Counted from the stretch's first letter, positions 1 through 64,000 are shown. The stretch: 64,000 nucleotides of DNA from a virus (IMGVR_UViG_3300011116_000655:1-64000); one strand, 5' to 3'. The notes: generated by a model not told the origin, from the sequence alone. Program-made: numbers and translations.

Positions 1-82
1 CTTCGCCCTCAATAAAGCATGAGCCAATAGGAATTGTCTCAAAAAGTTGCTTTGTTTCGTTATTTATTCTTTTAATTTTCAT
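1..82 (-). CDS. Small phage protein, truncated by window edge
   Basis: An ATG at 82 opens a reading frame that runs off the left edge; 27 codons are visible, beginning MKIKRINNETKQLF. It begins two bases after the stop of the gene above, preceded by a GAGGTAAAG-type ribosome site, so it continues the same operon. The visible part (L-F-x-x-I-P-x-G) resembles the start of many small phage proteins, but no function can be assigned. Confidence 0.55.
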   Translation of the reverse strand, partial: MKIKRINNETKQLFETIPIGSCFIEGE

Positions 83-83
83 T

Positions 84-278
84 TTACTTTACCTCTACCT
101 TTTCGATTTCACATTCTTCATAACCGTAACTATCGCCCGTGTCAAGCCAACGAACTTTGTAATAAATAAGGTTGTTGTAGAAAGACTTATCTATCTGAAT
201 AATAACACCAAAGAAATTATCCTTTCCTGTCATATCACGGTCCTTGGCAAATCGAACAAGGTCACCGATTTGGAACAT
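84..278 (-). CDS. Small FQIGD-type protein
   Basis: 64 aa, starting MFQIGDLVRF and ending with an acidic tail. The F-Q-I-G-D-L-V opening followed by alternating hydrophobic stretches suggests a small beta-barrel (SH3-like) fold; that is inference. It is one of about ten similar tiny proteins in the first 8 kb (for example 278-454, 451-627, 836-1036, 1036-1197, 4731-4910). Its start coincides with the end of the gene above. Function unknown. Confidence 0.7.
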   Translation of the reverse strand: MFQIGDLVRFAKDRDMTGKDNFFGVIIQIDKSFYNNLIYYKVRWLDTGDSYGYEECEIEKVEVK

Positions 279-454
279 TATTGTACCTTCTTAAACATAT
301 CATCGTGATACCAAGCATCCCTAAAAATAGGATCAAAAAATTTAACTAAAAACATAGGATTATGTAAATGATCTTTTGAATTATCTTTTACAATAAATCC
401 AATCCTTCGTTTATCTCCTGCGATTTCGATTATGTCTCCTACTTTAAATTTCAT
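278..454 (-). CDS. Small FKVGD-type protein
   Basis: I place the start at the ATG at 454 (MKFKVGDIIEIAG), after an AAGGTG-like site, giving 58 aa; an upstream in-frame ATG at 490 would add 12 unlike-family residues. The ATG overlaps the TGA of the gene above (ATGA). The C-terminus reads AWYHDDMFKKVQ, and a nearly identical stretch is preserved as an orphan fragment at 1197-1247. Same small beta-rich family as its neighbours; function unknown. Confidence 0.7.
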   Translation of the reverse strand: MKFKVGDIIEIAGDKRRIGFIVKDNSKDHLHNPMFLVKFFDPIFRDAWYHDDMFKKVQ

Positions 455-627
455 TGAGACACCTTTTCGATAAAACCAAGACTTACCCAAAATGGTTCAT
501 CGCTCGTATGATTTAGTGGCTGAATTCTTACAACGTTAAAACTATTATAAGTTGTAGCCTCAATAACTACTCCAAGATAGCCATAAGACTTGTTTTTTAC
601 AATGTCACCTACTTGAAAGTTTGTCAA
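451..627 (-). CDS. Small FQVGD-type protein, TTG start
   Basis: I choose the TTG at 627, giving 58 aa starting (M)TNFQVGDIVKN. It has a GGGAG ribosome site about 8 nt upstream and overlaps the preceding TGA as TTGA, and it aligns the FQVGD motif with its paralogues. The alternative ATG at 648 would overlap the gene above by 25 nt. Member of the small tandem family; function unknown. Confidence 0.65.
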   Translation of the reverse strand: MTNFQVGDIVKNKSYGYLGVVIEATTYNSFNVVRIQPLNHTSDEPFWVSLGFIEKVSQ

Positions 628-836
628 GATGCTTTCTCCCATTTCCAAGAATCATCAACCCAAGTAACAAGGTAGGATTCAATGTCATTACTATAATCAT
701 CATTAGTTAGAGGAAGCATATAATAATACATTCCATCAACGATGTCTGAAACAACAAAGTAAGAAGCAATAAAACATTTGCTATCATCAAATAGTGGATC
801 GTTATAGAGAGCAATATCACCAATTTGGAATTTCAT
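624..836 (-). CDS. Small FQIGD-type protein
   Basis: 70 aa starting MKFQIGDIALYND, with a Y/D-rich middle and a C-terminal W-V-D-D-S-W-K-W stretch. The start overlaps the TAA of the gene above as TAATG, indicating translational coupling. Same family as adjacent genes; no functional residues recognised. Confidence 0.7.
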   Translation of the reverse strand: MKFQIGDIALYNDPLFDDSKCFIASYFVVSDIVDGMYYYMLPLTNDDYSNDIESYLVTWVDDSWKWEKAS

Positions 837-1036
837 TAGGATACCAGCACAAGAGAAGATGGTGCATAAGGAAAGTCAGATGGTGGCGGATAACCGTTAT
901 CAATAACATTTTGGTAATTAAACCAACATACATAATGAAAGTTACCTTTATTAAAGTTATCAATACCTGTAATAAATCCATAAACTCTTTTATTACCACG
1001 AAGCCTAACAAGGTCACCAATCTTAAAGTTGTTCAT
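836..1036 (-). CDS. Small FKIGD-type protein
   Basis: 66 aa starting MNNFKIGDLVRLRG at 1036. An in-frame ATG further upstream (1093) would read through the gene above, so I reject it. The AAGGTG site and TAATG overlap with the 1036-1197 gene support this start. Tandem family member; function unknown. Confidence 0.7.
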   Translation of the reverse strand: MNNFKIGDLVRLRGNKRVYGFITGIDNFNKGNFHYVCWFNYQNVIDNGYPPPSDFPYAPSSLVLVS

Positions 1037-1197
1037 TACGACACCTTCTGATAATAGCCATGCCTTACATTTAGTAAAGTAGACAAAACACATTCTCTTC
1101 CACTATTAAAATTCATAATGGTATAAGTAGCGTATGTCTTATCTACTACCAAATAGTATTCATTTTCTCTAACAAGAATGTCGCCAATTTGAAACAT
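1036..1197 (-). CDS. Very small FQIGD-type protein
   Basis: 53 aa, MFQIGDILVRENEYY to HGYYQKVS. Its start overlaps the TAA of a decayed fragment (TAATG), and the AAGGTG ribosome site lies inside that fragment. Its stop overlaps the next start in the same way. The conserved opening and position in the array make it a real gene despite its size. Function unknown. Confidence 0.7.
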   Translation of the reverse strand: MFQIGDILVRENEYYLVVDKTYATYTIMNFNSGRECVLSTLLNVRHGYYQKVS

Positions 1198-1247
1198 TAT
1201 TTCACCTTTTTAAGCATATCATCGTGATACCAAGCACTTTTAATAAT
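1197..1247 (-). pseudogene. C-terminal remnant of a small-array gene
   Basis: A start-less frame encodes S-A-W-Y-H-D-D-M-L-K-K-V-K then TAA. It matches the C-terminus of the protein at 278-454 (D-A-W-Y-H-D-D-M-F-K-K-V-Q). At DNA level 1210-1236 matches 291-317 with a single mismatch in 27 bases. The rest of the gene is missing, replaced by the end of the 1250-1576 gene. It now supplies the ribosome site for the gene at 1036-1197. Confidence 0.7.
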
Positions 1248-1249
1248 GT

Positions 1250-1576
1250 TTATTCGTTTACCCTTCTAACGATACGGAAAGCTTCACACGAATAAGCACC
1301 CCATTTACCATTAGCAATAACTCTATATTTCCCATCATCAAGTCGCTGGGTCATCCATTCAAGCCAACGACCGTTAATAGAACTTCCCTGCGAAGGTCCG
1401 CTGACAACGATTGCCTCAACATCATCGTGCCAAATGGCTTGCGTTTCTTTAATCCACGGAACTTCGGAGTGAGGTTGCGTTTCTTCAATCCACGAAACTT
1501 CGGAGTGAGGTTGTGGTTCTACACGATTATAACGAAGCATAACAATATCTCCAATTTCAACAATATCATTTAGCAT
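1250..1576 (-). CDS. Hypothetical protein with short internal repeat
   Basis: 108 aa starting MLNDIVEIGDIVML with a strong GGAGGAAATA site. Residues about 21-46 contain a 12-residue direct repeat (QPHSEVSWIEET then QPHSEVPWIKET), a recent duplication also visible in the DNA at about 1437-1515. The I-V-E-I-G-D opening links it loosely to the small array family. Function unknown. Confidence 0.7.
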   Translation of the reverse strand: MLNDIVEIGDIVMLRYNRVEPQPHSEVSWIEETQPHSEVPWIKETQAIWHDDVEAIVVSGPSQGSSINGRWLEWMTQRLDDGKYRVIANGKWGAYSCEAFRIVRRVNE

Positions 1577-1588
1577 TATTTCCTCCGA

Positions 1589-1816
1589 TTAGGGAACCCA
1601 CTTTTGACTACCGCTTTCAACCAATAGGATATCGCCCCTCTCGTTCACCGTCAAGGTATCAATTGAAAAGAACTTTCTATCCTTAATAATCTTTTGTGTA
1701 AGAACCTTTACCTTTTCGTTAGGATTAAAATTAAAGCTTTCAATAGCTCCAAACTTTCCAAAAATCACGGAAGTTTCATCAGTAATATGACTATCAAGAT
1801 ATTCTGTCAACTTCAT
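1589..1816 (-). CDS. Hypothetical 75 aa protein
   Basis: Starts MKLTEYLDSHITDE at 1816, preceded by GAGGAAG, with the ATG overlapping the TGA of the gene above. No recognised domain; ends G-S-Q-K-W-V-P. Part of the minus-strand operon that continues from the promoter at 2056-2083. Confidence 0.65.
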   Translation of the reverse strand: MKLTEYLDSHITDETSVIFGKFGAIESFNFNPNEKVKVLTQKIIKDRKFFSIDTLTVNERGDILLVESGSQKWVP

Positions 1817-1998
1817 TTTACTTCCTCATAACTACGGTTCTCCTCGCCGCAGGTGCAACGGTCATTGAAACCTGCCAGCCTCTCGATCTCGCGCCATGCC
1901 TCGGTGATGTGAGGCGGATCGCGCCAGTCGATCGCTGGGTTGTAGTAGAACTTGTAGAGATGCCTTAGGGTCTCGATTGGGATCTCGATGGACGGCAT
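1813..1998 (-). CDS. Hypothetical 61 aa protein, GC-rich
   Basis: Starts MPSIEIPIETLRHLY with a strong GAAGGAG site. Near the C-terminus are two cysteines (R-C-T-C-G). The DNA from about 1830 to 2000 is visibly richer in G and C than anything around it, with different codon choice, suggesting recent acquisition. It is the first ordinary gene after the promoter at 2056-2083. Function unknown. Confidence 0.65.
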   Translation of the reverse strand: MPSIEIPIETLRHLYKFYYNPAIDWRDPPHITEAWREIERLAGFNDRCTCGEENRSYEEVK

Positions 1999-2013
1999 TA
2001 CTTCTCCTTCGTG

Positions 2014-2049
2014 TCATCGAACACATTGTAAGGTGGGTTCGTTCGTCAT
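2014..2049 (-). CDS. Possible 11-codon leaderless leader ORF
   Basis: An ATG exactly six bases after a -10 box opens M-T-N-E-P-T-L-Q-C-V-R then TGA, 15 nt before the start of the 61 aa gene. The spacing is the same as in front of larger genes at 4497, 7400 and 7760. It may be a leader peptide or simply the start of a transcript; the length alone gives no support. Confidence 0.25.
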   Translation of the reverse strand: MTNEPTLQCVR

Positions 2050-2055
2050 ACTTGA

Positions 2056-2083
2056 ATCGTATCATCAATAAAAATAAGGTCAA
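2056..2083 (-). promoter_or_regulatory. Sigma70-like promoter
   Basis: TTGACC (2078-2083), 16 nt, TACGAT (2056-2061). It sits directly after the tRNA terminator and in front of the small-gene array. An ATG follows the -10 after six bases. Confidence 0.65.
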
Positions 2084-2090
2084 GAGGGAT

Positions 2091-2120
2091 AAAAAGAAAA
2101 ACCCCCAATTAAGGGGGTTT
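2091..2120 (-). terminator. Rho-independent terminator of tRNA operon
   Basis: On the minus strand AAACCCCC, loop TTAATT, GGGGGTTT, then TTCTTTTT: an 8-bp stem followed by a T-rich run. It lies just after tRNA-Asn, the last tRNA transcribed. Confidence 0.85.
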
Positions 2121-2128
2121 GTTTTAAA

Positions 2129-2202
2129 TGGCTGGCCGTGCAAGAATCAAACTTGCGTAAAAAGATTAACAGTCTTTCATTCTATCATTGAATTAACGGC
2201 CA
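2129..2202 (-). tRNA. tRNA-Asn (GTT)
   Basis: The cloverleaf reads on the minus strand with a perfect 7-bp acceptor (TGGCCGT/ACGGCCA), discriminator G and an encoded CCA end. The anticodon loop CTGTTAA lies in an AAAGA/TCTTT stem. Confidence 0.9.
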
Positions 2203-2212
2203 ATAAAATGTG

Positions 2213-2294
2213 TGGGAGCAGTTGGACTCGAACCAACGAAACCTAAAGGTGTCAGATTTACAGTCTAATGCAATTGCCGCTATGCGATGCTCCC
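2213..2294 (-). tRNA. tRNA-Tyr (GTA)
   Basis: Acceptor GGGAGCA/TGCTCCC, anticodon loop CTGTAAA in an AGA/TCT stem, and a long variable arm as expected for tRNA-Tyr. CCA is not encoded. Confidence 0.9.
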
Positions 2295-2300
2295 TAAGAG

Positions 2301-2372
2301 TAGTCCCAACGAGAATTGAACTCGTATCTCAGCCTTGAAAGGGCCGCGTCATAACCACTAGACTATGGGACC
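2301..2372 (-). tRNA. tRNA-Glu (TTC)
   Basis: Acceptor GGTCCCA/TGGGACT with one G-T pair; anticodon loop CTTTCAA closed by CGGCC/GGCTG; T-arm GAGTTCAATTCTC. CCA is not encoded. Confidence 0.9.
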
Positions 2373-2377
2373 ATGTG

Positions 2378-2449
2378 AGCCAAAAGTCGGATTTGAACCG
2401 ACGACCTACGCATTACAAAAGCGTTGCACTACCCCTGTGCTATTTTGGC
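2378..2449 (-). tRNA. tRNA-Thr (TGT)
   Basis: Acceptor GCCAAAA/TTTTGGC; anticodon loop TTTGTAA closed by a stem with a T-T mismatch at its base next to the loop; T-arm GTCGG/CCGAC. Its 5' end overlaps the last 10 bases of the HNH gene at 2440-2895. Confidence 0.85.
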
Positions 2450-2895
2450 GTATTTATTAAATATTTGTGCGTAAACCAACCTTGATCAATTGAAGTTTTT
2501 CGTCTATGACAATTAGCACACCTTACATCACACTTATTAATTTCTTCTTCAATTTTTTCAATTGATGTGACTGATTTTACTAAGTCTGATATGTTTGCTA
2601 CCTTATTTCCTCTATGATCAAATTCTAATACTCTTGGATCTGTTTCACCACAATCAATACAAGGATTTTGTGTTAGATAATTAAAAACAAACTTTCTGTT
2701 TCTATCTTTTCTTTCTCTTCTTCCTCTATTGATTGCAATCATTTGCGACTCTTTATTGTCTTTGTAGTAGGTTGTGTTTTTCTTTCTACTACAAACTTTA
2801 CAATAAGTCTGTAATCCGTCTTTTCTCTTGTTGTGTTTATTATATTCTGTAAGAGATTTAATTTCAGAACATTTAGAACATTTTTTAGTTTCCAT
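2440..2895 (-). CDS. HNH homing-type endonuclease
   Basis: 151 aa. An N-terminal zinc-ribbon (K-C-S-K-C ... Y-C-K-V-C, residues about 5-37) is followed by a basic stretch and a C-terminal HNH core: P-C-I-D-C-G, E-F-D-H-R-G-N, and C-D-V-R-C-A-N-C-H-R-R. Such genes are mobile and nick or cut DNA at target sites. It is inserted between tRNA-Lys and tRNA-Thr, and its stop lies inside tRNA-Thr. Its ribosome site AGGAG is the 3' arm of a perfect 11-bp hairpin at 2897-2926. Catalytic residues look intact. Confidence 0.85.
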   Translation of the reverse strand: METKKCSKCSEIKSLTEYNKHNKRKDGLQTYCKVCSRKKNTTYYKDNKESQMIAINRGRRERKDRNRKFVFNYLTQNPCIDCGETDPRVLEFDHRGNKVANISDLVKSVTSIEKIEEEINKCDVRCANCHRRKTSIDQGWFTHKYLINTPK

Positions 2896-2896
2896 T

Positions 2897-2926
2897 GTTT
2901 CTCCTACAGTAAATAGTAGGAGAAAC
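2897..2926 (-). promoter_or_regulatory. Hairpin holding ACTATTTA motif and RBS of HNH gene
   Basis: Minus strand: GTTTCTCCTAC, 8-nt loop TATTTACT, GTAGGAGAAAC. The stem is perfect (11 bp). The loop holds the repeated CTATTTA motif (2910-2916) and the 3' arm is the ribosome site of the HNH gene. Transcripts coming from the tRNAs would hide the ribosome site; a transcript starting at the loop motif would expose it. Confidence 0.6.
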
Positions 2927-2954
2927 TATTAAACACCCGTTGGTTAATTAAAAG

Positions 2955-3028
2955 TGGTAGGGGTAGATGGAATCGAACCATCATCAAGAGATTAAAAGTC
3001 TCACGCTAGACCTTCCAGCTATACCCCC
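2955..3028 (-). tRNA. tRNA-Lys (TTT)
   Basis: Acceptor GGGGGTA/TACCCCT, discriminator A and encoded CCA; anticodon loop CTTTTAA in a GAGA/TCTC stem. Confidence 0.9.
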
Positions 3029-3033
3029 AAAAG

Positions 3034-3118
3034 TGGTGGGAAGAAAGGGACTTGAACCCTTACGCTCTAAGAGCAAAGCATTTTGAGTGCTTCGTGGCTA
3101 CCATTACACCATCTTCCC
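3034..3118 (-). tRNA. tRNA-Leu (CAA)
   Basis: Acceptor GGGAAGA/TCTTCCC plus encoded CCA; anticodon loop CTCAAAA; a long variable arm (GCTCTTAGAGC) typical of leucine tRNAs. Confidence 0.9.
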
Positions 3119-3127
3119 AAATTAAAG

Positions 3128-3212
3128 TGGTGGCTCCTGCGAGAGTTGAACTCGCAAGCCCAAAGGGCGGCAGATTTTAAGTCTGCTGTGTATACCATTC
3201 CACCAAGGAGCC
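3128..3212 (-). tRNA. tRNA-Leu (TAA)
   Basis: Acceptor GGCTCCT/AGGAGCC plus encoded CCA; anticodon loop CTTAAAA in a perfect GCAGA/TCTGC stem; long variable arm. First tRNA after the promoter at 3251-3279. Confidence 0.9.
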
Positions 3213-3250
3213 TTAGCCCTGTCTTTCCAGAGAGTCTTTCTTACATTCTT

Positions 3251-3279
3251 ATCTTAACTACTCACTTCATAGTTGTCAA
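3251..3279 (-). promoter_or_regulatory. Sigma70-like promoter for tRNA block
   Basis: Perfect TTGACA (3274-3279), 17-nt spacer, TAAGAT (3251-3256), 39 bases upstream of tRNA-Leu(TAA). It drives the seven tRNAs toward the terminator at 2091-2120. Confidence 0.8.
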
Positions 3280-3346
3280 GAACTAATTTCAGTTTCTTTT
3301 GCTTTTTGGTTTGCTTAGAACTACTTATTAATAAGGAGACTAAGAA

Positions 3347-3835
3347 ATGCCAAACAAACCAAAATTAATTCAAACTAATTGTACTGTATGTTCAAATGAA
3401 TTTACTACGACATTAAGTAATCTCAAAAGAGGATACGGTAGTTATTGTTCATCTGATTGTCGATACAAAAACAAAAGAGAAACATTTAAATGCTCTTATT
3501 GTTCAACTGAATTTATCAGTATGAAATCACGAATAAGAAAAAGTAAAACCAATAATCATTTTTGTTCAAATGACTGTAAGTACAAAGCCGCTTCTTCTTT
3601 GTCTTGCGATTATGCCACAGGGCCAAAACCAAAGGAGATTGGGCTTTCTACTTACAGAAATAGAGCATTAATTATGCTAAAGAACGAGTGTGTTCGATGC
3701 GGCTACCATGAACACGTTGAATTATTAGATGTTGACCACATTGATTCAAACAGACAGAACAACGACATTTCTAATCTTCAAATCCTGTGTGTTATGTGTC
3801 ATGCTATCAAAACCAGATTACCGCACCTTTTGTAA
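3347..3835 (+). CDS. HNH endonuclease, plus strand
   Basis: 162 aa with a good AAGGAG site (about 3333). Two zinc-knuckle units (C-T-V-C ... Y-C-S-S-D-C and C-S-Y-C ... F-C-S-N-D-C) precede a C-terminal HNH core: C-V-R-C-G-Y, D-V-D-H-I-D, S-N-L-Q-I-L-C-V-M-C-H. It is the only clear plus-strand gene in the window and runs head-on into tRNA-Ile, which begins 7 bases after its stop. Orientation and tRNA context fit a mobile endonuclease gene. Different subfamily from the minus-strand HNH at 2440-2895. Confidence 0.88.
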   Translation: MPNKPKLIQTNCTVCSNEFTTTLSNLKRGYGSYCSSDCRYKNKRETFKCSYCSTEFISMKSRIRKSKTNNHFCSNDCKYKAASSLSCDYATGPKPKEIGLSTYRNRALIMLKNECVRCGYHEHVELLDVDHIDSNRQNNDISNLQILCVMCHAIKTRLPHLL

Positions 3836-3841
3836 AAACCG

Positions 3842-3915
3842 TTGGCCTGGTGGGAGTTGCACCCACGACTTCGGCTTTATAAGAACCGCACTCTGACTAA
3901 CTGAGTTACAGGCCA
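3842..3915 (-). tRNA. tRNA-Ile (TAT)
   Basis: Acceptor TGGCCTG/CAGGCCA (perfect); anticodon loop CTTATAA closed by CGGTT/AGCCG; T-stem GTGGG/CCCAC. The UAU anticodon reads the rare AUA codon directly, useful for an AT-rich phage. CCA is not encoded. Confidence 0.85.
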
Positions 3916-3978
3916 ATAATCGGTTCCCGTTAGTCTTTTATTGAGTGTCTTATGTTCGTGAAGCCTACATCACTAAAG

Positions 3979-4055
3979 TGGCGTGAAGTGAGGGACTCGA
4001 ACCCCCAATCTACGGAGTAGAAATCCGTGGCATTGTCCAATTATGCTAACTTCAC
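3979..4055 (-). tRNA. tRNA-Arg (TCT)
   Basis: Acceptor GTGAAGT/ACTTCAC, discriminator G, encoded CCA; anticodon loop TTTCTAC in a perfect ACGGA/TCCGT stem. Reads AGA/AGG. First tRNA after the promoter at 4105-4133. Confidence 0.9.
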
Positions 4056-4104
4056 ATTCAACGAGAGGGCTTCAACCTCTCTGCTTTCTTCCCCTCACCC
4101 TCTT

Positions 4105-4133
4105 AATGTACCCTCTTCGTTCTGAACCGTCAA
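4105..4133 (-). promoter_or_regulatory. Sigma70-like promoter for tRNA-Arg and tRNA-Ile
   Basis: TTGACG (4128-4133), 17 nt, TACATT (4105-4110). The TGA in the -35 is also the stop codon of the gene at 4130-4312. A hairpin (AGAGAGG, loop, CCCTCTC) lies between it and tRNA-Arg. Confidence 0.7.
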
Positions 4134-4312
4134 GGGTTTTCTTCAACTTTCTTTTTCTGTTCTCTTTCCCAATGTTGACAATTTAAACAACCAATCCCAG
4201 GAATAATTGCGTTCCAAGCACATCCACTACAATACTGTAAGGAATGTTGATTGAGAATAAGATACTTCTTGTAAAGTTTCTTGTATTTCTTTTTCCATTG
4301 TTTCTTTTTCAT
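4130..4312 (-). CDS. Small lysine-rich Cys4 protein
   Basis: 60 aa. A very basic start (M-K-K-K-Q-W-K-K-K-Y-K-K) is followed by C-S-G-C and C-L-N-C pairs, consistent with one zinc-binding site and nucleic-acid contact; this is inference. Its ATG overlaps the TGA of the gene above. Function unknown. Confidence 0.6.
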   Translation of the reverse strand: MKKKQWKKKYKKLYKKYLILNQHSLQYCSGCAWNAIIPGIGCLNCQHWEREQKKKVEENP

Positions 4313-4497
4313 TCTTCAACCCATTCTGCCCAATGAAGAGCAATAAATTCTTGAATAGCCTCATAACTATCAGCATAAGAATAACCATGTTGATAAGCAT
4401 AGTCTTTCATCTGTTTTACTGCATCGGCTGGATAAACACGCACAATCTTAACGTTGTTGTGTGCATCGGGTTCGTAGTATTGAAGCATCTTGTTCAT
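4309..4497 (-). CDS. Hypothetical 62 aa protein, possibly leaderless
   Basis: Starts MNKMLQYYEPDAHN. There is no Shine-Dalgarno; instead the ATG lies exactly 6 bases after a TAAGAT -10 box with a perfect TTGACA 17 bases further up. The transcript should therefore begin at or next to the start codon. Predicted helical, aromatic and acidic C-terminus (A-L-H-W-A-E-W-V-E-E). Function unknown. Confidence 0.65.
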   Translation of the reverse strand: MNKMLQYYEPDAHNNVKIVRVYPADAVKQMKDYAYQHGYSYADSYEAIQEFIALHWAEWVEE

Positions 4498-4503
4498 GTT
4501 TCT

Positions 4504-4532
4504 ATCTTAACCTCGGGTGTTTTGGTTGTCAA
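4504..4532 (-). promoter_or_regulatory. Strong sigma70-like promoter, leaderless type
   Basis: TTGACA (4527-4532), 17 nt, TAAGAT (4504-4509), then six bases and the ATG of the 4309-4497 gene. The TGA inside the -35 is the stop codon of the 4529-4747 gene. Confidence 0.8.
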
Positions 4533-4747
4533 CTTGGAATCGACCAATACTTTGAGAATTCATTATCAAAAATCTCACAAAGATGTGGTTCGTCAAAAGA
4601 ATGATACTTGTGATTTATCCAACGAATTGCTGTATAATGATTGCGTTTGTTGTTAACTCTAAAAGTATCAACAATTCCATAATAATCAACAATTTCGGTA
4701 GTGTACCTTACAAGCATTCCCTCTTTTAGTTCATGCTTCAAAATCAT
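4529..4747 (-). CDS. Small array-type protein
   Basis: 72 aa, MILKHELKEGMLVRYTT, with an E-G-M-L-V-R-Y motif like the G-D-L-V-R-F of the small beta-rich family. Its start overlaps the end of the 4731-4910 gene by 17 bases; AAAGG serves as ribosome site. Function unknown. Confidence 0.65.
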   Translation of the reverse strand: MILKHELKEGMLVRYTTEIVDYYGIVDTFRVNNKRNHYTAIRWINHKYHSFDEPHLCEIFDNEFSKYWSIPS

Positions 4748-4910
4748 TTATGGTGACCTTTCTAATCTCATACGAAGAACAATTGGAAGGTTCGTCGTCA
4801 CTAAAAAACTGAACAAGCATAACGTCTGATTCTTGATGATACTCAATAACATAACCATAAACGTTATGCCCGATAATCTTAACAAGTTCACCAACCTTGA
4901 AGCGATTCAT
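4731..4910 (-). CDS. Small FKVGE-type protein
   Basis: 59 aa, MNRFKVGELVKIIGHN to N-D-F-E-A. It shares the F-K-V-G-D/E-L-V opening and length of the 1-2 kb array genes. Preceded by an AAGGATTAAA ribosome site. Function unknown. Confidence 0.7.
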   Translation of the reverse strand: MNRFKVGELVKIIGHNVYGYVIEYHQESDVMLVQFFSDDEPSNCSSYEIRKVTINDFEA

Positions 4911-4918
4911 TTTAATCC

Positions 4919-5143
4919 TTAGTCGATAGGTTCTGCTCCATCCTCATAATAGGAAAGGTCGTCAATTTCAAGGGCTTCAAGGTTATTTTCAGTATTCATC
5001 TTCTCGATAATTTCCTCTGCCCTCTCTTGAATAGTCTCGTACACACTATCATCCTCAATAGAGTCAACACCATCAACCTCTACTTCAAAATCATGCTTCT
5101 CGTAGGTGGTCTTGGTGTAATAAACAGTAGCGTGAAACTTCAT
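4919..5143 (-). CDS. Hypothetical acidic 74 aa protein
   Basis: Starts MKFHATVYYTKTTYEKHDFEV. The first half reads as beta strands, the second as an acidic helix (E-R-A-E-E-I-I-E-K-M). It follows the 5146-5499 gene directly. Function unknown. Confidence 0.65.
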   Translation of the reverse strand: MKFHATVYYTKTTYEKHDFEVEVDGVDSIEDDSVYETIQERAEEIIEKMNTENNLEALEIDDLSYYEDGAEPID

Positions 5144-5145
5144 GG

Positions 5146-5499
5146 TTATTGGTCCTCTTGGATGCTCTTAATGTATTCGTCTAGTTGTTCTTCGTCAAGG
5201 TCATCTATAAAACCAAGATGACCAGCATAATCTTCTTCTTCCTTCTCGTAAGGTCCATCTTCATCAAATGGTTCGGGAAAATTAGTTATGTCATTAATCA
5301 TTCTGTTCAACTGAATTAGAAGATTCTCTTGTGGATTATTCTCTTCATCTGCTTCTGTAAAGGGATTAACAGGGTCAGAGCAATAATAAATCTTGGTTGG
5401 ATCATCTTTATAATAAAGTTCTCCGATACCAAAAAACCTATGGTCGGGACTATCGCGAAGTCTAAAGTTAACAATACCGTATCGCCATTTACCAATCAT
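5146..5499 (-). CDS. Hypothetical acidic 117 aa protein
   Basis: Starts MIGKWRYGIVNFRLRD; a C-terminal half rich in Glu and Asp. The ATG overlaps the stop of the gene above. The opening resembles conserved small phage proteins of unknown role. Nothing catalytic seen. Confidence 0.65.
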   Translation of the reverse strand: MIGKWRYGIVNFRLRDSPDHRFFGIGELYYKDDPTKIYYCSDPVNPFTEADEENNPQENLLIQLNRMINDITNFPEPFDEDGPYEKEEEDYAGHLGFIDDLDEEQLDEYIKSIQEDQ

Positions 5500-5681
5500 A
5501 AGTTTTCTCCAAGTGATAAAATCTCAAATTCTTCTTCCATTTGAGCAGTTGTAAAAATGTCGTAATCATCTTCGTGAATAAAAAATACTTTGTATCCGTT
5601 TGGTTTTTCAGCAAACAATCTAACATGCTCGATAATGATACCATCTCTTGGTTGTAATCCATAGAAAGGGTCAACTAACAT
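5496..5681 (-). CDS. Hypothetical 61 aa protein
   Basis: I place the start at the ATG at 5681 (MLVDPFYGLQPRDG), 4 bases after the TAG of the orphan frame at 5686-5862. Longer in-frame starts (5717, 5759) would overlap that frame. Contains Y-K-V-F-F-I-H-E-D-D-Y. Function unknown. Confidence 0.55.
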   Translation of the reverse strand: MLVDPFYGLQPRDGIIIEHVRLFAEKPNGYKVFFIHEDDYDIFTTAQMEEEFEILSLGENL

Positions 5682-5685
5682 ATGT

Positions 5686-5862
5686 CTAACATAACTTGAG
5701 ATGGGTAATAATTTCATAGTAAAGTGGAGTATGTTTTTTCCAATTATCCTCAGAAACATACAGAGAAAACTGCGCCAACATACGATTTGGGGGGCAATTG
5801 CTATCAGAGTATCCCCATCTTCGGTCCCATGTACTAGGGCTTATAAAGGTCTGAGGTTTCTG
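5686..5862 (-). other. Protein-like frame without a start codon
   Basis: 59 codons open in a frame shifted by -1 relative to the end of the 5841-6068 gene. The residues look like a real protein (S-P-S-T-W-D-R-R-W-G-Y-S-D, then S-L-Y-V-S-E-D-N-W-K-K). There is no ATG, GTG or TTG until 5781, and that ATG has no ribosome site. Either the upstream gene shifts frame near its stop (CCT TTA TAA), a frameshift mutation or sequencing error split one gene, or translation begins at 5781 (32 codons). Confidence 0.4.
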
Positions 5863-6068
5863 TCAAAGCATGTAATCACAGTACCCGTCAAAAGAACATG
5901 AATTGAATACTTGGTATTATTCCTTTCTTTTTCTTTATTGTCTACAACTATGCAAGCACCGCTAATGTCATACTTGTCCAAGAACATATCGTGAGTCCAA
6001 TTTAGCAACTCACCAACTTGGTACTTAGGGCTTCCAACATTTACGGCATCGGGCTTCATAGGTTCCAT
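5841..6068 (-). CDS. Small YQVGE-type protein
   Basis: Up to 75 aa; a start at 6068 or 6059 overlaps the thymidine kinase 3' end by 35-44 bases. The core K-Y-Q-V-G-E-L-L-N-W relates it to the small beta-rich family. Its end abuts the orphan frame at 5686-5862, so it may be the first half of a frameshifted gene. Confidence 0.55.
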   Translation of the reverse strand: MEPMKPDAVNVGSPKYQVGELLNWTHDMFLDKYDISGACIVVDNKEKERNNTKYSIHVLLTGTVITCFDRNLRPL

Positions 6069-6555
6069 TTGCTCCTACCATAACCTGTTCTGTACTACTG
6101 ACAAGTCTTTGAGAACGTGTAGCGTCAGCACCACACTTCATACATACTGCTGAAACCTTCGTAACCTTGTCTGCCATAGCAAGCAAGTGAGGCATACTAC
6201 CAAAAGGATTACCAGCACTATCAAGGTCAAGCCCTGCTACATAAACTTCCTTAATTGCTGAAAGTCTATCTACAAGTTCAGAAAAACCTTCACCAAAGAA
6301 TTGTGCTTCATCAAAACCAATTACTTCTGGTTCATCATGCTCCAAAAGATACACAGCAATTTCTTGTACGCTCGTAACTGCAATAGATTTAAATGTTTGA
6401 CCCGAATGTGAAGCAATTTCGGATACAGAGTAACGGTTATCAATTGCTGGTTTAAACGCTATAATCTTCTTTTTAGCGTATGATGCTCTCTTCAAACGAT
6501 GGATAAGCAATTCAGACTTACCAGCAAACATTCCACCGCAAATAACTTCTAGCAT
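6025..6555 (-). CDS. tdk: Thymidine kinase
   Basis: 176 aa, the usual length for type II (TK1-like) thymidine kinases, which phosphorylate deoxythymidine to dTMP with ATP. Visible: P-loop G-G-M-F-A-G-K-S at residues 7-14, the acidic F-D-E-A-Q-F-F motif, and the structural zinc pairs C-M-K-C and C-R-K-C near the C-terminus. It follows a leader with two mutually exclusive hairpins (6566-6790). It works with ThyX, NrdJ, Dut and the deaminase encoded further right in dTTP supply. Confidence 0.95.
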   Translation of the reverse strand: MLEVICGGMFAGKSELLIHRLKRASYAKKKIIAFKPAIDNRYSVSEIASHSGQTFKSIAVTSVQEIAVYLLEHDEPEVIGFDEAQFFGEGFSELVDRLSAIKEVYVAGLDLDSAGNPFGSMPHLLAMADKVTKVSAVCMKCGADATRSQRLVSSTEQVMVGANGTYEARCRKCWKP

Positions 6556-6565
6556 AAATCACCAT

Positions 6566-6790
6566 AAAAAAAAAGATTAGAGAGGGGTGACAATCTTTCG
6601 CTATGTCACGGACTATCTGCATTTTAATTTCTGCACCATCCTTTAATAGCCAGTTTGGTCTGTGCTTCGTTCAGTACGCGACTTCCTCCCACACAGCAGT
6701 TCTATTATCGGGGTGCTAGGTTGTGTAGCAGCATACAACCTACCCAAAGATGTATTAGATTTTAACCCAGTCTAATCTTAGATAAGTATC
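6566..6790 (-). promoter_or_regulatory. Structured leader with possible attenuator before tdk
   Basis: No gene is visible in these 225 bases. Just before tdk a 7-bp hairpin (AAAGATT 6592-6598 / AATCTTT 6572-6578) is followed by nine T: a terminator. An alternative hairpin (GTGACA 6604-6609 / TGTCAC 6587-6592) uses part of the same bases and cannot coexist with it. Further upstream lies a perfect 7-bp stem AGGTTGT/ACAACCT (about 6718-6741) and a TTAGATT/AATCTAA-like pairing near 6755-6779. The layout fits an attenuator or riboswitch-like switch, or a small RNA ending before tdk. Confidence 0.5.
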
Positions 6791-6871
6791 TTAACGCATT
6801 AAAATTGATATGACAAGGTAGAAAAAAATAATCAATGAAGTTTTAATTATAGTATCTAATACAAAGTTCAT
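6791..6871 (-). CDS. Tiny membrane peptide
   Basis: 26 codons, MNFVLDTIIKTS then a strongly hydrophobic stretch (L-I-I-F-F-Y-L-V-I-S-I-L-M-R). Its ATG overlaps the TGA of the preceding tiny gene (ATGA) with GGGG just upstream. Probably one transmembrane helix. Length makes it uncertain, but the coupling argues for translation. Confidence 0.45.
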   Translation of the reverse strand: MNFVLDTIIKTSLIIFFYLVISILMR

Positions 6872-6933
6872 CCATGCCCCGATAGTAGAAGAAAAGGAGC
6901 AATTAGTAAGAAAAATACAATCTTCATAAACAT
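6868..6933 (-). CDS. Tiny hydrophobic peptide
   Basis: 21 codons, M-F-M-K-I-V-F-F-L-L-I-A-P-F-L-L-L-S-G-H-G. The start overlaps the stop of the 6933-7400 gene as TAATG and has a GGTGG ribosome site. Looks like a signal-like or membrane peptide. With the next gene it forms a coupled pair. Confidence 0.45.
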   Translation of the reverse strand: MFMKIVFFLLIAPFLLLSGHG

Positions 6934-7400
6934 TATTTCACCACCTTGTTTAGATTTCTACCTTCTGTTGGCAATAGACGTTTCTGTTCTACTGCATAAA
7001 TCATCGAATCACCATAAAAGTTATCACGATCCGCAAGAGCATTAAGATCATAAATCCAACCAAACTGTGGGTCAAGTCTTTTATCTATGACCAATCCTAC
7101 TATACGAATGCGCTTTTTTGCCAAAAGGCTATAGGTCTTTGTAGTTACCAAATCTCCAACCTCATAACGAGCAGGAGCAGTAATAAAATTATAATACTTC
7201 TGAAAGTATTTATTGTTTGTGAATAGGTTGTATTCGCTTTCAGTTGGAATAGAGTTATCGCGATTATCATACTTATCGCGAATGTAATCAATAATCTTGG
7301 ACTTATTACGATTACTATAACGTCCAAAAAAATCAAGGGCCATGTTAAACATGATGCGCTTATCATTATCGAAAGATTTAATCCATTCGTTGCGATTCAT
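6933..7400 (-). CDS. Two-part protein with FQIGD-like C-terminal domain
   Basis: 155 aa. Residues 1-75 are mainly helical and polar; residues about 78-150 (A-R-Y-E-V-G-D-L-V-T-T ... V-E-Q-K-R-L-L) resemble the stand-alone small beta-rich proteins of the 1-5 kb array. No Shine-Dalgarno: the ATG is 6 bases after a TATGTT -10 box, so the mRNA may be leaderless. An internal ATG (M-F-N-M-A-L) is an alternative start. Function unknown. Confidence 0.7.
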   Translation of the reverse strand: MNRNEWIKSFDNDKRIMFNMALDFFGRYSNRNKSKIIDYIRDKYDNRDNSIPTESEYNLFTNNKYFQKYYNFITAPARYEVGDLVTTKTYSLLAKKRIRIVGLVIDKRLDPQFGWIYDLNALADRDNFYGDSMIYAVEQKRLLPTEGRNLNKVVK

Positions 7401-7406
7401 GTGTAT

Positions 7407-7435
7407 AACATAGCCTCTTGATTGTTGGGTGTCAA
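7407..7435 (-). promoter_or_regulatory. Strong sigma70-like promoter, leaderless type
   Basis: TTGACA (7430-7435), 17 nt, TATGTT (7407-7412), six bases, ATG of the 6933-7400 gene. The -35 touches the stop of the 7436-7573 gene. Confidence 0.8.
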
Positions 7436-7573
7436 CTACTTCTTTGTAGTATCCTTATTTTCCTTGATTGTTACTGCCTTCTTGACGACAATAACTTCGG
7501 GTGGAGGATGGGACTTGACAAACCCACCATCAATGTAAGAAACGTTGCTCTCTGCCTTGTTTGGCTTGCTCAT
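7436..7573 (-). CDS. Hypothetical 45 aa protein
   Basis: MSKPNKAESNVSYID to E-N-K-D-T-T-K-K, preceded by a good CGGAG site. Contains a P-P-P-E-V-I-V-V-K-K segment. Too short for family recognition, but start signal and placement between two promoters support it. Confidence 0.6.
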   Translation of the reverse strand: MSKPNKAESNVSYIDGGFVKSHPPPEVIVVKKAVTIKENKDTTKK

Positions 7574-7592
7574 AATTACTCCGTGTTAGATT

Positions 7593-7760
7593 TTATTCTT
7601 CGTTTCGGTTGGTGCTTCTGCACTCGTTACGATTTGCTTCCTTTCGACGGTCTTTGAATCGCTTGGAGGAACCACGCCACATAGCGGGAGTACCACCTCT
7701 TTCAAAGTGTTCACGACGAGCAGAAGCCTTTTCCATATGCCTAGTCTTAACTGGTTCCAT
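7593..7760 (-). CDS. Small very basic phage protein
   Basis: 55 aa: M-E-P-V-K-T-R-H ... H-F-E-R-G-G-T-P-A-M-W-R-G-S-S-K-R-F-K-D-R-R. Rich in Arg and Lys, so nucleic-acid binding is plausible (inference). The ATG lies 6 bases after the TATGAT of a strong promoter and has no Shine-Dalgarno, the same leaderless layout as at 4497 and 7400. A longer overlapping frame (7586-7771) includes the -10 box and is rejected. Confidence 0.7.
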   Translation of the reverse strand: MEPVKTRHMEKASARREHFERGGTPAMWRGSSKRFKDRRKEANRNECRSTNRNEE

Positions 7761-7766
7761 ACTTCT

Positions 7767-7794
7767 ATCATAACCCTTCCGTTTATGGTGTCAA
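7767..7794 (-). promoter_or_regulatory. Strong sigma70-like promoter, leaderless type
   Basis: TTGACA (7789-7794), 16 nt, TATGAT (7767-7772), six bases, ATG at 7760. It lies right after the gene ending at 7797. Confidence 0.8.
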
Positions 7795-7796
7795 GA

Positions 7797-8117
7797 TCAA
7801 ACTTTATTCAAATCGCTTTCGTATTCCCATCTGTACTTTTCTACTCCATGCCAAAAAACACGGCATATTGATGTTTTTACTACTTGCTTGTTCTTATCTA
7901 CTTTCATCTTATACGATACATATTCTGGGTCAAGGTCAGAATCGTATTCAAACACAACATTTTTTTCATGAGGATAAAGGAAAAGTTCTGTCAAAATTTC
8001 AACAATTGTACCTACTCCCAATTCTTCGGGGCTTTCAGTATAACGTGGTGGCCTCATGTTCTTTCTTTTCTTTAGGCACACTACGTCACCAATAGATACA
8101 AACTCCTTTTTGGACAA
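7797..8117 (-). CDS. Hypothetical 106 aa protein, TTG start
   Basis: Starts at TTG 8117, (M)SKKEFVSIGDVVCLKK, with GAGG about 10 bases upstream. V-S-I-G-D-V-V-C-L links it to the array family, extended with a longer C-terminus (E-K-Y-R-W-E-Y-E-S-D-L). The CTATTTA motif at 8143-8149 lies 26 bases upstream. Function unknown. Confidence 0.65.
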   Translation of the reverse strand: MSKKEFVSIGDVVCLKKRKNMRPPRYTESPEELGVGTIVEILTELFLYPHEKNVVFEYDSDLDPEYVSYKMKVDKNKQVVKTSICRVFWHGVEKYRWEYESDLNKV

Positions 8118-8142
8118 GACATATTTACCTCTACCATATTAG

Positions 8143-8149
8143 TAAATAG
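8143..8149 (-). promoter_or_regulatory. ACTATTTA putative late promoter
   Basis: Minus strand GACTATTTACT, in the gap between the 8151-8333 and 7797-8117 genes; no -35 box. One of ten copies found just upstream of genes. Confidence 0.45.
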
Positions 8150-8150
8150 T

Positions 8151-8333
8151 CTATGCATCCCCAATAGGTTTCATCTGCTTTGTAACATAATCGTCAACAG
8201 CAATTTGAATTTCTTTCATAAGAGCTTTTTCACTTTCTCTTACTTCATCAAGATAATCCCACAACATATCATTTTCTTCTTGCAATTCTTTTACAAGTTC
8301 TTCAAGTTGTTTGATTTTCTTATCTTTATCCAT
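8151..8333 (-). CDS. Short coiled-coil protein
   Basis: 60 aa, M-D-K-D-K-K-I-K-Q-L-E-E-L-V-K-E-L-Q-E-E, with heptad-spaced Leu/Ile through residue 45: an oligomerising coiled coil. Starts exactly at the last base of the HAD-like gene. Function unknown. Confidence 0.6.
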   Translation of the reverse strand: MDKDKKIKQLEELVKELQEENDMLWDYLDEVRESEKALMKEIQIAVDDYVTKQMKPIGDA

Positions 8334-9169
8334 TAGTGCTGGCCTGTGTATTTTATCCTTATGTTTCTTCCACCTTTTCTGAATCTTCCAGTTGGTTCGC
8401 GAAGTCCAAAATTAGCAATCATAGTTTCAATGTTTTTCTTATCGTCGTCAGAGAAACCAATTTTTATCTTGGTTCCTTTAACAGCATGTTTTTTTACTCT
8501 TTTTGCTTCTTTGTTGACGTATTCAATAAAGTTATTTAATGCTTCAACTTTTAATTTTTCTGGCGAAGCAGCACTACCTTGACCAAACGAAACAGGTTCA
8601 AACTTACACATCCCAAGATAATCATCTATTAATTGATCTTCATTGTCTGTTGTTTGAACGTTGAATAGTTGTTTGTATTTTTTGATACTTTCCAAAACTT
8701 TAACTGTGCTTATTCCACCGAATCCAGATTGTATGTATCTTTTACAAGCTTGTTTAAGTGTATCTGGGTGGTGTCCTCTTGCAGTAATAATAGCAAAAAT
8801 TGATGCTCCTTCAACACATTCTTTAAAATCATTAAAAGATGGACCTATTTCTGCTTGTGGTAAATCATTTAAAAATTGTTGATCTCCTTCAACTCTAAAA
8901 TTTCTAAAAGGATTTGGAGCATAATCTTTTATTTTATGTCCTTCATAATCAAATTCTTCTTTTCCAATTAAATGTCTGTATTGTGCAAATGCATGTGTTG
9001 ACATACCAACTTCTTCACCATTTACATCAACAAGCATAATCTTTGTAGGCATGAATACTATGTTATCATCCCAATCAAATGCATAGTATTTTAGATCTGG
9101 TGTTCCTTCTTCGGTAAAACCTTCGTTGACGAAACCTCTCCAGTTTTTTAAGATACCTTCCATTATCAT
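8333..9169 (-). CDS. HAD-like phosphatase-fold protein with N-terminal tag
   Basis: 278 aa. Residues 1-16 (G-I-L-K-N-W-R-G-F-V-N-E) resemble the N-terminal tags of several other proteins in this window. Then Y-A-F-D-W-D-D-N-I (DxD motif, residues about 29-37) and I-I-T-A-R-G-H (motif II) mark a haloacid-dehalogenase-type hydrolase. The basic C-terminal third (R-F-R-K-G-G-R-N-I-R-I-K) is extra. The start overlaps the stop of the 1012 aa gene as ATGA, so it is co-translated with the giant paralogues. Substrate unknown. Confidence 0.75.
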   Translation of the reverse strand: MIMEGILKNWRGFVNEGFTEEGTPDLKYYAFDWDDNIVFMPTKIMLVDVNGEEVGMSTHAFAQYRHLIGKEEFDYEGHKIKDYAPNPFRNFRVEGDQQFLNDLPQAEIGPSFNDFKECVEGASIFAIITARGHHPDTLKQACKRYIQSGFGGISTVKVLESIKKYKQLFNVQTTDNEDQLIDDYLGMCKFEPVSFGQGSAASPEKLKVEALNNFIEYVNKEAKRVKKHAVKGTKIKIGFSDDDKKNIETMIANFGLREPTGRFRKGGRNIRIKYTGQH

Positions 9170-12100
9170 TTTTTAATGTTCCTTAATAAACGTTTAAATC
9201 TTTCGTTAATAACTAGTCTCTTAGTTTTGTTTTCGGGCAATCTTTGATCTTTATACATTGGATTACCAGAAAACAATGGTCCTTCTGCTGGTGGTACAAG
9301 TGGTTGTTTTTCGTTTGGTGATGCAACAGAGGCTTGAATTCCTTGTGCAACTCTTTGTCTTTGTCTATCGTAAATAGAAACTACTTCTCCAGGTTGTACC
9401 GATAATTTTTCTTTTACTGTTTTATTAACTGCATCAGAACAAATCTTAATCATCTTTTGATAATTTTCTTCTTTACCTATTTTTTCAATAAAGTTTGTAG
9501 CATTAATTATCTGTTGTTCAGTTGTAAAGTTTTGGCTAATTTTAGCAGTTATTTTTGCTCTAACATTAAGATAATCTGCACCTTCTAATGCTCTTTGTAC
9601 ATCTGGTTCAATAACCATAATTCTAATTTCAAAACCTTCGTCTACTTGTGGTGTAATGTCTACGTTTTTTGTTTTTAATGGGTCTGGAGTTTGTACGCTT
9701 ATACCTTGTGGAGATCTGTTGTATGCATTTAAAATGTCTCTTTCTGCTCTCGATATGTTAATGGTAGAAAAGAGAGGTTTTTGTTTATTATCATATCGAT
9801 TAGCATTTAGGTTACTATCTCCAAATTCTTTATCAAATTCTTTATGTAACTCAAAAACATCAATAGTTCTCATTGTATCTACGATTTGCCTAATCATATC
9901 TCTTTTAAGTGCAAAATCTGAAATATGTACTCTTGCTGTGTTTACTGTTGTTGCTGGTTGCTCTTGGCTTGGTTTTGGTGTAGGAATTTTAGCTACAATA
10001 GGATAATTTGTTTCTACTGTTTCTCTTGCAGGATTCTCAACAATAATAAATTGGTCCCACTTACCTTCATCTGATTCAAGCCAAGCAGCATGACTTCCTG
10101 TAGATGATAAATCTTCTACAAATTTTTGAATCATATCTTGTACTTCTGGTTTTGAAATTGGTGGTTGGACAATAATACCAATGTTTCTAAAATGATTTAC
10201 AAATGCATCCCTAATGTCGTCTGTATAATCTAATTTATTTAATGATTCTCTTGCACCAACTAAATGCATTTCTATTGCACCAGAAGATGCGTGAGTATCC
10301 ATTATTAAAATTTGTATGTAGATTTGTGGTCCATTAAATAATTGAACATTTACATCAATTTCAGAAGAAGTAAATGCTGCTCTATCATCAACATTTCTCA
10401 ACATTGAATCAAATAAATACTTGAATTTTTCTACTACTTCTTGTTTTAAATACTCCGTTCCAAACACTTCATTCATTCTATCTTGATTAAATTGTATACC
10501 ATCATCTCTACGGTCAATTTGTATTTCAATAGTAATTTGTGAGGTTATTACATCGATTTCAAAATCATCATCGTCACATCGAACGTCTACAGTAACAGTT
10601 GCAAAATTGGCTCTTCTATCGAAGTATGACACTATCTGGTCTACATCATCTATAGCTGTTCTACAGGGCGCAGTTGCTTCATCTTGATCTTCATGACCTG
10701 TATAAGAAAGACCATAACTACTAAAACTGGCCTCCAAATTATCAACCGTTGCACTTAAATAATCTTTTTCTTCATTAGATTGAGAAATAAGTTTTGAAGC
10801 TTTGTCGATAGTTCTAATTAAACTCATACCAAGACCACGCATACCAGAATCACTATAAGAACCACCTCTTAGTTCAAGAGAATCTGCTTCATATGGTATG
10901 TAAAATTTTCCTTCATCATACTTTGCTTGTGGATCATTCATAAGTATTTTTGCTGTTTGTTGTGTTACCCACTTATTGACTGTATCAACAAATGAAACTT
11001 TGGCTTTACCATAAGTTCTTGTTTCTGGAGCCATGAAGTCAACATTTGTTTGATTATCAACAACTCTTCTAAGTCTCATTCTTGCTTCTGGTACAATACC
11101 TTGAATACCTCTTTGTGGGTCTGCGAAGATTTCTGTTGCATTTAAATCAACTTTATTTATGTCCTCAGTATTTACCAAATAAGCAATTGCTCCTTGGTTT
11201 CTGGCTTCTGCGAGGGCACAGTAAAAGTATTCACCACCTTCACGATGGCAAGAAGTCATACCTTTTGAAGCAAAGTCAGACATTCTAAGTACGTCGATAG
11301 GGGCACGAGAAATAAGAATTGATAAACTATTTGCTTGTGTATCTGTAACCTCGTTGAATCTTTGTTTAAGGTAATCTAACTCTTCATCTGCTTGAAACCA
11401 ATCCTTTTCTATCAATTCTTTAGCACCTTCAACAGCATCTTTGTCTTGTGAAAACTTTAATTGATTTTGTTGCCACCAATCAAAAAGTTCTTTTTCTTTA
11501 AACTTTTGTAATACTTGGCCTATTGTTGCTGTATAGCTTTTAACTGTGAAAGAACCATTGCCCCACCTGTCTGGATTTTCTTGTAAGAATTTTTCAATAA
11601 ATTCTTGCCCCATCATTGGATTGAGTGGTGTTTTAACTGTGTATTCAATTACAGGTTCATAATAAGTAACATCTTTTTCTTGAGGAGGACCACCACCAAG
11701 AGGAGTGAATTTTTGTTTAACAACATTTTGTCTTATGTTCAATGTATCAACGTTAAGAACTGGATAATTAAGCATACCATAACTATTCTTCATGTAAGAA
11801 GGTATTTTTTTTAAAAATTCTTCTGATTCTGCTTGTGACAGTTTACTAAAATCAAAATTTGGATCTTTGGTAAGGGATTTAAAAAGTCTTGTTCTATAAG
11901 CTCCTATTTTTTCAGTTGATTTTACATCTTGAAACAATAAGCTGGCACAAACTCTAATAAGTGCCGCAAGCTTTATCATTTTTGATTCATCATAAGGAAT
12001 AACTATTCTATCCCCTTGGTCACCAAAAAACAATTTAAAGTTATCATTTTTTCTTTCGGTAGCGGCAATAACAGCAGGCATGACGGCATTTATCCATCGC

Positions 12101-12204
12101 TGATTCATTTCCTTTAATAGTTTTTTGTTCTTAGTTTCTTTTTTTGATAAATCAGTTTGAGAAATCCATTTCTGCCAGTTATAATGGCTTGTACCTTTAG
12201 ACAT
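9166..12204 (-). CDS. Giant protein A, paralogue of 12204-14948
   Basis: 1012 aa, no signal peptide. N-terminal tag H-Y-N-W-Q-K-W-I-S-Q at 7-16. The conserved core at about 297-345 reads I-L-I-S-R-A-P-I-D-V-L-R-M-S-D-F, then S-C-H, G-G-E-Y-F-Y-C-A-L-A-E-A and G-A-I-A-Y; the Cys-His pair (about 319-320) could be catalytic. After it come D-P-Q-R-G-I-Q-G-I and L-R-G-G-S-Y-S-D, also shared with the paralogue. The rest is acidic and mixed alpha/beta. The TAATG overlap couples it to its paralogue. Size and tag suggest a virion-carried protein (inference). Function unknown. Confidence 0.75.
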   Translation of the reverse strand: MSKGTSHYNWQKWISQTDLSKKETKNKKLLKEMNQRWINAVMPAVIAATERKNDNFKLFFGDQGDRIVIPYDESKMIKLAALIRVCASLLFQDVKSTEKIGAYRTRLFKSLTKDPNFDFSKLSQAESEEFLKKIPSYMKNSYGMLNYPVLNVDTLNIRQNVVKQKFTPLGGGPPQEKDVTYYEPVIEYTVKTPLNPMMGQEFIEKFLQENPDRWGNGSFTVKSYTATIGQVLQKFKEKELFDWWQQNQLKFSQDKDAVEGAKELIEKDWFQADEELDYLKQRFNEVTDTQANSLSILISRAPIDVLRMSDFASKGMTSCHREGGEYFYCALAEARNQGAIAYLVNTEDINKVDLNATEIFADPQRGIQGIVPEARMRLRRVVDNQTNVDFMAPETRTYGKAKVSFVDTVNKWVTQQTAKILMNDPQAKYDEGKFYIPYEADSLELRGGSYSDSGMRGLGMSLIRTIDKASKLISQSNEEKDYLSATVDNLEASFSSYGLSYTGHEDQDEATAPCRTAIDDVDQIVSYFDRRANFATVTVDVRCDDDDFEIDVITSQITIEIQIDRRDDGIQFNQDRMNEVFGTEYLKQEVVEKFKYLFDSMLRNVDDRAAFTSSEIDVNVQLFNGPQIYIQILIMDTHASSGAIEMHLVGARESLNKLDYTDDIRDAFVNHFRNIGIIVQPPISKPEVQDMIQKFVEDLSSTGSHAAWLESDEGKWDQFIIVENPARETVETNYPIVAKIPTPKPSQEQPATTVNTARVHISDFALKRDMIRQIVDTMRTIDVFELHKEFDKEFGDSNLNANRYDNKQKPLFSTINISRAERDILNAYNRSPQGISVQTPDPLKTKNVDITPQVDEGFEIRIMVIEPDVQRALEGADYLNVRAKITAKISQNFTTEQQIINATNFIEKIGKEENYQKMIKICSDAVNKTVKEKLSVQPGEVVSIYDRQRQRVAQGIQASVASPNEKQPLVPPAEGPLFSGNPMYKDQRLPENKTKRLVINERFKRLLRNIKK

Positions 12205-14948
12205 TATTTTCTTCCTTTATTCTTCTTATACCAATTCAACAGTCTTTCTTTAATAATTCTTTTCTTTGCTTCTGTCAAATTTGTTTCAGATTTTTGTTGT
12301 TCTTCTTGTTCTGCTTCGTATCTTGTTTGGTAACCTCTTTGCTCTGGGGTACTTTGCATTGTATTTGGATTTTTACCTATTTCTCTTCTTACAATTTCAG
12401 AAATTGCGTTTGCAACAGTTTGTGGATTTTGTTCCAATCCCTCAATAAATGTTGCCATTTGTTGTACTGAAATTTTATCTATGTCAAAGTGTATTTTTAC
12501 TTCAGCATAAAGCCAATCTGTTTTATCTGATCGGTCGTAACCATAACCAAGTGTGCCTTCTTTATAGCGGTCAACAAGAAGATTAATTTGAAAAGTAATT
12601 CCATCTTTTAATGAATAGTTTGATGATTCTAATGATGTACTAAATGTGCCAATCCCTTGACTTGTACCACTATGTTTTTTAAAAGGAAAATCAAATTGTT
12701 GTTGTGTTGCAGATGGAAATTTTATTCTACCAGCTTCATCTTGAGATTCAAAACTTTGTGATACACCTAATGTTTGGCTTTGAAGTAATGGTCTAAAATA
12801 CTTATTAAAAATTGGGTCATTTAATAAATCATCAGCAATACGAATTGCAAAAGAAACCGCATAACCTTTAAATGCTTCTGATTGGCTTTGTGTAAGTTTA
12901 GCTATTAACCAGCTTCTCTTACCATAGTTTGTGTAAGCATCACCAGAAGATGATCTTCTCTTATCTGGCATAAAATCAAGGTCAATAATCTTGCCTCTTT
13001 GTTGTGCTACGAAATGCTCTGTATTTTCGTTTGTCCATCTTATTAAAGTGGTACGTTTTTGTGCTTCTGTTTCTATGTCAGTTGATTTCATGTATCCTGC
13101 TTCAACTAAAATGCTTACTATTTCACCCTCTAATTCTTCTTTGGAGTGTTCACGGGCAAAACGAGCAAGATCTTGCATTTCGACTCTGAAGTTGTCTGCA
13201 TCTGTATGATCATTTACATAGTGTAAGTCGATAGTTACAACGCCACTTGATTTTGTAACAAAAACTTCTTGTAGTGGAGCATCTGGATAAACCAAATTTC
13301 CACCAGAATCTCTGAATAATTCTTTCAACAATTCATCTAAGTTTTGTTCTCTTTCGTTCAAAAAGGTTTCAGTAAATTCACTTTCATCAAATTTTACTTT
13401 GAAAGAAACATCAAGGTTCATATCAGCATAACCTTCACCATACTGCCATTCAAAATTACAGGAGTGAGATAAATAACTGTTTACTACCGCACGAACACCT
13501 CTTAAGTATTCGTTTTCTGCTTCTTCTCTGGCAAATTCATCTTCATCATCATCGTCGTCACCTGTGTATTGTTTGTATTCTCTTTCTCTACCAGCATACT
13601 TAGGTCTATTATAGCCTGCTAATTGTTTAAATAATTCTTGTTGTTCTTCGGTTGGTTCTACACTTTCTTCTTTTTGTATTTGCTTAAACATTTGAAGTAG
13701 AGATTGACCAATAGGATTATCAAAATAAGAACCACCAAGAGTACTTAAATTATCAAAACGAGATGTAATGTTCAATTCTTTTGTACCATCATCGTTTGTT
13801 TTTACAAGAAGATCTTTTTGCATTTCGGTAACTGCTTTAAATACTTCTTGTTGAAAACCATTAAGTCTTTGGCTTGGATAAGTTCTTTTTTCTGGTACGC
13901 CAATAATAGTATCTTTATCATTATCTTTGAGTGCCCTAATACGAACTCTTTGTAGTGGTGTAATACCTTCAACCCCTTCTTGTTGATCAGCAAAGACTTC
14001 TGGTTTATTTAAGTCAAGACCTTGTAAATCTTCTGTTCGTACAGCAAACGCAATAGCACCTTCATTCTGTGCTTCTGCAAGGGCACAATAAAAATAGCTT
14101 CCACCAGATGAATGACAAGATTCTATGTCTTCTTCTGGGAAGTCTGACATTCTTAATACATCAATAGGGGCACGGGAAAGAACAATAGAATAATCATTGT
14201 TTTTTTCGCCTAATGTGGAATCATCTTCTGTTCCAAATTCTGTCCAACTACCATTTGTAAATCTGGTATTTCCTAATGTTGTTGCAAACTTAATAAGTTC
14301 TACGTCTTGAATAAGTTTTGATTGGTTTTTCTGCCACCAATCTGCCATTTTAGTTATTACATCAATTCTTTGTTTGGCATTTACTATTCTGGATTCATTT
14401 AACTCAATGTCCCACTTCATTGATTGTTTTTTAGACTCTTCGGTTTCTGAATCTCTTGCAGCGTTCAAAGCAGCTAATTTTGTTTCATGCTCTCGTAATT
14501 CTTGTTTTGTTACTACACCCAATTTTCTTAATGCATTTGCAACTGTTGTACTTGATTGCTTTAGTTGGTACTCGTAAGTTTTAGGATTTTGGATAGATTG
14601 TGTATAGGTTACAACAAAGTCAGCTATTTCTTGTGTTGTGTCTCTACCAGCTACTTTTGCTCTTACTTGTTTTACTTGATCTGTAATTTCTACACTTGTA
14701 CCCGCTGGTTGCATGTTATAAATAAAATCAAGTATTGTTTGTACTTTACCAATGTTTTTCTGAATAAATGGTATAGCAACTCTTAATTTATCACCAAAAA
14801 TGTCACTAAATGGTAATACTGATGGGTTCCTTGTAGCAACTTGGGTAGCATTATTAATCAATCTTCTGTAATGTTGCTCCATTTCGTTGATTTTTTGCTT
14901 GCCAACGAAATCTTTCCAATTGCCATAAAATAAATTTTTGTTGCTCAT
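12204..14948 (-). CDS. Giant protein B, paralogue of 9166-12204
   Basis: 914 aa from the ATG at 14948 (AAGGAAAAC ribosome site; the longer frame to 14999 lacks one). Begins M-S-N-K-N-L-F-Y-G-N-W-K-D-F-V-G-K-Q, a tag like those of neighbours. The core at 256-300 reads I-V-L-S-R-A-P-I-D-V-L-R-M-S-D-F ... S-C-H ... G-G-S-Y-F-Y-C-A-L-A-E-A-Q-N, nearly identical to protein A. A very acidic loop (D-D-D-D-E-D-E-F) occurs near residue 470. The two genes arose by an old duplication. Function unknown. Confidence 0.75.
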   Translation of the reverse strand: MSNKNLFYGNWKDFVGKQKINEMEQHYRRLINNATQVATRNPSVLPFSDIFGDKLRVAIPFIQKNIGKVQTILDFIYNMQPAGTSVEITDQVKQVRAKVAGRDTTQEIADFVVTYTQSIQNPKTYEYQLKQSSTTVANALRKLGVVTKQELREHETKLAALNAARDSETEESKKQSMKWDIELNESRIVNAKQRIDVITKMADWWQKNQSKLIQDVELIKFATTLGNTRFTNGSWTEFGTEDDSTLGEKNNDYSIVLSRAPIDVLRMSDFPEEDIESCHSSGGSYFYCALAEAQNEGAIAFAVRTEDLQGLDLNKPEVFADQQEGVEGITPLQRVRIRALKDNDKDTIIGVPEKRTYPSQRLNGFQQEVFKAVTEMQKDLLVKTNDDGTKELNITSRFDNLSTLGGSYFDNPIGQSLLQMFKQIQKEESVEPTEEQQELFKQLAGYNRPKYAGREREYKQYTGDDDDDEDEFAREEAENEYLRGVRAVVNSYLSHSCNFEWQYGEGYADMNLDVSFKVKFDESEFTETFLNEREQNLDELLKELFRDSGGNLVYPDAPLQEVFVTKSSGVVTIDLHYVNDHTDADNFRVEMQDLARFAREHSKEELEGEIVSILVEAGYMKSTDIETEAQKRTTLIRWTNENTEHFVAQQRGKIIDLDFMPDKRRSSSGDAYTNYGKRSWLIAKLTQSQSEAFKGYAVSFAIRIADDLLNDPIFNKYFRPLLQSQTLGVSQSFESQDEAGRIKFPSATQQQFDFPFKKHSGTSQGIGTFSTSLESSNYSLKDGITFQINLLVDRYKEGTLGYGYDRSDKTDWLYAEVKIHFDIDKISVQQMATFIEGLEQNPQTVANAISEIVRREIGKNPNTMQSTPEQRGYQTRYEAEQEEQQKSETNLTEAKKRIIKERLLNWYKKNKGRK

Positions 14949-14987
14949 TGTGTTTTCCTTATCGCAAGTAATTAGTTTTAGATACAA

Positions 14988-15019
14988 GAAAACCGCCAAG
15001 ACTTAACATCTTGGCGGCT
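14988..15019 (-). terminator. Rho-independent terminator after Hsp20-like gene
   Basis: Minus strand CCGCCAAGA, 7-nt loop, TCTTGGCGG, then TTTTC: 9-bp GC-rich stem. It separates the Hsp20 operon from the giant-protein operon. Confidence 0.85.
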
Positions 15020-15037
15020 TATTTTATGTCTTTTAGA

Positions 15038-15385
15038 CTAATTAACAGTTATTGTAGTTGCAGTATCCGATGGTCTTGAAACTGTAACCTTAACAGTCAA
15101 TACCCCATCAACATAGTCAGCAGTAGATTCACCGACCTCTACACGACCCATACTAAAATTATAGGTAAATGGCTTACATCGATAGCCTTCTGACCCTGCA
15201 TAAGAAACAGAAAGATTACCGTTCTTCATAACCCTTACACTAAACTTTGACTTATCCGCACCAGCAGCATCAATGGTAGCTGTATACAAATTATCCTTGA
15301 AAGTAAAATCTACATTATTGATGTAGTTTCTTGGTGGAGGATAAGTAGAAAGTAAGTCTCTCGTTAACATATCAAATGCGTTCAT
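15038..15385 (-). CDS. Small heat-shock protein (Hsp20-like)
   Basis: 115 aa from the ATG at 15385 (AAGGAG 9 bases upstream; an in-frame ATG at 15409 is less likely). Alpha-crystallin-type pattern: V-D-F-T-F-K-D-N-L-Y-T-A-T-I-D, then F-S-V-R-V-M-K-N-G-N-L-S-V-S-Y, F-S-M-G-R-V and D-G-V-L-T-V-K-V. Family members hold unfolding proteins. Phages with GroEL-like genes sometimes carry one; GroEL-like and ClpP-like genes lie within 6 kb. The terminator at 14988-15019 ends this transcript. Confidence 0.7.
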   Translation of the reverse strand: MNAFDMLTRDLLSTYPPPRNYINNVDFTFKDNLYTATIDAAGADKSKFSVRVMKNGNLSVSYAGSEGYRCKPFTYNFSMGRVEVGESTADYVDGVLTVKVTVSRPSDTATTITVN

Positions 15386-15405
15386 ATTTAAGTTCTCCTT
15401 AAGGC

Positions 15406-15693
15406 TCAACCAGCCTCACGCATATTCATAAACACCATTGAAGAACCGTCAACTGCTTCCTCAAGATTTTCATTTAGAAAATTACGAAGTGCCTTAGCCT
15501 CACGAATAGTAAGGTGGAATGTGCTTTCACTACGCCCATCGGGAATAGTTACAGATACACGGTTTGAGAGCCTACGCTTGCTAGTGTTATTACGAACAAT
15601 ACGAACACCAAAGCTTGAATACGAACGGTTTACATCAACATCGATGTTATCCTCAATGTCGGTAGTCTCGATAGCGTTACGGGCAAATGTCAT
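15406..15693 (-). CDS. Hypothetical 95 aa protein
   Basis: Starts MTFARNAIETTDIEDN. A segment F-H-L-T-I-R-E-A-K-A-L-R-N-F-L-N near the middle looks helical. Start overlaps the cupin gene stop. Function unknown; no domain recognised. Confidence 0.65.
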   Translation of the reverse strand: MTFARNAIETTDIEDNIDVDVNRSYSSFGVRIVRNNTSKRRLSNRVSVTIPDGRSESTFHLTIREAKALRNFLNENLEEAVDGSSMVFMNMREAG

Positions 15694-16073
15694 TCTGACT
15701 CCTTTGTGTTTTCTACACGGTTATAATCATCTTCAAGGCGCACAACATCATCAAGTTGTGGGGTAGATACTTCCATTAGGTCAACAGGATAAAACCCTGC
15801 TGCAAAACGGTGAATCTGATTTGGCATGATGTGGAAGGCTTCTCCATAGTGGAGAGTGATCTTCTTTGTCTCTGTATCATCCTGTGAGCGTTTCGTCCAT
15901 ACGATTGCTTCCTCTGAGAGACAATAGATAGTCTCCATCTTCTGCGTATGGTATTGCAACGATAGTCGTTTTCCTGGGTTAATGTGAAGATGCTTAAAAG
16001 CATAACTCTCATTCACTTGAATAATCTCTTCGTATCCCCAAGGTTTATCTACTCTTTCTTTAACGCATTTCAT
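15690..16073 (-). CDS. Cupin protein, mannose-6-phosphate-isomerase-like
   Basis: 127 aa covering one cupin barrel. V-D-K-P-W-G-Y-E-E-I-I, L-H-I-N-P-G-K-R-L-S-L-Q-Y-H and M-P-N-Q-I-H-R-F match the C-terminal cupin domain of type II mannose-6-phosphate isomerases (ManC family), which bind metal through His residues. Stand-alone versions are common and mostly uncharacterised; sugar-phosphate isomerisation is possible but not shown. Confidence 0.75.
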   Translation of the reverse strand: MKCVKERVDKPWGYEEIIQVNESYAFKHLHINPGKRLSLQYHTQKMETIYCLSEEAIVWTKRSQDDTETKKITLHYGEAFHIMPNQIHRFAAGFYPVDLMEVSTPQLDDVVRLEDDYNRVENTKESE

Positions 16074-16669
16074 CTAATAACTCCTTCACTCCAAAAGTGT
16101 TTGTTCTTTCTATCATCTGTTACAAAAGTTGCAACAATCCTTTCATCTTTAATTGAAAAAGTGTATGGCATAAGATTACCGTACTTCTTTTTCTTGCCTG
16201 CTGTTATGCCAGAAAGATAGTTAATGCAACCAGCATAGATTGTCTTATCATCATAACCTGCTTGGCGGTACTTATCAAGGTCTGTTGTGATGTAAGCCAA
16301 AACAGGCCAAACATTTTGATTACAACCCTTCACAGGATAGTGAGAACCAGAATAACGACCACCTCTGGTTTCAGAACCTGTCTCTGGAATAATACCCATC
16401 CATTGAGTTAGTTCTACAAATTGACATTCAAACTTTTCAATAGTGATTGGGATAAATGGGTCAAGCGTATTTTCATCAAGAATACGACGCCTTTCAGCAG
16501 CATCTTCATCTACATAAACAGGCTTATCATCTTCTTTCTGTTTAGATGCCTTAGTGATTCTTGGCTTACGCTCTTTTTTAGGTGTTTCCTCTTTTGCTTC
16601 TACTTTAACTTCTGCGACAGTTGTATCTTCTGTCTTTTTCTTTCTTGGAACGCCTTTAGGCCACGCCAT
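16070..16669 (-). CDS. Hypothetical protein with basic N-terminal tail
   Basis: 199 aa, M-A-W-P-K-G-V-P-R-K-K-K followed by a charged Lys/Glu linker to about residue 60, then a compact domain (Q-W-M-G-I-I-P-E-T-G-S-E-T-R-G-G, H-Y-P-V-K-G-C-N). The opening W-P-K-G-V-P-R resembles short DNA-contacting motifs in phage proteins (inference). AGGAG ribosome site. Function unknown. Confidence 0.6.
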   Translation of the reverse strand: MAWPKGVPRKKKTEDTTVAEVKVEAKEETPKKERKPRITKASKQKEDDKPVYVDEDAAERRRILDENTLDPFIPITIEKFECQFVELTQWMGIIPETGSETRGGRYSGSHYPVKGCNQNVWPVLAYITTDLDKYRQAGYDDKTIYAGCINYLSGITAGKKKKYGNLMPYTFSIKDERIVATFVTDDRKNKHFWSEGVIR

Positions 16670-16677
16670 AAATACTC

Positions 16678-16878
16678 CTATGGTTCATAAATGTATGTGG
16701 AAGTTACATGATTACCAGCAACAACAGCAATTACTTTTACATTAGTTTTAGAAAGCTTTAGTAGTCTAATTGCATCTTCAAGTGCCATTTTAGCATTGTG
16801 AGAGCCGTAAAATGTATTCAGATATGGTACGCTCTCAATCCCTTCCATACTCTGATATCCTATTACTGTCCAAAGCAT
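16678..16878 (-). CDS. Hypothetical 66 aa protein
   Basis: MLWTVIGYQSMEGIE at 16878 with AAGGG upstream; a second ATG at 16848 would follow a -10-like TAGGAT by 8 bases. Ends with N-H-V-T-S-T-Y-I-Y. No recognised family. Confidence 0.55.
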   Translation of the reverse strand: MLWTVIGYQSMEGIESVPYLNTFYGSHNAKMALEDAIRLLKLSKTNVKVIAVVAGNHVTSTYIYEP

Positions 16879-16885
16879 CTGTCAA
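16857..16885 (-). promoter_or_regulatory. Possible sigma70-like promoter
   Basis: Perfect TTGACA (16880-16885), 17 nt, TAGGAT (16857-16862). It overlaps the first codons of the 16678-16878 gene, so if used it would favour the internal ATG at 16848. Confidence 0.4.
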
Positions 16886-17169
16886 CCCTTAAGAAGTGGT
16901 TTGATAGAATTCTGAATCTTCTCGTAAACAATCTCGATAGGACCAAGAACAGTAATGTCATAATTACCATTAGAGCCACCACGCATAGTAACCCTAGTAA
17001 AATGCATGTTACGTTCAATACCTAGATTACTAAGTTTACCCTCGTTTAGATAATTTGTAAACTTATTATCCTCTCGCACCATTACAACATGACTTGGATT
17101 TACAAAAACTGATCTAACAGAAAAATCATTAGCCATACTTTGCTCTACAATCTCAGTAAGTTTAACCAT
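16882..17169 (-). CDS. Hypothetical 95 aa protein
   Basis: MVKLTEIVEQSMANDFSVRSV with a GGAGAAC site. The pattern V-F-V-N-P-S-H-V-V-M-V-R-E-D suggests a small beta protein. It overlaps the 17162-17392 gene by a few bases. Function unknown. Confidence 0.65.
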   Translation of the reverse strand: MVKLTEIVEQSMANDFSVRSVFVNPSHVVMVREDNKFTNYLNEGKLSNLGIERNMHFTRVTMRGGSNGNYDITVLGPIEIVYEKIQNSIKPLLKG

Positions 17170-17392
17170 TTAGTTCTCCGTATGTATAAATGTTAAGTTT
17201 ATCGGTATCCCAAACAATGTTGTCATTAGTCAACACTTTGATATGGGTGTAATTATCTTCTACAACCCATCCTATCTCGGGAGCTTTTGTTTGTCTATAG
17301 TTATCAGCAGAAGAAATCGATGGATGAAATAACTCGACAGAAGCTGGAATCTTTACAGGTTCACCTACTTCATACTTATTCTTTCGATACAT
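17162..17392 (-). CDS. Small KYEVGEPV-type protein
   Basis: 76 aa, MYRKNKYEVGEPVKIPAS; V-G-E-P-V and W-V-V-E-D place it in the same small beta-rich class as the 1-5 kb array genes. Function unknown. Confidence 0.65.
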   Translation of the reverse strand: MYRKNKYEVGEPVKIPASVELFHPSISSADNYRQTKAPEIGWVVEDNYTHIKVLTNDNIVWDTDKLNIYTYGELNG

Positions 17393-17663
17393 CTTCTTCC
17401 GTCTGTCTGTTACTACTGTATCGTGCCTTCATGTACCCGTCAAGGATAGATTGTGCATCATCTAACTTAAGATCTAATTTAGCTAAATCTCTTCTAAAGA
17501 AGTCTATGTCCTCTAATGCACCTTGGATGTTACCTTCACGAATTAAATCTATAATACCTTTGTACACTTCATCTAAAGATAAAGGAAATTTATCTGACAA
17601 ATGCTTAGAAACTTGATTTGGTACTTCATCAAGTTCTACTGTATAAGAAATTTTTACTTTCAC
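17376..17663 (-). CDS. Hypothetical 95 aa protein, GTG start
   Basis: The GTG at 17663 (MKVKISYTVELDEVP) follows a GAGGAA site and begins after the stop of the gene above (17674); a longer frame to 17714 would overlap that gene. The helical second half (I-I-D-L-I-R-E-G-N-I-Q-G-A-L) suggests an all-alpha domain. Function unknown. Confidence 0.65.
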   Translation of the reverse strand: MKVKISYTVELDEVPNQVSKHLSDKFPLSLDEVYKGIIDLIREGNIQGALEDIDFFRRDLAKLDLKLDDAQSILDGYMKARYSSNRQTEEDVSKE

Positions 17664-17673
17664 GGATTCCTCA

Positions 17674-18072
17674 CTATTTGAGTATAAGTAAATCCCATAG
17701 TTGTTTAGCGGCAAGACCTATAATAGCAGTAATAGCAATCCAACTTACTTTTGACTGATTATCTTTCCAAGTTTCAAGTGTTGTAATCTTCAACAAATTA
17801 GCTGTGTTCGTGTCTTTAAGTGTTTGGATTTCTTTATCTAAATCAGAGTGCTTTCTTTCGTACTCTGCATGTTTTTTACTGTGCGTTTCAAGGTCTTTGA
17901 TTCTTGCATACAATCCGTCTTGAGGGTGGTAAACAGCATCTTTTATCTTAGTTATGTCTTTTGCTACATCATCGTTACGTTCTTTTAGATTGTTGATAAT
18001 GTTCATCATTCGATCTACTTTTTTGTCTATCGCAACGATGTAATCCTTTAACTCACTAAGCTCTGTTGACAT
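17674..18072 (-). CDS. Coiled-coil protein with C-terminal membrane anchor
   Basis: 132 aa: coiled coil for residues about 1-105 (L-S-E-L-K-D-Y-I-V-A-I-D-K-K-V-D-R-M), then one hydrophobic helix (W-I-A-I-T-A-I-I-G-L-A-A) close to the C-terminus. This XhlA-like layout occurs in some lysis cassettes, but no holin or endolysin is visible nearby. GGAGGG ribosome site. Confidence 0.6.
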   Translation of the reverse strand: MSTELSELKDYIVAIDKKVDRMMNIINNLKERNDDVAKDITKIKDAVYHPQDGLYARIKDLETHSKKHAEYERKHSDLDKEIQTLKDTNTANLLKITTLETWKDNQSKVSWIAITAIIGLAAKQLWDLLILK

Positions 18073-18093
18073 TTACCAATCCCTCCAAGACAG

Positions 18094-18111
18094 CACTACA
18101 AATAAATAGTG
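18094..18111 (-). promoter_or_regulatory. ACTATTTA motif in small hairpin
   Basis: CACTA, 8-nt loop TTTATTTG, TAGTG directly after the groEL stop. Contains ACTATTTATT (motif 18103-18109); no -35. Putative late promoter for the 17674-18072 gene, with the GGAGGG site about 15 bases further on. Confidence 0.45.
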
Positions 18112-19677
18112 TTATTGCTGAACAATGGAATAATTAGTTGTTATTAAAGTTCCTGCCGCTGATGCTGCATTTTGTATTGCACACCTTGTAACTTTAACGG
18201 GGTCGATAACACCAGCGTCCATCATCATAATAATTTTACGATGTAGGAAATCATAACCAGCATCAAATACTTCTGATTTAACCATAGATACAATAATGTC
18301 GGGAGATTCACCAGCATTTAGTGCCATTTGTCTAATTGGCTCTTCTGCTGCCCTAAGTACAATCTTGACTCCTAAAGCCTGTTCCTCGTTGTCTGTAGTC
18401 ACTTCTAGACCTTCTGTGGCTCTAATAAGTGCTACGCCACCACCTGGGACTATACCCTCTTGTTGGGCACTACGGACGGCTTCTAGGGCATCTTCAATAC
18501 GATGCTTCTTCTCAATCATTTCGACTTCTGTTGCAGCACCTACACGAATAATGCCAATACCAGAAGCAAGACGAGTAATACGCTCCTGTAAACGTTCACA
18601 TTCATACATATTCTCCGTCTGTTGTAGTTCTGCTTTGATGATATCGATTTGTCTATCAACTTCTTCCATACCACCATGACCGCCAACAATTGTAGTTAAA
18701 GACTTAGCAATCTCAATTTTCTTGGCTCTACCAAAATCCTTAAGTTTAACGTCAGACATTTTTGTGCCATTTTCTGTTGCAATAAAGTTTGCACCTACAG
18801 AGATAGCAAGATCTTTCATGATGTTTCTACGCTCTTCACCATAACGAGGAGCTTTAACTGCTGCAACCTTCATTGTGCCTCTCATAGCATTCATGATAAG
18901 CGCAGCAAGGGCTTGACCTTCAATTTCATCTGCAACAATTACAAATGGTTTTCCTTCTCTTGCAATAAGTTCAAGAACAGGTAGCATATCTTGTACAGAA
19001 TCAAATTTACGATCTGTTACAAGAATGTAGGGATCTTCATATTTAACTACACCCCTTCTTTCATCATTGATAAATGCTGATGCGAGATAGCCCGAATCGA
19101 AACGAAAACCCTCAACAATATCAAGAGAAGTATCGACAGAGCGTGCTTCTTCAATAGTAATCGAACCATCTTTACCTACCTTGTCTACAGCAGTAGCAAT
19201 TAATTTGCCAATTGTTCTATCGTTATTAGCAGAGATAGAAGCAACGTGTTCAATATCTTCTTCTGAAGAAATTGGTTTTGCAATCTGAGCCAAACGTGTG
19301 ACAACAGATTCTACTGCTTTATCAATACCTCGCTTTAGCTCAATAGGAGATACACCAGCAGTTAGGTATCGTTGAGCTTCACGAAGAATAGCTCGCGAAA
19401 GAACAACAGATGTAGTAGTACCATCACCAGCAAGTGTGGCTGTTTGTTGTGAGGCTTGTTTGATTACTTGCGCCCCTAGATTCTCAAATGGGTCAGACAA
19501 CTCAACAAAATTAGCTACAGTTACACCATCTTTTGTAATGATTGGTGTTTTGCCTTTCTCTTGAAGAATTACATTTCTGCCTCTTGGGCCTAATGTTGAA
19601 GATACATTATCTGCCAATACATTAGCACCCTTCAATAATGCTTCGGACAAAGTACGTCCATCACAATACTGTTTCAT
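18112..19677 (-). CDS. groEL: Phage-encoded GroEL-like chaperonin
   Basis: 521 aa, slightly shorter than bacterial GroEL (about 548). Group I signatures are present: L-G-P-R-G-R-N-V near residue 30, T-K-D-G-V-T-V-A, nucleotide-binding G-D-G-T-T-T (85-89), I-V-P-G-G-G-V-A-L-I, and G-V-I-D-P-V-K-V-T-R near the end. The Gly-Met tail is absent; it ends N-Y-S-I-V-Q-Q. Phage GroELs are thought to fold viral proteins. It has its own promoter (19698-19725). A GroES-like partner may lie at 37187-37468. Confidence 0.93.
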   Translation of the reverse strand: MKQYCDGRTLSEALLKGANVLADNVSSTLGPRGRNVILQEKGKTPIITKDGVTVANFVELSDPFENLGAQVIKQASQQTATLAGDGTTTSVVLSRAILREAQRYLTAGVSPIELKRGIDKAVESVVTRLAQIAKPISSEEDIEHVASISANNDRTIGKLIATAVDKVGKDGSITIEEARSVDTSLDIVEGFRFDSGYLASAFINDERRGVVKYEDPYILVTDRKFDSVQDMLPVLELIAREGKPFVIVADEIEGQALAALIMNAMRGTMKVAAVKAPRYGEERRNIMKDLAISVGANFIATENGTKMSDVKLKDFGRAKKIEIAKSLTTIVGGHGGMEEVDRQIDIIKAELQQTENMYECERLQERITRLASGIGIIRVGAATEVEMIEKKHRIEDALEAVRSAQQEGIVPGGGVALIRATEGLEVTTDNEEQALGVKIVLRAAEEPIRQMALNAGESPDIIVSMVKSEVFDAGYDFLHRKIIMMMDAGVIDPVKVTRCAIQNAASAAGTLITTNYSIVQQ

Positions 19678-19697
19678 AAAAACTCCGTGTAAATGTT

Positions 19698-19725
19698 AAT
19701 GTAATCTTATTTTATTAAGTGTCAA
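19698..19725 (-). promoter_or_regulatory. Sigma70-like promoter of groEL
   Basis: TTGACA (19720-19725), 16 nt, TACATT (19698-19703). The TGA inside the -35 is the stop codon of the upstream gene. ACGGAG is the ribosome site. Confidence 0.7.
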
Positions 19726-20933
19726 GACTTTTTTTGATCTGACACAGCAGAAGTCATTTCCACTAGTGTATCTTTGATTCTTCCTGCTGTGTCTGATGCG
19801 TCTTTACCAGAAACTGCATCATTATTGATTAAAAATGTTTTTGTTTTAAAATAAACATCATCAACGTCAACTAATAATTCTTTCATTTTTTCTCTAAAAA
19901 TTTGGATTTCGTGAGCTTGAGCAGAACAAATAGTTGCTACATCTTCTTGTGTAAGAGACAATTCAAATTTACTAAGTGTTCTTGCTTTATTAAAAAATAT
20001 GTCTTTTGGTATAGCAAATGATGTTATTTTTTCTGTATCGCTAACACCATAATCTCTCATTAAATCAATTTTTTCTTGTTCGCCTTTTGTTTCTTTGAAT
20101 TCATAAAATAACTGTAATTGTCCATTTGGTTCATTTATTGCAATCTGAGGATTATGATTAGAAGGAAATGATAAAAATATATCTAAACTAATAAAAGATA
20201 TATTAAATTGTAGCGTTGTTTCTGAGGTTTTTGTAACTATAAGAAACCATAATTTGTCACTTTTACCAGTTTGGCTTCTTGATATTATGTTATTGTAGTC
20301 AAAGAAAGCCAACATATTTTGTAAAGAACCTTTGACAGAAGTAGATGGAGCCGTTAATTTTAAAGACCAATATTCACCATCATCATCAATAAGGTCATAA
20401 ATTGAATATTGATGTGGAGAAATTGTAACATTTTTTCCACCCAAAAATTCAATAAATGTTTCAAAAAATGTTCCCGCTGTTTGAGAACTGTAATTTTTTA
20501 TCATTGTAAAAATAGATGATGCAAACATAATATAAGACAAAGAGCTTGAAAAAGATTTTATTTTATTTTCTTTTATAAGATCTAATGCTTTTACAAAGTT
20601 TTCTAATCTTGTTTGTAAATTTGAACCTCTTGAAATTTTTTGTCTTAAAGTATCATAAAATACTTGTTGAGCTTCTGGTGTCTCTAGCTCTTGTGGCTTA
20701 CCTCTAGCTAATTTCTTTACAAAATATTCAATTGGAAGTTGGGAAGCATGTGATAGTTCACCTCTGCTTACTGGTTTTGGTCTATCTGCTAAATCGTCAA
20801 CCTCGTTAAGTAATTGCTTAGTTTTTTCCATACTTTCAAATAGAGCAAAAAGCTCTTTAAGATCCATAGCTTTTGATTGTTGCTTTGGACTTAAAAAGCT
20901 TTCTACTAAATTATCTAATTCGTTATTGTTCAT
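19722..20933 (-). CDS. Hypothetical 403 aa protein, possible nuclease fold
   Basis: Starts MNNNELDNLVESFLSPKQQ; residues 1-55 are charged and helical. The middle (about 160-205) contains G-T-F-F-E-T-F-I-E-F-L-G-G-K-N, then Y-D-L-I-D-D-D-G-E-Y-W-S-L-K-L-T and S-V-K-G-S-L-Q-N. The D-x(n)-E-x-x-x-K arrangement is reminiscent of PD-(D/E)xK nucleases, but this is weak inference. No Shine-Dalgarno: the ATG is 5 bases after ACTATTTA, so the mRNA may be leaderless. Confidence 0.6.
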   Translation of the reverse strand: MNNNELDNLVESFLSPKQQSKAMDLKELFALFESMEKTKQLLNEVDDLADRPKPVSRGELSHASQLPIEYFVKKLARGKPQELETPEAQQVFYDTLRQKISRGSNLQTRLENFVKALDLIKENKIKSFSSSLSYIMFASSIFTMIKNYSSQTAGTFFETFIEFLGGKNVTISPHQYSIYDLIDDDGEYWSLKLTAPSTSVKGSLQNMLAFFDYNNIISRSQTGKSDKLWFLIVTKTSETTLQFNISFISLDIFLSFPSNHNPQIAINEPNGQLQLFYEFKETKGEQEKIDLMRDYGVSDTEKITSFAIPKDIFFNKARTLSKFELSLTQEDVATICSAQAHEIQIFREKMKELLVDVDDVYFKTKTFLINNDAVSGKDASDTAGRIKDTLVEMTSAVSDQKKS

Positions 20934-20938
20934 GATAC

Positions 20939-20945
20939 TAAATAG
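20939..20945 (-). promoter_or_regulatory. ACTATTTA putative late promoter, leaderless
   Basis: GACTATTTAGTATCATG on the minus strand, between clpP and the 403 aa gene. The ATG follows the motif after 5 bases and no ribosome site exists. CTGACA lies 18 bases upstream and could act as a -35. Confidence 0.55.
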
Positions 20946-20951
20946 TCGAAG

Positions 20952-21647
20952 TTATACAATAATGTCAGCAATACCAAGTTTTACTGCTTCTTCCGCTGAA
21001 AGATAGACGTTTACTTTCTTATCAATCATTTTCTTAAGTTGGCGGAATGACATATTGGTTTCTGCTGCAAGTGCTTTTAGATAAGCATTTTGAATGTATC
21101 GAATTTCATCCATTTCATTTTCAAGATTGTGAAGTGGACCAGCGTTACCACCAATTACTGAATGAATCATTACACGACAGTTCTTTCCAATTCTACGCTC
21201 ACCTTTAGTACCAGCAGCAAGAAGAAGAACACCAGCGGACATTACTTTACCAACACCAAATGTAATAATGTCACATTTGTTTTTGATAACTCGCATAATG
21301 TCATAAAGCGCAAACATATCATCTGCACTACCACCTGGGGTATTGATAATAAACTCAATAGGTTCGTTCTCTGTTAGAATCTCAGAATTTGGATCATCTG
21401 GATTTGCTGGATACTCTGCTTCACAATTTTCGGCAAGATCAAGCATTACACCAACAATCTGAGAAATCTTGGCTTCCTCTACTTCACCAAACAGACCAAT
21501 CGTTCTTGATTCATCTTTGGCACCAGCAGGAGGCATAAAAAGCGTCATTGGCATTGTAGGTTTAGCAGTTTTTTCCTCTGCTTCATCTACCTCTTCATCG
21601 TGGTCATGTTCACCTTCGACTTTCTTACGAGATTTATTGAATAGCAT
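20952..21647 (-). CDS. ClpP-like serine protease
   Basis: 231 aa. Residues 1-48 are an acidic, low-complexity extension; the ClpP/S14 fold follows: I-N-T-P-G-G-S-A-D-D (about 101-110), nucleophile in K-V-M-S-A-G (Ser137), His162 in M-I-H-S-V-I-G-G, and Y-L-S-A-E-E-A-V-K-L-G-I-A-D at the end. The triad Asp that normally precedes F-L-S-A appears as Asn213. In phages such enzymes may process capsid proteins or work as host-like ClpP; context (chaperonin, structural-type genes) does not decide. Confidence 0.85.
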   Translation of the reverse strand: MLFNKSRKKVEGEHDHDEEVDEAEEKTAKPTMPMTLFMPPAGAKDESRTIGLFGEVEEAKISQIVGVMLDLAENCEAEYPANPDDPNSEILTENEPIEFIINTPGGSADDMFALYDIMRVIKNKCDIITFGVGKVMSAGVLLLAAGTKGERRIGKNCRVMIHSVIGGNAGPLHNLENEMDEIRYIQNAYLKALAAETNMSFRQLKKMIDKKVNVYLSAEEAVKLGIADIIV

Positions 21648-21660
21648 TTATACCTCTTTG

Positions 21661-22044
21661 TTAGATTCTTTTTTCTTTGATTAGCTTCTCAGCGTACTTG
21701 GTAGCAGTATCCCAATTATAAAATTGTAAGTCTTTTTTCAAAGGTTGTGGATAGCTGCTGACATAATGTATGATAACCGATTCTTTCCAAGTTGTAAACC
21801 ACTTGTCGAAAAGAGCTAACTGAAAAGTTATTTGCTCTTCTGTGGCACCTTTTTCTTTTAAGATAATGATTCTCATTTCTCTTAAGTATTCTAACTGCTC
21901 TGCCATCATTATCAAGGATACTAAAATTCTATCTGAAAGTTTCCTTGTAAACTCTGTTGCAATTCCAATGTCAAAAATAAATGAAAAGATTCTGGAAAAG
22001 ATTATACCAGCAACAAAAAATAAAACCCATGATAAATAAGTCAT
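21661..22044 (-). CDS. Membrane-anchored hypothetical protein
   Basis: 127 aa with an N-terminal transmembrane helix (L-S-W-V-L-F-F-V-A-G-I-I-F) and a helical cytoplasmic part (L-E-Y-L-R-E-M-R-I-I-I-L-K). GAGGTAAC ribosome site. It is driven by a promoter whose -10 lies inside the terminator hairpin at 22056-22103. Function unknown. Confidence 0.65.
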   Translation of the reverse strand: MTYLSWVLFFVAGIIFSRIFSFIFDIGIATEFTRKLSDRILVSLIMMAEQLEYLREMRIIILKEKGATEEQITFQLALFDKWFTTWKESVIIHYVSSYPQPLKKDLQFYNWDTATKYAEKLIKEKRI

Positions 22045-22055
22045 GTTACCTCAAA

Positions 22056-22103
22056 CAAAAAACTACGCAGGATCATTATAACCCTGCGTAGTCAAAAGAG
22101 CAA
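22056..22103 (-). promoter_or_regulatory. Terminator with promoter -10 in the loop
   Basis: Perfect 10-bp stem ACTACGCAGG/CCTGCGTAGT (22062-22071 and 22083-22092) followed by T5 ends the 22127-22696 transcript. Its loop contains consensus TATAAT (22075-22080), with TTGCTC 17 bases upstream (22098-22103). One element both ends one transcript and starts the next. Confidence 0.7.
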
Positions 22104-22126
22104 CCTTTATTAATTTATTTTATTTA

Positions 22127-22696
22127 TCAGACTAATCTACGAATAACACGTTTGAGGACTTCATTTATAACTTCATCATCTGTGAGGATTTCAATACCTT
22201 CTTCAAGTTTTTCATCCTCTTCGGCGGGTTCGGCAGGTTCATCACCCCCTTCATCGCCTCCCTCCATGCCGAGATCCATTTCCTCTTCTTCGCCTTCGCC
22301 ACCCATTTCATCAGCTAATCCAAGGTCTTGAAGGGCATCCATTACTGCATCTTTAATAACACTTTTTAAATCTTCAACTGAATCAAACTCTACTTCACCT
22401 TCGCCTTCCATACCTTCTTCTGGTTCCATGACAGAAGGCTCTTCCATATCCATATCTGCACCATCACCCATTTCGCCCATGCCCATGCCCATGCCTTCTG
22501 GTTCTTCCATTGCGTCCATACCCATTTCTTGAGGTTCGTCTTTACGGGCATAACTGGCACCGCCATACATTTCTTTTAATACTTTTTTACTTTTCTTATT
22601 TTCTGTAAGGAAATTTTCTGTTGCATTTTTGTCAATGTTAGCAAGTTTCATCCACTTTGCTACTTGACTTTCTGATAATAAAGGTTTCTTGCTCAT
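22127..22696 (-). CDS. Very acidic Met/Gly/Glu-rich protein
   Basis: 189 aa. N-terminal helix L-L-S-E-S-Q-V-A-K-W-M-K-L-A-N, then a low-complexity central region of Met, Gly, Glu and Asp (about 55-165), and a basic C-terminal helix (V-I-N-E-V-L-K-R-V-I-R-R-L-V). Scaffolding-like or capsid-associated acidic proteins look like this, and the S-E-S-Q start resembles tags at 30101 and 50664. Function inferred only. An ACTATTTA motif lies 21 bases upstream of the start. Confidence 0.65.
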   Translation of the reverse strand: MSKKPLLSESQVAKWMKLANIDKNATENFLTENKKSKKVLKEMYGGASYARKDEPQEMGMDAMEEPEGMGMGMGEMGDGADMDMEEPSVMEPEEGMEGEGEVEFDSVEDLKSVIKDAVMDALQDLGLADEMGGEGEEEEMDLGMEGGDEGGDEPAEPAEEDEKLEEGIEILTDDEVINEVLKRVIRRLV

Positions 22697-22716
22697 TTGT
22701 ATTGCTCCTACACGAA

Positions 22717-22723
22717 TAAATAG
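22717..22723 (-). promoter_or_regulatory. ACTATTTA putative late promoter
   Basis: ACACTATTTATTCGTGT on the minus strand: the motif sits in a small hairpin (ACAC/GTGT), followed by AGGAG and the ATG of the acidic protein gene. Confidence 0.5.
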
Positions 22724-22754
22724 TGTCTAAATTATAAAAATACTTTTTTTTTGA

Positions 22755-23072
22755 TTAATCTTCAATATTTTCTAATATATCAAAAATATTTTCTATTTCA
22801 TCCTTATTAAGAGCAAAGTCTTTTTCAAGTTCTTTGCCTTCTTTAATTAGTTTAATTCTTCCTTTTAACCTAATTTTTGGATAATTTATAGTTTTTTTAT
22901 ACTCAAACCACCATTTCATAAATTCATCGTTATCGTCTAAATAAGCATCCACTACTGTTCTAAGGAATTTAGCACCATTAGTTTGGTCATACCTTAATTT
23001 AGCAACAAGTTGCGCTGCCTTTGCAGTTGGCATACGAAACGATAATTTAGTTAATTCGTCTTTAGGTTCCAT
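22755..23072 (-). CDS. Ribbon-helix-helix-like protein
   Basis: 105 aa. T-K-L-S-F-R-M-P-T-A-K-A-A-Q-L-V-A-K followed by A-K-F-L-R-T-V-V-D-A-Y-L fits a beta strand plus two helices, the Arc/CopG-type DNA-binding pattern. The second half is charged (Y-P-K-I-R-L-K-G-R-I-K-L). It starts at the last base of the IMPDH-like gene, so it could regulate its own operon; inference. Confidence 0.6.
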   Translation of the reverse strand: MEPKDELTKLSFRMPTAKAAQLVAKLRYDQTNGAKFLRTVVDAYLDDNDEFMKWWFEYKKTINYPKIRLKGRIKLIKEGKELEKDFALNKDEIENIFDILENIED

Positions 23073-24103
23073 TAGTTTCTGTGTAGGATATGTGTGTCGG
23101 ATTCTCTAGTTCCAGCAGAAGTTTGTTTAATGAATTTTGCTTTGGCCCACAGTTCGCGAATACTTCTAGCTCCAGAGTAAGATAAGCCAGAACGAATACC
23201 GTTTTCAAGTTGATCGATAATCTCTGATGTGCTTCCTTTGTATGGAATAGTAGTAGAGATTCCTTCAAGTGATGAAGTTTTACCTCTCCAATCAATTTGT
23301 GCATCTTTTGAAGCCATGCCACGATAAACTTTGCGTTGTTTACCATCTTCTGAAACAAGAATTTGCCCTGGCGTATCAGAGCTTCCAGCGAGAACTGAAC
23401 CAAGCATAGCAAAATCACAGCCCACGCCAAGAGCTTTAACAATGTCACCAGAATTTCTAATACCGCCGTCCGCAATAACCGTAACATTTTTAAAAGTTTT
23501 AGAACACTCCATTACACTATCCAATGAAGGAACTCCGTGACCAGTTTGAATACGAGTAGAGCAAATGCTGCCCCCACCAATACCAACACGAATTGAATTA
23601 GCTCCCCAATCAGCCAAATGCTCAATTCCTTCAAGAGTTGCAACATTTCCAGCCATAAAGTGGGGTCCATTTCCAAGTTTCTCCCTAAGAGTAATTAGGG
23701 CTTTCTTCATCAAAATGTGGTCACCATGAGCAACATCTAAACAAAGAATTTTAACACCACCTTCTACAAGGGCTTCTGCTCTTTCAAGATAATCACCTGT
23801 AATACCAATAGCACAACCAAATTTATGATTATAGATTTCTTGTGATACTGCTTCTGCTATTTCACATTGTCTTTGAATTGTGTTGTATCTGTGAATAATA
23901 CCAAGACCACCCATTTTGCCAATTGTGATAGCCATTTTATCTTCACAGACAGTATCCATAGGCGATGCAATAAGAGGCAGGTTAAACCAAAAACCTCTTT
24001 CTTCATCTAACCAATTACCTATACTTACTTCTTTGCGTGATTCAATATCACTATACTGTGGAACAAGTAATACATCATCGTATGTAAGAGCTTCACGAAA
24101 CAT
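23072..24103 (-). CDS. IMP dehydrogenase / GMP reductase family enzyme
   Basis: 343 aa TIM barrel without CBS domains (bacterial GuaB is about 490). T-Y-D-D-V-L-L-V-P at the start, S-P-M-D-T-V-C, M-G-G-L-G-I-I-H, D-V-A-H-G-D, the catalytic loop G-G-G-S-I-C-S-T-R (Cys181), I-A-D-G-G-I, Y-R-G-M-A-S and I-P-Y-K-G are all present. It either oxidises IMP to XMP or reduces GMP to IMP; the sequence alone does not settle which. It is close to adenylosuccinate synthetase (25185-26207), so both arms of the IMP branch point are phage-encoded. Confidence 0.9.
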   Translation of the reverse strand: MFREALTYDDVLLVPQYSDIESRKEVSIGNWLDEERGFWFNLPLIASPMDTVCEDKMAITIGKMGGLGIIHRYNTIQRQCEIAEAVSQEIYNHKFGCAIGITGDYLERAEALVEGGVKILCLDVAHGDHILMKKALITLREKLGNGPHFMAGNVATLEGIEHLADWGANSIRVGIGGGSICSTRIQTGHGVPSLDSVMECSKTFKNVTVIADGGIRNSGDIVKALGVGCDFAMLGSVLAGSSDTPGQILVSEDGKQRKVYRGMASKDAQIDWRGKTSSLEGISTTIPYKGSTSEIIDQLENGIRSGLSYSGARSIRELWAKAKFIKQTSAGTRESDTHILHRN

Positions 24104-24291
24104 TAATCCTCCACTTCATTTACAAGCTTTACAAGATAATCCATTACTTGCTTATCTGCAACATAATAGTTATCACCAGCTTTAAATCCGTTACCCAATA
24201 ATTGCATAAGTCTAAGATCTGGATTTCTTTTCCACGCAATAGAAAGAAACTCTAGCATGTTATTAATTTCAATAAGTCTATCTATTTTCAT
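24103..24291 (-). CDS. Hypothetical 62 aa protein
   Basis: MKIDRLIEINNMLEF; W-K-R-N-P-D-L-R-L-M-Q-L-L-G-N and D-N-Y-Y-V-A-D are conserved-looking features seen in small bacterial and phage proteins of unknown role. It overlaps the thioredoxin-like gene by 14 bases. Confidence 0.65.
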   Translation of the reverse strand: MKIDRLIEINNMLEFLSIAWKRNPDLRLMQLLGNGFKAGDNYYVADKQVMDYLVKLVNEVED

Positions 24292-24655
24292 TTAGAAAGT
24301 TCTCCAAATTTTGAATTATGTACTCTTTTGAATAACCAGAATCTGGATCTGCATTTGTTTCTGGGTATTGAACGTTATAAATGTCGTCTTTATAAATGAT
24401 AAAGATTTCTGGTACTCCATCAATGTTAAACAATTTAAACAACTTTCTTTGAGTTTTTGAATTTATGTTACCAAAATAAAAATTATCTTTGTATTGCTCT
24501 GCTATTTCATTAAAGATTGGCTTTAAAGCCTTACATAAATAACAAGTATTGCTTGTAAATTTAATCACATAAGGTTTATCAGATTTAGTGATTTCGTTAA
24601 AATCTTCTAAACCTAATTCTTTAACGATAGAATTATTTTTTATTACTATTTTCAT
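24278..24655 (-). CDS. Thioredoxin-like protein
   Basis: 125 aa. Active site T-C-Y-L-C-K (Cys38/Cys41) after the F-T-S-N beta strand, cis-Pro in G-V-P-E-I-F, and the helix L-E-N-F-L-N at the end. The C-Y-L-C centre differs from C-G-P-C thioredoxins. A dithiol carrier for the class II ribonucleotide reductase (37757-40162) is a natural guess, not shown. Confidence 0.85.
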   Translation of the reverse strand: MKIVIKNNSIVKELGLEDFNEITKSDKPYVIKFTSNTCYLCKALKPIFNEIAEQYKDNFYFGNINSKTQRKLFKLFNIDGVPEIFIIYKDDIYNVQYPETNADPDSGYSKEYIIQNLENFLNENR

Positions 24656-24947
24656 AATAAGTTATCAACCTTTCTGTGTACCATTTAATTTTTTTAAGGT
24701 CTTCTAGTGGAGTACCTTTATGTTTATAACGCATAATGTATTTAATTATATTAGCGGTACAAAAAGCTTCACCCAATCCTTGATCTTCAATAACTGTAAT
24801 TGCCTCAAGCTCACCAATATTGTAATGTTTTGGATGATCAACCATTTCTGTTTTGTTATTAGATAACTTTTTTAATTGGTCTTTATCCATAGCAGAACAA
24901 ACATTTAAGTAGTTTACCGTTCTTGGAAAATATTCATAATCACTCAT
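24633..24947 (-). CDS. DUF3310-type phage protein
   Basis: 104 aa from the ATG at 24947 (AAGGAGG site; longer starts overlap the gene above). M-V-D-H-P-K-H-Y-N, G-E-L-E-A-I-T-V-I-E, A-N-I-I-K-Y-I-M-R-Y-K-H-K-G and W-Y-T-E-R-L match DUF3310, sometimes labelled nucleotide kinase in phages without experimental proof. Confidence 0.8.
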   Translation of the reverse strand: MSDYEYFPRTVNYLNVCSAMDKDQLKKLSNNKTEMVDHPKHYNIGELEAITVIEDQGLGEAFCTANIIKYIMRYKHKGTPLEDLKKIKWYTERLITYYENSNKK

Positions 24948-25188
24948 TTTCAGCCTCCTTAATTGTATCCTCTGCCCATGCTTGAACATCTTTATAGCAA
25001 GTAGGACAGAAAAGCTTGACCTGTTTGCTTTCATTAAACACCATAACAGACCATGAAAAGGCTTGTTCTCTATTATTTTTATCATATGACGAATTACAAC
25101 CAGTACACTTCTGGGGTAATGCATCAAATAACATAGTTTTTTCTTGAATTAATTTGTTTTGCTTTCTAATTTTGCGTGCTGAACTCAT
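24940..25188 (-). CDS. Small zinc-ribbon-like protein
   Basis: 82 aa with C-T-G-C and C-P-T-C pairs separated by about 30 residues, an expected zinc site, and a basic N-terminus (S-A-R-K-I-R-K-Q-N-K). Coupled to purA above by ATGA overlap. Function unknown. Confidence 0.65.
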   Translation of the reverse strand: MSSARKIRKQNKLIQEKTMLFDALPQKCTGCNSSYDKNNREQAFSWSVMVFNESKQVKLFCPTCYKDVQAWAEDTIKEAENE

Positions 25189-26207
25189 ACTTCAAATCCT
25201 TCAATAGTTTCTGGGTTTCCACTAAAGTAGATATACTCTAGCAAATCAGAACTATTATAACAAACAAAATCAATAAAGTCTTGTAATTTACCAAATGTTT
25301 CAAATTCAATTAGTTTGCCCTCATGGTATGCTTTAAATTGTCCAACTTCTTTTAAAATATCACACTTGTTAATAATTAAGTGTGTTGCTCCACCAATTTT
25401 AATTGCTTCGCATAGTTTATCAAGATTAAGCCAATTTACTTTTCTTCGCCTTCCTGTAGTTACACCATATTCTTTTCCTAAATCTCCAATCTTCATTAAA
25501 ATTGGATCTTCAAGTAAAGTTTCTGGGAACAAAGGGTCAGTACCAGAACGAGTATCATAAATCTTAGCACAAGCAAAGACTTTATTAATTTTTTGTGGAG
25601 CAAACCCTAGTGAACAAGCTGCATAAGGTAAGCACTCGCTAGAGGTAACAAATGGATAATTGCCATAATTAATATCAAGGTGATAACCCTGTGCGCCCTC
25701 ACAAAGAATATTCCCGTATAACTCTTCTTCTAATAGGAAGGTTTTATTTATTGTGCTATCTTTGGCAAGTAAACCCTTTCTGGCGGCTTTGTCTCGATAT
25801 GCTGGTGCTATACCTTGTGAAGTTGTGCCAAGGTGCCCTAGAGTAGATTTATCTTCTGCAATATGTTCGTCCGTAACAATGTGAGCTAAAGGATGAATTT
25901 TTACAAGAGAGGTATCTAAGCCACCCATAGCTAAGTCTGCTATTTCTTTATAGAAGGAGTTTAGGTTTACAACACAGTTTGGTCCAATAACAGATTTAAT
26001 ACCAAAGAAAATACCAGATGGAACAATGTGTGTAGCGTACTTTTTGCCATTATGGTAAATTGTATGACCAGCATTACTTCCACCATTCCAACGACATACA
26101 AAGTTATAATGGTTTGGTTTTGACGCTAAGAAATGCGTAATTTTTCCTTTGCCTTCATCACCCCATGAAGCACCATAAACAATGTCAACATCTTTAATAA
26201 TTCCCAT
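25185..26207 (-). CDS. purA: Adenylosuccinate synthetase
   Basis: 340 aa from the ATG at 26207 (GGAG site; the frame upstream to 26348 is another gene's shadow). Short, archaeal-like length compared with about 430 in bacteria. V-Y-G-A-S-W-G-D-E-G-K-G-K (general-base Asp17), G-G-S-N-A-G-H-T-I (His48), G-T-T-S-Q-G-I, E-G-A-Q-G and T-T-G-R-R-R are visible. It joins IMP and aspartate using GTP. PurZ enzymes of 2-aminoadenine phages are short relatives that lack this Asp; its presence argues for ordinary PurA (or a PurZ0-like form). Confidence 0.9.
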   Translation of the reverse strand: MGIIKDVDIVYGASWGDEGKGKITHFLASKPNHYNFVCRWNGGSNAGHTIYHNGKKYATHIVPSGIFFGIKSVIGPNCVVNLNSFYKEIADLAMGGLDTSLVKIHPLAHIVTDEHIAEDKSTLGHLGTTSQGIAPAYRDKAARKGLLAKDSTINKTFLLEEELYGNILCEGAQGYHLDINYGNYPFVTSSECLPYAACSLGFAPQKINKVFACAKIYDTRSGTDPLFPETLLEDPILMKIGDLGKEYGVTTGRRRKVNWLNLDKLCEAIKIGGATHLIINKCDILKEVGQFKAYHEGKLIEFETFGKLQDFIDFVCYNSSDLLEYIYFSGNPETIEGFEV

Positions 26208-26442
26208 CTTTAATAACTCCAAGTAGTTCAAAGGCAAAGAAACGTTCCAAGTATCCTGTTTCAAACACAAATACTTCGTGGAATTCCACAGACTCTGAAA
26301 CGTCAAAACCTCTATCATCATAAAGGTTTCCAAAATACATGCCGTCAATAATCATATTATCAACAGCATATCTAACAATGTCACCTTCTTGTGGCTTAGC
26401 GTCCTGTAGAACCGAAACCACCACTTCCTCTATCAGTCTCAC
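26194..26442 (-). CDS. Small EGDIVRY-type protein
   Basis: Up to 82 aa; the real start may be a GTG near 26424 after GAGGAAG, because the ATG at 26442 lies 46 bases inside the dUTPase gene. The core P-Q-E-G-D-I-V-R-Y matches the 44427-44657 protein (P-Q-E-G-D-L-V-W-I) and the array family. Function unknown. Confidence 0.6.
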   Translation of the reverse strand: MRLIEEVVVSVLQDAKPQEGDIVRYAVDNMIIDGMYFGNLYDDRGFDVSESVEFHEVFVFETGYLERFFAFELLGVIKDGNY

Positions 26443-26821
26443 TCAATGACTCCACAAACTCAAATTGGTCAGTAGAAATCTTCTCTGGGATTGCTTGTGC
26501 TACCCTATCACCAATCTCCCAATCAAAATGAAGCTTAGAAGTATTGTGAAGAATCACTTTCCATTCTCCTCTGTAACTAGAGTCTACAACCCCTGCAAGT
26601 ACATTAATACCAGCTTTAGCAGCAAGTCCAGAACGTGGTGCAATTCGCATGTAATACTCTGGACTAAAAGATGTACAAATACCTACTGGCACAATTGCAC
26701 GTTCTCCTGGGCCTATTGAACCTTCTTCTGTAGCATAAAGATCAAATCCAGCGTTACCCTCTGCTCTTTGAGTAAGGTTGATAAATCCATTCATTTTAAT
26801 AACTTTTAGGTTAAGACTCAT
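26396..26821 (-). CDS. dut: dUTPase
   Basis: 141 aa trimeric-type dUTP diphosphatase. All five motifs are in order: G-N-A-G-F-D-L-Y-A, A-P-R-S-G-L-A, V-V-D-S-S-Y-R-G-E-W, I-G-D-R-V-A-Q and R-G-S-G-G-F-G-S-T-G. It hydrolyses dUTP to dUMP, feeding ThyX and keeping uracil out of DNA. Confidence 0.95.
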   Translation of the reverse strand: MSLNLKVIKMNGFINLTQRAEGNAGFDLYATEEGSIGPGERAIVPVGICTSFSPEYYMRIAPRSGLAAKAGINVLAGVVDSSYRGEWKVILHNTSKLHFDWEIGDRVAQAIPEKISTDQFEFVESLSETDRGSGGFGSTGR

Positions 26822-26832
26822 TTTTTCCTCTT

Positions 26833-27462
26833 TTAAATTTCAATAGTTAGTGGAGCATTATTTGGTTTATACGCTCTATCGCAAGTAGATGCATTAATGT
26901 AACACGTATCTCCAATAGTTTCAATTCCATATCCTTCATGAATGTGACCAAATGCATGATACTTTGGTTTGATGCGATGCACTACTTCGTCTAGCAGTAT
27001 AGGGCAACCAGCATTAATGTTTTCATAAGTTACATCACGAATCGTGCTTGGTGGTCCATGAGTAATTAAAAGATCAATGTTATCTGGTATTTGTTTCCAA
27101 TACTCTTTTAGTTGGTCATCATCTGCATTAAAAGCCCAATTATAAAAGCGAGGTTGCCAAGGAGAACCATAAATTCTAAGTCCTCCAACAGACATCATAC
27201 TATCTTGAAGATACCAAATGTCTTTGTGTTGTCCAAGCAACATACGGGCTTCATCTTGTCTTTTATAAAAAAGCCAATCGTGATTACCAGCAATCATAAT
27301 TTTAGTTTTTGCTGGTTGTCTGCTAAACCATTCAAGTACACGACTTACTTCAACAAAAGAGCCATGTGAAGTCATATCCCCACAATGAATCAAAACATCA
27401 GTAGGCTCAATCTTCACAAGATCGTGCCTATTGTGTGTATCAGAAATAAAAGTAATTTTCAT
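26833..27462 (-). CDS. Calcineurin-like metallophosphoesterase
   Basis: 209 aa from the ATG at 27462, overlapping the lipoprotein stop as TAATG. Metal ligands in order: F-I-S-D-T-H, H-C-G-D-M, A-G-N-H-D-W, I-T-H-G-P and G-H-I-H-E-G. Substrate unknown (phosphodiester or phosphoprotein); a role in DNA or RNA end processing is possible. Confidence 0.85.
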   Translation of the reverse strand: MKITFISDTHNRHDLVKIEPTDVLIHCGDMTSHGSFVEVSRVLEWFSRQPAKTKIMIAGNHDWLFYKRQDEARMLLGQHKDIWYLQDSMMSVGGLRIYGSPWQPRFYNWAFNADDDQLKEYWKQIPDNIDLLITHGPPSTIRDVTYENINAGCPILLDEVVHRIKPKYHAFGHIHEGYGIETIGDTCYINASTCDRAYKPNNAPLTIEI

Positions 27463-28334
27463 TAGATTCCTGTAACAGTTGTAGCTGAACCTCTCCAATT
27501 TATTTCACAGATAGGTTCATAAAGCCCTTCGCTATTAATGTTTGATGTATCTGTCCATTCAAGAACACCACCAACATAAATGTTTACGGTAACATCATTT
27601 CTTCCATTATAAACAGAACCAGGATAATCATGAACATAAACAGTATAGATTCCTGCATATGGTGAATCAATGTTGATGTTTTCTGGTCCTGTTCCTGGGA
27701 TATCGTCAAGGTCAAGAATTGGATTATCAGAAGGACCAGAAGAACCCCATTCTAATCCACTTGTACAATTTGCATAGTAACAATCTGTAAAGTAGTCAGT
27801 TAGTGTACCAAATGGTGCTAAAAGATGCAAGTCCATATCGTCACCAGAATTAGTCCAGAACATTTCAATCCATAGACCATCACCAGCAAGTGCATTTAAA
27901 GTTGCATAACAAGGTTCAGAGACTTGTCCAATCTCATTAGTAACAATTAATTGACCTACATACTCTCCTGCTAAATCTGGCGTAAACGAACGTCGGTTAG
28001 CACTACCCGCTGGCATATCAATTAAATTACCTGCTGGTGCTGAATATAAAGTCCATTCATAATTTGTAATTGCATAACCAGCAGTATCGTATGAAGTATT
28101 GCCGATCCAATCTGCTGAACCGTAAATTGCATCAATGTTTGCAGGGTCCACAGAACAAACAGCAATTGGTTGTCCTAATGGCGGTGCGGTATCCTCAATA
28201 GCAGTATCAATAATTGCAGTATCGGCAGTATCATCTGGAATAATAGATGTATCTACAAACCCACTATCGTATGGATCTGGTTTTTTGTTAACCTCATACT
28301 CAGTACAGGCTAACATAAGTAAAGTTGTAATCAT
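27462..28334 (-). CDS. Putative lipoprotein with PKD-like and DUF2135-like domains
   Basis: 290 aa. A very short lipobox start (M-I-T-T-L-L-M-L-A-C, Cys10) lacks the usual basic residues. Residues 18-55 are a D/T-rich linker; about 55-150 look like a PKD/Ig-type beta domain (N-Y-E-W-T-L-Y-S-A-P); from 153 on, E-M-F-W-T-N-S-G-D-D-M-D-L-H-L-L matches the S-D-x-D-L-H-L pattern of secreted DUF2135-like domains. Unlike other genes here; probably host-derived. Possible roles: surface alteration or superinfection exclusion. GGGAG ribosome site, ACTATTTA 25 bases upstream. Confidence 0.7.
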   Translation of the reverse strand: MITTLLMLACTEYEVNKKPDPYDSGFVDTSIIPDDTADTAIIDTAIEDTAPPLGQPIAVCSVDPANIDAIYGSADWIGNTSYDTAGYAITNYEWTLYSAPAGNLIDMPAGSANRRSFTPDLAGEYVGQLIVTNEIGQVSEPCYATLNALAGDGLWIEMFWTNSGDDMDLHLLAPFGTLTDYFTDCYYANCTSGLEWGSSGPSDNPILDLDDIPGTGPENINIDSPYAGIYTVYVHDYPGSVYNGRNDVTVNIYVGGVLEWTDTSNINSEGLYEPICEINWRGSATTVTGI

Positions 28335-28351
28335 TTGTAAACTCCCAAGTA

Positions 28352-29269
28352 CTAAATAGAGTGCAATTCACGATACTTGAATAGTGCAAGCTCTTTCATT
28401 TTTGCTTCAATCATAATGTCTACATCGTGACCATAAGTGTCAATATAACGATAAACATAGTCAGAATGTGCCTGTACAGGACACTTAATCTTCTGTTCCT
28501 CGCAACGAGACTCAGAATAGTGAACAACAGGCTTTACATCACCCCAAGTAGATACGGCAATAGCAAGCGCATCAGAATGAGACATACCCCCACTATGAAG
28601 TGAATGGTGGTGATAATCAAAAACAATCGGAATTGAGGTTCGCTTGAAAATGAAATTGTATAGTTCTTCCACCGTGTATAGAGAAGGCTTATCGTCATTT
28701 TCAAGAGTGAACCTACACTTGATGTTCTCTGGAACAATCTCCCAATTACGGAGAAACTGCTCAATAGCTGCTGTCTTATTCTTGTAAGTTGCGCCAACAT
28801 GGATGTTAATTTTGTTGTAATGTGTGTTAGAAAGCCCCATCAAATCCATAATTTCTGCGTGAACAGTCAAATCCTTGATAGTATTTGTAGTTACTGCCTC
28901 ATTAGAAGAAGTAAGTTTGTTGAACGGGCCAGGATGAAAGCTAAGTCGTTGGTTATTAGCAATAGCATAATCACCACACTTACGGAGCAAAGCAGAAACG
29001 GTTTGAATGTTTGGAAGATTTCTGATACCGTATTCAGATGCCCAAGGGAACATATCGGAAGACATACGGTAAAAGTTAATACCGTTTTGTGTATTCCATT
29101 CAAGAATAGTATAAAGGTCTTTTAGATTCTGCTCAATAAGTTCAGCAGCATAATTGATACCCTTTGCATCAAAAGTCTTACGAATCATTGTACGATTCGT
29201 TGTAACACGGGTCTTGGTAGATTCAGAAAGACCCAAATTAATGCAAGCATAGCCAAGGTTAGTAGACAA
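28352..29269 (-). CDS. uvsE: UV-damage endonuclease (UvsE/UVDE)
   Basis: 305 aa TIM-barrel nuclease, TTG start with GGAGGG 6 bases upstream. Family pattern: L-G-Y-A-C-I-N-L at the start, F-Y-R-M-S-S-D-M-F-P-W, L-S-F-H-P-G-P, I-N-I-H-V-G, L-E-N-D-D, D-Y-H-H-H, H-Y-S-E-S-R and E-A-K-M-K-E-L. It nicks DNA 5' to UV photoproducts. Its own promoter is folded into a terminator hairpin (29276-29316). Confidence 0.92.
   Translation of the reverse strand: MSTNLGYACINLGLSESTKTRVTTNRTMIRKTFDAKGINYAAELIEQNLKDLYTILEWNTQNGINFYRMSSDMFPWASEYGIRNLPNIQTVSALLRKCGDYAIANNQRLSFHPGPFNKLTSSNEAVTTNTIKDLTVHAEIMDLMGLSNTHYNKINIHVGATYKNKTAAIEQFLRNWEIVPENIKCRFTLENDDKPSLYTVEELYNFIFKRTSIPIVFDYHHHSLHSGGMSHSDALAIAVSTWGDVKPVVHYSESRCEEQKIKCPVQAHSDYVYRYIDTYGHDVDIMIEAKMKELALFKYRELHSI
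28353..28359 (-). promoter_or_regulatory. CTATTTA putative late promoter of lipoprotein gene
   Basis: ACTCTATTTAGTACTT on the minus strand, overlapping the stop region of uvsE; the GGGAG site and ATG follow. Confidence 0.45.
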
Positions 29270-29275
29270 GAGAAA

Positions 29276-29316
29276 CCCTCCAAGGACATACTATCCAAGG
29301 AGGGTCATAGTGTCAA
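29276..29316 (-). promoter_or_regulatory. Promoter-in-hairpin element of uvsE
   Basis: TTGACA (29311-29316), 17 nt, TAGTAT (29288-29293). The spacer contains CCCTCC and GGA, which pair with TCC and GGAGGG (29276-29281); the -10 is in the loop and GGAGGG is the uvsE ribosome site. The TGA in the -35 is the stop of the 29313-30101 gene. Read-through RNA would fold and hide the ribosome site; RNA from this promoter would not. Confidence 0.7.
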
Positions 29317-30101
29317 TGGTTTCTTTTCTTATTTTCTCTCATACCTTTATCAAGTGCAAGCGTTCCGTATTGTTGTCCACCTATTCTTGCTCGTAATGCA
29401 TCCATACCAGCATCTTGAGAAACTGGGCCTAAAGATGCTTGCTGAGAACGACTTGATTGTGTAGAAGCCACATTTTGTGGATTTGTTGGTTCTGGAACTT
29501 TTATGTTCAATACATTTTCGTATTTTTGAATTTCACTTCTATCTAATGTAGGACCAGAAACTTTTCTCATTTCGTGCGCCTCAGAAGAAAATTGTTGTCC
29601 TTTTTCTGCTCTTTTTATAGAAAGAGGAAATACTTCTATAGTATACCCTTTATCATATCTTTTAGCATGGTTGTAGTAAAAGACTATTACTTTTTTTGTT
29701 TTCATTTCAGAAATGTATGTTTCTAATCTTTGTATAGCTAGTTGTTTATTTTCATCATTTTTTGCAATTTTTATTTTGTTGTTGTAGTCATCTAAATCAA
29801 ACTCATAATCTATTAAAAATTCTCTTAATGGTAAAGGAATTAAGTTTGCTTGTTTTTTTTGAATCATTTCTCTAAATTTTGGAAAAAGATTTATAATTTG
29901 AGCACCTGTTACGGATAACAATTCTTCTTTTTCTCCAAGTTCTGAACCTGCTTCACTTACTTCGACTTCCGTATCTATAACTGGTTGGTTTCTTGGTGAT
30001 CCATAAATTGGACCTCTTTCAAAAGGGCTAATTTCATTTAGCAATCCAACAAGTTCTTCTCTAATAACTTGTCTAAGTTGTGATTCTGTTAATCTTTTCA
30101 T
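29313..30101 (-). CDS. Tagged hypothetical 262 aa protein
   Basis: N-terminal M-K-R-L-T-E-S-Q-L-R-Q-V-I-R-E-E-L resembles the starts of the 50032-50664 and 22127-22696 proteins and may be a targeting tag. The remainder is mixed: a Lys-rich alpha/beta part (90-190) and a Gln/Ser-rich tail. The ribosome site AAGGAA is the 3' arm of a perfect hairpin (30108-30139). Function unknown. Confidence 0.6.
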   Translation of the reverse strand: MKRLTESQLRQVIREELVGLLNEISPFERGPIYGSPRNQPVIDTEVEVSEAGSELGEKEELLSVTGAQIINLFPKFREMIQKKQANLIPLPLREFLIDYEFDLDDYNNKIKIAKNDENKQLAIQRLETYISEMKTKKVIVFYYNHAKRYDKGYTIEVFPLSIKRAEKGQQFSSEAHEMRKVSGPTLDRSEIQKYENVLNIKVPEPTNPQNVASTQSSRSQQASLGPVSQDAGMDALRARIGGQQYGTLALDKGMRENKKRNH

Positions 30102-30107
30102 AAAAAT

Positions 30108-30139
30108 GGGTTCCTTACCAATTAAATAGTAAGGAACCC
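30108..30139 (-). promoter_or_regulatory. Terminator hairpin with ACTATTTA in loop
   Basis: Minus strand GGGTTCCTTAC, 10-nt loop TATTTAATTG, GTAAGGAACCC, then ATTTTT and the ATG of the next gene. 11-bp perfect stem: it can end the dnaE transcript. The loop holds CTATTTA (30123-30129); TTGGCA lies 18 bases upstream as a possible -35; AAGGAA in the 3' arm is the ribosome site. Confidence 0.7.
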
Positions 30140-30143
30140 TTAA

Positions 30144-33100
30144 TTATGCCAACAATCTAAGTTGTTTTGCTACGTTGTTGATACTAAATCCCCAATCATC
30201 ATGATTTGGTTTTACCATGTAAGGACGATTGGTAAACACAACATCTTTCTCTTTTATACCCCAACACTTGATTTTAACTTCTGTGTTGGTACTATCGATT
30301 GCGTTTAATACCCAATAATCTTTACCTGTTGCAGTTTTCTTCTTTTCAATCTCGCGGACAACAAACCAAGCAAGTCCAAGTTCTTCATCGTATTCAGAAA
30401 TTGGTGGAATCATCTTCTCTTGAAGTCTAATCATAATTTCTGGAGATACAACAAGGTTCATTGGGTATACACCTGTAAGTTGTGTAAGATACTCAATTTT
30501 CTCTTCGTTTGAAAACTCACCTTCTGGTTTATAAGTCTCAATGTTTTCCAGTAAGTTCTTAAGCTTACGAGGTCTATCTACTGCTACCGCTGACCAGAAG
30601 TGTTTTGCTCCTGTAAATCTGTTGTCAATAAGACAATTACAAGCACCAGAACGAATCAATACATCAAGGGCTTTTTTATTCAACTTGCTGTATACGATGT
30701 TTTCGTTGAAGATAAAATCTTCTACTGTTTTGAATGGACGATTGTTGAAGATTTGTTGGATAGCTACTTCACCAAGACCTTTAATCGAAGAAAGAGGTTG
30801 GATTAGAGTTTCACCATCTTCCGAAATCTCCCATACCATACCAGAAGTATTAAGGTTTAGAGGTTCAATTTTGAAACCCATAGATTTTGCAAGATTAATT
30901 GCATACTCTTTGTTTTTTGCATCCTCTTTATCAAGGAATGCTGCTATCCATTCTGCCTTGTAGTAAGTCAAAAGCCAAGCACATTGATACGAAAGGATTG
31001 AATAGCAAACGGCATGAGACTTATTGAAGCCGTAACCCGAAAAATACTCAAATGTTTCCCAAAGTTTCTGGGCTTCTTTTTGCTCAATACCTTTTTCAAC
31101 ACAACCTTCGATAAATTTGTGGTGAATTTTATCTTTCTCTTCAAATCCTTTTCCAGTTCCTTTCTTTGTTAGAAGTTTACGAAGTTTATTACCTTCATCG
31201 AGATCAACATTTTTGCCAAGTTTATGAGCAAGAATAGCAATCTGTTCTTGGAAGATCAAAAAGCCATAAGTTTGCTTTGTAACTTCTTTAATTATTGGAT
31301 GAATGTATTTAATACTTTCTGGATCTTCAACTGCTGCAACATAGAGTTTGTCTACATCTGCTCCAAGAGGGCCAGGACGATAAATAGAAGTAATTGCAGA
31401 TACATCGATGATGTTTCTTGGTTTTACTTTCTTACAAAACTCTTGAACAGGTGCTTCAGTAAATTGGAAGACACCAGCAAAGTTACCTTTTTCAAATACG
31501 TTCTTGTAAACCTTCTTATCATTTAGGTTCATTTTGTCTGGATGAAGATGCTCATTATAGAATGCTTTTACATCTTCAAATGTAGGATCTTTAATGCCCT
31601 TATGACGCTTAAGAACATGCCTAATTGCACCTTCAATCATTCTCAAAGAAGCAATACCTAGAATGTCAAACTTAATGAAACCCATTGGCTCCAAGTGACG
31701 AACGTTTTGACCCTCTGACCAAGGAGTTTGACGTACACCATCGGAATTAATGAGAGGCATGTATTGATCAAGGTTTTCACCAACCACAACACCACCAGCA
31801 TGACGGGAACAACTACGAACCTGTCCATAAAGTGCGTTAATGTGTTCTGCAATGTGAGGATACTTTCTCAAAAATCCTTGAAGAGTTGAAGAATACTCTT
31901 TTACCTCTTCAAATGTTGGCGTATAAACACCAGATTTAATGCCATGCTTCTGCTTTGCAAGAGGGGTTGCCTCAAGCATCATTTTACTGGTTACTTCATT
32001 TACTTCTTTAAACTCAATGTTGTAGAATTTACTAATGTCTTTTACAAGAGACTTTAGCTGTAGAGTATTCCAGTTAGAAATAGGAACAACTGTTGTATCA
32101 CCCCACTCTTTGATTAGTATGTCTTTCAAAACCATTGGGTCTGCAACGTCATAATCAATGTCTGGGAATCCATCTTGATTCTTTGTCATGAAACGCTCAA
32201 ACAGAAGCCCATGTTTGATTGGGTCTACTTGAGTAATTCCAAGAACATACGAGACAAGAGAACCAGCAGCAGAGCCACGACCTGGACCTACTAGCTGCAT
32301 TGTTTGTGCTTTGTCAGAAATAGCCTTCATTGTAAGGAAGTATTTGCTAAACCCTCTATCTTCAATAATTTCAAGTTCTTGGTCAAGTTGCTTAATGTAA
32401 TTTATTTTGTCAAGAAGTCCAAGATTACGCATACCTTCCATAGAATAATGACGAAGAGCCTCACCAGCAGTAAACCCAGCAGGTACTACAAAGTTTGGAA
32501 GTCTAACTGTTGTATCTGGCATGAAGTTTTCAATACGTTTGTGAGCAATTTCATAACTATTTGTAATGCTCTTCATAACCAAACTGTCTTGATAATGAAC
32601 GTTTCCTTCCTTGGAATACTTTTTGTAAGCATCCCACATCTGTTCACCATTCTTTGGATAAAGTTCGTATCCAATTTCATCTACACCAGCAGGAAGCTCA
32701 GAATTACCTTCTGCCCACTCTGGTCTGCCTTTGCCAAGCCAACCAAGACGCTTATAAAGCTCACGGTCTTTCCAAGCATTAGGATTTGGATAATGGCTAT
32801 CACAAGTAGATACAAGTTGAATGTCAAATTCCTCTTGCATCTTGATAATGTACTTATTTAGAATGTGCTGCTCTGGTACATTATTCCATTGTAGTTCGCC
32901 ATACCAACGGTCACCAAAAATGGAAACCATTCGCTTAGTTACTGTACGAAATGAATCAAGAATAGCTTCCTCACCCTTATCCTTATTCTCCCAATAACAG
33001 CCAGCATAAACTCCACCAAGGCAAGCAGAGAGAGCAATTATACCCTCGTTATACTTCTCCAACATCGCATAATCCATACGAGGATAGCGATAATAATTTT

Positions 33101-33563
33101 CAGTCTTATAACTTTCAGAAACAAGCTTGAAAATGTTGTTTAGACCTTGCTGATTTTGTGCAAGAAGAACAAGGTGTCGTCGGCGATTAAGAATAGACTT
33201 AATCTCCTTTTTAGAAGCCCCTTCATCTTCTACAATTGCACCCGTAACAGATTCATCATCTGCTGTTTTATTCTTTTTATCTTCTTTTTGTTTATCATAT
33301 TCTGTTCGCCATTCATCAAGAGAAGAAATGAAATAAGCTTCAACACCAAAGATTGGCTTGAACTCTTTACCTTCTTTCTTCATCTTTTTAGCATGAAGAA
33401 CCTGCCAAGAAAGACCATTCATGTTTCCGTGGTCAGTCAAAGCAAGTGCATCCATACCATTTGAATAAGCAAAATCCATGTGGTCTGGTGGGTAACCCAT
33501 ACCATCAAAAATAGAACCTGCTACAGAATGTGCGTGCAATCCAACAAATGGAATCGTATTCAT
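30144..33563 (-). CDS. dnaE: DNA polymerase III alpha subunit (family C)
   Basis: 1139 aa, full DnaE length. PHP domain opens with V-G-L-H-A-H-S (residues 7-13) and L-T-D-H-G-N. The polymerase core contains G-P-G-R-G-S-A-A-G-S-L, F-P-D-I-D-Y-D and R-H-A-G-G-V-V; the fingers/thumb region has Y-R-P-G-P-L-G and F-N-K-S-H-A-V. A bacterial-style replicase is unusual beside T4-type recombination genes. It is followed by a terminator hairpin. Confidence 0.95.
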   Translation of the reverse strand: MNTIPFVGLHAHSVAGSIFDGMGYPPDHMDFAYSNGMDALALTDHGNMNGLSWQVLHAKKMKKEGKEFKPIFGVEAYFISSLDEWRTEYDKQKEDKKNKTADDESVTGAIVEDEGASKKEIKSILNRRRHLVLLAQNQQGLNNIFKLVSESYKTENYYRYPRMDYAMLEKYNEGIIALSACLGGVYAGCYWENKDKGEEAILDSFRTVTKRMVSIFGDRWYGELQWNNVPEQHILNKYIIKMQEEFDIQLVSTCDSHYPNPNAWKDRELYKRLGWLGKGRPEWAEGNSELPAGVDEIGYELYPKNGEQMWDAYKKYSKEGNVHYQDSLVMKSITNSYEIAHKRIENFMPDTTVRLPNFVVPAGFTAGEALRHYSMEGMRNLGLLDKINYIKQLDQELEIIEDRGFSKYFLTMKAISDKAQTMQLVGPGRGSAAGSLVSYVLGITQVDPIKHGLLFERFMTKNQDGFPDIDYDVADPMVLKDILIKEWGDTTVVPISNWNTLQLKSLVKDISKFYNIEFKEVNEVTSKMMLEATPLAKQKHGIKSGVYTPTFEEVKEYSSTLQGFLRKYPHIAEHINALYGQVRSCSRHAGGVVVGENLDQYMPLINSDGVRQTPWSEGQNVRHLEPMGFIKFDILGIASLRMIEGAIRHVLKRHKGIKDPTFEDVKAFYNEHLHPDKMNLNDKKVYKNVFEKGNFAGVFQFTEAPVQEFCKKVKPRNIIDVSAITSIYRPGPLGADVDKLYVAAVEDPESIKYIHPIIKEVTKQTYGFLIFQEQIAILAHKLGKNVDLDEGNKLRKLLTKKGTGKGFEEKDKIHHKFIEGCVEKGIEQKEAQKLWETFEYFSGYGFNKSHAVCYSILSYQCAWLLTYYKAEWIAAFLDKEDAKNKEYAINLAKSMGFKIEPLNLNTSGMVWEISEDGETLIQPLSSIKGLGEVAIQQIFNNRPFKTVEDFIFNENIVYSKLNKKALDVLIRSGACNCLIDNRFTGAKHFWSAVAVDRPRKLKNLLENIETYKPEGEFSNEEKIEYLTQLTGVYPMNLVVSPEIMIRLQEKMIPPISEYDEELGLAWFVVREIEKKKTATGKDYWVLNAIDSTNTEVKIKCWGIKEKDVVFTNRPYMVKPNHDDWGFSINNVAKQLRLLA

Positions 33564-34010
33564 TTATCCCTCGTAGTCGTCATAGTCTGGTTCTGGAGTA
33601 TAACTGTCTCCCTTCCAGTAAGCAACTACTTCTTCTGTATCGTCTTGACAGTCTTCGTTTAGACTACCGCTAATAGGCATTGTATCTGTATCGTGTGGTA
33701 CAAAAATGCTTTGCATAAGCTCTCCATCTGTAAATTTAAGTTTCCAAGTTGTATAAGCACCATACATTTCAAACCACCCATGATGGTTTGTATCTACTGT
33801 TTCTTGTTCAACAGCACGAAAAATACCAAAAACAGGATGCTTTCTTTCGCTTTCTGGTACAATTTCAATTCTACGCTTAATAAGCCAAAGTCTCTTATCT
33901 TTAATAAAGTAATTATCTAGATAAGAACCAAGATCTTTAGTTTGGTACTCTCCAGCATCTGGTCCGTTTTCTATACTTTCCACAACTTCAATTGTATCAA
34001 ACATCCCCAT
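33564..34010 (-). CDS. Hypothetical 148 aa phage protein
   Basis: M-G-M-F-D-T-I-E-V opening, then L-W-L-I-K-R-R-I-E and W-F-E-M-Y-G-A-Y-T-T-W-K-L-K-F-T-D-G. The M-F-D and F-x-x-Y pattern resembles small conserved phage proteins. GGAGG ribosome site. Function unknown; acidic tail. Confidence 0.65.
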   Translation of the reverse strand: MGMFDTIEVVESIENGPDAGEYQTKDLGSYLDNYFIKDKRLWLIKRRIEIVPESERKHPVFGIFRAVEQETVDTNHHGWFEMYGAYTTWKLKFTDGELMQSIFVPHDTDTMPISGSLNEDCQDDTEEVVAYWKGDSYTPEPDYDDYEG

Positions 34011-34887
34011 CTTGTTCTTCCTCCTCTTCGTCTAACATACCGTATAACGTGTATGGTGTCTTTGTAAAGTACTTTTTTATAGTAGATTGATTGTAGTATT
34101 TAGTTTCTGATGAACCCAAAAAACTACAATAATTTTTCCAACTATCAATTCTGTGGTATGAATGAAGCTTGTTAGGTTTATAGTCTGTTATTATACTACT
34201 ATTAAAAACGTCGTCAATGGTGTATTCAATCCAAGGTTTATCTAACTTTCTTTTGTTGATTATGTCTCTAAACATTTTAAATTGTTTTCTTGAAAAAGTA
34301 AATCCTAAGTATTCACCATCTAAAACAGTTTTTCCATCTTTTGTAGAATGAAGATAATTTTCGTATGTACTAAACCTTTCTCTATTTTTAGCAATTTGCC
34401 TTGGAGCATAAACTCCATAAGGAAAAGCTACATAATACATTGCAGGTAACAACCATTTAGACATTTTATAACTTGTATAGTATGCATAATAAGCACCTTG
34501 TACAACAGAAAATGGAAGACTTGTTTTATACCTTTTATTTTGTAAAATTGGTACGTAATAAATTGGTATCTTTTTAAACATTACAGTATTAAAACCTTCT
34601 GGGGTTTTATGCTTAAAATAACTTCTAACTGGGTCGTATACAAACTCACCAATTTTATTTTTAAGTACTCTGCTTATGTCTTGATTGCATACTACCCAAA
34701 TAGTTTCACAACCAGCCCAAGCACATTCAAGTATAGCTCTTTCAACTGCCGTATAGTTTTGTGCTATAGGCATCATAGCATCGGGCCAAGGCATGTTAAA
34801 ATCTAAACTTTTACCTGCGATTGGGACGATACCTGCCAAGTGCGAGATCTTCGACGTTGTAAGCTGATCTTCATTAATTTGTTGCAT
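33997..34887 (-). CDS. Nucleotidyltransferase-like protein
   Basis: 296 aa. Residues about 14-70 (A-G-I-V-P-I-A-G-K-S, P-D-A-M-M-P-I, V-E-R-A-I-L-E-C-A-W-A-G-C-E-T-I-W-V-V) resemble the start of GlmU/RfbA-type sugar nucleotidyltransferases, although the usual G-x-G-T-R is not clear. The later part has no match I recognise. Its first 85 bases overlap the end of the next gene; the GGAG site at the proper distance supports the overlap. May make or transfer an activated sugar or base; speculative. Confidence 0.6.
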   Translation of the reverse strand: MQQINEDQLTTSKISHLAGIVPIAGKSLDFNMPWPDAMMPIAQNYTAVERAILECAWAGCETIWVVCNQDISRVLKNKIGEFVYDPVRSYFKHKTPEGFNTVMFKKIPIYYVPILQNKRYKTSLPFSVVQGAYYAYYTSYKMSKWLLPAMYYVAFPYGVYAPRQIAKNRERFSTYENYLHSTKDGKTVLDGEYLGFTFSRKQFKMFRDIINKRKLDKPWIEYTIDDVFNSSIITDYKPNKLHSYHRIDSWKNYCSFLGSSETKYYNQSTIKKYFTKTPYTLYGMLDEEEEEQDGDV

Positions 34888-35753
34888 AAGACATACTCCA
34901 GTATAGGCAATCTACCAAACATTCCAATTACTTCATCTGCCGTCAAGGACATAAATTTAATGTTGTCCGTATCTCTAAACACGTTTGGTTTTTCTTTTTC
35001 TATTACTCTGCTAACAAACGAATAAAGAACTGGTCTGTATTTTTGCGTTCCACTTTTATGAAATCCGTTTTCACAGCCTTTCATGTTGTATTTTTCAAAC
35101 TGTTCTTTCAAAATAAATTTAATGTTGTAATCTGTAAGACCATCTTGAACATCTCGTAAGGAGTGACAATAAGAAATTAAACAACCATCTTTTGCTCTTT
35201 TTTCGTTTGAGGGTGGAAGAAACCAAATTTGATTTACATAATCATAATCTGTATAAATTACATCATACGACTTATCCATAAATTTTAATTTATTAAATTG
35301 TACAAAGTCTTTAACTATGTATTTGTCATTAACAACAATTGGATCTGGTAGACCTTCCACACCTTGATCATCAAAAACTAAAATTTCTTCTGCTTCTATT
35401 TTTATTAGTCTTGAATTTTGCGTAGATAATTTAACTAATCCATCATCTATTCTTATTGATTGTAGGTTAGTAGCTGGCAATAAGCCACGAAGCGATAAAA
35501 CAAAAACTAACCGACCCCAAAGTATTTCTTTTTGAGGTCTGGTTAGTATTGTTCCTTTATTAGTATCCAACTCATGTAGTTCTGGAAACACATGGAGAAA
35601 CCTGTAGTCTTGTCCTACTGTTAAACTATCAAAAACAGTAGGTACTTTTGGTACTACATAGAATACTGGTGTTTTAGTATAAAGTGCATATAATAGTGAT
35701 TCAAGTGTCGCACCTATTATAATTCTTTTATGCTTGTGTATGGTTCCTTTCAT
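34803..35753 (-). CDS. Hypothetical protein with Rossmann-like start
   Basis: 316 aa. H-K-R-I-I-I-G-A-T-L-E-S-L-L-Y-A-L at residues 8-24 followed by P-V-F-Y-V-V looks like a dinucleotide-binding beta-alpha-beta unit. No other motif recognised. It is sandwiched with overlaps between thyX and the nucleotidyltransferase-like gene, so the three may act together. Confidence 0.55.
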   Translation of the reverse strand: MKGTIHKHKRIIIGATLESLLYALYTKTPVFYVVPKVPTVFDSLTVGQDYRFLHVFPELHELDTNKGTILTRPQKEILWGRLVFVLSLRGLLPATNLQSIRIDDGLVKLSTQNSRLIKIEAEEILVFDDQGVEGLPDPIVVNDKYIVKDFVQFNKLKFMDKSYDVIYTDYDYVNQIWFLPPSNEKRAKDGCLISYCHSLRDVQDGLTDYNIKFILKEQFEKYNMKGCENGFHKSGTQKYRPVLYSFVSRVIEKEKPNVFRDTDNIKFMSLTADEVIGMFGRLPILEYVLCNKLMKISLQRRRSRTWQVSSQSQVKV

Positions 35754-36444
35754 CTACAATTCTTCTATAAGCTGCTACAGTCTTTGGATACAGTTCACTT
35801 GCAATTTCTAAGCAAGCCTCTGCAACTTTTTGGATTTCCCATTGTGCCCCTTCATGACTTCTAAGATCAATAAATTTTAGAAGATTAGAAAGATTAACTG
35901 TTCCATAATACTCTGTATACATGGCTTGTGGAAGAACCATTCTTGCTTGTTCTCTACAAACACCGTTATCAATTAATTTATTAAACAGAGTAAGAGAGTG
36001 CTTGAAGTGTCCAGCAACAATTGATGATGCAGGGTGTTGAATTCCAAAACCCTCATTGTGGAACATAGGATCGAATGTCTCATTGGTCGAAGCCTGTCTA
36101 TTAGAAGCATGTTGTTTACGGTATCCTTTTGGCTCATAGAATTCGATGTTAAAGTCTGTGTATCTACGACTAATTTCATTATAAGACCAAGTACGGTGCC
36201 TGTGATGTTGTGAGCGTACAAACAGAGGTACTTTGAATCTAAAAGTAATTAGGTTGTGTTCTAATACAGAAGTATGTCTATGACGGATAAGATAATCAAT
36301 AAGCTTTTCATCTTTATCATCTAACTCTTCCTTGTGTTTACCAAACGAAACACGGGCTGAGTTGACCACAGTAAGGTCAGAACCCATATAATCTACAAGT
36401 TCTACCTTACCAATACCATCACCATATAGATCAATAGATTTCAT
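35728..36444 (-). CDS. thyX: FAD-dependent thymidylate synthase
   Basis: 238 aa. ThyX signature R-H-R-T-W-S-Y-N-E-I-S-R-R-Y at 82-95, plus R-H-R-H-T-S-V-L-E-H and R-E-Q-A-R-M-V-L-P. It converts dUMP to dTMP using methylene-THF and NADPH. Ends inside the start of the following gene. Confidence 0.95.
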   Translation of the reverse strand: MKSIDLYGDGIGKVELVDYMGSDLTVVNSARVSFGKHKEELDDKDEKLIDYLIRHRHTSVLEHNLITFRFKVPLFVRSQHHRHRTWSYNEISRRYTDFNIEFYEPKGYRKQHASNRQASTNETFDPMFHNEGFGIQHPASSIVAGHFKHSLTLFNKLIDNGVCREQARMVLPQAMYTEYYGTVNLSNLLKFIDLRSHEGAQWEIQKVAEACLEIASELYPKTVAAYRRIVDERNHTQA

Positions 36445-36927
36445 TTATTCCTCTTCTTTGTGAAGTGGTCCATCCTTTGGTGGTTGTGCTTTAGTACCAA
36501 AGTAATAAGCAAATACCATTAAACAAGTTTGCTGAATAAATTCAAGTATCTTCATTGATTCGTTACCATGAAGAAGTTGAGTAGAAGGACCAGCTACAAT
36601 CTTATCAGCTACGAAAATACCTGCAATAAGCGCAAACATTGTAGTTACAAACTGTGTCAAAGCTGAATGGTCAGACGCTGCCTTTCTATAAATGTACTGA
36701 ACAACACCGATTACTGCTGTTACAATAGCAACTGCAAAAAATACAGCAATCATTGTTGACCCATAAGTGTCATAAAGACTTGGGTATTGTCTCTGACCGT
36801 TTAGCACAGCAGGAAGGTCAGCTAAATCTTCAGTTGTTGTGGTAGCTTGTACTGTTACAGGTTCATCTGCAAATGGTGCTTCTTCCTCGTTTGCAATTAC
36901 TGGTGCATTTTCTTCTAATGGTTCCAT
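36445..36927 (-). CDS. Three-helix membrane protein
   Basis: 160 aa. An acidic N-terminal tail (1-45) precedes three hydrophobic segments at about 58-80, 90-112 and 128-148. A holin is possible from size and topology, but no lysis genes flank it, so this is only a guess. GAGGAATAAA ribosome site. Confidence 0.6.
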   Translation of the reverse strand: MEPLEENAPVIANEEEAPFADEPVTVQATTTTEDLADLPAVLNGQRQYPSLYDTYGSTMIAVFFAVAIVTAVIGVVQYIYRKAASDHSALTQFVTTMFALIAGIFVADKIVAGPSTQLLHGNESMKILEFIQQTCLMVFAYYFGTKAQPPKDGPLHKEEE

Positions 36928-36929
36928 TT

Positions 36930-37187
36930 TTATTCCTCGCTAATTACGGCTTTACTTACAAGTGCGTTATGACTTTCTACAAGTTCATCAATGTTAATTT
37001 TTGCCTTTGACAGTCTATAAGCCTTAACTGCCATTTTAATATCTTCCTTTGTAAGCCAAGCGTTATCTACATAGTCTTGTCGAAGCTCTTTCATCTGTTC
37101 TTTGAAAGGCGTAATACATTCTTCAATCGAGGCAAGACTACGAATGTAATTCGCAATGTGTTCCTCACGACTTAGTGCATCAGACAT
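36930..37187 (-). CDS. Small helical phage protein
   Basis: 85 aa: E-E-H-I-A-N-Y-I-R-S-L, P-F-K-E-Q-M-K-E-L-R and W-L-T-K-E-D-I-K-M-A-V-K-A-Y-R. The layout (helix, charged helix, then a basic K-A-Y-R-L) recalls GapR/DUF2312-like DNA-associated proteins, but this is a loose resemblance. GGAGG site; TAATG-type coupling. Confidence 0.6.
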   Translation of the reverse strand: MSDALSREEHIANYIRSLASIEECITPFKEQMKELRQDYVDNAWLTKEDIKMAVKAYRLSKAKINIDELVESHNALVSKAVISEE

Positions 37188-37468
37188 TAATCCTCCTTAG
37201 TTACGGTTGCTAAAACATGATTTTCTTGAATTAGATAATGTGTTTGATTATCTATTTCTATTTCTTCCAACATATGTGTAGGAACCAAAATTAAGCTTTC
37301 TGGTTCATACTTCTCTGTCGAATCCTCTATAACACGGACAACCTTGTATGGCTTCTCTTTTTCTTTATAATCTGTTGGTAGAACGAAAGCGTGTTGTGGT
37401 TGCAATACTGCTTTAACCGCTAGTTGTTCAACAAGCAAGTATTTATTTCTTGGAGACAAATAATACAT
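37187..37468 (-). CDS. GroES-like co-chaperonin candidate
   Basis: 93 aa, the length of Cpn10. N-K-Y-L-L-V-E-Q-L at the start, an extended mobile-loop-like region (about 18-35), Y-K-V-V-R-V-I, S-L-I-L-V-P-T-H-M-L-E-E-I and the closing Y-L-I-Q-E-N-H-V-L-A-T-V fit the GroES barrel pattern (compare phage gp31-type proteins). Sequence similarity is weak, so this is inference. It would partner the GroEL at 18112-19677. Confidence 0.55.
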   Translation of the reverse strand: MYYLSPRNKYLLVEQLAVKAVLQPQHAFVLPTDYKEKEKPYKVVRVIEDSTEKYEPESLILVPTHMLEEIEIDNQTHYLIQENHVLATVTKED

Positions 37469-37692
37469 TATACACCTAATACCTTTTTGTGAGTTTCATA
37501 TTCTTCTTTTGATAAGAAATTTGTTGTTCTTGCATTACAATACTTACAATAAAAATCTACCTGTATAGAATTGTTAAATTTTGTTTCTATATTTCCTGTT
37601 GGTAACCAATAATGAGTTCTACTATCTGGTGAAGGGAAACATTTTTTATCTTGTTCTTGTCTTGCAACTAAATGATTACATTTTGTAGACAT
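37468..37692 (-). CDS. Small zinc-finger-like protein
   Basis: 74 aa from the ATG at 37692 directly after AGGAGGTTTTTT; a TTG at 37710 is rejected because it precedes the ribosome site. C-N-H ... Y-C-K-Y-C ... T-H provides possible zinc ligands. Function unknown. Confidence 0.65.
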   Translation of the reverse strand: MSTKCNHLVARQEQDKKCFPSPDSRTHYWLPTGNIETKFNNSIQVDFYCKYCNARTTNFLSKEEYETHKKVLGV

Positions 37693-37698
37693 AAAAAA

Positions 37699-37747
37699 CC
37701 TCCTAATCAATTATTATTAAAATAATCAATTAGGAGGCTTATGTCAA
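37699..37747 (-). promoter_or_regulatory. Promoter-in-terminator element after nrdJ
   Basis: TTGACA (37742-37747), 17 nt, TATTTT (37719-37724). CCTCCTAAT (spacer, 37729-37737) pairs with ATTAGGAGG (37699-37707), 9 bp, followed by T6 and the ATG. The hairpin can end the nrdJ transcript; its 3' arm is the ribosome site of the next gene and its loop contains the -10. Confidence 0.75.
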
Positions 37748-37756
37748 GTTATTTTA

Positions 37757-40162
37757 TCAGCCGCACTTGCTATTTCCACAGTCTGCACAAGTAACGCATC
37801 CATCTTGGTAAATCAAGTTAGTTGAACCACAATCTGTACAACTTTTTTGTCCTGTTGCTTTTGTTCCATCTGGTACATATTGCTTCAAAACTCTTGCAAT
37901 AGAACGTGCAAATGAGAACATATCTGAATCTTGTTCTTTCTGTAACTGCTCCACAACATAGTTAATTGGCGCACCATGACGAAGTGAAAGAGAAAGTAGT
38001 CTGGTAAATGCTGAATGATTTGCATTATCAAATACCTTAACAACATCACGAATAGTTAAATCATCTACAATTAAATCATAGCGTGATTGTGTCTTAGAAA
38101 CAGATGTTTTGTATAGAGATCCTTTCTTTGCGTTCTTTGGAAGGTCCACAAGTTTGTTTGCACCACCAAGGATTTCGTATGGTTTACCATCCATAAGACC
38201 AACAAGGATAGTCCACTTCTCACCTTTAATTGAAAGATTGTGGATTTCTGCTTCTAGTGTTTCTGGGCGTTTTGGCGCATTGTATTGTGGGAATACGTCT
38301 TTCTTGGTTTCTGTAATAAGCACACCATCACGGGAACCATCAACATAAACTGTAATACCTTTAAGACCAAGCTTCCAGCCAAGTCTGTAAAGTTCAGAAA
38401 CTACATCTGGACTTGTACCTTTTGGTAGATTGATTGTAGAAGAAATAGAATGGTCAATGTGTTTTTGAATAACACCTTGAATTTCTACACGACGCTTCCA
38501 ATCAATCTTATCTGATTCAGTAAAGAACGCAGGAATTTCTTCAGTCTCATACTCTTTCAAATAATCTTGTACGTTTTGGTGGTAAACCTTGTATTCTGTC
38601 CATTTATCTCCCATAACGTCTACAAAGGCAGCAGCTTGATCTTGCTCGTTGTGAGAAAGTTTACGACGACGAATGTAGAAATTACGGAATACTGGCTCAA
38701 GACCAGAAGAAGTCTGTGACATAATTGAAACAGAGCCAGTAGGAGCATTTGTTAGAATACTAATGTTTCTACGACCATGAGTTTTAATTGCGTTTTGAAT
38801 ACTTGTTGGAAGTGATTTGATAAACTCATTATCTTTTTCAAGTTCCCAATTAAATACATTAAATGATCCACGTTCTTTTGCAAGCCATACTGACTCTGTA
38901 TAAGCTGATTCTTTGAGAGTACGATAGATTTTATCAATCATTACAAGACCATCAGCAGAATCGTATGGCATCTTCAAACAAGCAAGAGCATCTGCAAGAC
39001 CGTGAGTACCAAGACCTGTTCTACGACCATCTACACAAGCACGAAGAAGATTTAACCAAAGTTCTTTTTCATCTGGTGTGTCACAAGAAGCAACAATTTT
39101 TGTAAGCTTCTCAATTTCAAGCTCTACCAAATCATCTGAAAGTCTCATTGCACGCTTAACAACGCCTTCAAACTTCTCAAAATGGAAGTAAGCATTGTCT
39201 TTGAATGGATTAACAACAAATGACTTTAGATTTACAGAAATAAGACGGCATGAGTCATAAGCAGAAAGTGGAATTTCTCCACATGGGTTTGTTGTAAGGG
39301 TTTTAAACCCATGATCTTTATAGCTTTCTGCTGGCAAGAACTTCTCAATGTTGCCCCACATCAAGAGTCCTGGTTCTGCCGTTTTTGTCGCAGAATCAAC
39401 GACACTTTTCCATACCTCTCTGGCTCTAACAGTTTTAGAATAACTAGGATTATCGGAATCAACAGGAAATCTAAGAGTAAAATCCTTGTCTTGTTCCACA
39501 GCTTCCATGAAATCGTCTGTAATTCTGATTGAGACATTTGCACCTGTAACCTTTGTTAAATCATGCTTCATTGTAACAAACTTTTCAACGTCTGGGTGTC
39601 TTACATCAATAGAAATCATAAGGGCACCACGACGACCATTCTGACCGATCATTCTACATACATAAGAATAAAAGTCAGCAAATGACCAAGCACCAGTTGT
39701 AGTACCAGCAGAGTTATTTACTCCCATTCCTTCTGGTCTAAGATTTGAAATGTCAAGACCTACACCACAACGACGCTTAAATAAGTTTGCAAGGTGTTTA
39801 CCAGAGTCAACAATAGAAGAAACATTATCTTCTGGTGAAGCTACAACAACACAATTTGACAATGAAGCTAGGGTTTCGTTATTACCAATTCCATACATAG
39901 GAGAACCCTGTGGAACAATGTATTTGAAATCCTTAATGTCTTCATAAATTGTATCATAACTTAGTGCAGATTCACCACCAAACTTTGCCTCAATACGTGC
40001 AAACTCAGCAGCAATACGCTTATGCATTTGATCTGGATTATTCTCCAGATACTTACCATTCTTAGTTTTAAGGGCATATTTTGTAGTAAATACATTTGCA
40101 GCAAGTTCATCACCCTTAAAGTATTGTAAACTTTCTGCATTTACTTCTTCTCTGTTATACAT
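37757..40162 (-). CDS. nrdJ: Class II (B12-dependent) ribonucleotide reductase
   Basis: 801 aa. N-C at 103-104 (redox Cys), R-R-C-G-V-G-L-D-I, the catalytic N-P-C-G-E-I at 292-297 and P-T-G-S-V-S-I form the glycyl-free, adenosylcobalamin-type core. The last 27 residues hold four paired cysteines (C-T-D-C-G, C-V-T-C-A-D-C-G, K-C-G), the zinc-ribbon tail typical of NrdJ. It reduces nucleotides without oxygen dependence but requires host B12. No intein seen. A thioredoxin-like gene (24278-24655) could reduce it. Confidence 0.93.
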   Translation of the reverse strand: MYNREEVNAESLQYFKGDELAANVFTTKYALKTKNGKYLENNPDQMHKRIAAEFARIEAKFGGESALSYDTIYEDIKDFKYIVPQGSPMYGIGNNETLASLSNCVVVASPEDNVSSIVDSGKHLANLFKRRCGVGLDISNLRPEGMGVNNSAGTTTGAWSFADFYSYVCRMIGQNGRRGALMISIDVRHPDVEKFVTMKHDLTKVTGANVSIRITDDFMEAVEQDKDFTLRFPVDSDNPSYSKTVRAREVWKSVVDSATKTAEPGLLMWGNIEKFLPAESYKDHGFKTLTTNPCGEIPLSAYDSCRLISVNLKSFVVNPFKDNAYFHFEKFEGVVKRAMRLSDDLVELEIEKLTKIVASCDTPDEKELWLNLLRACVDGRRTGLGTHGLADALACLKMPYDSADGLVMIDKIYRTLKESAYTESVWLAKERGSFNVFNWELEKDNEFIKSLPTSIQNAIKTHGRRNISILTNAPTGSVSIMSQTSSGLEPVFRNFYIRRRKLSHNEQDQAAAFVDVMGDKWTEYKVYHQNVQDYLKEYETEEIPAFFTESDKIDWKRRVEIQGVIQKHIDHSISSTINLPKGTSPDVVSELYRLGWKLGLKGITVYVDGSRDGVLITETKKDVFPQYNAPKRPETLEAEIHNLSIKGEKWTILVGLMDGKPYEILGGANKLVDLPKNAKKGSLYKTSVSKTQSRYDLIVDDLTIRDVVKVFDNANHSAFTRLLSLSLRHGAPINYVVEQLQKEQDSDMFSFARSIARVLKQYVPDGTKATGQKSCTDCGSTNLIYQDGCVTCADCGNSKCG

Positions 40163-41546
40163 TTATTTCATCCTTTGTTTTCTTTTTATAGTTCTTGTAT
40201 TTCTTTTTTAGATTGTCTTCCTGCTCTTTAGAGGAACGTACCATTATGTCCGATGGAGTCTCACCTGTCGAGGGCAAAACTTTTATTTTTACATTAGATG
40301 TATCCATGAAGATTGGAAAGACAAGACCATCTGGTCCATTACGATTTTTAGCTACAAAGATACGTCCAGAATTAGATGCTTTATCCTCTACAGTTCTTGA
40401 CACGGAACAAATAAAGTCTGCTACGAAACATTTGTTGAACGCTTCGCTAATACTTTCCATAGTAATAACTTCCGCATTTAGACCAGATCGATTCGTTTGT
40501 GATGCTGTCCAAACAGGGCAAGTATATTCTTGAGACAATCCTCGTAGTTCTTCATAAATAGTCTCAAGCTCCTGTCTCTTCTCTTTCTGATTAGAAATAG
40601 GTTTCAACAAATCACCATAGTCAACAATAATCATATCTGGCTTAATGCCTTTCACTTTTAATTTTTCAAGATGAAGTTTAAGTGTATTGGTAGAAGCTGA
40701 TTTTGTTGGATACTCTTTTACAATTAATTTACCAGGAAGGTTTTGAACAGATTCATAAATTTGTTCTTTATAAGAATACAAATCTTTCAACTCAATACCT
40801 GTTAGACAACTATCATAACGTGAAGCAACAACAGAATCTGCAAGCTCCAAAGTATAATGCACTACAGTTTTACCTGCTTTCAAAGCCTCAGTACCAAGAT
40901 GAACAAGTACCATCGATTTACCAGCACCTGTAGGAGCGATTACAACACCAAGTTCACCAGTACCAAGACCACCCTTACAAATACTGTCAATCTCGTTCCA
41001 ACCCATAGAGATAGGATTGCGAGACTTAATTTGGAATCGCTTCTCAAAGTCTACAAGGTAATCGTAACCAAAATCAGATGTAGTACCAAGCTTTAGTGCT
41101 TCATTGATGGTTTTGGAGATTTCATCAAAAGAAGCATTTTGTAGAAGTTTGACAGACTTCAACATAGCTTCTTTCAACTTCTGTTTCTTACAAAAGTCAA
41201 GTGATGTTTCTTTGATAAATTGTGCGCCATCTGGTTCTGCTTCTGGCATACGAGCAAAATAGTCACGCACTTGCTTCTGTACTGTCTCATTTTGATCTTC
41301 AAGACCTGTACGAAGAAGTGTGGTCATAATTTCAAATGTAGGATGAATCTTGTATTTATCTTTGTAATTAAATACAAGAGTCACGAAAGATTGAAGGTAT
41401 TTTAGCTCAAGAAACTCAATAGCAAAAACCTCACGAATCTGGTCACAAAATGGACGATCCATGAGCATTAATTGTACTAGACTCTCTTGAAAGCTTTTTC
41501 CAAAACGAGAGAAGTCACCCCTCTCGCTGGTAGAGGCTGTTGTCAT
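40155..41546 (-). CDS. DnaB-like replicative helicase
   Basis: 463 aa, RecA-fold helicase like T4 gp41/DnaB. Walker A A-P-T-G-A-G-K-S at 204-211, Walker B I-I-V-D-Y-G-D-L-L, and H4-like motif T-A-S-Q-T-N-R-S. The N-terminal 160 residues form the helical collar. Overlaps nrdJ by 8 bases. Unwinds the fork for DnaE; no primase is visible in the window. Confidence 0.92.
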   Translation of the reverse strand: MTTASTSERGDFSRFGKSFQESLVQLMLMDRPFCDQIREVFAIEFLELKYLQSFVTLVFNYKDKYKIHPTFEIMTTLLRTGLEDQNETVQKQVRDYFARMPEAEPDGAQFIKETSLDFCKKQKLKEAMLKSVKLLQNASFDEISKTINEALKLGTTSDFGYDYLVDFEKRFQIKSRNPISMGWNEIDSICKGGLGTGELGVVIAPTGAGKSMVLVHLGTEALKAGKTVVHYTLELADSVVASRYDSCLTGIELKDLYSYKEQIYESVQNLPGKLIVKEYPTKSASTNTLKLHLEKLKVKGIKPDMIIVDYGDLLKPISNQKEKRQELETIYEELRGLSQEYTCPVWTASQTNRSGLNAEVITMESISEAFNKCFVADFICSVSRTVEDKASNSGRIFVAKNRNGPDGLVFPIFMDTSNVKIKVLPSTGETPSDIMVRSSKEQEDNLKKKYKNYKKKTKDEINV

Positions 41547-41581
41547 GTTAGCACCTGTTAGTGATTAAAGGATAATACGGT

Positions 41582-42598
41582 TTACCAAGCTCTGCAAGAC
41601 CAATAACGAGCTTTTGTTTTTGGTCCTGGGTTATCGCAATTATGTCTTGCTCTAAAAGATTTACGTCTTCCTGGTATGTTCTTTTTAATCTTCATGTTCT
41701 TATCGCCAAAGTTTACTTTTTTAACATTACCAGTTTTTGGATCTCGTACATAAACTTTGGATTTTTTAACATCACCTTTCATTGGTTTATTAAGGGTTAC
41801 TGTGCGACCTTGGTATTTTGCTTCTTGAATTATTGTTCTCTGACTTTCCAATAACTCTTGAAGGCAACCAGCGCAAACAAGTGTTCCATCGTCTAAATGG
41901 GCATCATCGTATTCTGTTGATTCAGAAACTACTTGCGCTCCGCTTTGTTGTAGTTCTTGACCAGTATCTGTAATAAACTTTGTTAAATCTCCTACTTTTG
42001 CTAAAGTAAGAGAATTTTTTAAATGTGTTACAAGTTCAAGTGCGTCTTTAAGTGAAACTAAGTTATTAGTCATACGTGCATTTGCTAAATTTGCTAAAAT
42101 CATACTAGACAAAACAATAGTAGCAGATGCACCAGTAAATCTATTAAAACCTTTTGTTAAATCACCACCACCTAATTTAGTAAGACCTTTTTGTGCCGCA
42201 GACAAAACAGCTTCAGTTGTTTTATAAATTGGTCCTGGTTTTTTTGCCTCTTGAATTTGAGTAAGCAATAATTTAGCATTTTGTGCAGCTTCAATTGGAT
42301 CATCATCTTGTAATACATTTTTCAACAAATAATCTATTGCTGCATCAATTTCTTTTTTAGAAATAAATGCTTGTAACTGACGGATAACACTTGGGTCACT
42401 AATAGACTTTCTTGTGTTATCAGATGGTCCTGGTTTCACAACTTTTTGGTTACTGAGAGCAATAATTTTTTGGATTGGGGTTTGTTGAGGAGCAACAGCT
42501 TGTGGTTGTTGTTGTGGGGCGGCTTGTTGTTCATTTAAATAAGTTCTCCAACCTTCCATTAAAAGTTGTTGATTTTGAAATGATGAAAATTTAGTCAT
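41582..42598 (-). CDS. Tagged protein with basic Cys-containing C-terminal module
   Basis: 338 aa. N-terminal L-M-E-G-W-R-T-Y-L-N-E resembles the other tags. A Gln/Pro-rich linker (23-45) and a helical middle follow. The last 75 residues (K-V-Y-V-R-D-P-K-T-G-N-V-K-K-V, R-R-K-S-F-R-A-R-H-N-C, K-A-R-Y-W-S-C-R) are a basic two-Cys module common in large marine phages, probably DNA-binding. May be an internal head protein (inference). Confidence 0.6.
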   Translation of the reverse strand: MTKFSSFQNQQLLMEGWRTYLNEQQAAPQQQPQAVAPQQTPIQKIIALSNQKVVKPGPSDNTRKSISDPSVIRQLQAFISKKEIDAAIDYLLKNVLQDDDPIEAAQNAKLLLTQIQEAKKPGPIYKTTEAVLSAAQKGLTKLGGGDLTKGFNRFTGASATIVLSSMILANLANARMTNNLVSLKDALELVTHLKNSLTLAKVGDLTKFITDTGQELQQSGAQVVSESTEYDDAHLDDGTLVCAGCLQELLESQRTIIQEAKYQGRTVTLNKPMKGDVKKSKVYVRDPKTGNVKKVNFGDKNMKIKKNIPGRRKSFRARHNCDNPGPKTKARYWSCRAW

Positions 42599-42605
42599 AA
42601 CTTAA

Positions 42606-43478
42606 TTAGTCCTTTTTCTTCTTTTTAGTCCATGAAATTGGCTTAGATGATTGTTTTTTTCTTAATGGACCTTTACCAGCAGATTTACATTGTGCTTTTG
42701 TTGGTCTACAAGCTGGATACTTGCCACCACTATCTGCGGAGCTTCTACCACATGGACCACCAGTTCTACAATTTATCCAACCTTTTCCTTTATTACGAGC
42801 AAACCAACCATGAAGTCCTTGTTCTTTTTCTTTAGAGAAGTTTGGTTTGTATGGCTTTTTCTTTTTGGCTTCATCTAATTCTTCTTCAATTATTTCTATG
42901 TCACCAAGGTCTATTTCTTCATTCTTTTTTTTTCTGCCTTGACAATGTGCCCTTTGAGAAAAACCTTTTGGATTTTTGCAATTGATAGAACGTTTGTACT
43001 TTTCAGACCATTCTTCTTCAAGTACCTCTATTTCTTCTAAAACTAGTTGTTGATCTATTTCTTCATCTGTTGCATTCTCAGAAATACCTTTCCAGATCTT
43101 TCCTTGACGGCATTTAACAACAGCACCAGAAGCATAAGCAGAAGGCCAAACATCATATTTACGTTTGGCAATTCTTGTGCAACGATCACCACTTTTTTTC
43201 TTTTTTGCTTCTTGAAGATTTGAAAGAAATTGTTGTATTTTTGGTTTAATGTCAGCAGCAGTAATGCCTTTTTGTTTAGCACTTGCAACAACATTTTTTA
43301 TGTCATTTTCTATTGCATCAACTGCTATCTGTATTTCATTATCTTTTTTTTCTGCTGGAGATAAATCTTCTGGCTTTACTTTAGCTTGTTGATTTGTGTT
43401 TGTAGTTTGTTGTACAGAAGCTGTATCTGCTTCTTGCAAAAATTGTTTCCAACTCTCTAAAATTAAATTATATTTCAT
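42606..43478 (-). CDS. Tagged protein with three Cys-rich modules (DUF5872-like)
   Basis: 290 aa from ATG 43478 (TTAGAGG site; upstream residues to 43505 are not tag-like). Tag: M-K-Y-N-L-I-L-E-S-W-K-Q-F-L-Q-E. Modules: C-T-R-I-A-K-R-K-Y-D-V-W-P-S-A-Y-A-S-G (about 98-130), I-N-C-K-N-P-K-G-F-S-Q-R-A-H-C (about 163), and G-L-H-G-W-F-A-R-N-K-G-K-G-W then C-R-T-G-G-P-C-G-R (about 225-265). Highly basic end. Likely nucleic-acid binding, perhaps packaged. Confidence 0.65.
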   Translation of the reverse strand: MKYNLILESWKQFLQEADTASVQQTTNTNQQAKVKPEDLSPAEKKDNEIQIAVDAIENDIKNVVASAKQKGITAADIKPKIQQFLSNLQEAKKKKSGDRCTRIAKRKYDVWPSAYASGAVVKCRQGKIWKGISENATDEEIDQQLVLEEIEVLEEEWSEKYKRSINCKNPKGFSQRAHCQGRKKKNEEIDLGDIEIIEEELDEAKKKKPYKPNFSKEKEQGLHGWFARNKGKGWINCRTGGPCGRSSADSGGKYPACRPTKAQCKSAGKGPLRKKQSSKPISWTKKKKKD

Positions 43479-43482
43479 ACCT

Positions 43483-44439
43483 CTAAGTAGTATTGTTAGC
43501 CACAATTTTCTTAAAACAAGTCATTAAAGATGAAAAATCTACAACACCAAAACCATCTTGCATTGACATACGCCTAAATTCAAGTTGGTTTAACTGTGGT
43601 TCAAAGTTCTCAACAAGTTCATCAATCTGTTGTTTTGTTTGATAGGAGATTTGTGGAGAGGAAAGCTGCATGATGCGATAGTTATCTCTAATCACCTCAA
43701 AAGATGATGCGATACTTTCAAAAGCTTTACCTTCCTTATCTTTACAAAATTCTGTAACATCATTAGGAAGATAAGACTTCTCTTCAACAAGCATAGGAAT
43801 TTTCTTAGCTATTGTAGCCATTCCAACACCTTTAACACCTTTAAGATTATCGCTATCATCACCAGCTATTGCTCTTGCTAAAGCAAAGTTGTTAGGATGA
43901 ACACCATACTTTTCAATAATTTTAGATACATTCAGCAGTTCTTCTTGAATAGGACGATAAAGAATTGTTTTACCATCAATAAGCTGAATAAAATCTTTGT
44001 CTGATGACACAATTACCTTTTGCCAACGCTTATAATGTTGATGGTTCACAACATAAGAAATAAGATCATCTGCTTCAATGTTTGGATACAGTAGTTGAAT
44101 CACAGGCATTTGATTAAAATACTCTGCAACTCTTGTTTGTTGCCAAATTCTATTAGCAATCTCTTCGTTCTCTGTAAGATTACGAACATCACGATTAAGA
44201 CGAAGAGGGTTTCTACCATCTTTGTAATTTGAATTCATAATTTTACGTTTTTTGGAACCACCTTCACCATCCCAACAAACATATATAAGATCTGGGTTTA
44301 TAGTATTGCATAGCTTCTGCATAATTTTAAGAAAGCCAACAACACCACCTACAGGTTGACCGTTTGGTGAAAGAGTAGGATTTGTTATGTATGCACGCAA
44401 ATATTGATTGTTTGCGTCTACCACCATCATTCTTGGCAT
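43483..44439 (-). CDS. 5'-3' exonuclease (FEN/T4 RNase H-like)
   Basis: 318 aa from ATG 44439 (GGAGG site). Metal-site residues: M-V-V-D-A-N-N, W-D-G-E-G-G-S-K-K-R, I-E-A-D-D-L-I, S-S-D-K-D-F-I-Q-L-I, G-D-D-S-D-N-L-K-G-V-K-G-V-G (helix-hairpin-helix). Removes RNA primers and flaps during lagging-strand synthesis. Sits upstream of the SSB/recombinase genes in the same strand block. Confidence 0.92.
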   Translation of the reverse strand: MPRMMVVDANNQYLRAYITNPTLSPNGQPVGGVVGFLKIMQKLCNTINPDLIYVCWDGEGGSKKRKIMNSNYKDGRNPLRLNRDVRNLTENEEIANRIWQQTRVAEYFNQMPVIQLLYPNIEADDLISYVVNHQHYKRWQKVIVSSDKDFIQLIDGKTILYRPIQEELLNVSKIIEKYGVHPNNFALARAIAGDDSDNLKGVKGVGMATIAKKIPMLVEEKSYLPNDVTEFCKDKEGKAFESIASSFEVIRDNYRIMQLSSPQISYQTKQQIDELVENFEPQLNQLEFRRMSMQDGFGVVDFSSLMTCFKKIVANNTT

Positions 44440-44657
44440 TTTAAATCCTCCATTAGAAAATAATGACATTGCTCGTCTTCCATAGTCCAAACATAGCACA
44501 ATTCTGGGTATGCTGTTACAACAACACCCAGAATACTAAATTCAGAGATTAATGATAATTGATTATTTTTACGATGAATAATAAGTTGTGAAGTATAAGA
44601 CTTTGCGTACCTATTTATCCATACCAAATCGCCTTCTTGTGGTTGAGTGTTCATCAC
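44427..44657 (-). CDS. Small QEGDLVW-type protein
   Basis: 76 aa (start at 44657 or 44654). P-Q-E-G-D-L-V-W-I-N-R-Y is similar to the 26194-26442 protein; Tyr/Trp-rich end. Overlaps both neighbours. Function unknown. Confidence 0.6.
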   Translation of the reverse strand: MMNTQPQEGDLVWINRYAKSYTSQLIIHRKNNQLSLISEFSILGVVVTAYPELCYVWTMEDEQCHYFLMEDLKCQE

Positions 44658-44997
44658 ATGCTGTCTCTATGTTATAGCCCCACTTTGAAACTTTTGCAGG
44701 GGCACCGCAAAACTCACAAATAGTATAAGACATTTTCTCTGCGTCTGCAATTATACTATAAACATAATTAACATCAGTAGGATCTATCTCTTCAATAGAG
44801 ATGTAATAGCGAAGACCACCAAACTTTTGCTTAACTTGAACAGCATGGATATAGCTAGATTCTGGGTACTTGTTGTTTATTACTTCAATCTTTGCAGAAA
44901 CATCATCAATAAGATGCTTCCAACCTTCATTGCATTCAAAATAGCCAAGAACTTTAAAAGTCTTAGGATACTTTTCCAGTATTTCAGTTTCCCACAT
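44611..44997 (-). CDS. Conserved phage protein with Cys pair
   Basis: 128 aa from ATG 44997 (AAGGAGAAAC site). V-Q-V-K-Q-K-F-G-G-L-R-Y-Y-I is a pattern shared by many phage proteins of unknown role; A-E-K-M-S-Y-T-I-C-E-F-C-G-A-P-A follows. C-D-E-H near the end may complete a zinc site. Confidence 0.7.
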   Translation of the reverse strand: MWETEILEKYPKTFKVLGYFECNEGWKHLIDDVSAKIEVINNKYPESSYIHAVQVKQKFGGLRYYISIEEIDPTDVNYVYSIIADAEKMSYTICEFCGAPAKVSKWGYNIETACDEHSTTRRRFGMDK

Positions 44998-45292
44998 TTT
45001 GTTTCTCCTTAAGCACAATATCGCCTACTGCTTTAATTGTGTTTAGTGCAATGTCGCTAATAGAAAATGGCTTACCACTATTTTGCAGTTCAAAAATAGT
45101 ATTCATCATAACATCGTAAGATACAGCCATAGCATAATGAAAAGCACCAAGTTCTTCATTAGCTTGAGTTTGATTTACTTTACGAGTTGAAGTAGATCCG
45201 TTTTTCTTGTATACAACCCAAAAACCACTTTCTGCATTTTCCCAAGGATAACGGAATTCTTCGTATGTGTATGGCTTATAGCTATTACTCAT
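44984..45292 (-). CDS. Hypothetical 102 aa protein
   Basis: MSNSYKPYTYEEFRYPWEN; F-W-V-V-Y-K-K-N-G-S then helical. Overlaps the following gene by 14 bases and the deaminase by 8. Function unknown. Confidence 0.65.
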   Translation of the reverse strand: MSNSYKPYTYEEFRYPWENAESGFWVVYKKNGSTSTRKVNQTQANEELGAFHYAMAVSYDVMMNTIFELQNSGKPFSISDIALNTIKAVGDIVLKEKQNVGN

Positions 45293-45707
45293 TGTAAATC
45301 CTCATGGACTCAATCTCACCGTTCTCGTTAGAGTATACTACCTTCTTAACACCAACAAACTGCATAGCAGCCTCGCACATAGGACAAGGCTTAGAGTTAC
45401 GAAGGCAACCATCACGACCAACGCGAACAACATAAATAGTTGCACCCTCAGTAATAGAACGATCAAGACCAAGGATAGCACCAATCTCAGCATGAACAGT
45501 AGCATGACCACGCTGCTTCTTACTATCGCGGAATCGATTAGCCCAAGCCTTATACTTGTTCTTATTACAAGAAGTGTTCAAAACAGTACCACCGCGAACA
45601 AGCACGGCACCATGCTTATACTCCTTAAAATCGGTCTGCATAGCAATTCGTGCAGCAAGATCAATGTAACGCTGCTTCTTCTTGGACAACTTCGGGTCAG
45701 ACTCCAT
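45285..45707 (-). CDS. dCMP/cytidine deaminase family protein
   Basis: 140 aa from ATG 45707 (GGAGAG site). Zinc motif V-H-A-E at 71-74 with P-C-P-M-C at 107-111, as in deoxycytidylate deaminases. Makes dUMP from dCMP for ThyX, or edits cytidine; dCMP deamination fits the gene set best. Confidence 0.88.
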   Translation of the reverse strand: MESDPKLSKKKQRYIDLAARIAMQTDFKEYKHGAVLVRGGTVLNTSCNKNKYKAWANRFRDSKKQRGHATVHAEIGAILGLDRSITEGATIYVVRVGRDGCLRNSKPCPMCEAAMQFVGVKKVVYSNENGEIESMRIYNE

Positions 45708-45731
45708 GATGTTCTTCTCTCCAACACATAG

Positions 45732-45771
45732 ATAGTAACAAAGCCCCATAGGGAAGTCAACCCTATGGAGC
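45732..45771 (-). promoter_or_regulatory. Terminator with promoter -35 in the loop
   Basis: 11-bp stem GCTCCATAGGG/CCCTATGGGGC after the recombinase gene; the loop is TTGACTT. TTGACT (45755-45760) is followed after 17 bases by TACTAT (45732-45737), just past the terminator T-tract. Ends uvsX transcription and starts the deaminase transcript. Confidence 0.75.
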
Positions 45772-45791
45772 CTGTTTCTTTTTACTTACTT

Positions 45792-46916
45792 TTAGTCTTC
45801 GCTTTCTATGTTGTAATAATTTGAAGCGTTACCAGTTTGCTTATCAAATTTGGTAATAAGTTCTTCTTCCACAATACTTAAAACTGCCTTTCTAAAATCT
45901 TCGTTATTTAATTCGTTAGGAAAGTCTGCTGATCTAAATCTCTTTTCTGTCCCATCAAGAAGTGTAATTGTCCACCATGCACCACTTGAAGCTCTATCAG
46001 ATTTAGAAAGAATGTCAAGCCAAGCTTCATGATCTGATACTTCTACTCTCTCACCACCCCATAGTAGTTTAAGTGAGCATTCTCTACCCTCTGTTCCAAA
46101 ACGTGATTTTTTAAGAACACATTTAGTTTCTGAACCAATTCTAAATCCTGTTGGTGATACAACATAACTTGCTTTACTTTTCTTTGGAGTAAGCCAAATT
46201 CTAAGTGAATAAGCGTATGAGAGTGCTTTACCGCCTGGAGTTATAAATGGGTTTACAAGCATTTCTGTGTGTGCTGTTGGACCCATTACAATGTTTTGTT
46301 TTAACTGATTCAAAACAAGGAAAGAACTTCTTTTGTTTGCAATTGGTTGAATAAGCTTTGCAAGACCCTTTGACATAATTCTTGGTTTTACAGCCATTGA
46401 AGATTGTGGATTAAAGTCACCTTCAAGGTCTGCAAGCGATGGAGTAAATGCAAATGAGTCAAGAATGAATAGAAATCTATCACCTTCTCCAAGAAGTTGT
46501 TCGATAGTTTCAAGAACAAACTCAATATTAATTGCTTGTGTGTAAATAATCTCACCTACATTACATCCTGCTTTTGCAAGAAAGGATGGATCTAGAGCAG
46601 ATTCTGAGTCAAAGTAAACTACAGTCATGCCCATTTTCTGGGCATTAGCAGCAATCTGAGCAGCAAAGTAAGATTTACCAGAAGCTTCAATACCAGCTAG
46701 TTCTGTAATACGACCTACAGGAATACCAGCTTTCTTACCTCTACAAATAATTGAATCTAATACGTCAGAACCTGTTGGAATCCATTCAACTACTTCTGAT
46801 GGGTTTTGTTCAAGAAGATCAAAAGATACTTCAATACCTGCTTTTTTGTTAATTGCATCTCTCATTTGTGCAATAGATAATTTACCATTTGTTGTTGTTT
46901 GAGTTTTTTTAGCCAT
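45792..46916 (-). CDS. RecA/UvsX-like recombinase
   Basis: 374 aa from ATG 46916 (AAGGATAC site). Walker A G-I-E-A-S-G-K-S at 75-82; Y-F-D-S-E-S-A; Walker B-type L-F-I-L-D-S-F; L-V-L-N-Q-L-K-Q. Catalyses strand exchange; UvsX-type fits the neighbouring gp32-like gene. Confidence 0.93.
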   Translation of the reverse strand: MAKKTQTTTNGKLSIAQMRDAINKKAGIEVSFDLLEQNPSEVVEWIPTGSDVLDSIICRGKKAGIPVGRITELAGIEASGKSYFAAQIAANAQKMGMTVVYFDSESALDPSFLAKAGCNVGEIIYTQAINIEFVLETIEQLLGEGDRFLFILDSFAFTPSLADLEGDFNPQSSMAVKPRIMSKGLAKLIQPIANKRSSFLVLNQLKQNIVMGPTAHTEMLVNPFITPGGKALSYAYSLRIWLTPKKSKASYVVSPTGFRIGSETKCVLKKSRFGTEGRECSLKLLWGGERVEVSDHEAWLDILSKSDRASSGAWWTITLLDGTEKRFRSADFPNELNNEDFRKAVLSIVEEELITKFDKQTGNASNYYNIESED

Positions 46917-46938
46917 TTGTATCCTTATGTTAAATGAA

Positions 46939-46982
46939 AACGGGTGTACCATAAAGATACACCCGTTCTGTTATTTAGTCAA
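46939..46982 (-). promoter_or_regulatory. Terminator with promoter -10 in the loop (before uvsX)
   Basis: AACGGGTGTA/TACACCCGTT, 10-bp stem (46939-46948 and 46958-46967), then TTTC, after the SSB gene. TTGACT (46977-46982), 17 nt, TATCTT (46954-46959) at the loop. Ends ssb transcription and starts uvsX. Confidence 0.75.
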
Positions 46983-46986
46983 CAGA

Positions 46987-47781
46987 TTAGTCGTCTGTTC
47001 CTGTGAAATCACCAAACGCTTCATCTACAGAAGAGCTAGATTTCTTGGCTTTTGTACCACCCTTGACGATTTCGCGTGAATCAGCTTCTGCACTCTCGTC
47101 AGAAGAAAGTGCTGCGTCAAGAATACGCTGGACTTCCTGTGTGCTTTGACGAGGATAAAGTGTGGAGAAATCTGGAATGGTATCAAGAATCTCCTTGCAC
47201 TTAGCTGGACCACCGTATTCTGGAGAACAAAGTGGTGAAGATTTACGACGAGGAGTAATCTTAGTCTCTGGGAACTGATCTTTTGCACCAGCAGGAGGCT
47301 TAGTGTAATCAATTACAAGGTCAAGACCATCCTGTGGGTCAGTAATGTCACCATACTCTGGGTTAAGTACAAGTCCTACCATAGTCTCATAAGCACGCTT
47401 ACCGTATTCCCAAACCTGTACACCTTTTGCTTCTTCTCCACGAACAAGTACGGGAGACATAAAACGCTGCTTGGGGAAAAGCTCTTTTGCCATTTTCTGG
47501 CTTGACTTGTCCTCATTAGCTGTTCCTTCCTTCCAAAGCTGTGAAGCAAAGTTACAGACAGGACATTCATCGCCAAAGTTCTTCTTGGGACAAAGAACAG
47601 TCTTACCACCTACCTTATAATGGAAGAAAAGCTCCTTGAATGGATCGCCGTCTTCAGTTGGAACAATACGAATAGAGTGTTGTCCCTCTTCCATCTTCCA
47701 CTTTACAGATGTGGAAGCCTCTTTACCGTTGTTGGCAAGTTTATCAAGTTTTGCCTTCATTTTGCTCATATCAATAGCCAT
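46987..47781 (-). CDS. gp32-like single-stranded DNA-binding protein
   Basis: 264 aa. N-terminal K-M-K-A-K-L-D-K-L, OB-fold core with a zinc site H54, C64, C73, C76 (H-Y-K-V ... L-C-P-K-K-N ... C-P-V-C) like T4 gp32, and an acidic C-terminal tail (F-G-D-F-T-G-T-D-D) that would contact replication partners. GGAGAC site and own promoter (47846-47874). Confidence 0.92.
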   Translation of the reverse strand: MAIDMSKMKAKLDKLANNGKEASTSVKWKMEEGQHSIRIVPTEDGDPFKELFFHYKVGGKTVLCPKKNFGDECPVCNFASQLWKEGTANEDKSSQKMAKELFPKQRFMSPVLVRGEEAKGVQVWEYGKRAYETMVGLVLNPEYGDITDPQDGLDLVIDYTKPPAGAKDQFPETKITPRRKSSPLCSPEYGGPAKCKEILDTIPDFSTLYPRQSTQEVQRILDAALSSDESAEADSREIVKGGTKAKKSSSSVDEAFGDFTGTDD

Positions 47782-47845
47782 TTTATTGTCTCCTTAGTTG
47801 TTTGTTAAGTACGATTGAACAAATCTCTTCAATCGCCGCATTCTT

Positions 47846-47874
47846 ATTCTATTCACTCAATACGCTTTCGTCAA
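47846..47874 (-). promoter_or_regulatory. Sigma70-like promoter of SSB gene
   Basis: TTGACG (47869-47874), 17 nt, TAGAAT (47846-47851). The TAG of the -10 is the stop codon of the 47849-48100 gene. A 15-codon ORF (M-R-R-L-K-R-F-V-Q-S) lies in the leader, starting 4 bases after the -10. Confidence 0.75.
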
Positions 47875-48100
47875 GGTCTGTTTCCAGAATCTCTCCTACT
47901 AGCGTTTTATGATTGAAGATTCGGAATTCCTTACTCTCCAGATCATAAACCATTTCTGACCCATCGGGAAGTGTTCTAACTTTCCCTGTGCCCTTCACCA
48001 TTCCTTCTAACATGGTTCTTGGTAGGTCTGCAACCTTCATAAAAGACATTGTTCTTTGAGAACCGTCTTTCTTTATAAATGTACCTTTATACGACTTCAT
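47849..48100 (-). CDS. Small conserved phage protein
   Basis: 83 aa, MKSYKGTFIKKDGSQRTMSF, ending in acidic residues. K-G-T-F-I-K-K-D-G-S-x-R-T-M is a pattern I know from small phage proteins of unknown function. Start at the last base of the gene above. Confidence 0.65.
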   Translation of the reverse strand: MKSYKGTFIKKDGSQRTMSFMKVADLPRTMLEGMVKGTGKVRTLPDGSEMVYDLESKEFRIFNHKTLVGEILETDLDESVLSE

Positions 48101-48897
48101 TAGTGCCTCTGTATGTGTGGTGACTTTTTAACAATGTAACAATAATTTACATCAAATGAAGTTGAATAAACACCAAAACTATTCTTTACAAATTCTTCCG
48201 TTTTAGTGTCCATTTGTTTTACCAGCTTATCAAACAGGTCACCATCTGTTTGAAGTTGTTTTTCATTAATACAGTAATAGTATCTCTTCTCTCTACACTC
48301 GTCAAGGTTGAAAAACAAACTTTCATTACCGTTATCAACATCCATTATACCTATAGTATTTATACAATAAGTTGGTAGTGATTCTAATTCATTACCTAAA
48401 ACTGGTTCATTATGGTCAAGAAAATTTATCATATGTATTGTATCTGCAATAACTGTATTTAATTTATCGTAATACCCAACAATAGGTATTTTACCAACCA
48501 TCTTCGCAACATCTTCATAAGTTATTATAAACATTGAATCAAATCTTTTTGATCTTGTATACTCTTGAAGAACATTATAAACAATTTTATCTGTTGTTTT
48601 TTGAAGATCTGTTAAAAATTTTGTACTTGGTTTAACATAAAAAATTCTTATGTTACTATCCTTATACTTTTCTAAAACTCTTAACGAAGCGGAACAAACT
48701 ATTTCATCACCACTTACAATAAAATCAATGTCAGTATCATCACTATTAAAAATAATAGGCTCATGATTTGTTTTTTCATCGTATTTCTCTGGGTGATCTT
48801 GTTGCTCAACTACTACCTTATAGATTTTGTATTGTGGGTACTTGCTAAATTTATCTGCTATGTTGTGTGCTGTTTTACCTAACGCAAGAATGTTCAT
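48100..48897 (-). CDS. Hypothetical 265 aa protein
   Basis: M-N-I-L-A-L-G-K-T-A-H-N-I-A-D-K-F opens like a nucleotide-binding Rossmann or tubulin-like unit, but the glycines are few. I-F-Y-V-K-P-S, V-Y-N-V-L-Q-E-Y, I-V-G-Y-Y-D-K-L-N and R-Y-Y-Y-C-I-N-E resemble a family found in large marine phages with no known role. Confidence 0.6.
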   Translation of the reverse strand: MNILALGKTAHNIADKFSKYPQYKIYKVVVEQQDHPEKYDEKTNHEPIIFNSDDTDIDFIVSGDEIVCSASLRVLEKYKDSNIRIFYVKPSTKFLTDLQKTTDKIVYNVLQEYTRSKRFDSMFIITYEDVAKMVGKIPIVGYYDKLNTVIADTIHMINFLDHNEPVLGNELESLPTYCINTIGIMDVDNGNESLFFNLDECREKRYYYCINEKQLQTDGDLFDKLVKQMDTKTEEFVKNSFGVYSTSFDVNYCYIVKKSPHIQRH

Positions 48898-49298
48898 TCA
48901 TAACCCATAGGAATCTGTAATGCAGTAGCAATAATTTCTTTAACGTATGGAGTTTTATTTTCTAAATCATCTAAATCCTTATACTCAACCCATTTATGAT
49001 CACAATGTTCATAATTAAGTTTTATATCACCTTGTACATCATCACAACGATAAATAAACATTTTACCACTTTTAGCTTTACGAACACCACAGTATTTAAT
49101 TCTACCATCTAGTTCTGTTTCTTCTTTAAGCTCTCTTCTAGCAGCTTTATAGGGTGCTTCACCTTTTTCTACATGACCACCTGGAAATGACCAATGTAAT
49201 GGTTTCCATGTATCTGTTTTGGATCTTTTAATTAAGAGAATTTTATTTTTATCTATTACAACAACTACAACTGAATCTTCGGTATCTTTTTCTTCCAT
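48894..49298 (-). CDS. Nudix hydrolase
   Basis: 134 aa. Nudix box G-H-V-E-K-G-E ... R-E-L-K-E-E-T at 41-61 is complete. Hydrolyses a nucleoside diphosphate linked to another moiety; substrate (dNTP, NAD, capped RNA) unknown. Overlaps its downstream neighbour by ATGA. Confidence 0.92.
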   Translation of the reverse strand: MEEKDTEDSVVVVVIDKNKILLIKRSKTDTWKPLHWSFPGGHVEKGEAPYKAARRELKEETELDGRIKYCGVRKAKSGKMFIYRCDDVQGDIKLNYEHCDHKWVEYKDLDDLENKTPYVKEIIATALQIPMGYE

Positions 49299-49305
49299 TT
49301 TGATC

Positions 49306-49674
49306 CTACTTTAGTAATTCTTTAATAACCTCTTTTACAATTTCTTCAAGAAGGTTTTCTTTCATGTGTTTAAAGTATTGTACTTGTTTTTCTCTTTTTT
49401 CTGCACCTTTTCTAGAATCATAACAGCCAAGATTCTTACCACTCTTTTTTGATTTCAAACAATACTTAGAACCTTGTTTAACAATGTGTTCACCAATAGG
49501 AGGAGCAGATTTAGAACGTTCCATAGATGGTTTTTCACTATAAGGGGCACCAGCGGGTTGATTGCCATGACCAATAACTCTTTTCTTTTTACGACTGTGC
49601 CCTGCCTTCATCTTTCTCTGAAAAGGCTCTGTCTGTTCTAATAAGTCTCTAAGTTGTTGTACTAAAGGGTCCAT
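49306..49674 (-). CDS. Basic protein with short Cys module
   Basis: 122 aa. M-K-A-G-H-S-R-K-K-K-R, then K-Y-C-L-K-S-K-K-S-G-K-N-L-G-C-Y and K-R-E-K-Q-V-Q-Y-F-K-H, a small module also seen in virion-linked phage proteins. Helical C-terminus E-I-V-K-E-V-I-K-E-L-L-K. Function unknown, possibly nucleic-acid binding. Confidence 0.6.
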   Translation of the reverse strand: MDPLVQQLRDLLEQTEPFQRKMKAGHSRKKKRVIGHGNQPAGAPYSEKPSMERSKSAPPIGEHIVKQGSKYCLKSKKSGKNLGCYDSRKGAEKREKQVQYFKHMKENLLEEIVKEVIKELLK

Positions 49675-50030
49675 TATTTAAGTGTTAATAGGTATTTAAG
49701 TTTGTTAAACTCGCCAAGTATTTCATCGCGAATGTTTAAAAGATCTGTATCTTTTTGTTGGTCAAGAATATCTGTCATTCCAATAAGAGTTTCAATGTAT
49801 CCATCTACAATTTGTTCTACATCACCACCAAGGTTTTGTAGTTCAATTGGACCAGTAACACGTACTCTCCCGTTTCTTCCCATCCAAGCTTCTGTAAAAG
49901 TATCTATAAGATCACCAAGAGTTCCATAGATTCCACCAAAAGCTGAATGTCTGGCAAACGATTTTGTTTGCCAATGAAAGATTCTCATTTGTTGTTCCAT
50001 TTGAACAAGTTGCATTACTATTTGGTCCAT
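49674..50030 (-). CDS. Dps/ferritin-like protein (DUF5856-like)
   Basis: 118 aa helical. M-R-I-F-H-W-Q-T-K-S-F-A-R-H-S-A-F-G-G-I-Y matches the first helix of Dps-type proteins (x-H-W-x-x), and L-I-D-T-F-T-E-A-W-M-G its second. Shorter than Dps (about 160). May bind DNA or act as a structural helical bundle. Confidence 0.65.
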   Translation of the reverse strand: MDQIVMQLVQMEQQMRIFHWQTKSFARHSAFGGIYGTLGDLIDTFTEAWMGRNGRVRVTGPIELQNLGGDVEQIVDGYIETLIGMTDILDQQKDTDLLNIRDEILGEFNKLKYLLTLK

Positions 50031-50031
50031 T

Positions 50032-50664
50032 TTATCTCCTATCTTTTGTTGTTATGTCAGCACCATGAACCGCTGTAATCAACGCCAAAGTAAGACACAT
50101 AAGAGCAATAGCTAAACTTAGATTTTGTTTGTCTTGAGCTTTTACTGCTTTATTTAATTCTTGGTTTTTTTCAATATATAATTCTATATCATTTTTAAAT
50201 TTTTGACCTTCTGGCGATCTCATAAATTTATCTACTTCACTTGATTTACCACTTGGATCAAGACTGACAAACCTTTTTGCTTGTTCTATTAAACTGTTAT
50301 CTATTGTGGTTTTAATGCCTTTATAAATTAATTGTTTATTATCAACATCAAATTTAATATTTGGGCTTAAGCTTTCAATGTATTTTTTAGATAATACTGG
50401 AAGCTGCTCTTTATCTACTTGAGATGCACCAATTGTCCTGGCTACTTGAGCTATCGCTGGACCTCCAGATAATGCTTCATCAGATTGGTTTATAGCTGTA
50501 CCTAATGAAGCTCCACCACCAAATGCAACAGCTAATGGAAAAGCAAATTTAGCAAATAATTGTCCAAGTCTTCCTTCGTTTAAAAGATCTGGATTATTTT
50601 CACTTAATACTTCTAAAAGTTCTTGTCTAACTATAAGTCTTAATTGTGATTCTGTTATAATCAT
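50032..50664 (-). CDS. Tagged protein with membrane-like segments
   Basis: 210 aa. M-I-I-T-E-S-Q-L-R-L-I-V-R-Q-E-L-L closely resembles the start of the 29313-30101 protein. Hydrophobic stretches at about 38-55 and 182-200. An ACTATTTA motif lies 32 bases upstream. Function unknown. Confidence 0.6.
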   Translation of the reverse strand: MIITESQLRLIVRQELLEVLSENNPDLLNEGRLGQLFAKFAFPLAVAFGGGASLGTAINQSDEALSGGPAIAQVARTIGASQVDKEQLPVLSKKYIESLSPNIKFDVDNKQLIYKGIKTTIDNSLIEQAKRFVSLDPSGKSSEVDKFMRSPEGQKFKNDIELYIEKNQELNKAVKAQDKQNLSLAIALMCLTLALITAVHGADITTKDRR

Positions 50665-50695
50665 TATAAAATTTTCCTTTAATTTACTTACACAA

Positions 50696-50702
50696 TAAAT
50701 AG
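50696..50702 (-). promoter_or_regulatory. ACTATTTA putative late promoter
   Basis: TTAACTATTTATTGTG on the minus strand, next to the stop of the PolA-like gene and upstream of the 50032-50664 gene; no -35. Confidence 0.45.
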
Positions 50703-51845
50703 TTAAATCTTACGCATTTCACCGTAATTACTTCCTGCTTTCACGTTTACTTTAAACATCCCAAGGTCAGTATTGGAATAAATCTTCATAATTTTTTTTA
50801 GGTCTTTTTTATCTTCGTCTGCAAGATCAATCACAATGTTGTCATGAATAGTAAAAGCAATAAAAGATTTACGACCTTTTAGAAACTGAAACACTTTAAT
50901 CATCTGACGAAGAGCAAGCTGACCAAATGTAGACTGAACAATGTAAGAAAGAGCATGATGATTATCTGCTGAAATTTGTAAGCCGTAGAACGTAGTAACC
51001 TTTTCTCCATCCCAAAATCTATTAAGTACTTCTTCTTTATTGTAAATCGATTCAGCCTTTTCATTTTTAGTATCTCCATAAAGCCATGCAAGAAATGCTA
51101 CTTTTGCTTCATCCCTTGTTTTCTTGTTATCAAAAATGTGTTGATTATTCCAATCGTGAATATCTTCTTTGGGTTGTGGCTTTCCTGCAAGAGCAAGAAA
51201 CGTTCTAAGTTCTGCTCCGTTATAATCAAGCTCAACAAACCAATCATTTGTAGGATGGATAATAGAACGATGATTCTTATCCATCTGCATTATTGGGAAT
51301 GAACGTTTATGGGTTGATAGTCTACCTGTCTTTGTTCCAAAAATGTCATAGTTAATAAATCTACTAATGTTTGAATACTTTTGGATTATCTTTTTATCTT
51401 CCACACCATCCAACACAACATTCAATGGTCTACTTTTAATGTCCCAAAGAACTTCTGATAATTTAACGAGATAATCATAATCTTTTGGCTTTGCAACCGT
51501 ATTTAGAATGTGTTCAACAATTTTTGTTTTGACTTCATAATAAGTCATAAGAAACTTGTGTGGAATCATTTCAAATAAACAATTATCATCAAGATTAATT
51601 TTAGCATTTGAGAAAGATTTAAAATAAGCTTTCATCTTATCATTAACAAGTTTCCAATCATCTTTTGCATTATCTGGACAAAACTTATTAATTTCATCTT
51701 GGCAATACAAATAAGCATAATCACCACCATTAAAGGATGGATGATAACTCCAAGATTTTACATAATCTGGTAAATTTTGAATTATTTCATTTTGACAATA
51801 AAAGCCCACACACTCGCCTTTATTATCAAGAGGTTCAACAAACAT
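50703..51845 (-). CDS. Small PolA-like (family A) DNA polymerase
   Basis: 380 aa, palm/fingers only: no 3'-5' or 5'-3' exonuclease domain. T-K-T-G-R-L-S-T at 171-178; motif A L-D-Y-N-G-A-E-L-R (Asp207); motif B R-D-E-A-K ... L-Y-G (244-257); motif C I-H-D-N (334-336) with Asn where Glu is usual. Asp207 and Asp335 remain. A repair or specialised polymerase beside the DnaE replicase is likely. Confidence 0.85.
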   Translation of the reverse strand: MFVEPLDNKGECVGFYCQNEIIQNLPDYVKSWSYHPSFNGGDYAYLYCQDEINKFCPDNAKDDWKLVNDKMKAYFKSFSNAKINLDDNCLFEMIPHKFLMTYYEVKTKIVEHILNTVAKPKDYDYLVKLSEVLWDIKSRPLNVVLDGVEDKKIIQKYSNISRFINYDIFGTKTGRLSTHKRSFPIMQMDKNHRSIIHPTNDWFVELDYNGAELRTFLALAGKPQPKEDIHDWNNQHIFDNKKTRDEAKVAFLAWLYGDTKNEKAESIYNKEEVLNRFWDGEKVTTFYGLQISADNHHALSYIVQSTFGQLALRQMIKVFQFLKGRKSFIAFTIHDNIVIDLADEDKKDLKKIMKIYSNTDLGMFKVNVKAGSNYGEMRKI

Positions 51846-51855
51846 TTTAGCCTCA

Positions 51856-53052
51856 TTAAAATTTATAAATAAAATTAGAAGACTTCATTTTCTTCTTCTT
51901 ACTTACTTCGATTACTTGAGCATAATCTGGATTTGTTCCACCGTCAAGGAATGGTTTTGTATCTTTATTGATGTATTGCAAAGTAGATAATTCTCCAGAT
52001 GCATTATAAATTGCGGTTAATGTATGTAATTTATTTTCAAATTGATTTTGATTAATTCTAAAATTTTCTTCTCTTAATCTAATAAAATAATACATTTTAA
52101 TCCAAAATAAATCATCATAAGTATTGCTATTAATTTGTTGTTTATTTATTGTTCTGTTTATAAGTTGTCCTTCATTATTTAAAATGGGACTTTGTATTTT
52201 GTTCTTTACAAATACATTGTCATTGTAGTATTGTATTAATGTATCTTTAATAATTTTCCAATCTGTTATGTATGTCGTAGTATAAGCGTTATCAAACATT
52301 TCATCAAGAGAATTAAAATTGTTTTGTTTCATTTTTTCTAATGCATAATTTGTTGAAAGATTGAATACTAATCTCCAGGGTGCATTCTTATCAACAAAAA
52401 AACTGTATTTTTCTGCTGTATTAATGAAAAATTTATAATTTGGATCATTTAAAAATTGATTAACTTTTAATTGATCGTCACCATTATTAAGATTAGATAA
52501 ATCAATTACTAATCCTGTAGTGGTTGGCGAAGCAATTCCGCTTGTCATAAAAGCTGTTTGAGAAATGTATAAACCAGTATTATTCATAAGATAACAAAAC
52601 TCATTAAGAAAATCATTTAAATTAGTTATAGAATTTCTTAATTTATTTTGATCAAATACTTTATCTAAAAATGTTCTTATTGTTTCATTATAGTTATTTT
52701 GTGGTATTGTTGTTGCTCTTACAATTTTTAATGGATTTAATTTTGATTTAGGAATTAAACTTAATTGATTTGCTCTTTGAAACTCAATAACCATTTCATT
52801 AAAGGCATCTGCAACGAAAGAAATAGCATAAAATTGATTTGCTTGGTTTATGTTGCTTGTTTTGAGAACTTTAAGATTATTAGTATTTAAAATAATTGAA
52901 TCTAAATCTCTATTAATCTTTCCATAAAGAATTGAATTTTTCCAGAAATCAATAATGTTTGTGTATTCTTTTGGATAATACACAACATCATAGTATTTTC
53001 TAAATGTAAATTGTTCTATAGATTTTTGATTATTTCTTGCTATTGTTGCCAT
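51856..53052 (-). CDS. Hypothetical structural protein, 398 aa
   Basis: Rich in Asn, Ile, Lys and Tyr, with no motif recognised. Placed between the polymerase and a tail/baseplate gene; co-oriented and closely spaced with the tail block, so a virion role is likely. Confidence 0.55.
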   Translation of the reverse strand: MATIARNNQKSIEQFTFRKYYDVVYYPKEYTNIIDFWKNSILYGKINRDLDSIILNTNNLKVLKTSNINQANQFYAISFVADAFNEMVIEFQRANQLSLIPKSKLNPLKIVRATTIPQNNYNETIRTFLDKVFDQNKLRNSITNLNDFLNEFCYLMNNTGLYISQTAFMTSGIASPTTTGLVIDLSNLNNGDDQLKVNQFLNDPNYKFFINTAEKYSFFVDKNAPWRLVFNLSTNYALEKMKQNNFNSLDEMFDNAYTTTYITDWKIIKDTLIQYYNDNVFVKNKIQSPILNNEGQLINRTINKQQINSNTYDDLFWIKMYYFIRLREENFRINQNQFENKLHTLTAIYNASGELSTLQYINKDTKPFLDGGTNPDYAQVIEVSKKKKMKSSNFIYKF

Positions 53053-53063
53053 TTTTATTCCTA

Positions 53064-55871
53064 TTAATCAAAAAAACTTTTAAGGTATTCTATTTCTGCT
53101 TCTAACGCAATTTGTGCTGCACGAGAAATTTCACCTTGTTGCATACTGATTTCAAGATCTTGTTGTAATTGTTGTAGTTTCTTTTCTCTATCTAATTCTT
53201 CTTTTTGCTCTGCCACATCGTCAACAATTTCTTTTAAGTTAGCAAGAATTAAACTCATTTCTGGTAGAACTTTTCCACTTGAGTCATAAAGACCAGCTTT
53301 TTCTAATTCTGTATAATTACAATCTTGTGATTCTGCTTCGCTTGGTTGTAAACCATCGTTGGAATGAAATACACAATCTAAAGTAGTTGTATACGCTTCG
53401 TCAGTTATTTCACTTGTAACTTTTGTAACAGTATAATAACCGCCTATACCAGTTAATTGTGCAAATGTAGGAGCAGATTTTACTGTTGAAATAACTCTTC
53501 CAAATTCAACATTAGGTTTTATAAACAACATCATGCCAGGGTAATAAATGTTATTGCCAATCATTTTTATTTCAGCATTATAAAGATCTCTAAATTGTCC
53601 AAGATAAATAGTTTTCTTTCCAACAGATTTTGATTCTCTTAAAAATGGTTGATCTATTTTTTTAAAGTTTATTGATTTTACTAAACCATAATCTTGTGCT
53701 AAAGTATAATGATAAATTCCTCGTTTTTCGTCAGCAACTTTATTCTCAACACCAGTAAAATCTTTATTAAATTTATCGTAAACAATAAAATAATTAAATG
53801 GAATTAATTTTGTATTAGATAAATTTGTTCTTGTTAAATAAAATGGTTTTAAATTTGTTTTATTAATTGATAATCCAAACTTTACTGCATTTGTATTTGG
53901 ATCAATAAAATCTGATAAAGGATGATTTTTTGGGTCTGTTGATCCTAATGAAATAATAGTACTAACTAACGAAGTATTTGAATACTTATTAACATTACCG
54001 TTATAAATTTCTCTCGATTCAAGTGATGGTTCTGCTGCTTTTATTGTTAAGTCTTTAATAAATTTAAATAAAGGGTATTCTTTAACTCCTTTTTCATACA
54101 ATTCATTATCTAAAAAATTAACAAAAAAATTAATTTCAATAGGTATGTCTGCAATTGAAAAGTTCTTTGGTTGGTTTGGTATTTGTACAACCTCAGAAAA
54201 AGTAGAAAATAAAATTTTATTTCTTTCAAGTTCTTTTAAATTTGAACCGTACTTATTTCTAATTATTGTTATAGCTGCGTCTATTAAGTAACCAAAAGTA
54301 GTAAACATAATTCTTTTAGAAGTTACAGATTCTTCTTCATTTCTTAATGTCTGCTGAGCTTCGCCAAAATCATCTGGATCTCCTTCTAACCACTCTAATC
54401 CATCGCTTGAAGTTCTTGCCAAATCAAGATTAGAAAGTTTTTTATCTAAAGCTGTCTCGTCTTGTGGTAAAATACTACCAGTTCTTGTTATTGAAAACTT
54501 TGGTTTACTAGCACTACCAATACCATTTTTCCAATTTAACCATTGTTTAACAAACGGAGCATCTACTGGTAAAAGAAAAATTTTATTTTTACCATTTGTT
54601 GTTTTAATTAATTCTTTTATTAATTGAGAATAATAAAATTGTTTTATTTCTACAGTTCTTGAATCAATTAAATTTTGTGCTAGATCAGCAGTAGCAGAAT
54701 AAGTTGTTAATAGTTCTTGTACTTTTTCCTGTGCTACACCAGTAGAATAATCTAAATCTGGTATCCCAAGGTTTGCTAAAGTTGCATTAGGACCAAGACA
54801 TAAATTTAATTCTGTTTTTAATTTTGAAAGATCATTACCATTTGATAAATAAGTTAAGAACTTTATTCTTCTTTCTAATTGAGTTATTGTTAAAGATTTT
54901 GATAATAATTCTACATCTGCTTTTTCATTAGATGTTTCTAGTTCAAAACCAGGAGTAACTGTTTGAAGATCAACAGCATCGTAAGGAGAATCTAGTGTTA
55001 AAACGTCTACATCTTTTAGTTTATCTAAACTTTCTTTTAATCCTTTTAATAAATCAAAATTTGTAGAAAATAAACTATTTTCTAAACTAGCAATGTAATT
55101 TGCTGTTAGTTTAATGCTGCCATCCTCATTGAAAGCAAAATTATGTTGTACAAGGTTTAGGTACATAACAAGATCAGAATCATAAAACTCTTCATTTATG
55201 TCTTGTTTACCTTTAAAAATTTCATTAAGTATTTCTGGTCTTAGTTGTTCCCATCCAACAATTGCTTTTATCCTAAATAAAGGACTTGAGTATTGATCTG
55301 GTAAAATAGATGGATGATAAATTAATGACCAATAGTTTGTAGTTTGTTTTGTTGTCGGATTATCAAATGGGCTTCTTAACAAACTTGGAGTTCTATTGTT
55401 CCAAAGTTTTAACATTTGGTCATAACTACCACCAGAAAAAGAATTAATAGAATCAAAATAAAATTCTATTTTTACTTCAATTGTTTTTTCTGATGATGCT
55501 GGATTTGTACCTGCCAAGATCCAATTGATGGACTTAATACCGCAATTATTTCCTACAAAATGATTTTCACTAAGATAATTGTATTTGTAATCTTTACTAA
55601 AAATAAACTCATACTCACTATCATCTTCTGAATTTACTCTAAATAATCTAATTTTTGGAATCAAAGAATTGTATTGATAGGCTTTTAAATTTGTTAATTT
55701 TAACCCATCAGTCTTACCTGTTAACAAAGCTATTGTTTCTGGAAGACTTTTTTCTGAAGTATCTAAAGTTAAGATGTTGTCATACGTAGGTTTTATTAAT
55801 TCAATTATTTCAGTTATGTAAGATGTAATAAAACCTTGATTATTAAACTTAACATCAGTTTTTGGTGGCAT
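53064..55871 (-). CDS. Large tail/baseplate protein
   Basis: 935 aa, Asn/Lys/Ser-rich. Regular beta stretches and a C-terminal part (about 790-870: G-M-M-L-F-I-K-P, G-G-Y-Y-T-V-T-K-V, L-D-C-V-F) look like baseplate hub proteins, then a coiled coil (K-E-E-L-D-R-E-K-K-L-Q-Q-L). Function inferred from position below LysM-like and tail genes. Confidence 0.6.
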   Translation of the reverse strand: MPPKTDVKFNNQGFITSYITEIIELIKPTYDNILTLDTSEKSLPETIALLTGKTDGLKLTNLKAYQYNSLIPKIRLFRVNSEDDSEYEFIFSKDYKYNYLSENHFVGNNCGIKSINWILAGTNPASSEKTIEVKIEFYFDSINSFSGGSYDQMLKLWNNRTPSLLRSPFDNPTTKQTTNYWSLIYHPSILPDQYSSPLFRIKAIVGWEQLRPEILNEIFKGKQDINEEFYDSDLVMYLNLVQHNFAFNEDGSIKLTANYIASLENSLFSTNFDLLKGLKESLDKLKDVDVLTLDSPYDAVDLQTVTPGFELETSNEKADVELLSKSLTITQLERRIKFLTYLSNGNDLSKLKTELNLCLGPNATLANLGIPDLDYSTGVAQEKVQELLTTYSATADLAQNLIDSRTVEIKQFYYSQLIKELIKTTNGKNKIFLLPVDAPFVKQWLNWKNGIGSASKPKFSITRTGSILPQDETALDKKLSNLDLARTSSDGLEWLEGDPDDFGEAQQTLRNEEESVTSKRIMFTTFGYLIDAAITIIRNKYGSNLKELERNKILFSTFSEVVQIPNQPKNFSIADIPIEINFFVNFLDNELYEKGVKEYPLFKFIKDLTIKAAEPSLESREIYNGNVNKYSNTSLVSTIISLGSTDPKNHPLSDFIDPNTNAVKFGLSINKTNLKPFYLTRTNLSNTKLIPFNYFIVYDKFNKDFTGVENKVADEKRGIYHYTLAQDYGLVKSINFKKIDQPFLRESKSVGKKTIYLGQFRDLYNAEIKMIGNNIYYPGMMLFIKPNVEFGRVISTVKSAPTFAQLTGIGGYYTVTKVTSEITDEAYTTTLDCVFHSNDGLQPSEAESQDCNYTELEKAGLYDSSGKVLPEMSLILANLKEIVDDVAEQKEELDREKKLQQLQQDLEISMQQGEISRAAQIALEAEIEYLKSFFD

Positions 55872-55874
55872 TTT

Positions 55875-56216
55875 TTATCCTATCATTCCCAATAAATCAC
55901 CAAGAGGTTGTGGGATTTGTAAAACATCTCCAACAGCCAAAGAAGCCTCAATTGGCTTTTTGTTGTACCATGCAATTATCCACCAATACTTTGGATCACC
56001 ATAATAAGTAGATGATAACTTCCAATACTTATCACCAGCCTTCCAAATATGATTGGTAAAACTTAACATTTGTATTTGTTCAACTGTTGGATAAATCAAA
56101 TTAGCAGTTGAATAATGATCAATAAATTTTCTTCCTCTTGATTCAATAACTTGTTTTAATGAAGTATTGTCTGTGGAGGTGCTTTTTAAAACGTTTCCAG
56201 AGTATCTTGTAGCCAT
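55875..56216 (-). CDS. LysM-like baseplate protein
   Basis: 113 aa. N-H-I-W-K-A-G-D-K-Y-W-K-L-S, Y-Y-G-D-P-K-Y-W-W-I-I-A-W-Y-N and V-G-D-V-L-Q-I-P form a LysM-like unit as in baseplate wedge gp53-type and other tail proteins. Overlaps the 56216 gene by one base. Confidence 0.75.
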   Translation of the reverse strand: MATRYSGNVLKSTSTDNTSLKQVIESRGRKFIDHYSTANLIYPTVEQIQMLSFTNHIWKAGDKYWKLSSTYYGDPKYWWIIAWYNKKPIEASLAVGDVLQIPQPLGDLLGMIG

Positions 56217-57010
56217 TATTTACCTCCTATAACCTTTGCAGCAGCAGCATCTTCTGGATTAGATGTGCCTTGGCTATTAGCATTTGTGTCTGGTGTTGCT
56301 GTTTCTGCTCCATCAGCGGCTGCATGAAATCCATCGTGACCACCAGCGGGACCATTAGTTGTACTAAAGTTGTAAAAATAACGTTTATTTAAAGTTCCTG
56401 TTACTATCACTCTACCGTCTGTATCAGTTACAAGATTTTCATTTAATACTGTAATACCTATTGTTATGTCAAAAGCTTTAGGATAAATACCTTGTGTAAG
56501 ATTACCTATTTTATTGTTTGAAGCTCCATCAGTTTTGTAAAATACAGCATTCTTTTCCATAACTGGATCTGCTTTTATTGTTGTAATGTAACATAATACA
56601 CCAGAATCATTTGTATTTTCTCCAGCTTGTATTAGATCGTGTTTTATTCTAAATAATGGTGGGGAGGTCATAACTTGACTTGAATTGTATCTTGGATAAC
56701 AAACTCTTTTTAAATGGTCTACACAATGTAATAAATCATCGTATGGAAGATAAGCAGTTCCATCTTTTAAATCTTCTTTTGCTCTTGCTTTAAAATTAAT
56801 GTTCATTGTTCTACCCATTCTTTTAAAACGAGCAATAGGGTCCATTCTACCAATAACAGATTCTTGATTCCATTCTGGTGTTAAACTTTCTGTAATTCTT
56901 AAATCGTAAGGAAGGAACTGAATTTCAGAATCATAGGTAATACTAAATACTTTTAGTAAACCTACTTTTACACCTTCAAAAATTCCAAAACCAGGATAAA
57001 TGTCAGCCAT
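56216..57010 (-). CDS. Tail/baseplate protein, 264 aa
   Basis: P-G-F-G-I-F-E-G at the start; I-T-E-S-L-T-P-E-W-N and R-T-M-N-I-N-F-K-A-R fit proteins at the tube end of contractile tails. C-terminus is low-complexity (Ala/Asn). Between LysM-like and tape-measure genes, so baseplate or tube-initiator role is likely. Confidence 0.6.
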   Translation of the reverse strand: MADIYPGFGIFEGVKVGLLKVFSITYDSEIQFLPYDLRITESLTPEWNQESVIGRMDPIARFKRMGRTMNINFKARAKEDLKDGTAYLPYDDLLHCVDHLKRVCYPRYNSSQVMTSPPLFRIKHDLIQAGENTNDSGVLCYITTIKADPVMEKNAVFYKTDGASNNKIGNLTQGIYPKAFDITIGITVLNENLVTDTDGRVIVTGTLNKRYFYNFSTTNGPAGGHDGFHAAADGAETATPDTNANSQGTSNPEDAAAAKVIGGK

Positions 57011-57022
57011 TATTATTCTCCA

Positions 57023-59191
57023 TTATTTTAATGGTACTCCAAGTGCTTGTGGTGATAAATTAGAACCACCATTCATAACTTTATTAACAATACCTTTTAT
57101 TGGTTCGTTACCTAAATAAACTTTAACTTCTGGTGCAGGTTGGTTAATCATAGGTGATACGGTAACATTAGGTTGTTGTGGTGACATAATGCTAACAAGT
57201 TGATTTGCTTTTTCTGTATTTAGATTATTAATTGAATCAACAGATTGTTTAGTTGCATCAGTTATTTTACTTGTTACTTCCATACTTGTATTTAGTTTAT
57301 CAAGTTGAGGAGTTGTTACAGAAATACTATCTGGTAATGCTTCAAAGCTTGATGCAATACCTTTTACAGATCCTTCAAACTTATTCATGTTTCCTAGTGT
57401 TCTATTCATTTGACCATCTAAACCACTTAGAGAAGAAGTCATACCACCAAATACGCTAGGCATCTCATTTAAAACATCAAACAAAATTGGAGAATGTGGT
57501 TTTAAAATTATGTCATGTAGGTATTCAAACGCTAAACCTAGTGCATAAATTGCTGCTCCTAACCACCCTACAGGAGTAAAAATTAAACCAATAGCAAGAC
57601 CTATTTTAAGTAAAAATCCACCTATAGGATTATCAACCAACATTGTAAACATTGAAATCAATCCACTAACAGCATCAACAACTGGACCCATAACAATAGC
57701 TAAATTTGCCATTAGTAATTGTATTTTTTCTTGAATTGGTATTGATCTTTGAATTGCATCATTTAATAATTGTTGTTGATTTGCTCTTTCTGCGTCTGCC
57801 GCTGCTGCTCTTTCTGCTTCGGCATTTGTCATTGATAAAATACGACTTGCTTCTTCAACAGATTTGAAATTACCAGCATCTGCTATTAATTTCTTTTCAT
57901 AAAAAGACATTTGATTAAAAGCTAAACCTGCATCGTTTAATCTTGTTCTTAGTAAATCAATTGCTCTTGATGGGTCTTCTGCTGATGCTTCAAGAAGTTC
58001 CATAGCATTAACAAAACCACCACCAAGAGCAGCATTAAGCTTACCAGCAGCAGTAGCAGCACCTTCAAATGTTTGAAACTTTTCTGTTATTCTAAGAAGA
58101 TCATTAAGAGCAACACCAGTTCCTTTTGCTTGAATTTCAAGATTTTTAAATACATCAAGCATTTTGTCGCCATAACCACCCAATCTTTCAGAAGCAGCAG
58201 CAAAATCAGATGCAACTTGTGTTGGTGATCTTCCTATAGCCAAAGCAAATCCAGCAAGTTTCTCAGAAGTCTTTGCAGCTTGAGATTCTGTCATTCCCAT
58301 TATTTGAGTTAAACTAGCAATTTGTTTAGCACTTTGTTGAGATGAAATACCAAGCTTTTCTAATTTTGCAGTAGATACAACTAATTCTTCTTGAACTTTT
58401 TGATTAAGGTTTGAGAACGTATTTAGTTCTGTATACAAACCTTCAATTGCTTTACCAGCTTGTGCAAACGAAATACCATAAGCAGTTGCGCCTCTTGCTG
58501 TGTTGTTTAAAACAGATTGTAATTGTGCATTTGCTCCTGCTACTTTTGATAATGACGCAGCAGCTTGATCGTATTGTTTAAATGCCTCCATAGTTTGTTT
58601 TACAACTTCTTGTGCAAGTGTAATACCAATCATACTAAACGTGCCTTTAACACCACCACCAAACTTATCTATACTTTCACCAACTTGTCCAAATACTTGT
58701 TTTGGATTTTTGAACATTTGATAAACTAAATCGCTTTTTTTACTTTCATCAAATCCAAGAAGATTACCTAATTTATTACCAGCACCTTTTGCTCTACCAA
58801 AATCTTTTTCTGTTTCCACTATTTCATCTAGATCACCAGAAAGTTTCTTTAAATTTTCTAAATCATTCTCACTTATAGATCCATTATCTTTTTTTAGTTT
58901 GTTTATTCTTTGTAATTCATCAGCAATTTTTTTATTTATTTCTGCTTTTTTTAATTCATTCTCTATTTCAAGTTGTGCAAGAGATTCTGAATCATTATAA
59001 ATTGATTTAATAAACTGTTGTTGTAATTTTAATTTTTCAATTTCTTTATCTAGGTATTCTACTCTTGAAGCACTACCAATTATGTCAACCGACGAAACAG
59101 GCGTAGCAGTAGTACCACCAGATGTTTGTTGTACCTTTTGTGAAATTGCTGCTACTAAACTTTCAATAATAAGATTTATGTCGTCTGCCAT
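57023..59191 (-). CDS. Tail tape-measure-like protein
   Basis: 722 aa. Residues 1-150 coiled coil; 155-440 helical, Ala-rich (S-L-S-K-V-A-G-A-N-A-Q); a hydrophobic cluster near 505-570 (I-G-G-F-L-L-K-I-G-L-A-I-G-L-I-F) as in tape measure proteins; short linker at the end. Sets tail length and may help DNA passage. Confidence 0.75.
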   Translation of the reverse strand: MADDINLIIESLVAAISQKVQQTSGGTTATPVSSVDIIGSASRVEYLDKEIEKLKLQQQFIKSIYNDSESLAQLEIENELKKAEINKKIADELQRINKLKKDNGSISENDLENLKKLSGDLDEIVETEKDFGRAKGAGNKLGNLLGFDESKKSDLVYQMFKNPKQVFGQVGESIDKFGGGVKGTFSMIGITLAQEVVKQTMEAFKQYDQAAASLSKVAGANAQLQSVLNNTARGATAYGISFAQAGKAIEGLYTELNTFSNLNQKVQEELVVSTAKLEKLGISSQQSAKQIASLTQIMGMTESQAAKTSEKLAGFALAIGRSPTQVASDFAAASERLGGYGDKMLDVFKNLEIQAKGTGVALNDLLRITEKFQTFEGAATAAGKLNAALGGGFVNAMELLEASAEDPSRAIDLLRTRLNDAGLAFNQMSFYEKKLIADAGNFKSVEEASRILSMTNAEAERAAAADAERANQQQLLNDAIQRSIPIQEKIQLLMANLAIVMGPVVDAVSGLISMFTMLVDNPIGGFLLKIGLAIGLIFTPVGWLGAAIYALGLAFEYLHDIILKPHSPILFDVLNEMPSVFGGMTSSLSGLDGQMNRTLGNMNKFEGSVKGIASSFEALPDSISVTTPQLDKLNTSMEVTSKITDATKQSVDSINNLNTEKANQLVSIMSPQQPNVTVSPMINQPAPEVKVYLGNEPIKGIVNKVMNGGSNLSPQALGVPLK

Positions 59192-59193
59192 TT

Positions 59194-60336
59194 TTAAACC
59201 TCACTATTCTTTATGTTTGCTAAGACTTTCCAACGGTTTATAATTGATTCTGATAAATGGTCAGGTCTTTGCTCCCTTGATTTAGTATGTATTAATCTAA
59301 GTACTTCACTAGCTAAATTTTCTAATTGTCCAATTTTTTGCTTAAGTAAGTTTTTTTGTTTAAATAAATTAAGACTTGGTTTTTTAAATTCTTTTAAATC
59401 TGGTTCTAATTTATTTGTTATTAAAGTTTCAATGTCTGTATTTCCATCAATAATACTCTTGATTATAAGCAGTTTAATTTCTAATCCTAATAAAAATAAA
59501 TACTTACCCTCTGGTGTTTCATTTGATTTAGCTCTTAGTCTTTTATAATTTAATCCTCCAATAAGAGTACCTAGACTAATTGTACCTAAAAGGATAGATA
59601 AACCAGTAATTGGATCTAACACTTCAGACACAAGACCAGCAAGATCATTAGCAAGATCTTGTCTTCTTTGCTGTTTTCTTTGATCCATAAAAATCTTATC
59701 TGATAATTGTTGAATTTTATTTTCAATTTGTTCATAAACAGATTTAAAATTTTGGTTAGATTTTAAAAATTCAACTGTTTTTTCAACAAAATTTATAAGA
59801 TTGTTTTGATCTCTAAAATCAACATAATTTTGTACTTGAGACAATAAATCTACATAGTTAATTTCATCTGATACTTCCTCTACAGGTACTGGCGTTGCAG
59901 CCTCCTCTGTTGGTGCATCTTCTGGACCTAAAGGTACAGTTATTGCAGTTGTAGAAGTTGATTGACCTTTTTTCTTTTGTTCTTCGTTATAAGCTAAAGT
60001 ATTTAAAGTAGAAAAAATTGGTGATGTTTTAGGTATAGGTAAGCCTATACCATTAGGTAACCAGCCACCATTTGCATTTGCTTTGTATTTAACATCCTTT
60101 AATTGAATTTCTGTTCCTATTTCTGGTTTCCAGTTGGAAGGTACAGTACCTTTTGGTTTGGTTTCTTCTGGTTCTTGTTGTGATTGAGAAGATTCAGTAT
60201 CAGTAACAGGAGTTTCTTCTTTAGGTGATTTAGACTTTATTTTAGTTTGTGGGTTATAATAACTTCTAATTGCTTGCGTACCAGCAGCGGCAGTACCAGC
60301 TTTTGTTTTTTGTTCTTTTATTATTATCTTTATCAT
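59194..60336 (-). CDS. Hypothetical structural protein, possibly leaderless
   Basis: 380 aa: basic start (M-I-K-I-I-I-K-E-Q-K-T-K), Pro/Glu/Thr linker (40-160), helical body, hydrophobic segment about 240-262. The ATG lies 5 bases after ACTATTTA with no ribosome site. Precedes the tape-measure gene, so a tail role is likely. Confidence 0.6.
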   Translation of the reverse strand: MIKIIIKEQKTKAGTAAAGTQAIRSYYNPQTKIKSKSPKEETPVTDTESSQSQQEPEETKPKGTVPSNWKPEIGTEIQLKDVKYKANANGGWLPNGIGLPIPKTSPIFSTLNTLAYNEEQKKKGQSTSTTAITVPLGPEDAPTEEAATPVPVEEVSDEINYVDLLSQVQNYVDFRDQNNLINFVEKTVEFLKSNQNFKSVYEQIENKIQQLSDKIFMDQRKQQRRQDLANDLAGLVSEVLDPITGLSILLGTISLGTLIGGLNYKRLRAKSNETPEGKYLFLLGLEIKLLIIKSIIDGNTDIETLITNKLEPDLKEFKKPSLNLFKQKNLLKQKIGQLENLASEVLRLIHTKSREQRPDHLSESIINRWKVLANIKNSEV

Positions 60337-60341
60337 GTTAT

Positions 60342-60348
60342 TAAATAG
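60342..60348 (-). promoter_or_regulatory. ACTATTTA putative late promoter, leaderless
   Basis: AAACTATTTAATAACATG on the minus strand; the ATG of the 380 aa gene follows after 5 bases and there is no Shine-Dalgarno. Directly downstream of a terminator. Confidence 0.6.
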
Positions 60349-60352
60349 TTTA

Positions 60353-60381
60353 TTAAAAAATAAAGGGGCTGTTAACCCCTT
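60353..60381 (-). terminator. Rho-independent terminator
   Basis: AAGGGG, 7-nt loop, CCCCTT, then TATTTTTT on the minus strand, after the 60385-60654 gene. Confidence 0.75.
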
Positions 60382-60384
60382 GTA

Positions 60385-60654
60385 TTATCTTTTCTTTGAA
60401 GCTTTTTCAATTGCTTCTGATTCATCTTTTAATTGTTTTGCAAGTCTTTCAACAAACCACATTCTAAGACCAACTGGTAGATTATAGGCTTCAATAAACG
60501 ACCATCCACCATGATACTTTAAAATAAAGAATTGTTCATAAACAACCTTTTGGTATTCTTCACTTAGGCCAAAAAAAGTCCGATGTAAACGGAACCTCCA
60601 ACCTTGTTTCGTAAGAACAAGCTTTACATTCAAAATCATGAGATAAGTCAACAT
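60385..60654 (-). CDS. Small baseplate-assembly-type protein
   Basis: Up to 89 aa; the start is uncertain because no good start codon follows the stop of the gene above (60560). Y-E-Q-F-F-I-L-K-Y-H-G-G-W-S-F-I-E-A-Y and V-G-L-R-M-W-F-V-E-R-L resemble small proteins next to baseplate-hub genes in T4-like phages. Possible gp51-like assembly factor (inference). Confidence 0.55.
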   Translation of the reverse strand: MLTYLMILNVKLVLTKQGWRFRLHRTFFGLSEEYQKVVYEQFFILKYHGGWSFIEAYNLPVGLRMWFVERLAKQLKDESEAIEKASKKR

Positions 60655-61408
60655 TTGGACTTATTATTTTATAAACTTCTCTTATTGCTCTTGAATCTTT
60701 TGCTGGAAGAAGAGCAGAAGCTTCTGTTATAACTTGTCTATCTTCTTTACCGTTTATTGATTTAATCATAACACTTAGTTGAAGAGTTAAAGAATCTAAT
60801 TCTTTCTTTAATTGTTGTGCTTCTCTTGTTTTTTGTGCTATGAAGTTTTCATCTCTTCCTGTCATTAATTTTAATTCAACTGGAACTTTAAGTATTGGAA
60901 GATTAAACATAAACGTACAGTTTTCTGTTCTTACAATGTTAGACTCATTCAATTCTTCATCGGATACTGGTTCTTTTATGTTAAGAGAATTTAAATCAAA
61001 CTCATACTCTTGTGATTTACCACATGATGGACAGGTTATTTTTGTTTGATAATCTGAACCATAAGCAGACTTTCTTGCTGCCACAATTATTGCATTTTTA
61101 TCACCAACAAGTAATTGTTCTGATCTTATTGATTTATCAAGAATAATGTCTTGCAATACTTTTTCTAATGCAAGACCTTTCTTAAGAAGAGATACGTTTG
61201 TCAAAGTATCTTCATCTTTTGCTGTCATGTATCTTATTTCAATTGTTTGTTTACCGTAAAGTGGGTGTCCTTCTGGATAATACAAACCTTTTGATGGAAG
61301 ATCTATAATTTCTGTTGGTACTACAAAATTTAATGCAGACGTAACAGGACCGTTATCGTCTTGTGGGCTTTTTGTATCCAAACCCAATCTTTCTAGGTTA
61401 TTTCTCAT
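60560..61408 (-). CDS. Baseplate-type protein with zinc finger
   Basis: 282 aa. P-S-K-G-L-Y-Y-P and E-I-R-Y-M-T-A-K-D-E-D-T-L near the start, C-P-S-C-G at about 128 paired with C-K-A-C near the C-terminus. Matches the layout of T4-type baseplate hub proteins (gp26-like). GAG-type ribosome site; follows the tube genes. Confidence 0.7.
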   Translation of the reverse strand: MRNNLERLGLDTKSPQDDNGPVTSALNFVVPTEIIDLPSKGLYYPEGHPLYGKQTIEIRYMTAKDEDTLTNVSLLKKGLALEKVLQDIILDKSIRSEQLLVGDKNAIIVAARKSAYGSDYQTKITCPSCGKSQEYEFDLNSLNIKEPVSDEELNESNIVRTENCTFMFNLPILKVPVELKLMTGRDENFIAQKTREAQQLKKELDSLTLQLSVMIKSINGKEDRQVITEASALLPAKDSRAIREVYKIISPNVDLSHDFECKACSYETRLEVPFTSDFFWPK

Positions 61409-61422
61409 TATTCACTCTATTG

Positions 61423-62013
61423 TTATTCTACGCTATACAATTCACACCATTCTGGTATAAATGTTACACTTAACTCATTTGATTCATCGGAAGAATAATC
61501 GTATGCACCAAATGAAATTTTAGTTATTCTTGGATTTAAAATTTTAAATTTTCTTTCTGATAAAATAGATAAATCTTTTATCTCAGTTGTTACTGGCTTT
61601 TCAACTGCAATCGATTGATAAGAACTAATTATTATTTCATTGCAGAAAATTGGTAAGTCTAACATACCAGTTCTATTTACACCATTAACAGTTGAAGAAG
61701 CCAAATAATCAGTAAACATTTTTTGCCAATTAGGAATTTGATCTTGTTGTTCTGTTACTGTATCTACAAATGTAACATTTATTGGCTCCCAATTAATTTC
61801 ACCTTGTTGAAAATAGTGAACATAATTTGAAGCCAAACCTCTTTCAAAATTAAGATTCATTGAAGGGGCATCAATCTTTTTTACAAATAACTTAATGTTT
61901 TGCTCATTTGCAATACCAGACCAACCACCTTTACCAAATTGATTTGTATTAGAAAACTCTGCAATAAATAAATGTTTTTTAGATAATTCAATTCCACGTT
62001 GGGACCAAAACAT
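61423..62013 (-). CDS. Tail tube-like protein 1
   Basis: 196 aa. Ends with I-S-F-G-A-Y-D-Y-S-S-D-E-S-N-E-L-S-V-T-F, almost the same as tube protein 2. Opens H-L-F-I-A-E-F-S-N-T. Beta-rich gp19-type fold is likely; it may be a tube-terminator or baseplate-proximal version. Confidence 0.75.
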   Translation of the reverse strand: MFWSQRGIELSKKHLFIAEFSNTNQFGKGGWSGIANEQNIKLFVKKIDAPSMNLNFERGLASNYVHYFQQGEINWEPINVTFVDTVTEQQDQIPNWQKMFTDYLASSTVNGVNRTGMLDLPIFCNEIIISSYQSIAVEKPVTTEIKDLSILSERKFKILNPRITKISFGAYDYSSDESNELSVTFIPEWCELYSVE

Positions 62014-62028
62014 TTATTACTCCAATTA

Positions 62029-62646
62029 TTATGGTATTACAGATGAATCAAAACTGGTTTGGGTTATTTGTAGATCTGCCCAATCGTATCTGAATGTAAA
62101 TGAAATCTCATTAATGTCGTCTGATGAATAATCAAGACCACCAAAGTTTACTGATTTTAACCAAGCATTATTAAGAGTCCAAGTTTCAAGAGAATTACCA
62201 TTTGCATCAACTTGAATAATTTGAATTTGATCAAATTGTCTTGTTGCCGTACCTTTTGCCATTGTTCTTAAAGTAGAACCAGTAGCACCACCAGCAAGTG
62301 CAGAACCAGCAGCGGTAGGGGATTGATAACCAGCACGAAGAAGAACGTTATAAATAGAATCTGCTACGTCAGTTGTTGGACCGTTTGGAGTACGTGCATC
62401 ATCATCTCCACCACCAGCAGAACCAGCAGGATCTATTACAGTTGCTGTTACTTCTTTCCAAGTTACTCTACCTGGATAATAAAACTTATGACCAAAGAAA
62501 TCATGTATAGATTCTGTTACGTCAAACGATGGTTTATCGCATTTTTTTGCAATAAAACTTGGTAAATCATCAGATGCTGCTCCAAATCTAATTAAGAACT
62601 TAAACTTTCTTTTTGGTTCTAACGCTGCTTCATTCCAGAATGCCAT
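62029..62646 (-). CDS. Tail tube-like protein 2
   Basis: 205 aa. K-R-K-F-K-F-L-I-R-F-G, P-S-F-D-V-T, Y-Y-P-G-R-V-T-W-K-E-V and F-G-G-L-D-Y-S-S-D-D-I-N-E-I are typical of gp19-like tail tube proteins. Directly after the sheath, the order expected (sheath, tube). Confidence 0.82.
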   Translation of the reverse strand: MAFWNEAALEPKRKFKFLIRFGAASDDLPSFIAKKCDKPSFDVTESIHDFFGHKFYYPGRVTWKEVTATVIDPAGSAGGGDDDARTPNGPTTDVADSIYNVLLRAGYQSPTAAGSALAGGATGSTLRTMAKGTATRQFDQIQIIQVDANGNSLETWTLNNAWLKSVNFGGLDYSSDDINEISFTFRYDWADLQITQTSFDSSVIP

Positions 62647-62672
62647 TTAAATAATCCTCCAACCTTTTTTAA

Positions 62673-62679
62673 TAAATAG
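62673..62679 (-). promoter_or_regulatory. ACTATTTA putative late promoter of tube genes
   Basis: ATAACTATTTATTAAAAAAGG between the sheath stop and the tube gene; a GGAGG site and ATG follow. No -35. Confidence 0.55.
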
Positions 62680-62682
62680 TTA

Positions 62683-64000
62683 TTAATCTATAAATGACGC
62701 ACCAGAATCAGTTATTGTAAAGTCAATTGCAATGAATTCAATTGCTCTTGCTGGTTTCAAGAAGATTTTTGCGTACATTATGTTTCTGTCAACTAAGTCT
62801 GGTGTAGTTGTTGTCTTATCAAGAATTACACGGTAGTCGCTAAGACCCAATCTTGATTTAACTGTAGCAAGGAATGGATTTACTTGACCTGTGAATCTTG
62901 ACCAAGTTACATCTACGTTTTGATCAAACAATAGAGTTGAAGCAATTCTTGAAATTTCTCTCTTAACAAAGATCATCATTCTACGAACATTAATTCTATC
63001 AAGAGCAGATGGTGTAACTTGAAGTGTCTTTTGACCAAAGATTACAATACCTTCTGCTGGAAACTGTGCGATAGGATTGATGTTGGCTTCGTAAAGAGTA
63101 TCACGATCCTTAGAAGAAAGTTTCTCAGTAACACCTATTACTGGAATACCACCACGACCTTCAGTTAAACCACCTCTAGTAAATCCTGCTGGAGCAAACC
63201 AAAGTTCTTGTGTAGCTTGACCATAGGACATAGCACCAAGAGCTACAACAGATGGTGGTACAAATAAAGCTCTATTACTTACAGTATCAGTAACTTGTAC
63301 CCAAGGATAGTATGTTGCGCCGTAGCTGCTATTTAATCCTCTGCCTTTAAGAGCATTAGCAACAGCAGTAGCAGTACCTTGGTATCTACTTTGTCTAGTT
63401 GTTGCAGTACCTTCGGCCTCTGGTTTGTATACGTTTGGAAGGTCAATAATTGCAAGGGCATCTGCTCTAGCTTCGCAAGTAGAGATAAGATGATTTGTAA
63501 GACCTGTGTTTGTTAGACCTGGAACTGTGATTATGTCAGTTACTAATGTTTCTGGGTCTGAACAAGTATCGATTGCACGCTTGTATGTATTGTATACGTA
63601 GCTTGTTGTTTCAGTTGGTGTACCAGTACTTATTAATGAATTTCTTAATGGTTCAGATTCTGTAGCATCGAAGCCATCAAAACCGTTGAAGAGTGGCATT
63701 GTAAATCCATTATAACCTTCATTAAGCACTCCTCTAAATCCACTATTTACGGCTGTCAATGAAGTACCAGCTAGTCTTGATCCAGATACATAAACAGCAC
63801 CTATTGTACCTGCAACTGCGCCAGATACATCATCAAGTGTGAATACAAAAGAATCTTCAAGATAAGATTCACTTGTAAAGCTATAAGTTGAGTATTTGTT
63901 TGCTCTTGTTAAATCATAGTAAGCATTTGTAAATTCATTATTTGCTCCACCATCATCTGTTCTAATACCAAAGTAAACATTTGTTGGATCGCTAAGACCA
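62683..64000 (-). CDS. Tail sheath protein, 5' end cut off
   Basis: At least 439 aa; open to the right edge. C-terminal half includes Y-Y-P-W-V-Q-V, P-P-S-V-V-A-L-G, W-F-A-P-A-G-F-T-R-G, N-P-I-A-Q-F-P and I-V-I-F-G-Q-K-T-L-Q, hallmarks of contractile-tail sheath proteins, and ends A-I-D-F-T-I-T-D-S-G-A-S-F-I-D. A TTG at 63759 is an internal codon, not the start. Defines the phage as a myovirus. Confidence 0.92.
   Translation of the reverse strand, partial: GLSDPTNVYFGIRTDDGGANNEFTNAYYDLTRANKYSTYSFTSESYLEDSFVFTLDDVSGAVAGTIGAVYVSGSRLAGTSLTAVNSGFRGVLNEGYNGFTMPLFNGFDGFDATESEPLRNSLISTGTPTETTSYVYNTYKRAIDTCSDPETLVTDIITVPGLTNTGLTNHLISTCEARADALAIIDLPNVYKPEAEGTATTRQSRYQGTATAVANALKGRGLNSSYGATYYPWVQVTDTVSNRALFVPPSVVALGAMSYGQATQELWFAPAGFTRGGLTEGRGGIPVIGVTEKLSSKDRDTLYEANINPIAQFPAEGIVIFGQKTLQVTPSALDRINVRRMMIFVKREISRIASTLLFDQNVDVTWSRFTGQVNPFLATVKSRLGLSDYRVILDKTTTTPDLVDRNIMYAKIFLKPARAIEFIAIDFTITDSGASFID

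Follow-up and report, generated by a model that had tools for sequence, protein, structure and literature searches.

Taken from an IMG/VR virus record of 77.9 kb, the window, that is, the whole stretch of viral DNA analysed here, is 64 kb long, and its genes are almost all located on the minus strand. It codes for a DnaE-like DNA polymerase, UvsX, SSB, a B12-type ribonucleotide reductase (RNR), thymidylate synthase, dCMP deaminase, a UV endonuclease, GroEL, and nine tRNAs. The GroEL-like chaperonin, which is phage-encoded, is located at 18112–19677, and the tRNA genes (Asn, Tyr, Glu, Thr, Lys, two Leu, Ile, and Arg) lie among small genes at 2129–4055. The adenylosuccinate synthetase homologue at 25185–26348 matches phrog_1211, which is annotated as the 2-aminoadenine type; the homologues in loci L225 and L139 of the relatives have a hairpin promoter in front. 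The Rfam models matching the window at the gathering score are the nine tRNAs only, with no riboswitch, leader, or attenuator family.

No DNA-level relative of the window was found among 50,697 phage records, and the top identities of its proteins to those of phage records are approximately 45% or lower. The protein relatives are uncultured viruses, and the near relative G001 is a 184-kb record. The relatives code for a gp55-like late sigma factor, for which the match in G001 reaches only E 3e-4. The hairpin-promoter design described below occurs in a family of uncultured bacterial viruses from aquatic habitats.

Organization of the junction hairpins

The initial annotation proposed that, at seven places, the hairpin after one minus-strand gene contains a promoter for the next. 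All seven hairpins (22056, 29276, 30108, 37699, 45732, 46939, and 2897) are present on the minus strand, to which all the features in this section belong. Each is positioned at a co-directional gene junction and has a promoter-like box in or at its loop; however, the boxes at 30108 and 2897, taken for −10 elements in the initial annotation, are copies of the octamer ACTATTTA and not sigma-70 −10 elements. The 3′ arm had been assigned as the ribosome site of the next gene at 2897, 29276, 30108, and 37699, and the SD is indeed in the 3′ arm at all four. The sites can be divided into three groups.

In group (i), formed by 29276 and 37699, the promoter has the form TTGACA-N17-TAnnnT, and the spacer pairs across the −10 with the SD of the next gene. 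The junction at 29269–29316 precedes uvsE (28352–29269), a UV damage endonuclease gene of the UvdE family (PF03851 in the orthologue L384), which has the most conserved element upstream. The −35 TTGACA (29316–29311) is separated by N17 from the −10 TAGTAT (29293–29288), which is in the loop. The 5′ arm ACCCTCC (29305–29299) lies within the spacer, the 3′ arm contains the SD GGAGG (29281–29275), and the TTG start is at 29269. The junction downstream of the B12-type RNR gene (37692–37747) has the −35 TTGACA at 37747–37742, an N17 spacer, and the −10 TATTTT at 37724–37719, placed at the inner stem and loop. Its 5′ arm, with the anti-SD CCTCC, spans 37737–37721, and its 3′ arm, with AGGAGG, spans 37715–37699; a U tract begins at 37698, and the ATG is at 37692.

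Group (ii) consists of 30108 and 2897, where an SD-hiding hairpin carries ACTATTTA in its loop. Downstream of the DNA polymerase gene (30101–30139), the hairpin GGGTTCCTTAC...GTAAGGAACCC has ACTATTTA at 30130–30123 in the loop and the SD AAGGA in the 3′ arm, followed by an ATTTTT tail and the ATG at 30101. At 2895–2926, the hairpin GTTTCTCCTAC/GTAGGAGAAAC has ACTATTTA at 2917–2910 in the loop, the SD AGGAG in the 3′ arm, and the ATG at 2895, without a U tract.

In group (iii), the hairpin overlaps a promoter box (the −10 at 22056 and 46939, the −35 at 45732), and the SD is outside the stem. The SSB–uvsX junction (46916–46982) has the −35 TTGACT at 46982–46977, an N17 spacer, and the −10 TATCTT at 46959–46954 at the stem/loop edge; the arms ACGGGTGTA (46966–46958) and TACACCCGT (46948–46940) are followed by a U tract (46940–46932), an SD at 46926, and the ATG at 46916. 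At the junction between uvsX and the dCMP deaminase gene (45707–45772), the hairpin is formed by 45772–45761 and 45753–45742, with the −35 TTGACT (45760–45755) in the loop; after N17, the −10 TACTAT (45737–45732) lies downstream of the hairpin, with the SD at 45722 and the ATG at 45707. The deaminase gene (45285–45707) is, in relatives, the second most frequent gene behind hairpin promoters. At 22044–22103, the hairpin ACTACGCAGG (22092–22083)/CCTGCGTAGT (22071–22062) carries a perfect TATAAT (22080–22075) in its loop, preceded at N17 by a weak −35, TTGCTC (22103–22098), which is nonetheless conserved; the U tract (22062–22053), the SD (22052), which is outside the stem, and the ATG (22044) follow.

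Good U tracts are present at 22056, 37699, and 46939. The tract is partial at 30108 and weak at both 29276 and 45732, and 2897 has none, so the label of terminator used in the initial annotation is not apt for every site. Three starts in the ORF list (45749, 46952, and 37710) fall within hairpins, and the likely starts are 45707, 46916, and 37692. A further hairpin at 15000–15037 (AAGCCGCCAAGA/TCTTGGCGGTTTTCTTG) has no promoter boxes and resembles an ordinary terminator.

Complementarity of promoter spacers to gene leaders

Under a strict definition, hairpin promoters are found at 6 of 27 window junctions and in none of 100 dinucleotide-shuffled sets; 22056 is excluded from this count because its −35 falls outside the −35 rule. 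A consensus scan of 28–48 kb detected 59 promoter hexamer pairs against 62.7 expected, which is no excess, and an excess of terminators (21 against 11.3). The initial annotation had called for a scan of related phages for loop-promoter hairpins. Such hairpins are significantly enriched relative to shuffles, but the comparison with loop swapping, which gave 7.9 promoter matches among near-clade hairpins against 14 observed at the 10-of-12 level, is weak because the near-clade loops are alike. The hairpin-first test was replaced by a promoter-first spacer test.

For the promoter-first set, every TTGAC-N16..18-TA promoter with an SD and an open frame behind it was taken from 292 loci of relatives, in which gene starts were assigned mechanically; this gave 554 unique promoters. 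Of the 554, 91 have a spacer with strong complementarity to the leader between the −10 and the start, where approximately 10 are expected by spacer swapping. The near clade contributes 48 of 142 (swap mean 4.4, maximum 10) and the distant loci 43 of 412 (mean 5.4, maximum 11). Complementarity to the leader is highest at the spacer itself (15%) and amounts to about 1% when other upstream offsets are compared. The most frequent start of the 3′ arm is 6–10 nt past the −10, which is the expected transcript start, and the arm includes the SD in 57 of the 91 elements. At the core of the design, the 17 nt between the −35 and −10 are complementary to the leader of the gene itself, usually to its SD.

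A pattern of fixed register that requires an anti-SD in the spacer had 99 matches in IMG/VR compared to nine for a control pentamer; the unique matches have longer stems than the controls, and U tracts follow 43 of 65 compared to 0 of 7. When 85,000 bacterial and archaeal genomes were scanned, the same pattern had 86 matches, most of which show neither stem extension nor a U tract. Among the bacterial cases, spacer-to-SD pairing with stems of 14–20 bp is present before AAA_14/DUF4143 (Selenomonas, Anaerovibrio) and RNase_T (Megasphaera) genes in L457, L461, L446, L447, L427, and L440, where the U tract is mostly weak or missing. MazE-like genes are also among those behind the few long-stem cases, and none of the long-stem cases among the 86 pattern matches is at a transposase gene. 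No spacer hairpin was found in T4, HTVC008M, P-SSM2, SP-15, and a huge phage, a comparison of little power with only nine TTGAC promoters in 250 kb.

Hairpin promoters in the related sequences are located behind a same-strand gene ending within 150 nt in 86 of 87 cases, compared to 213 of 330 (65%) of other promoters (p 2.5e-13, which, like the p value given below, overstates the strength because the sequences are related and not independent). The median distance from the upstream stop codon to the −35 is 8 nt for hairpin promoters. The genes behind them encode UvdE endonuclease, dCMP deaminase, a short ORF after RNR, 5′–3′ exonuclease, UvsX, pyrimidine-dimer glycosylase, the adenylosuccinate synthetase homologue, and dNMP kinase. 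Since these genes serve DNA metabolism and repair, the putative lock is not confined to late genes, as it is in T4.

Conservation and covariation of the arms

The TTGAC box, N17, and the hairpin are kept at the uvsE junctions of 31 of 31 orthologues, and the arms change together. Swapping spacers among the uvsE orthologues lowers the mean stem score from 27.1 to 20.3 (maximum 22.3), and in the set downstream of RNR the swap lowers it from 21.3 to 13.7 (maximum 17.2). Almost all spacer positions show several Watson–Crick pair types, and the 37699 orthologues L230, L240, L243, L246, and L276 have compensatory arm changes. The arm sequences differ between the sites of one genome and covary between orthologues. 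In the uvsX set (46939), the swapped score is 22.7 compared to 23.6 observed; because the arms hardly vary, covariation lends this site no support. Downstream of uvsX in distant phages (L106, L115, and L138), a perfect dyad covers the −10, with the SD not in the stem and no U tract.

Predicted folding of read-through and own-promoter RNA

In RNA read through from the upstream gene, the predicted unpaired fraction of the SD is 0.00 at 2897, 29276, 30108, and 37699. The SD is predicted not to be sequestered at 45732 and 46939, and no change is predicted at 22056. For hairpin promoters, the median predicted accessibility of the SD is 0.00 in read-through RNA and 0.53 in own-promoter RNA, whereas the corresponding values for non-hairpin promoters are 0.56 and 0.61. 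At 29276, the SD of the own-promoter RNA is predicted to be still largely paired (0.24 unpaired).

The motif ACTATTTA

The octamer ACTATTTA is a separate recurrent phage motif, distinct from the sigma-70 −10. Of its 40 copies in the 184-kb G001, 19 are located before an SD with a start, compared to 0–3 for eight permuted octamers, and on this basis we read it as the late promoter of this phage group. Within the window, ACTATTTA is also located 15–35 nt before gene starts without a hairpin (8118–8150, 18073–18111, 22697–22754, 50665–50702, and 62647–62682), and these copies are probable late promoters. Several proteins encoded behind ACTATTTA (window 29313–30101 and 50032–50664; L079; L409 and L411 of G001) share an N-terminal peptide of the MKxxTExQLRxxIREEL type, which looks like a tag common to late proteins.

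Proposed mechanism and alternative explanations

We propose, with a probability of about 0.7, that a promoter and a read-through lock are fused at each site into one compact element. From the arrangement of the elements we infer promoter activity, transcript start sites, termination, and a translational switch. In the main form, spacer DNA would provide the 5′ arm, the −10 the loop, and the SD-bearing leader the 3′ arm, while a U tract, where present, would occupy the gap between the SD and the start. A polymerase entering from the upstream gene would produce RNA with both arms, which would fold and hide the SD; where a U tract follows, some polymerases would terminate as well. RNA from the internal promoter would start at or just before the 3′ arm and, having no 5′ arm, would not fold and would be translated. 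As own-promoter RNA alone would be translatable, the downstream gene would be expressed solely on the schedule of its own promoter. Host-like sigma-70 promoters would time DNA-metabolism and repair genes, and the ACTATTTA late motif would time late genes sited among early ones. At 22056, 45732, and 46939, the stem does not include the SD, and there the hairpin more likely acts simply as a terminator that overlaps the promoter.

The layout, statistics, covariation, and predicted folding were read directly from the sequence. Spacer–leader complementarity, covariation, arm placement, predicted SD accessibility, and co-directional position argue well for two parts of the read-through scheme in the initial annotation, namely the hiding of the SD and the missing 5′ arm of own-promoter RNA; termination, its third part, fits only some of the sites and some members of the wider set. 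A U run directly 3′ of the SD is present in 18 of 57 hairpin promoters compared to 8 of 306 others (p 1.6e-10, related sequences), an excess owed partly to A–U pairs at the stem base. This enrichment of a U tract between SD and start suggests that many members probably also terminate, and supports termination as a common add-on.

The same enrichment directly 3′ of the stem would be expected if the hairpins were ordinary intrinsic terminators overlapping the next promoter in short intergenic space, with SD hiding as a by-product. The U tracts of 22056 and 46939, where the SD is outside the stem, and the nearly constant position of hairpin promoters behind a co-directional gene also agree with this explanation, which we nevertheless regard as unlikely. 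The SD itself is paired in 57 of 91 elements, 20 of which have no U tract, and the start codon follows immediately 3′ of the stem in L170 and L308. Because several members (2897, L170, L276, and the same L308) keep the stem without a U tract, the hiding of the SD appears to be the more general function. Furthermore, the hairpins begin only about 15–20 nt past the upstream stop codon, which is within the range of ribosome repression in E. coli, where a trailing ribosome represses a nearby terminator and termination is maximal only beyond about 27 nt from the stop (PMC4824070). At such a short distance from a translated stop, the trailing ribosome would partly suppress termination, and a second lock on the SD would therefore be sensible.

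There is very little to recommend reading the dyads as DNA operators, with a repressor bound to an inverted repeat over the −10, even though many copies have the −10 at the centre of the dyad, and in a few distant ones (L106, L115, and L138) the SD is outside the stem and no U tract follows. The arms vary by site and compensate between orthologues while the −35 and −10 stay, and an operator accounts for neither the co-directional upstream gene nor the U tract. This reading was rejected on account of the covarying arms and the lack of an operator sequence common to the sites. It is just as improbable that the promoters are chance matches in AT-rich loops of hairpins that only terminate transcription or protect the 3′ ends of upstream mRNA. 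The number of hexamer pairs across 28–48 kb, which does not exceed that in shuffled sequence, is what chance would give, but the promoter pairs at junctions far exceed it, TTGAC-N17 is invariant in the 31 uvsE orthologues, and ACTATTTA precedes gene starts far more often than permuted octamers do.

Relation to known systems

The proposed read-through lock has precedents in phage T4 (e, soc, 49, I-TevI/II/III, and segB) and in mobE of Aeh1, where a hairpin hides the RBS and transcripts from adjacent late promoters lack its 5′ side (PMC3014915, PMC2988022). These precedents demonstrate that a lock of this kind works. As in T4, upstream-initiated RNA is predicted to fold over the RBS, and internal-promoter RNA without the 5′ strand would be translated; the 5′ arm, located in the −35/−10 spacer or upstream of the late motif, would hence be absent from own-promoter RNA. 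Their layout suggests that 30108 and 2897 work like the T4 late-promoter hairpins, with the difference that the late promoter of soc is just 5′ of the hairpin, whereas here the putative late promoter is in the loop. Unlike in T4, the TTGAC-type sites are not of the late (gp55) type, and most elements are host-like sigma-70 (early) promoters. Their spacer serves as anti-SD, with the −10 in the loop; a terminator U tract is present in many of them, and the design recurs at several DNA-metabolism and repair genes across many phages.

The elements resemble intrinsic (Rho-independent) terminators in that a GC-rich stem separates co-directional genes, with a U tract behind it at several sites. Unlike such terminators, the elements include the promoter and often also the SD of the next gene, and several members have no U tract. 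In the protection of IS10 and IS50 against read-through, RNA from outside adopts a fold that hides the RBS, and the RNA from the element's own promoter has no 5′ arm. The phage elements share this folding of outside RNA over the RBS, as predicted here, and the missing 5′ arm of own-promoter RNA. However, IS10 and IS50 control a transposase gene of a mobile element, whereas the phage elements precede resident phage genes, nest the promoter boxes in the hairpin, and possibly terminate.

The statement of the initial annotation that no named element has this design overstated the novelty, as the RBS-hiding hairpins of T4 are known. In the searchable literature, of which coverage is partial, no description was found of a terminator hairpin that encloses a promoter −10 and at the same time covers the following RBS, nor of the sigma-70 version with nested promoter boxes and an optional terminator. 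Relative to T4, what appears to be new is the use of early sigma-70 promoters, together with the nesting of the boxes in the hairpin and the recurrence of this layout.

Implications

We consider it somewhat more probable than an even chance that the elements represent a widespread class in uncultured aquatic phages, in which a sigma-70 promoter, an intrinsic terminator, and an RBS lock are combined into one element of 45–60 bp. Each part would have two jobs, with the spacer as 5′ arm, the −10 as loop, the SD as 3′ arm, and the U tract as the SD-to-start spacer, and the whole would serve early DNA repair and nucleotide genes as a dual-lock insulator that does not depend on late transcription. 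A promoter spacer complementary to the gene's SD provides a simple computable signature for scans of phage genomes, in which gene callers may put starts inside such hairpins, and the element could offer a ready-made compact insulator for synthetic operons. The late-gene lock of T4 would be one case of a broader principle that includes early sigma-70 promoters, and tightly packed co-directional genes could each keep their own timing without wider spacing.
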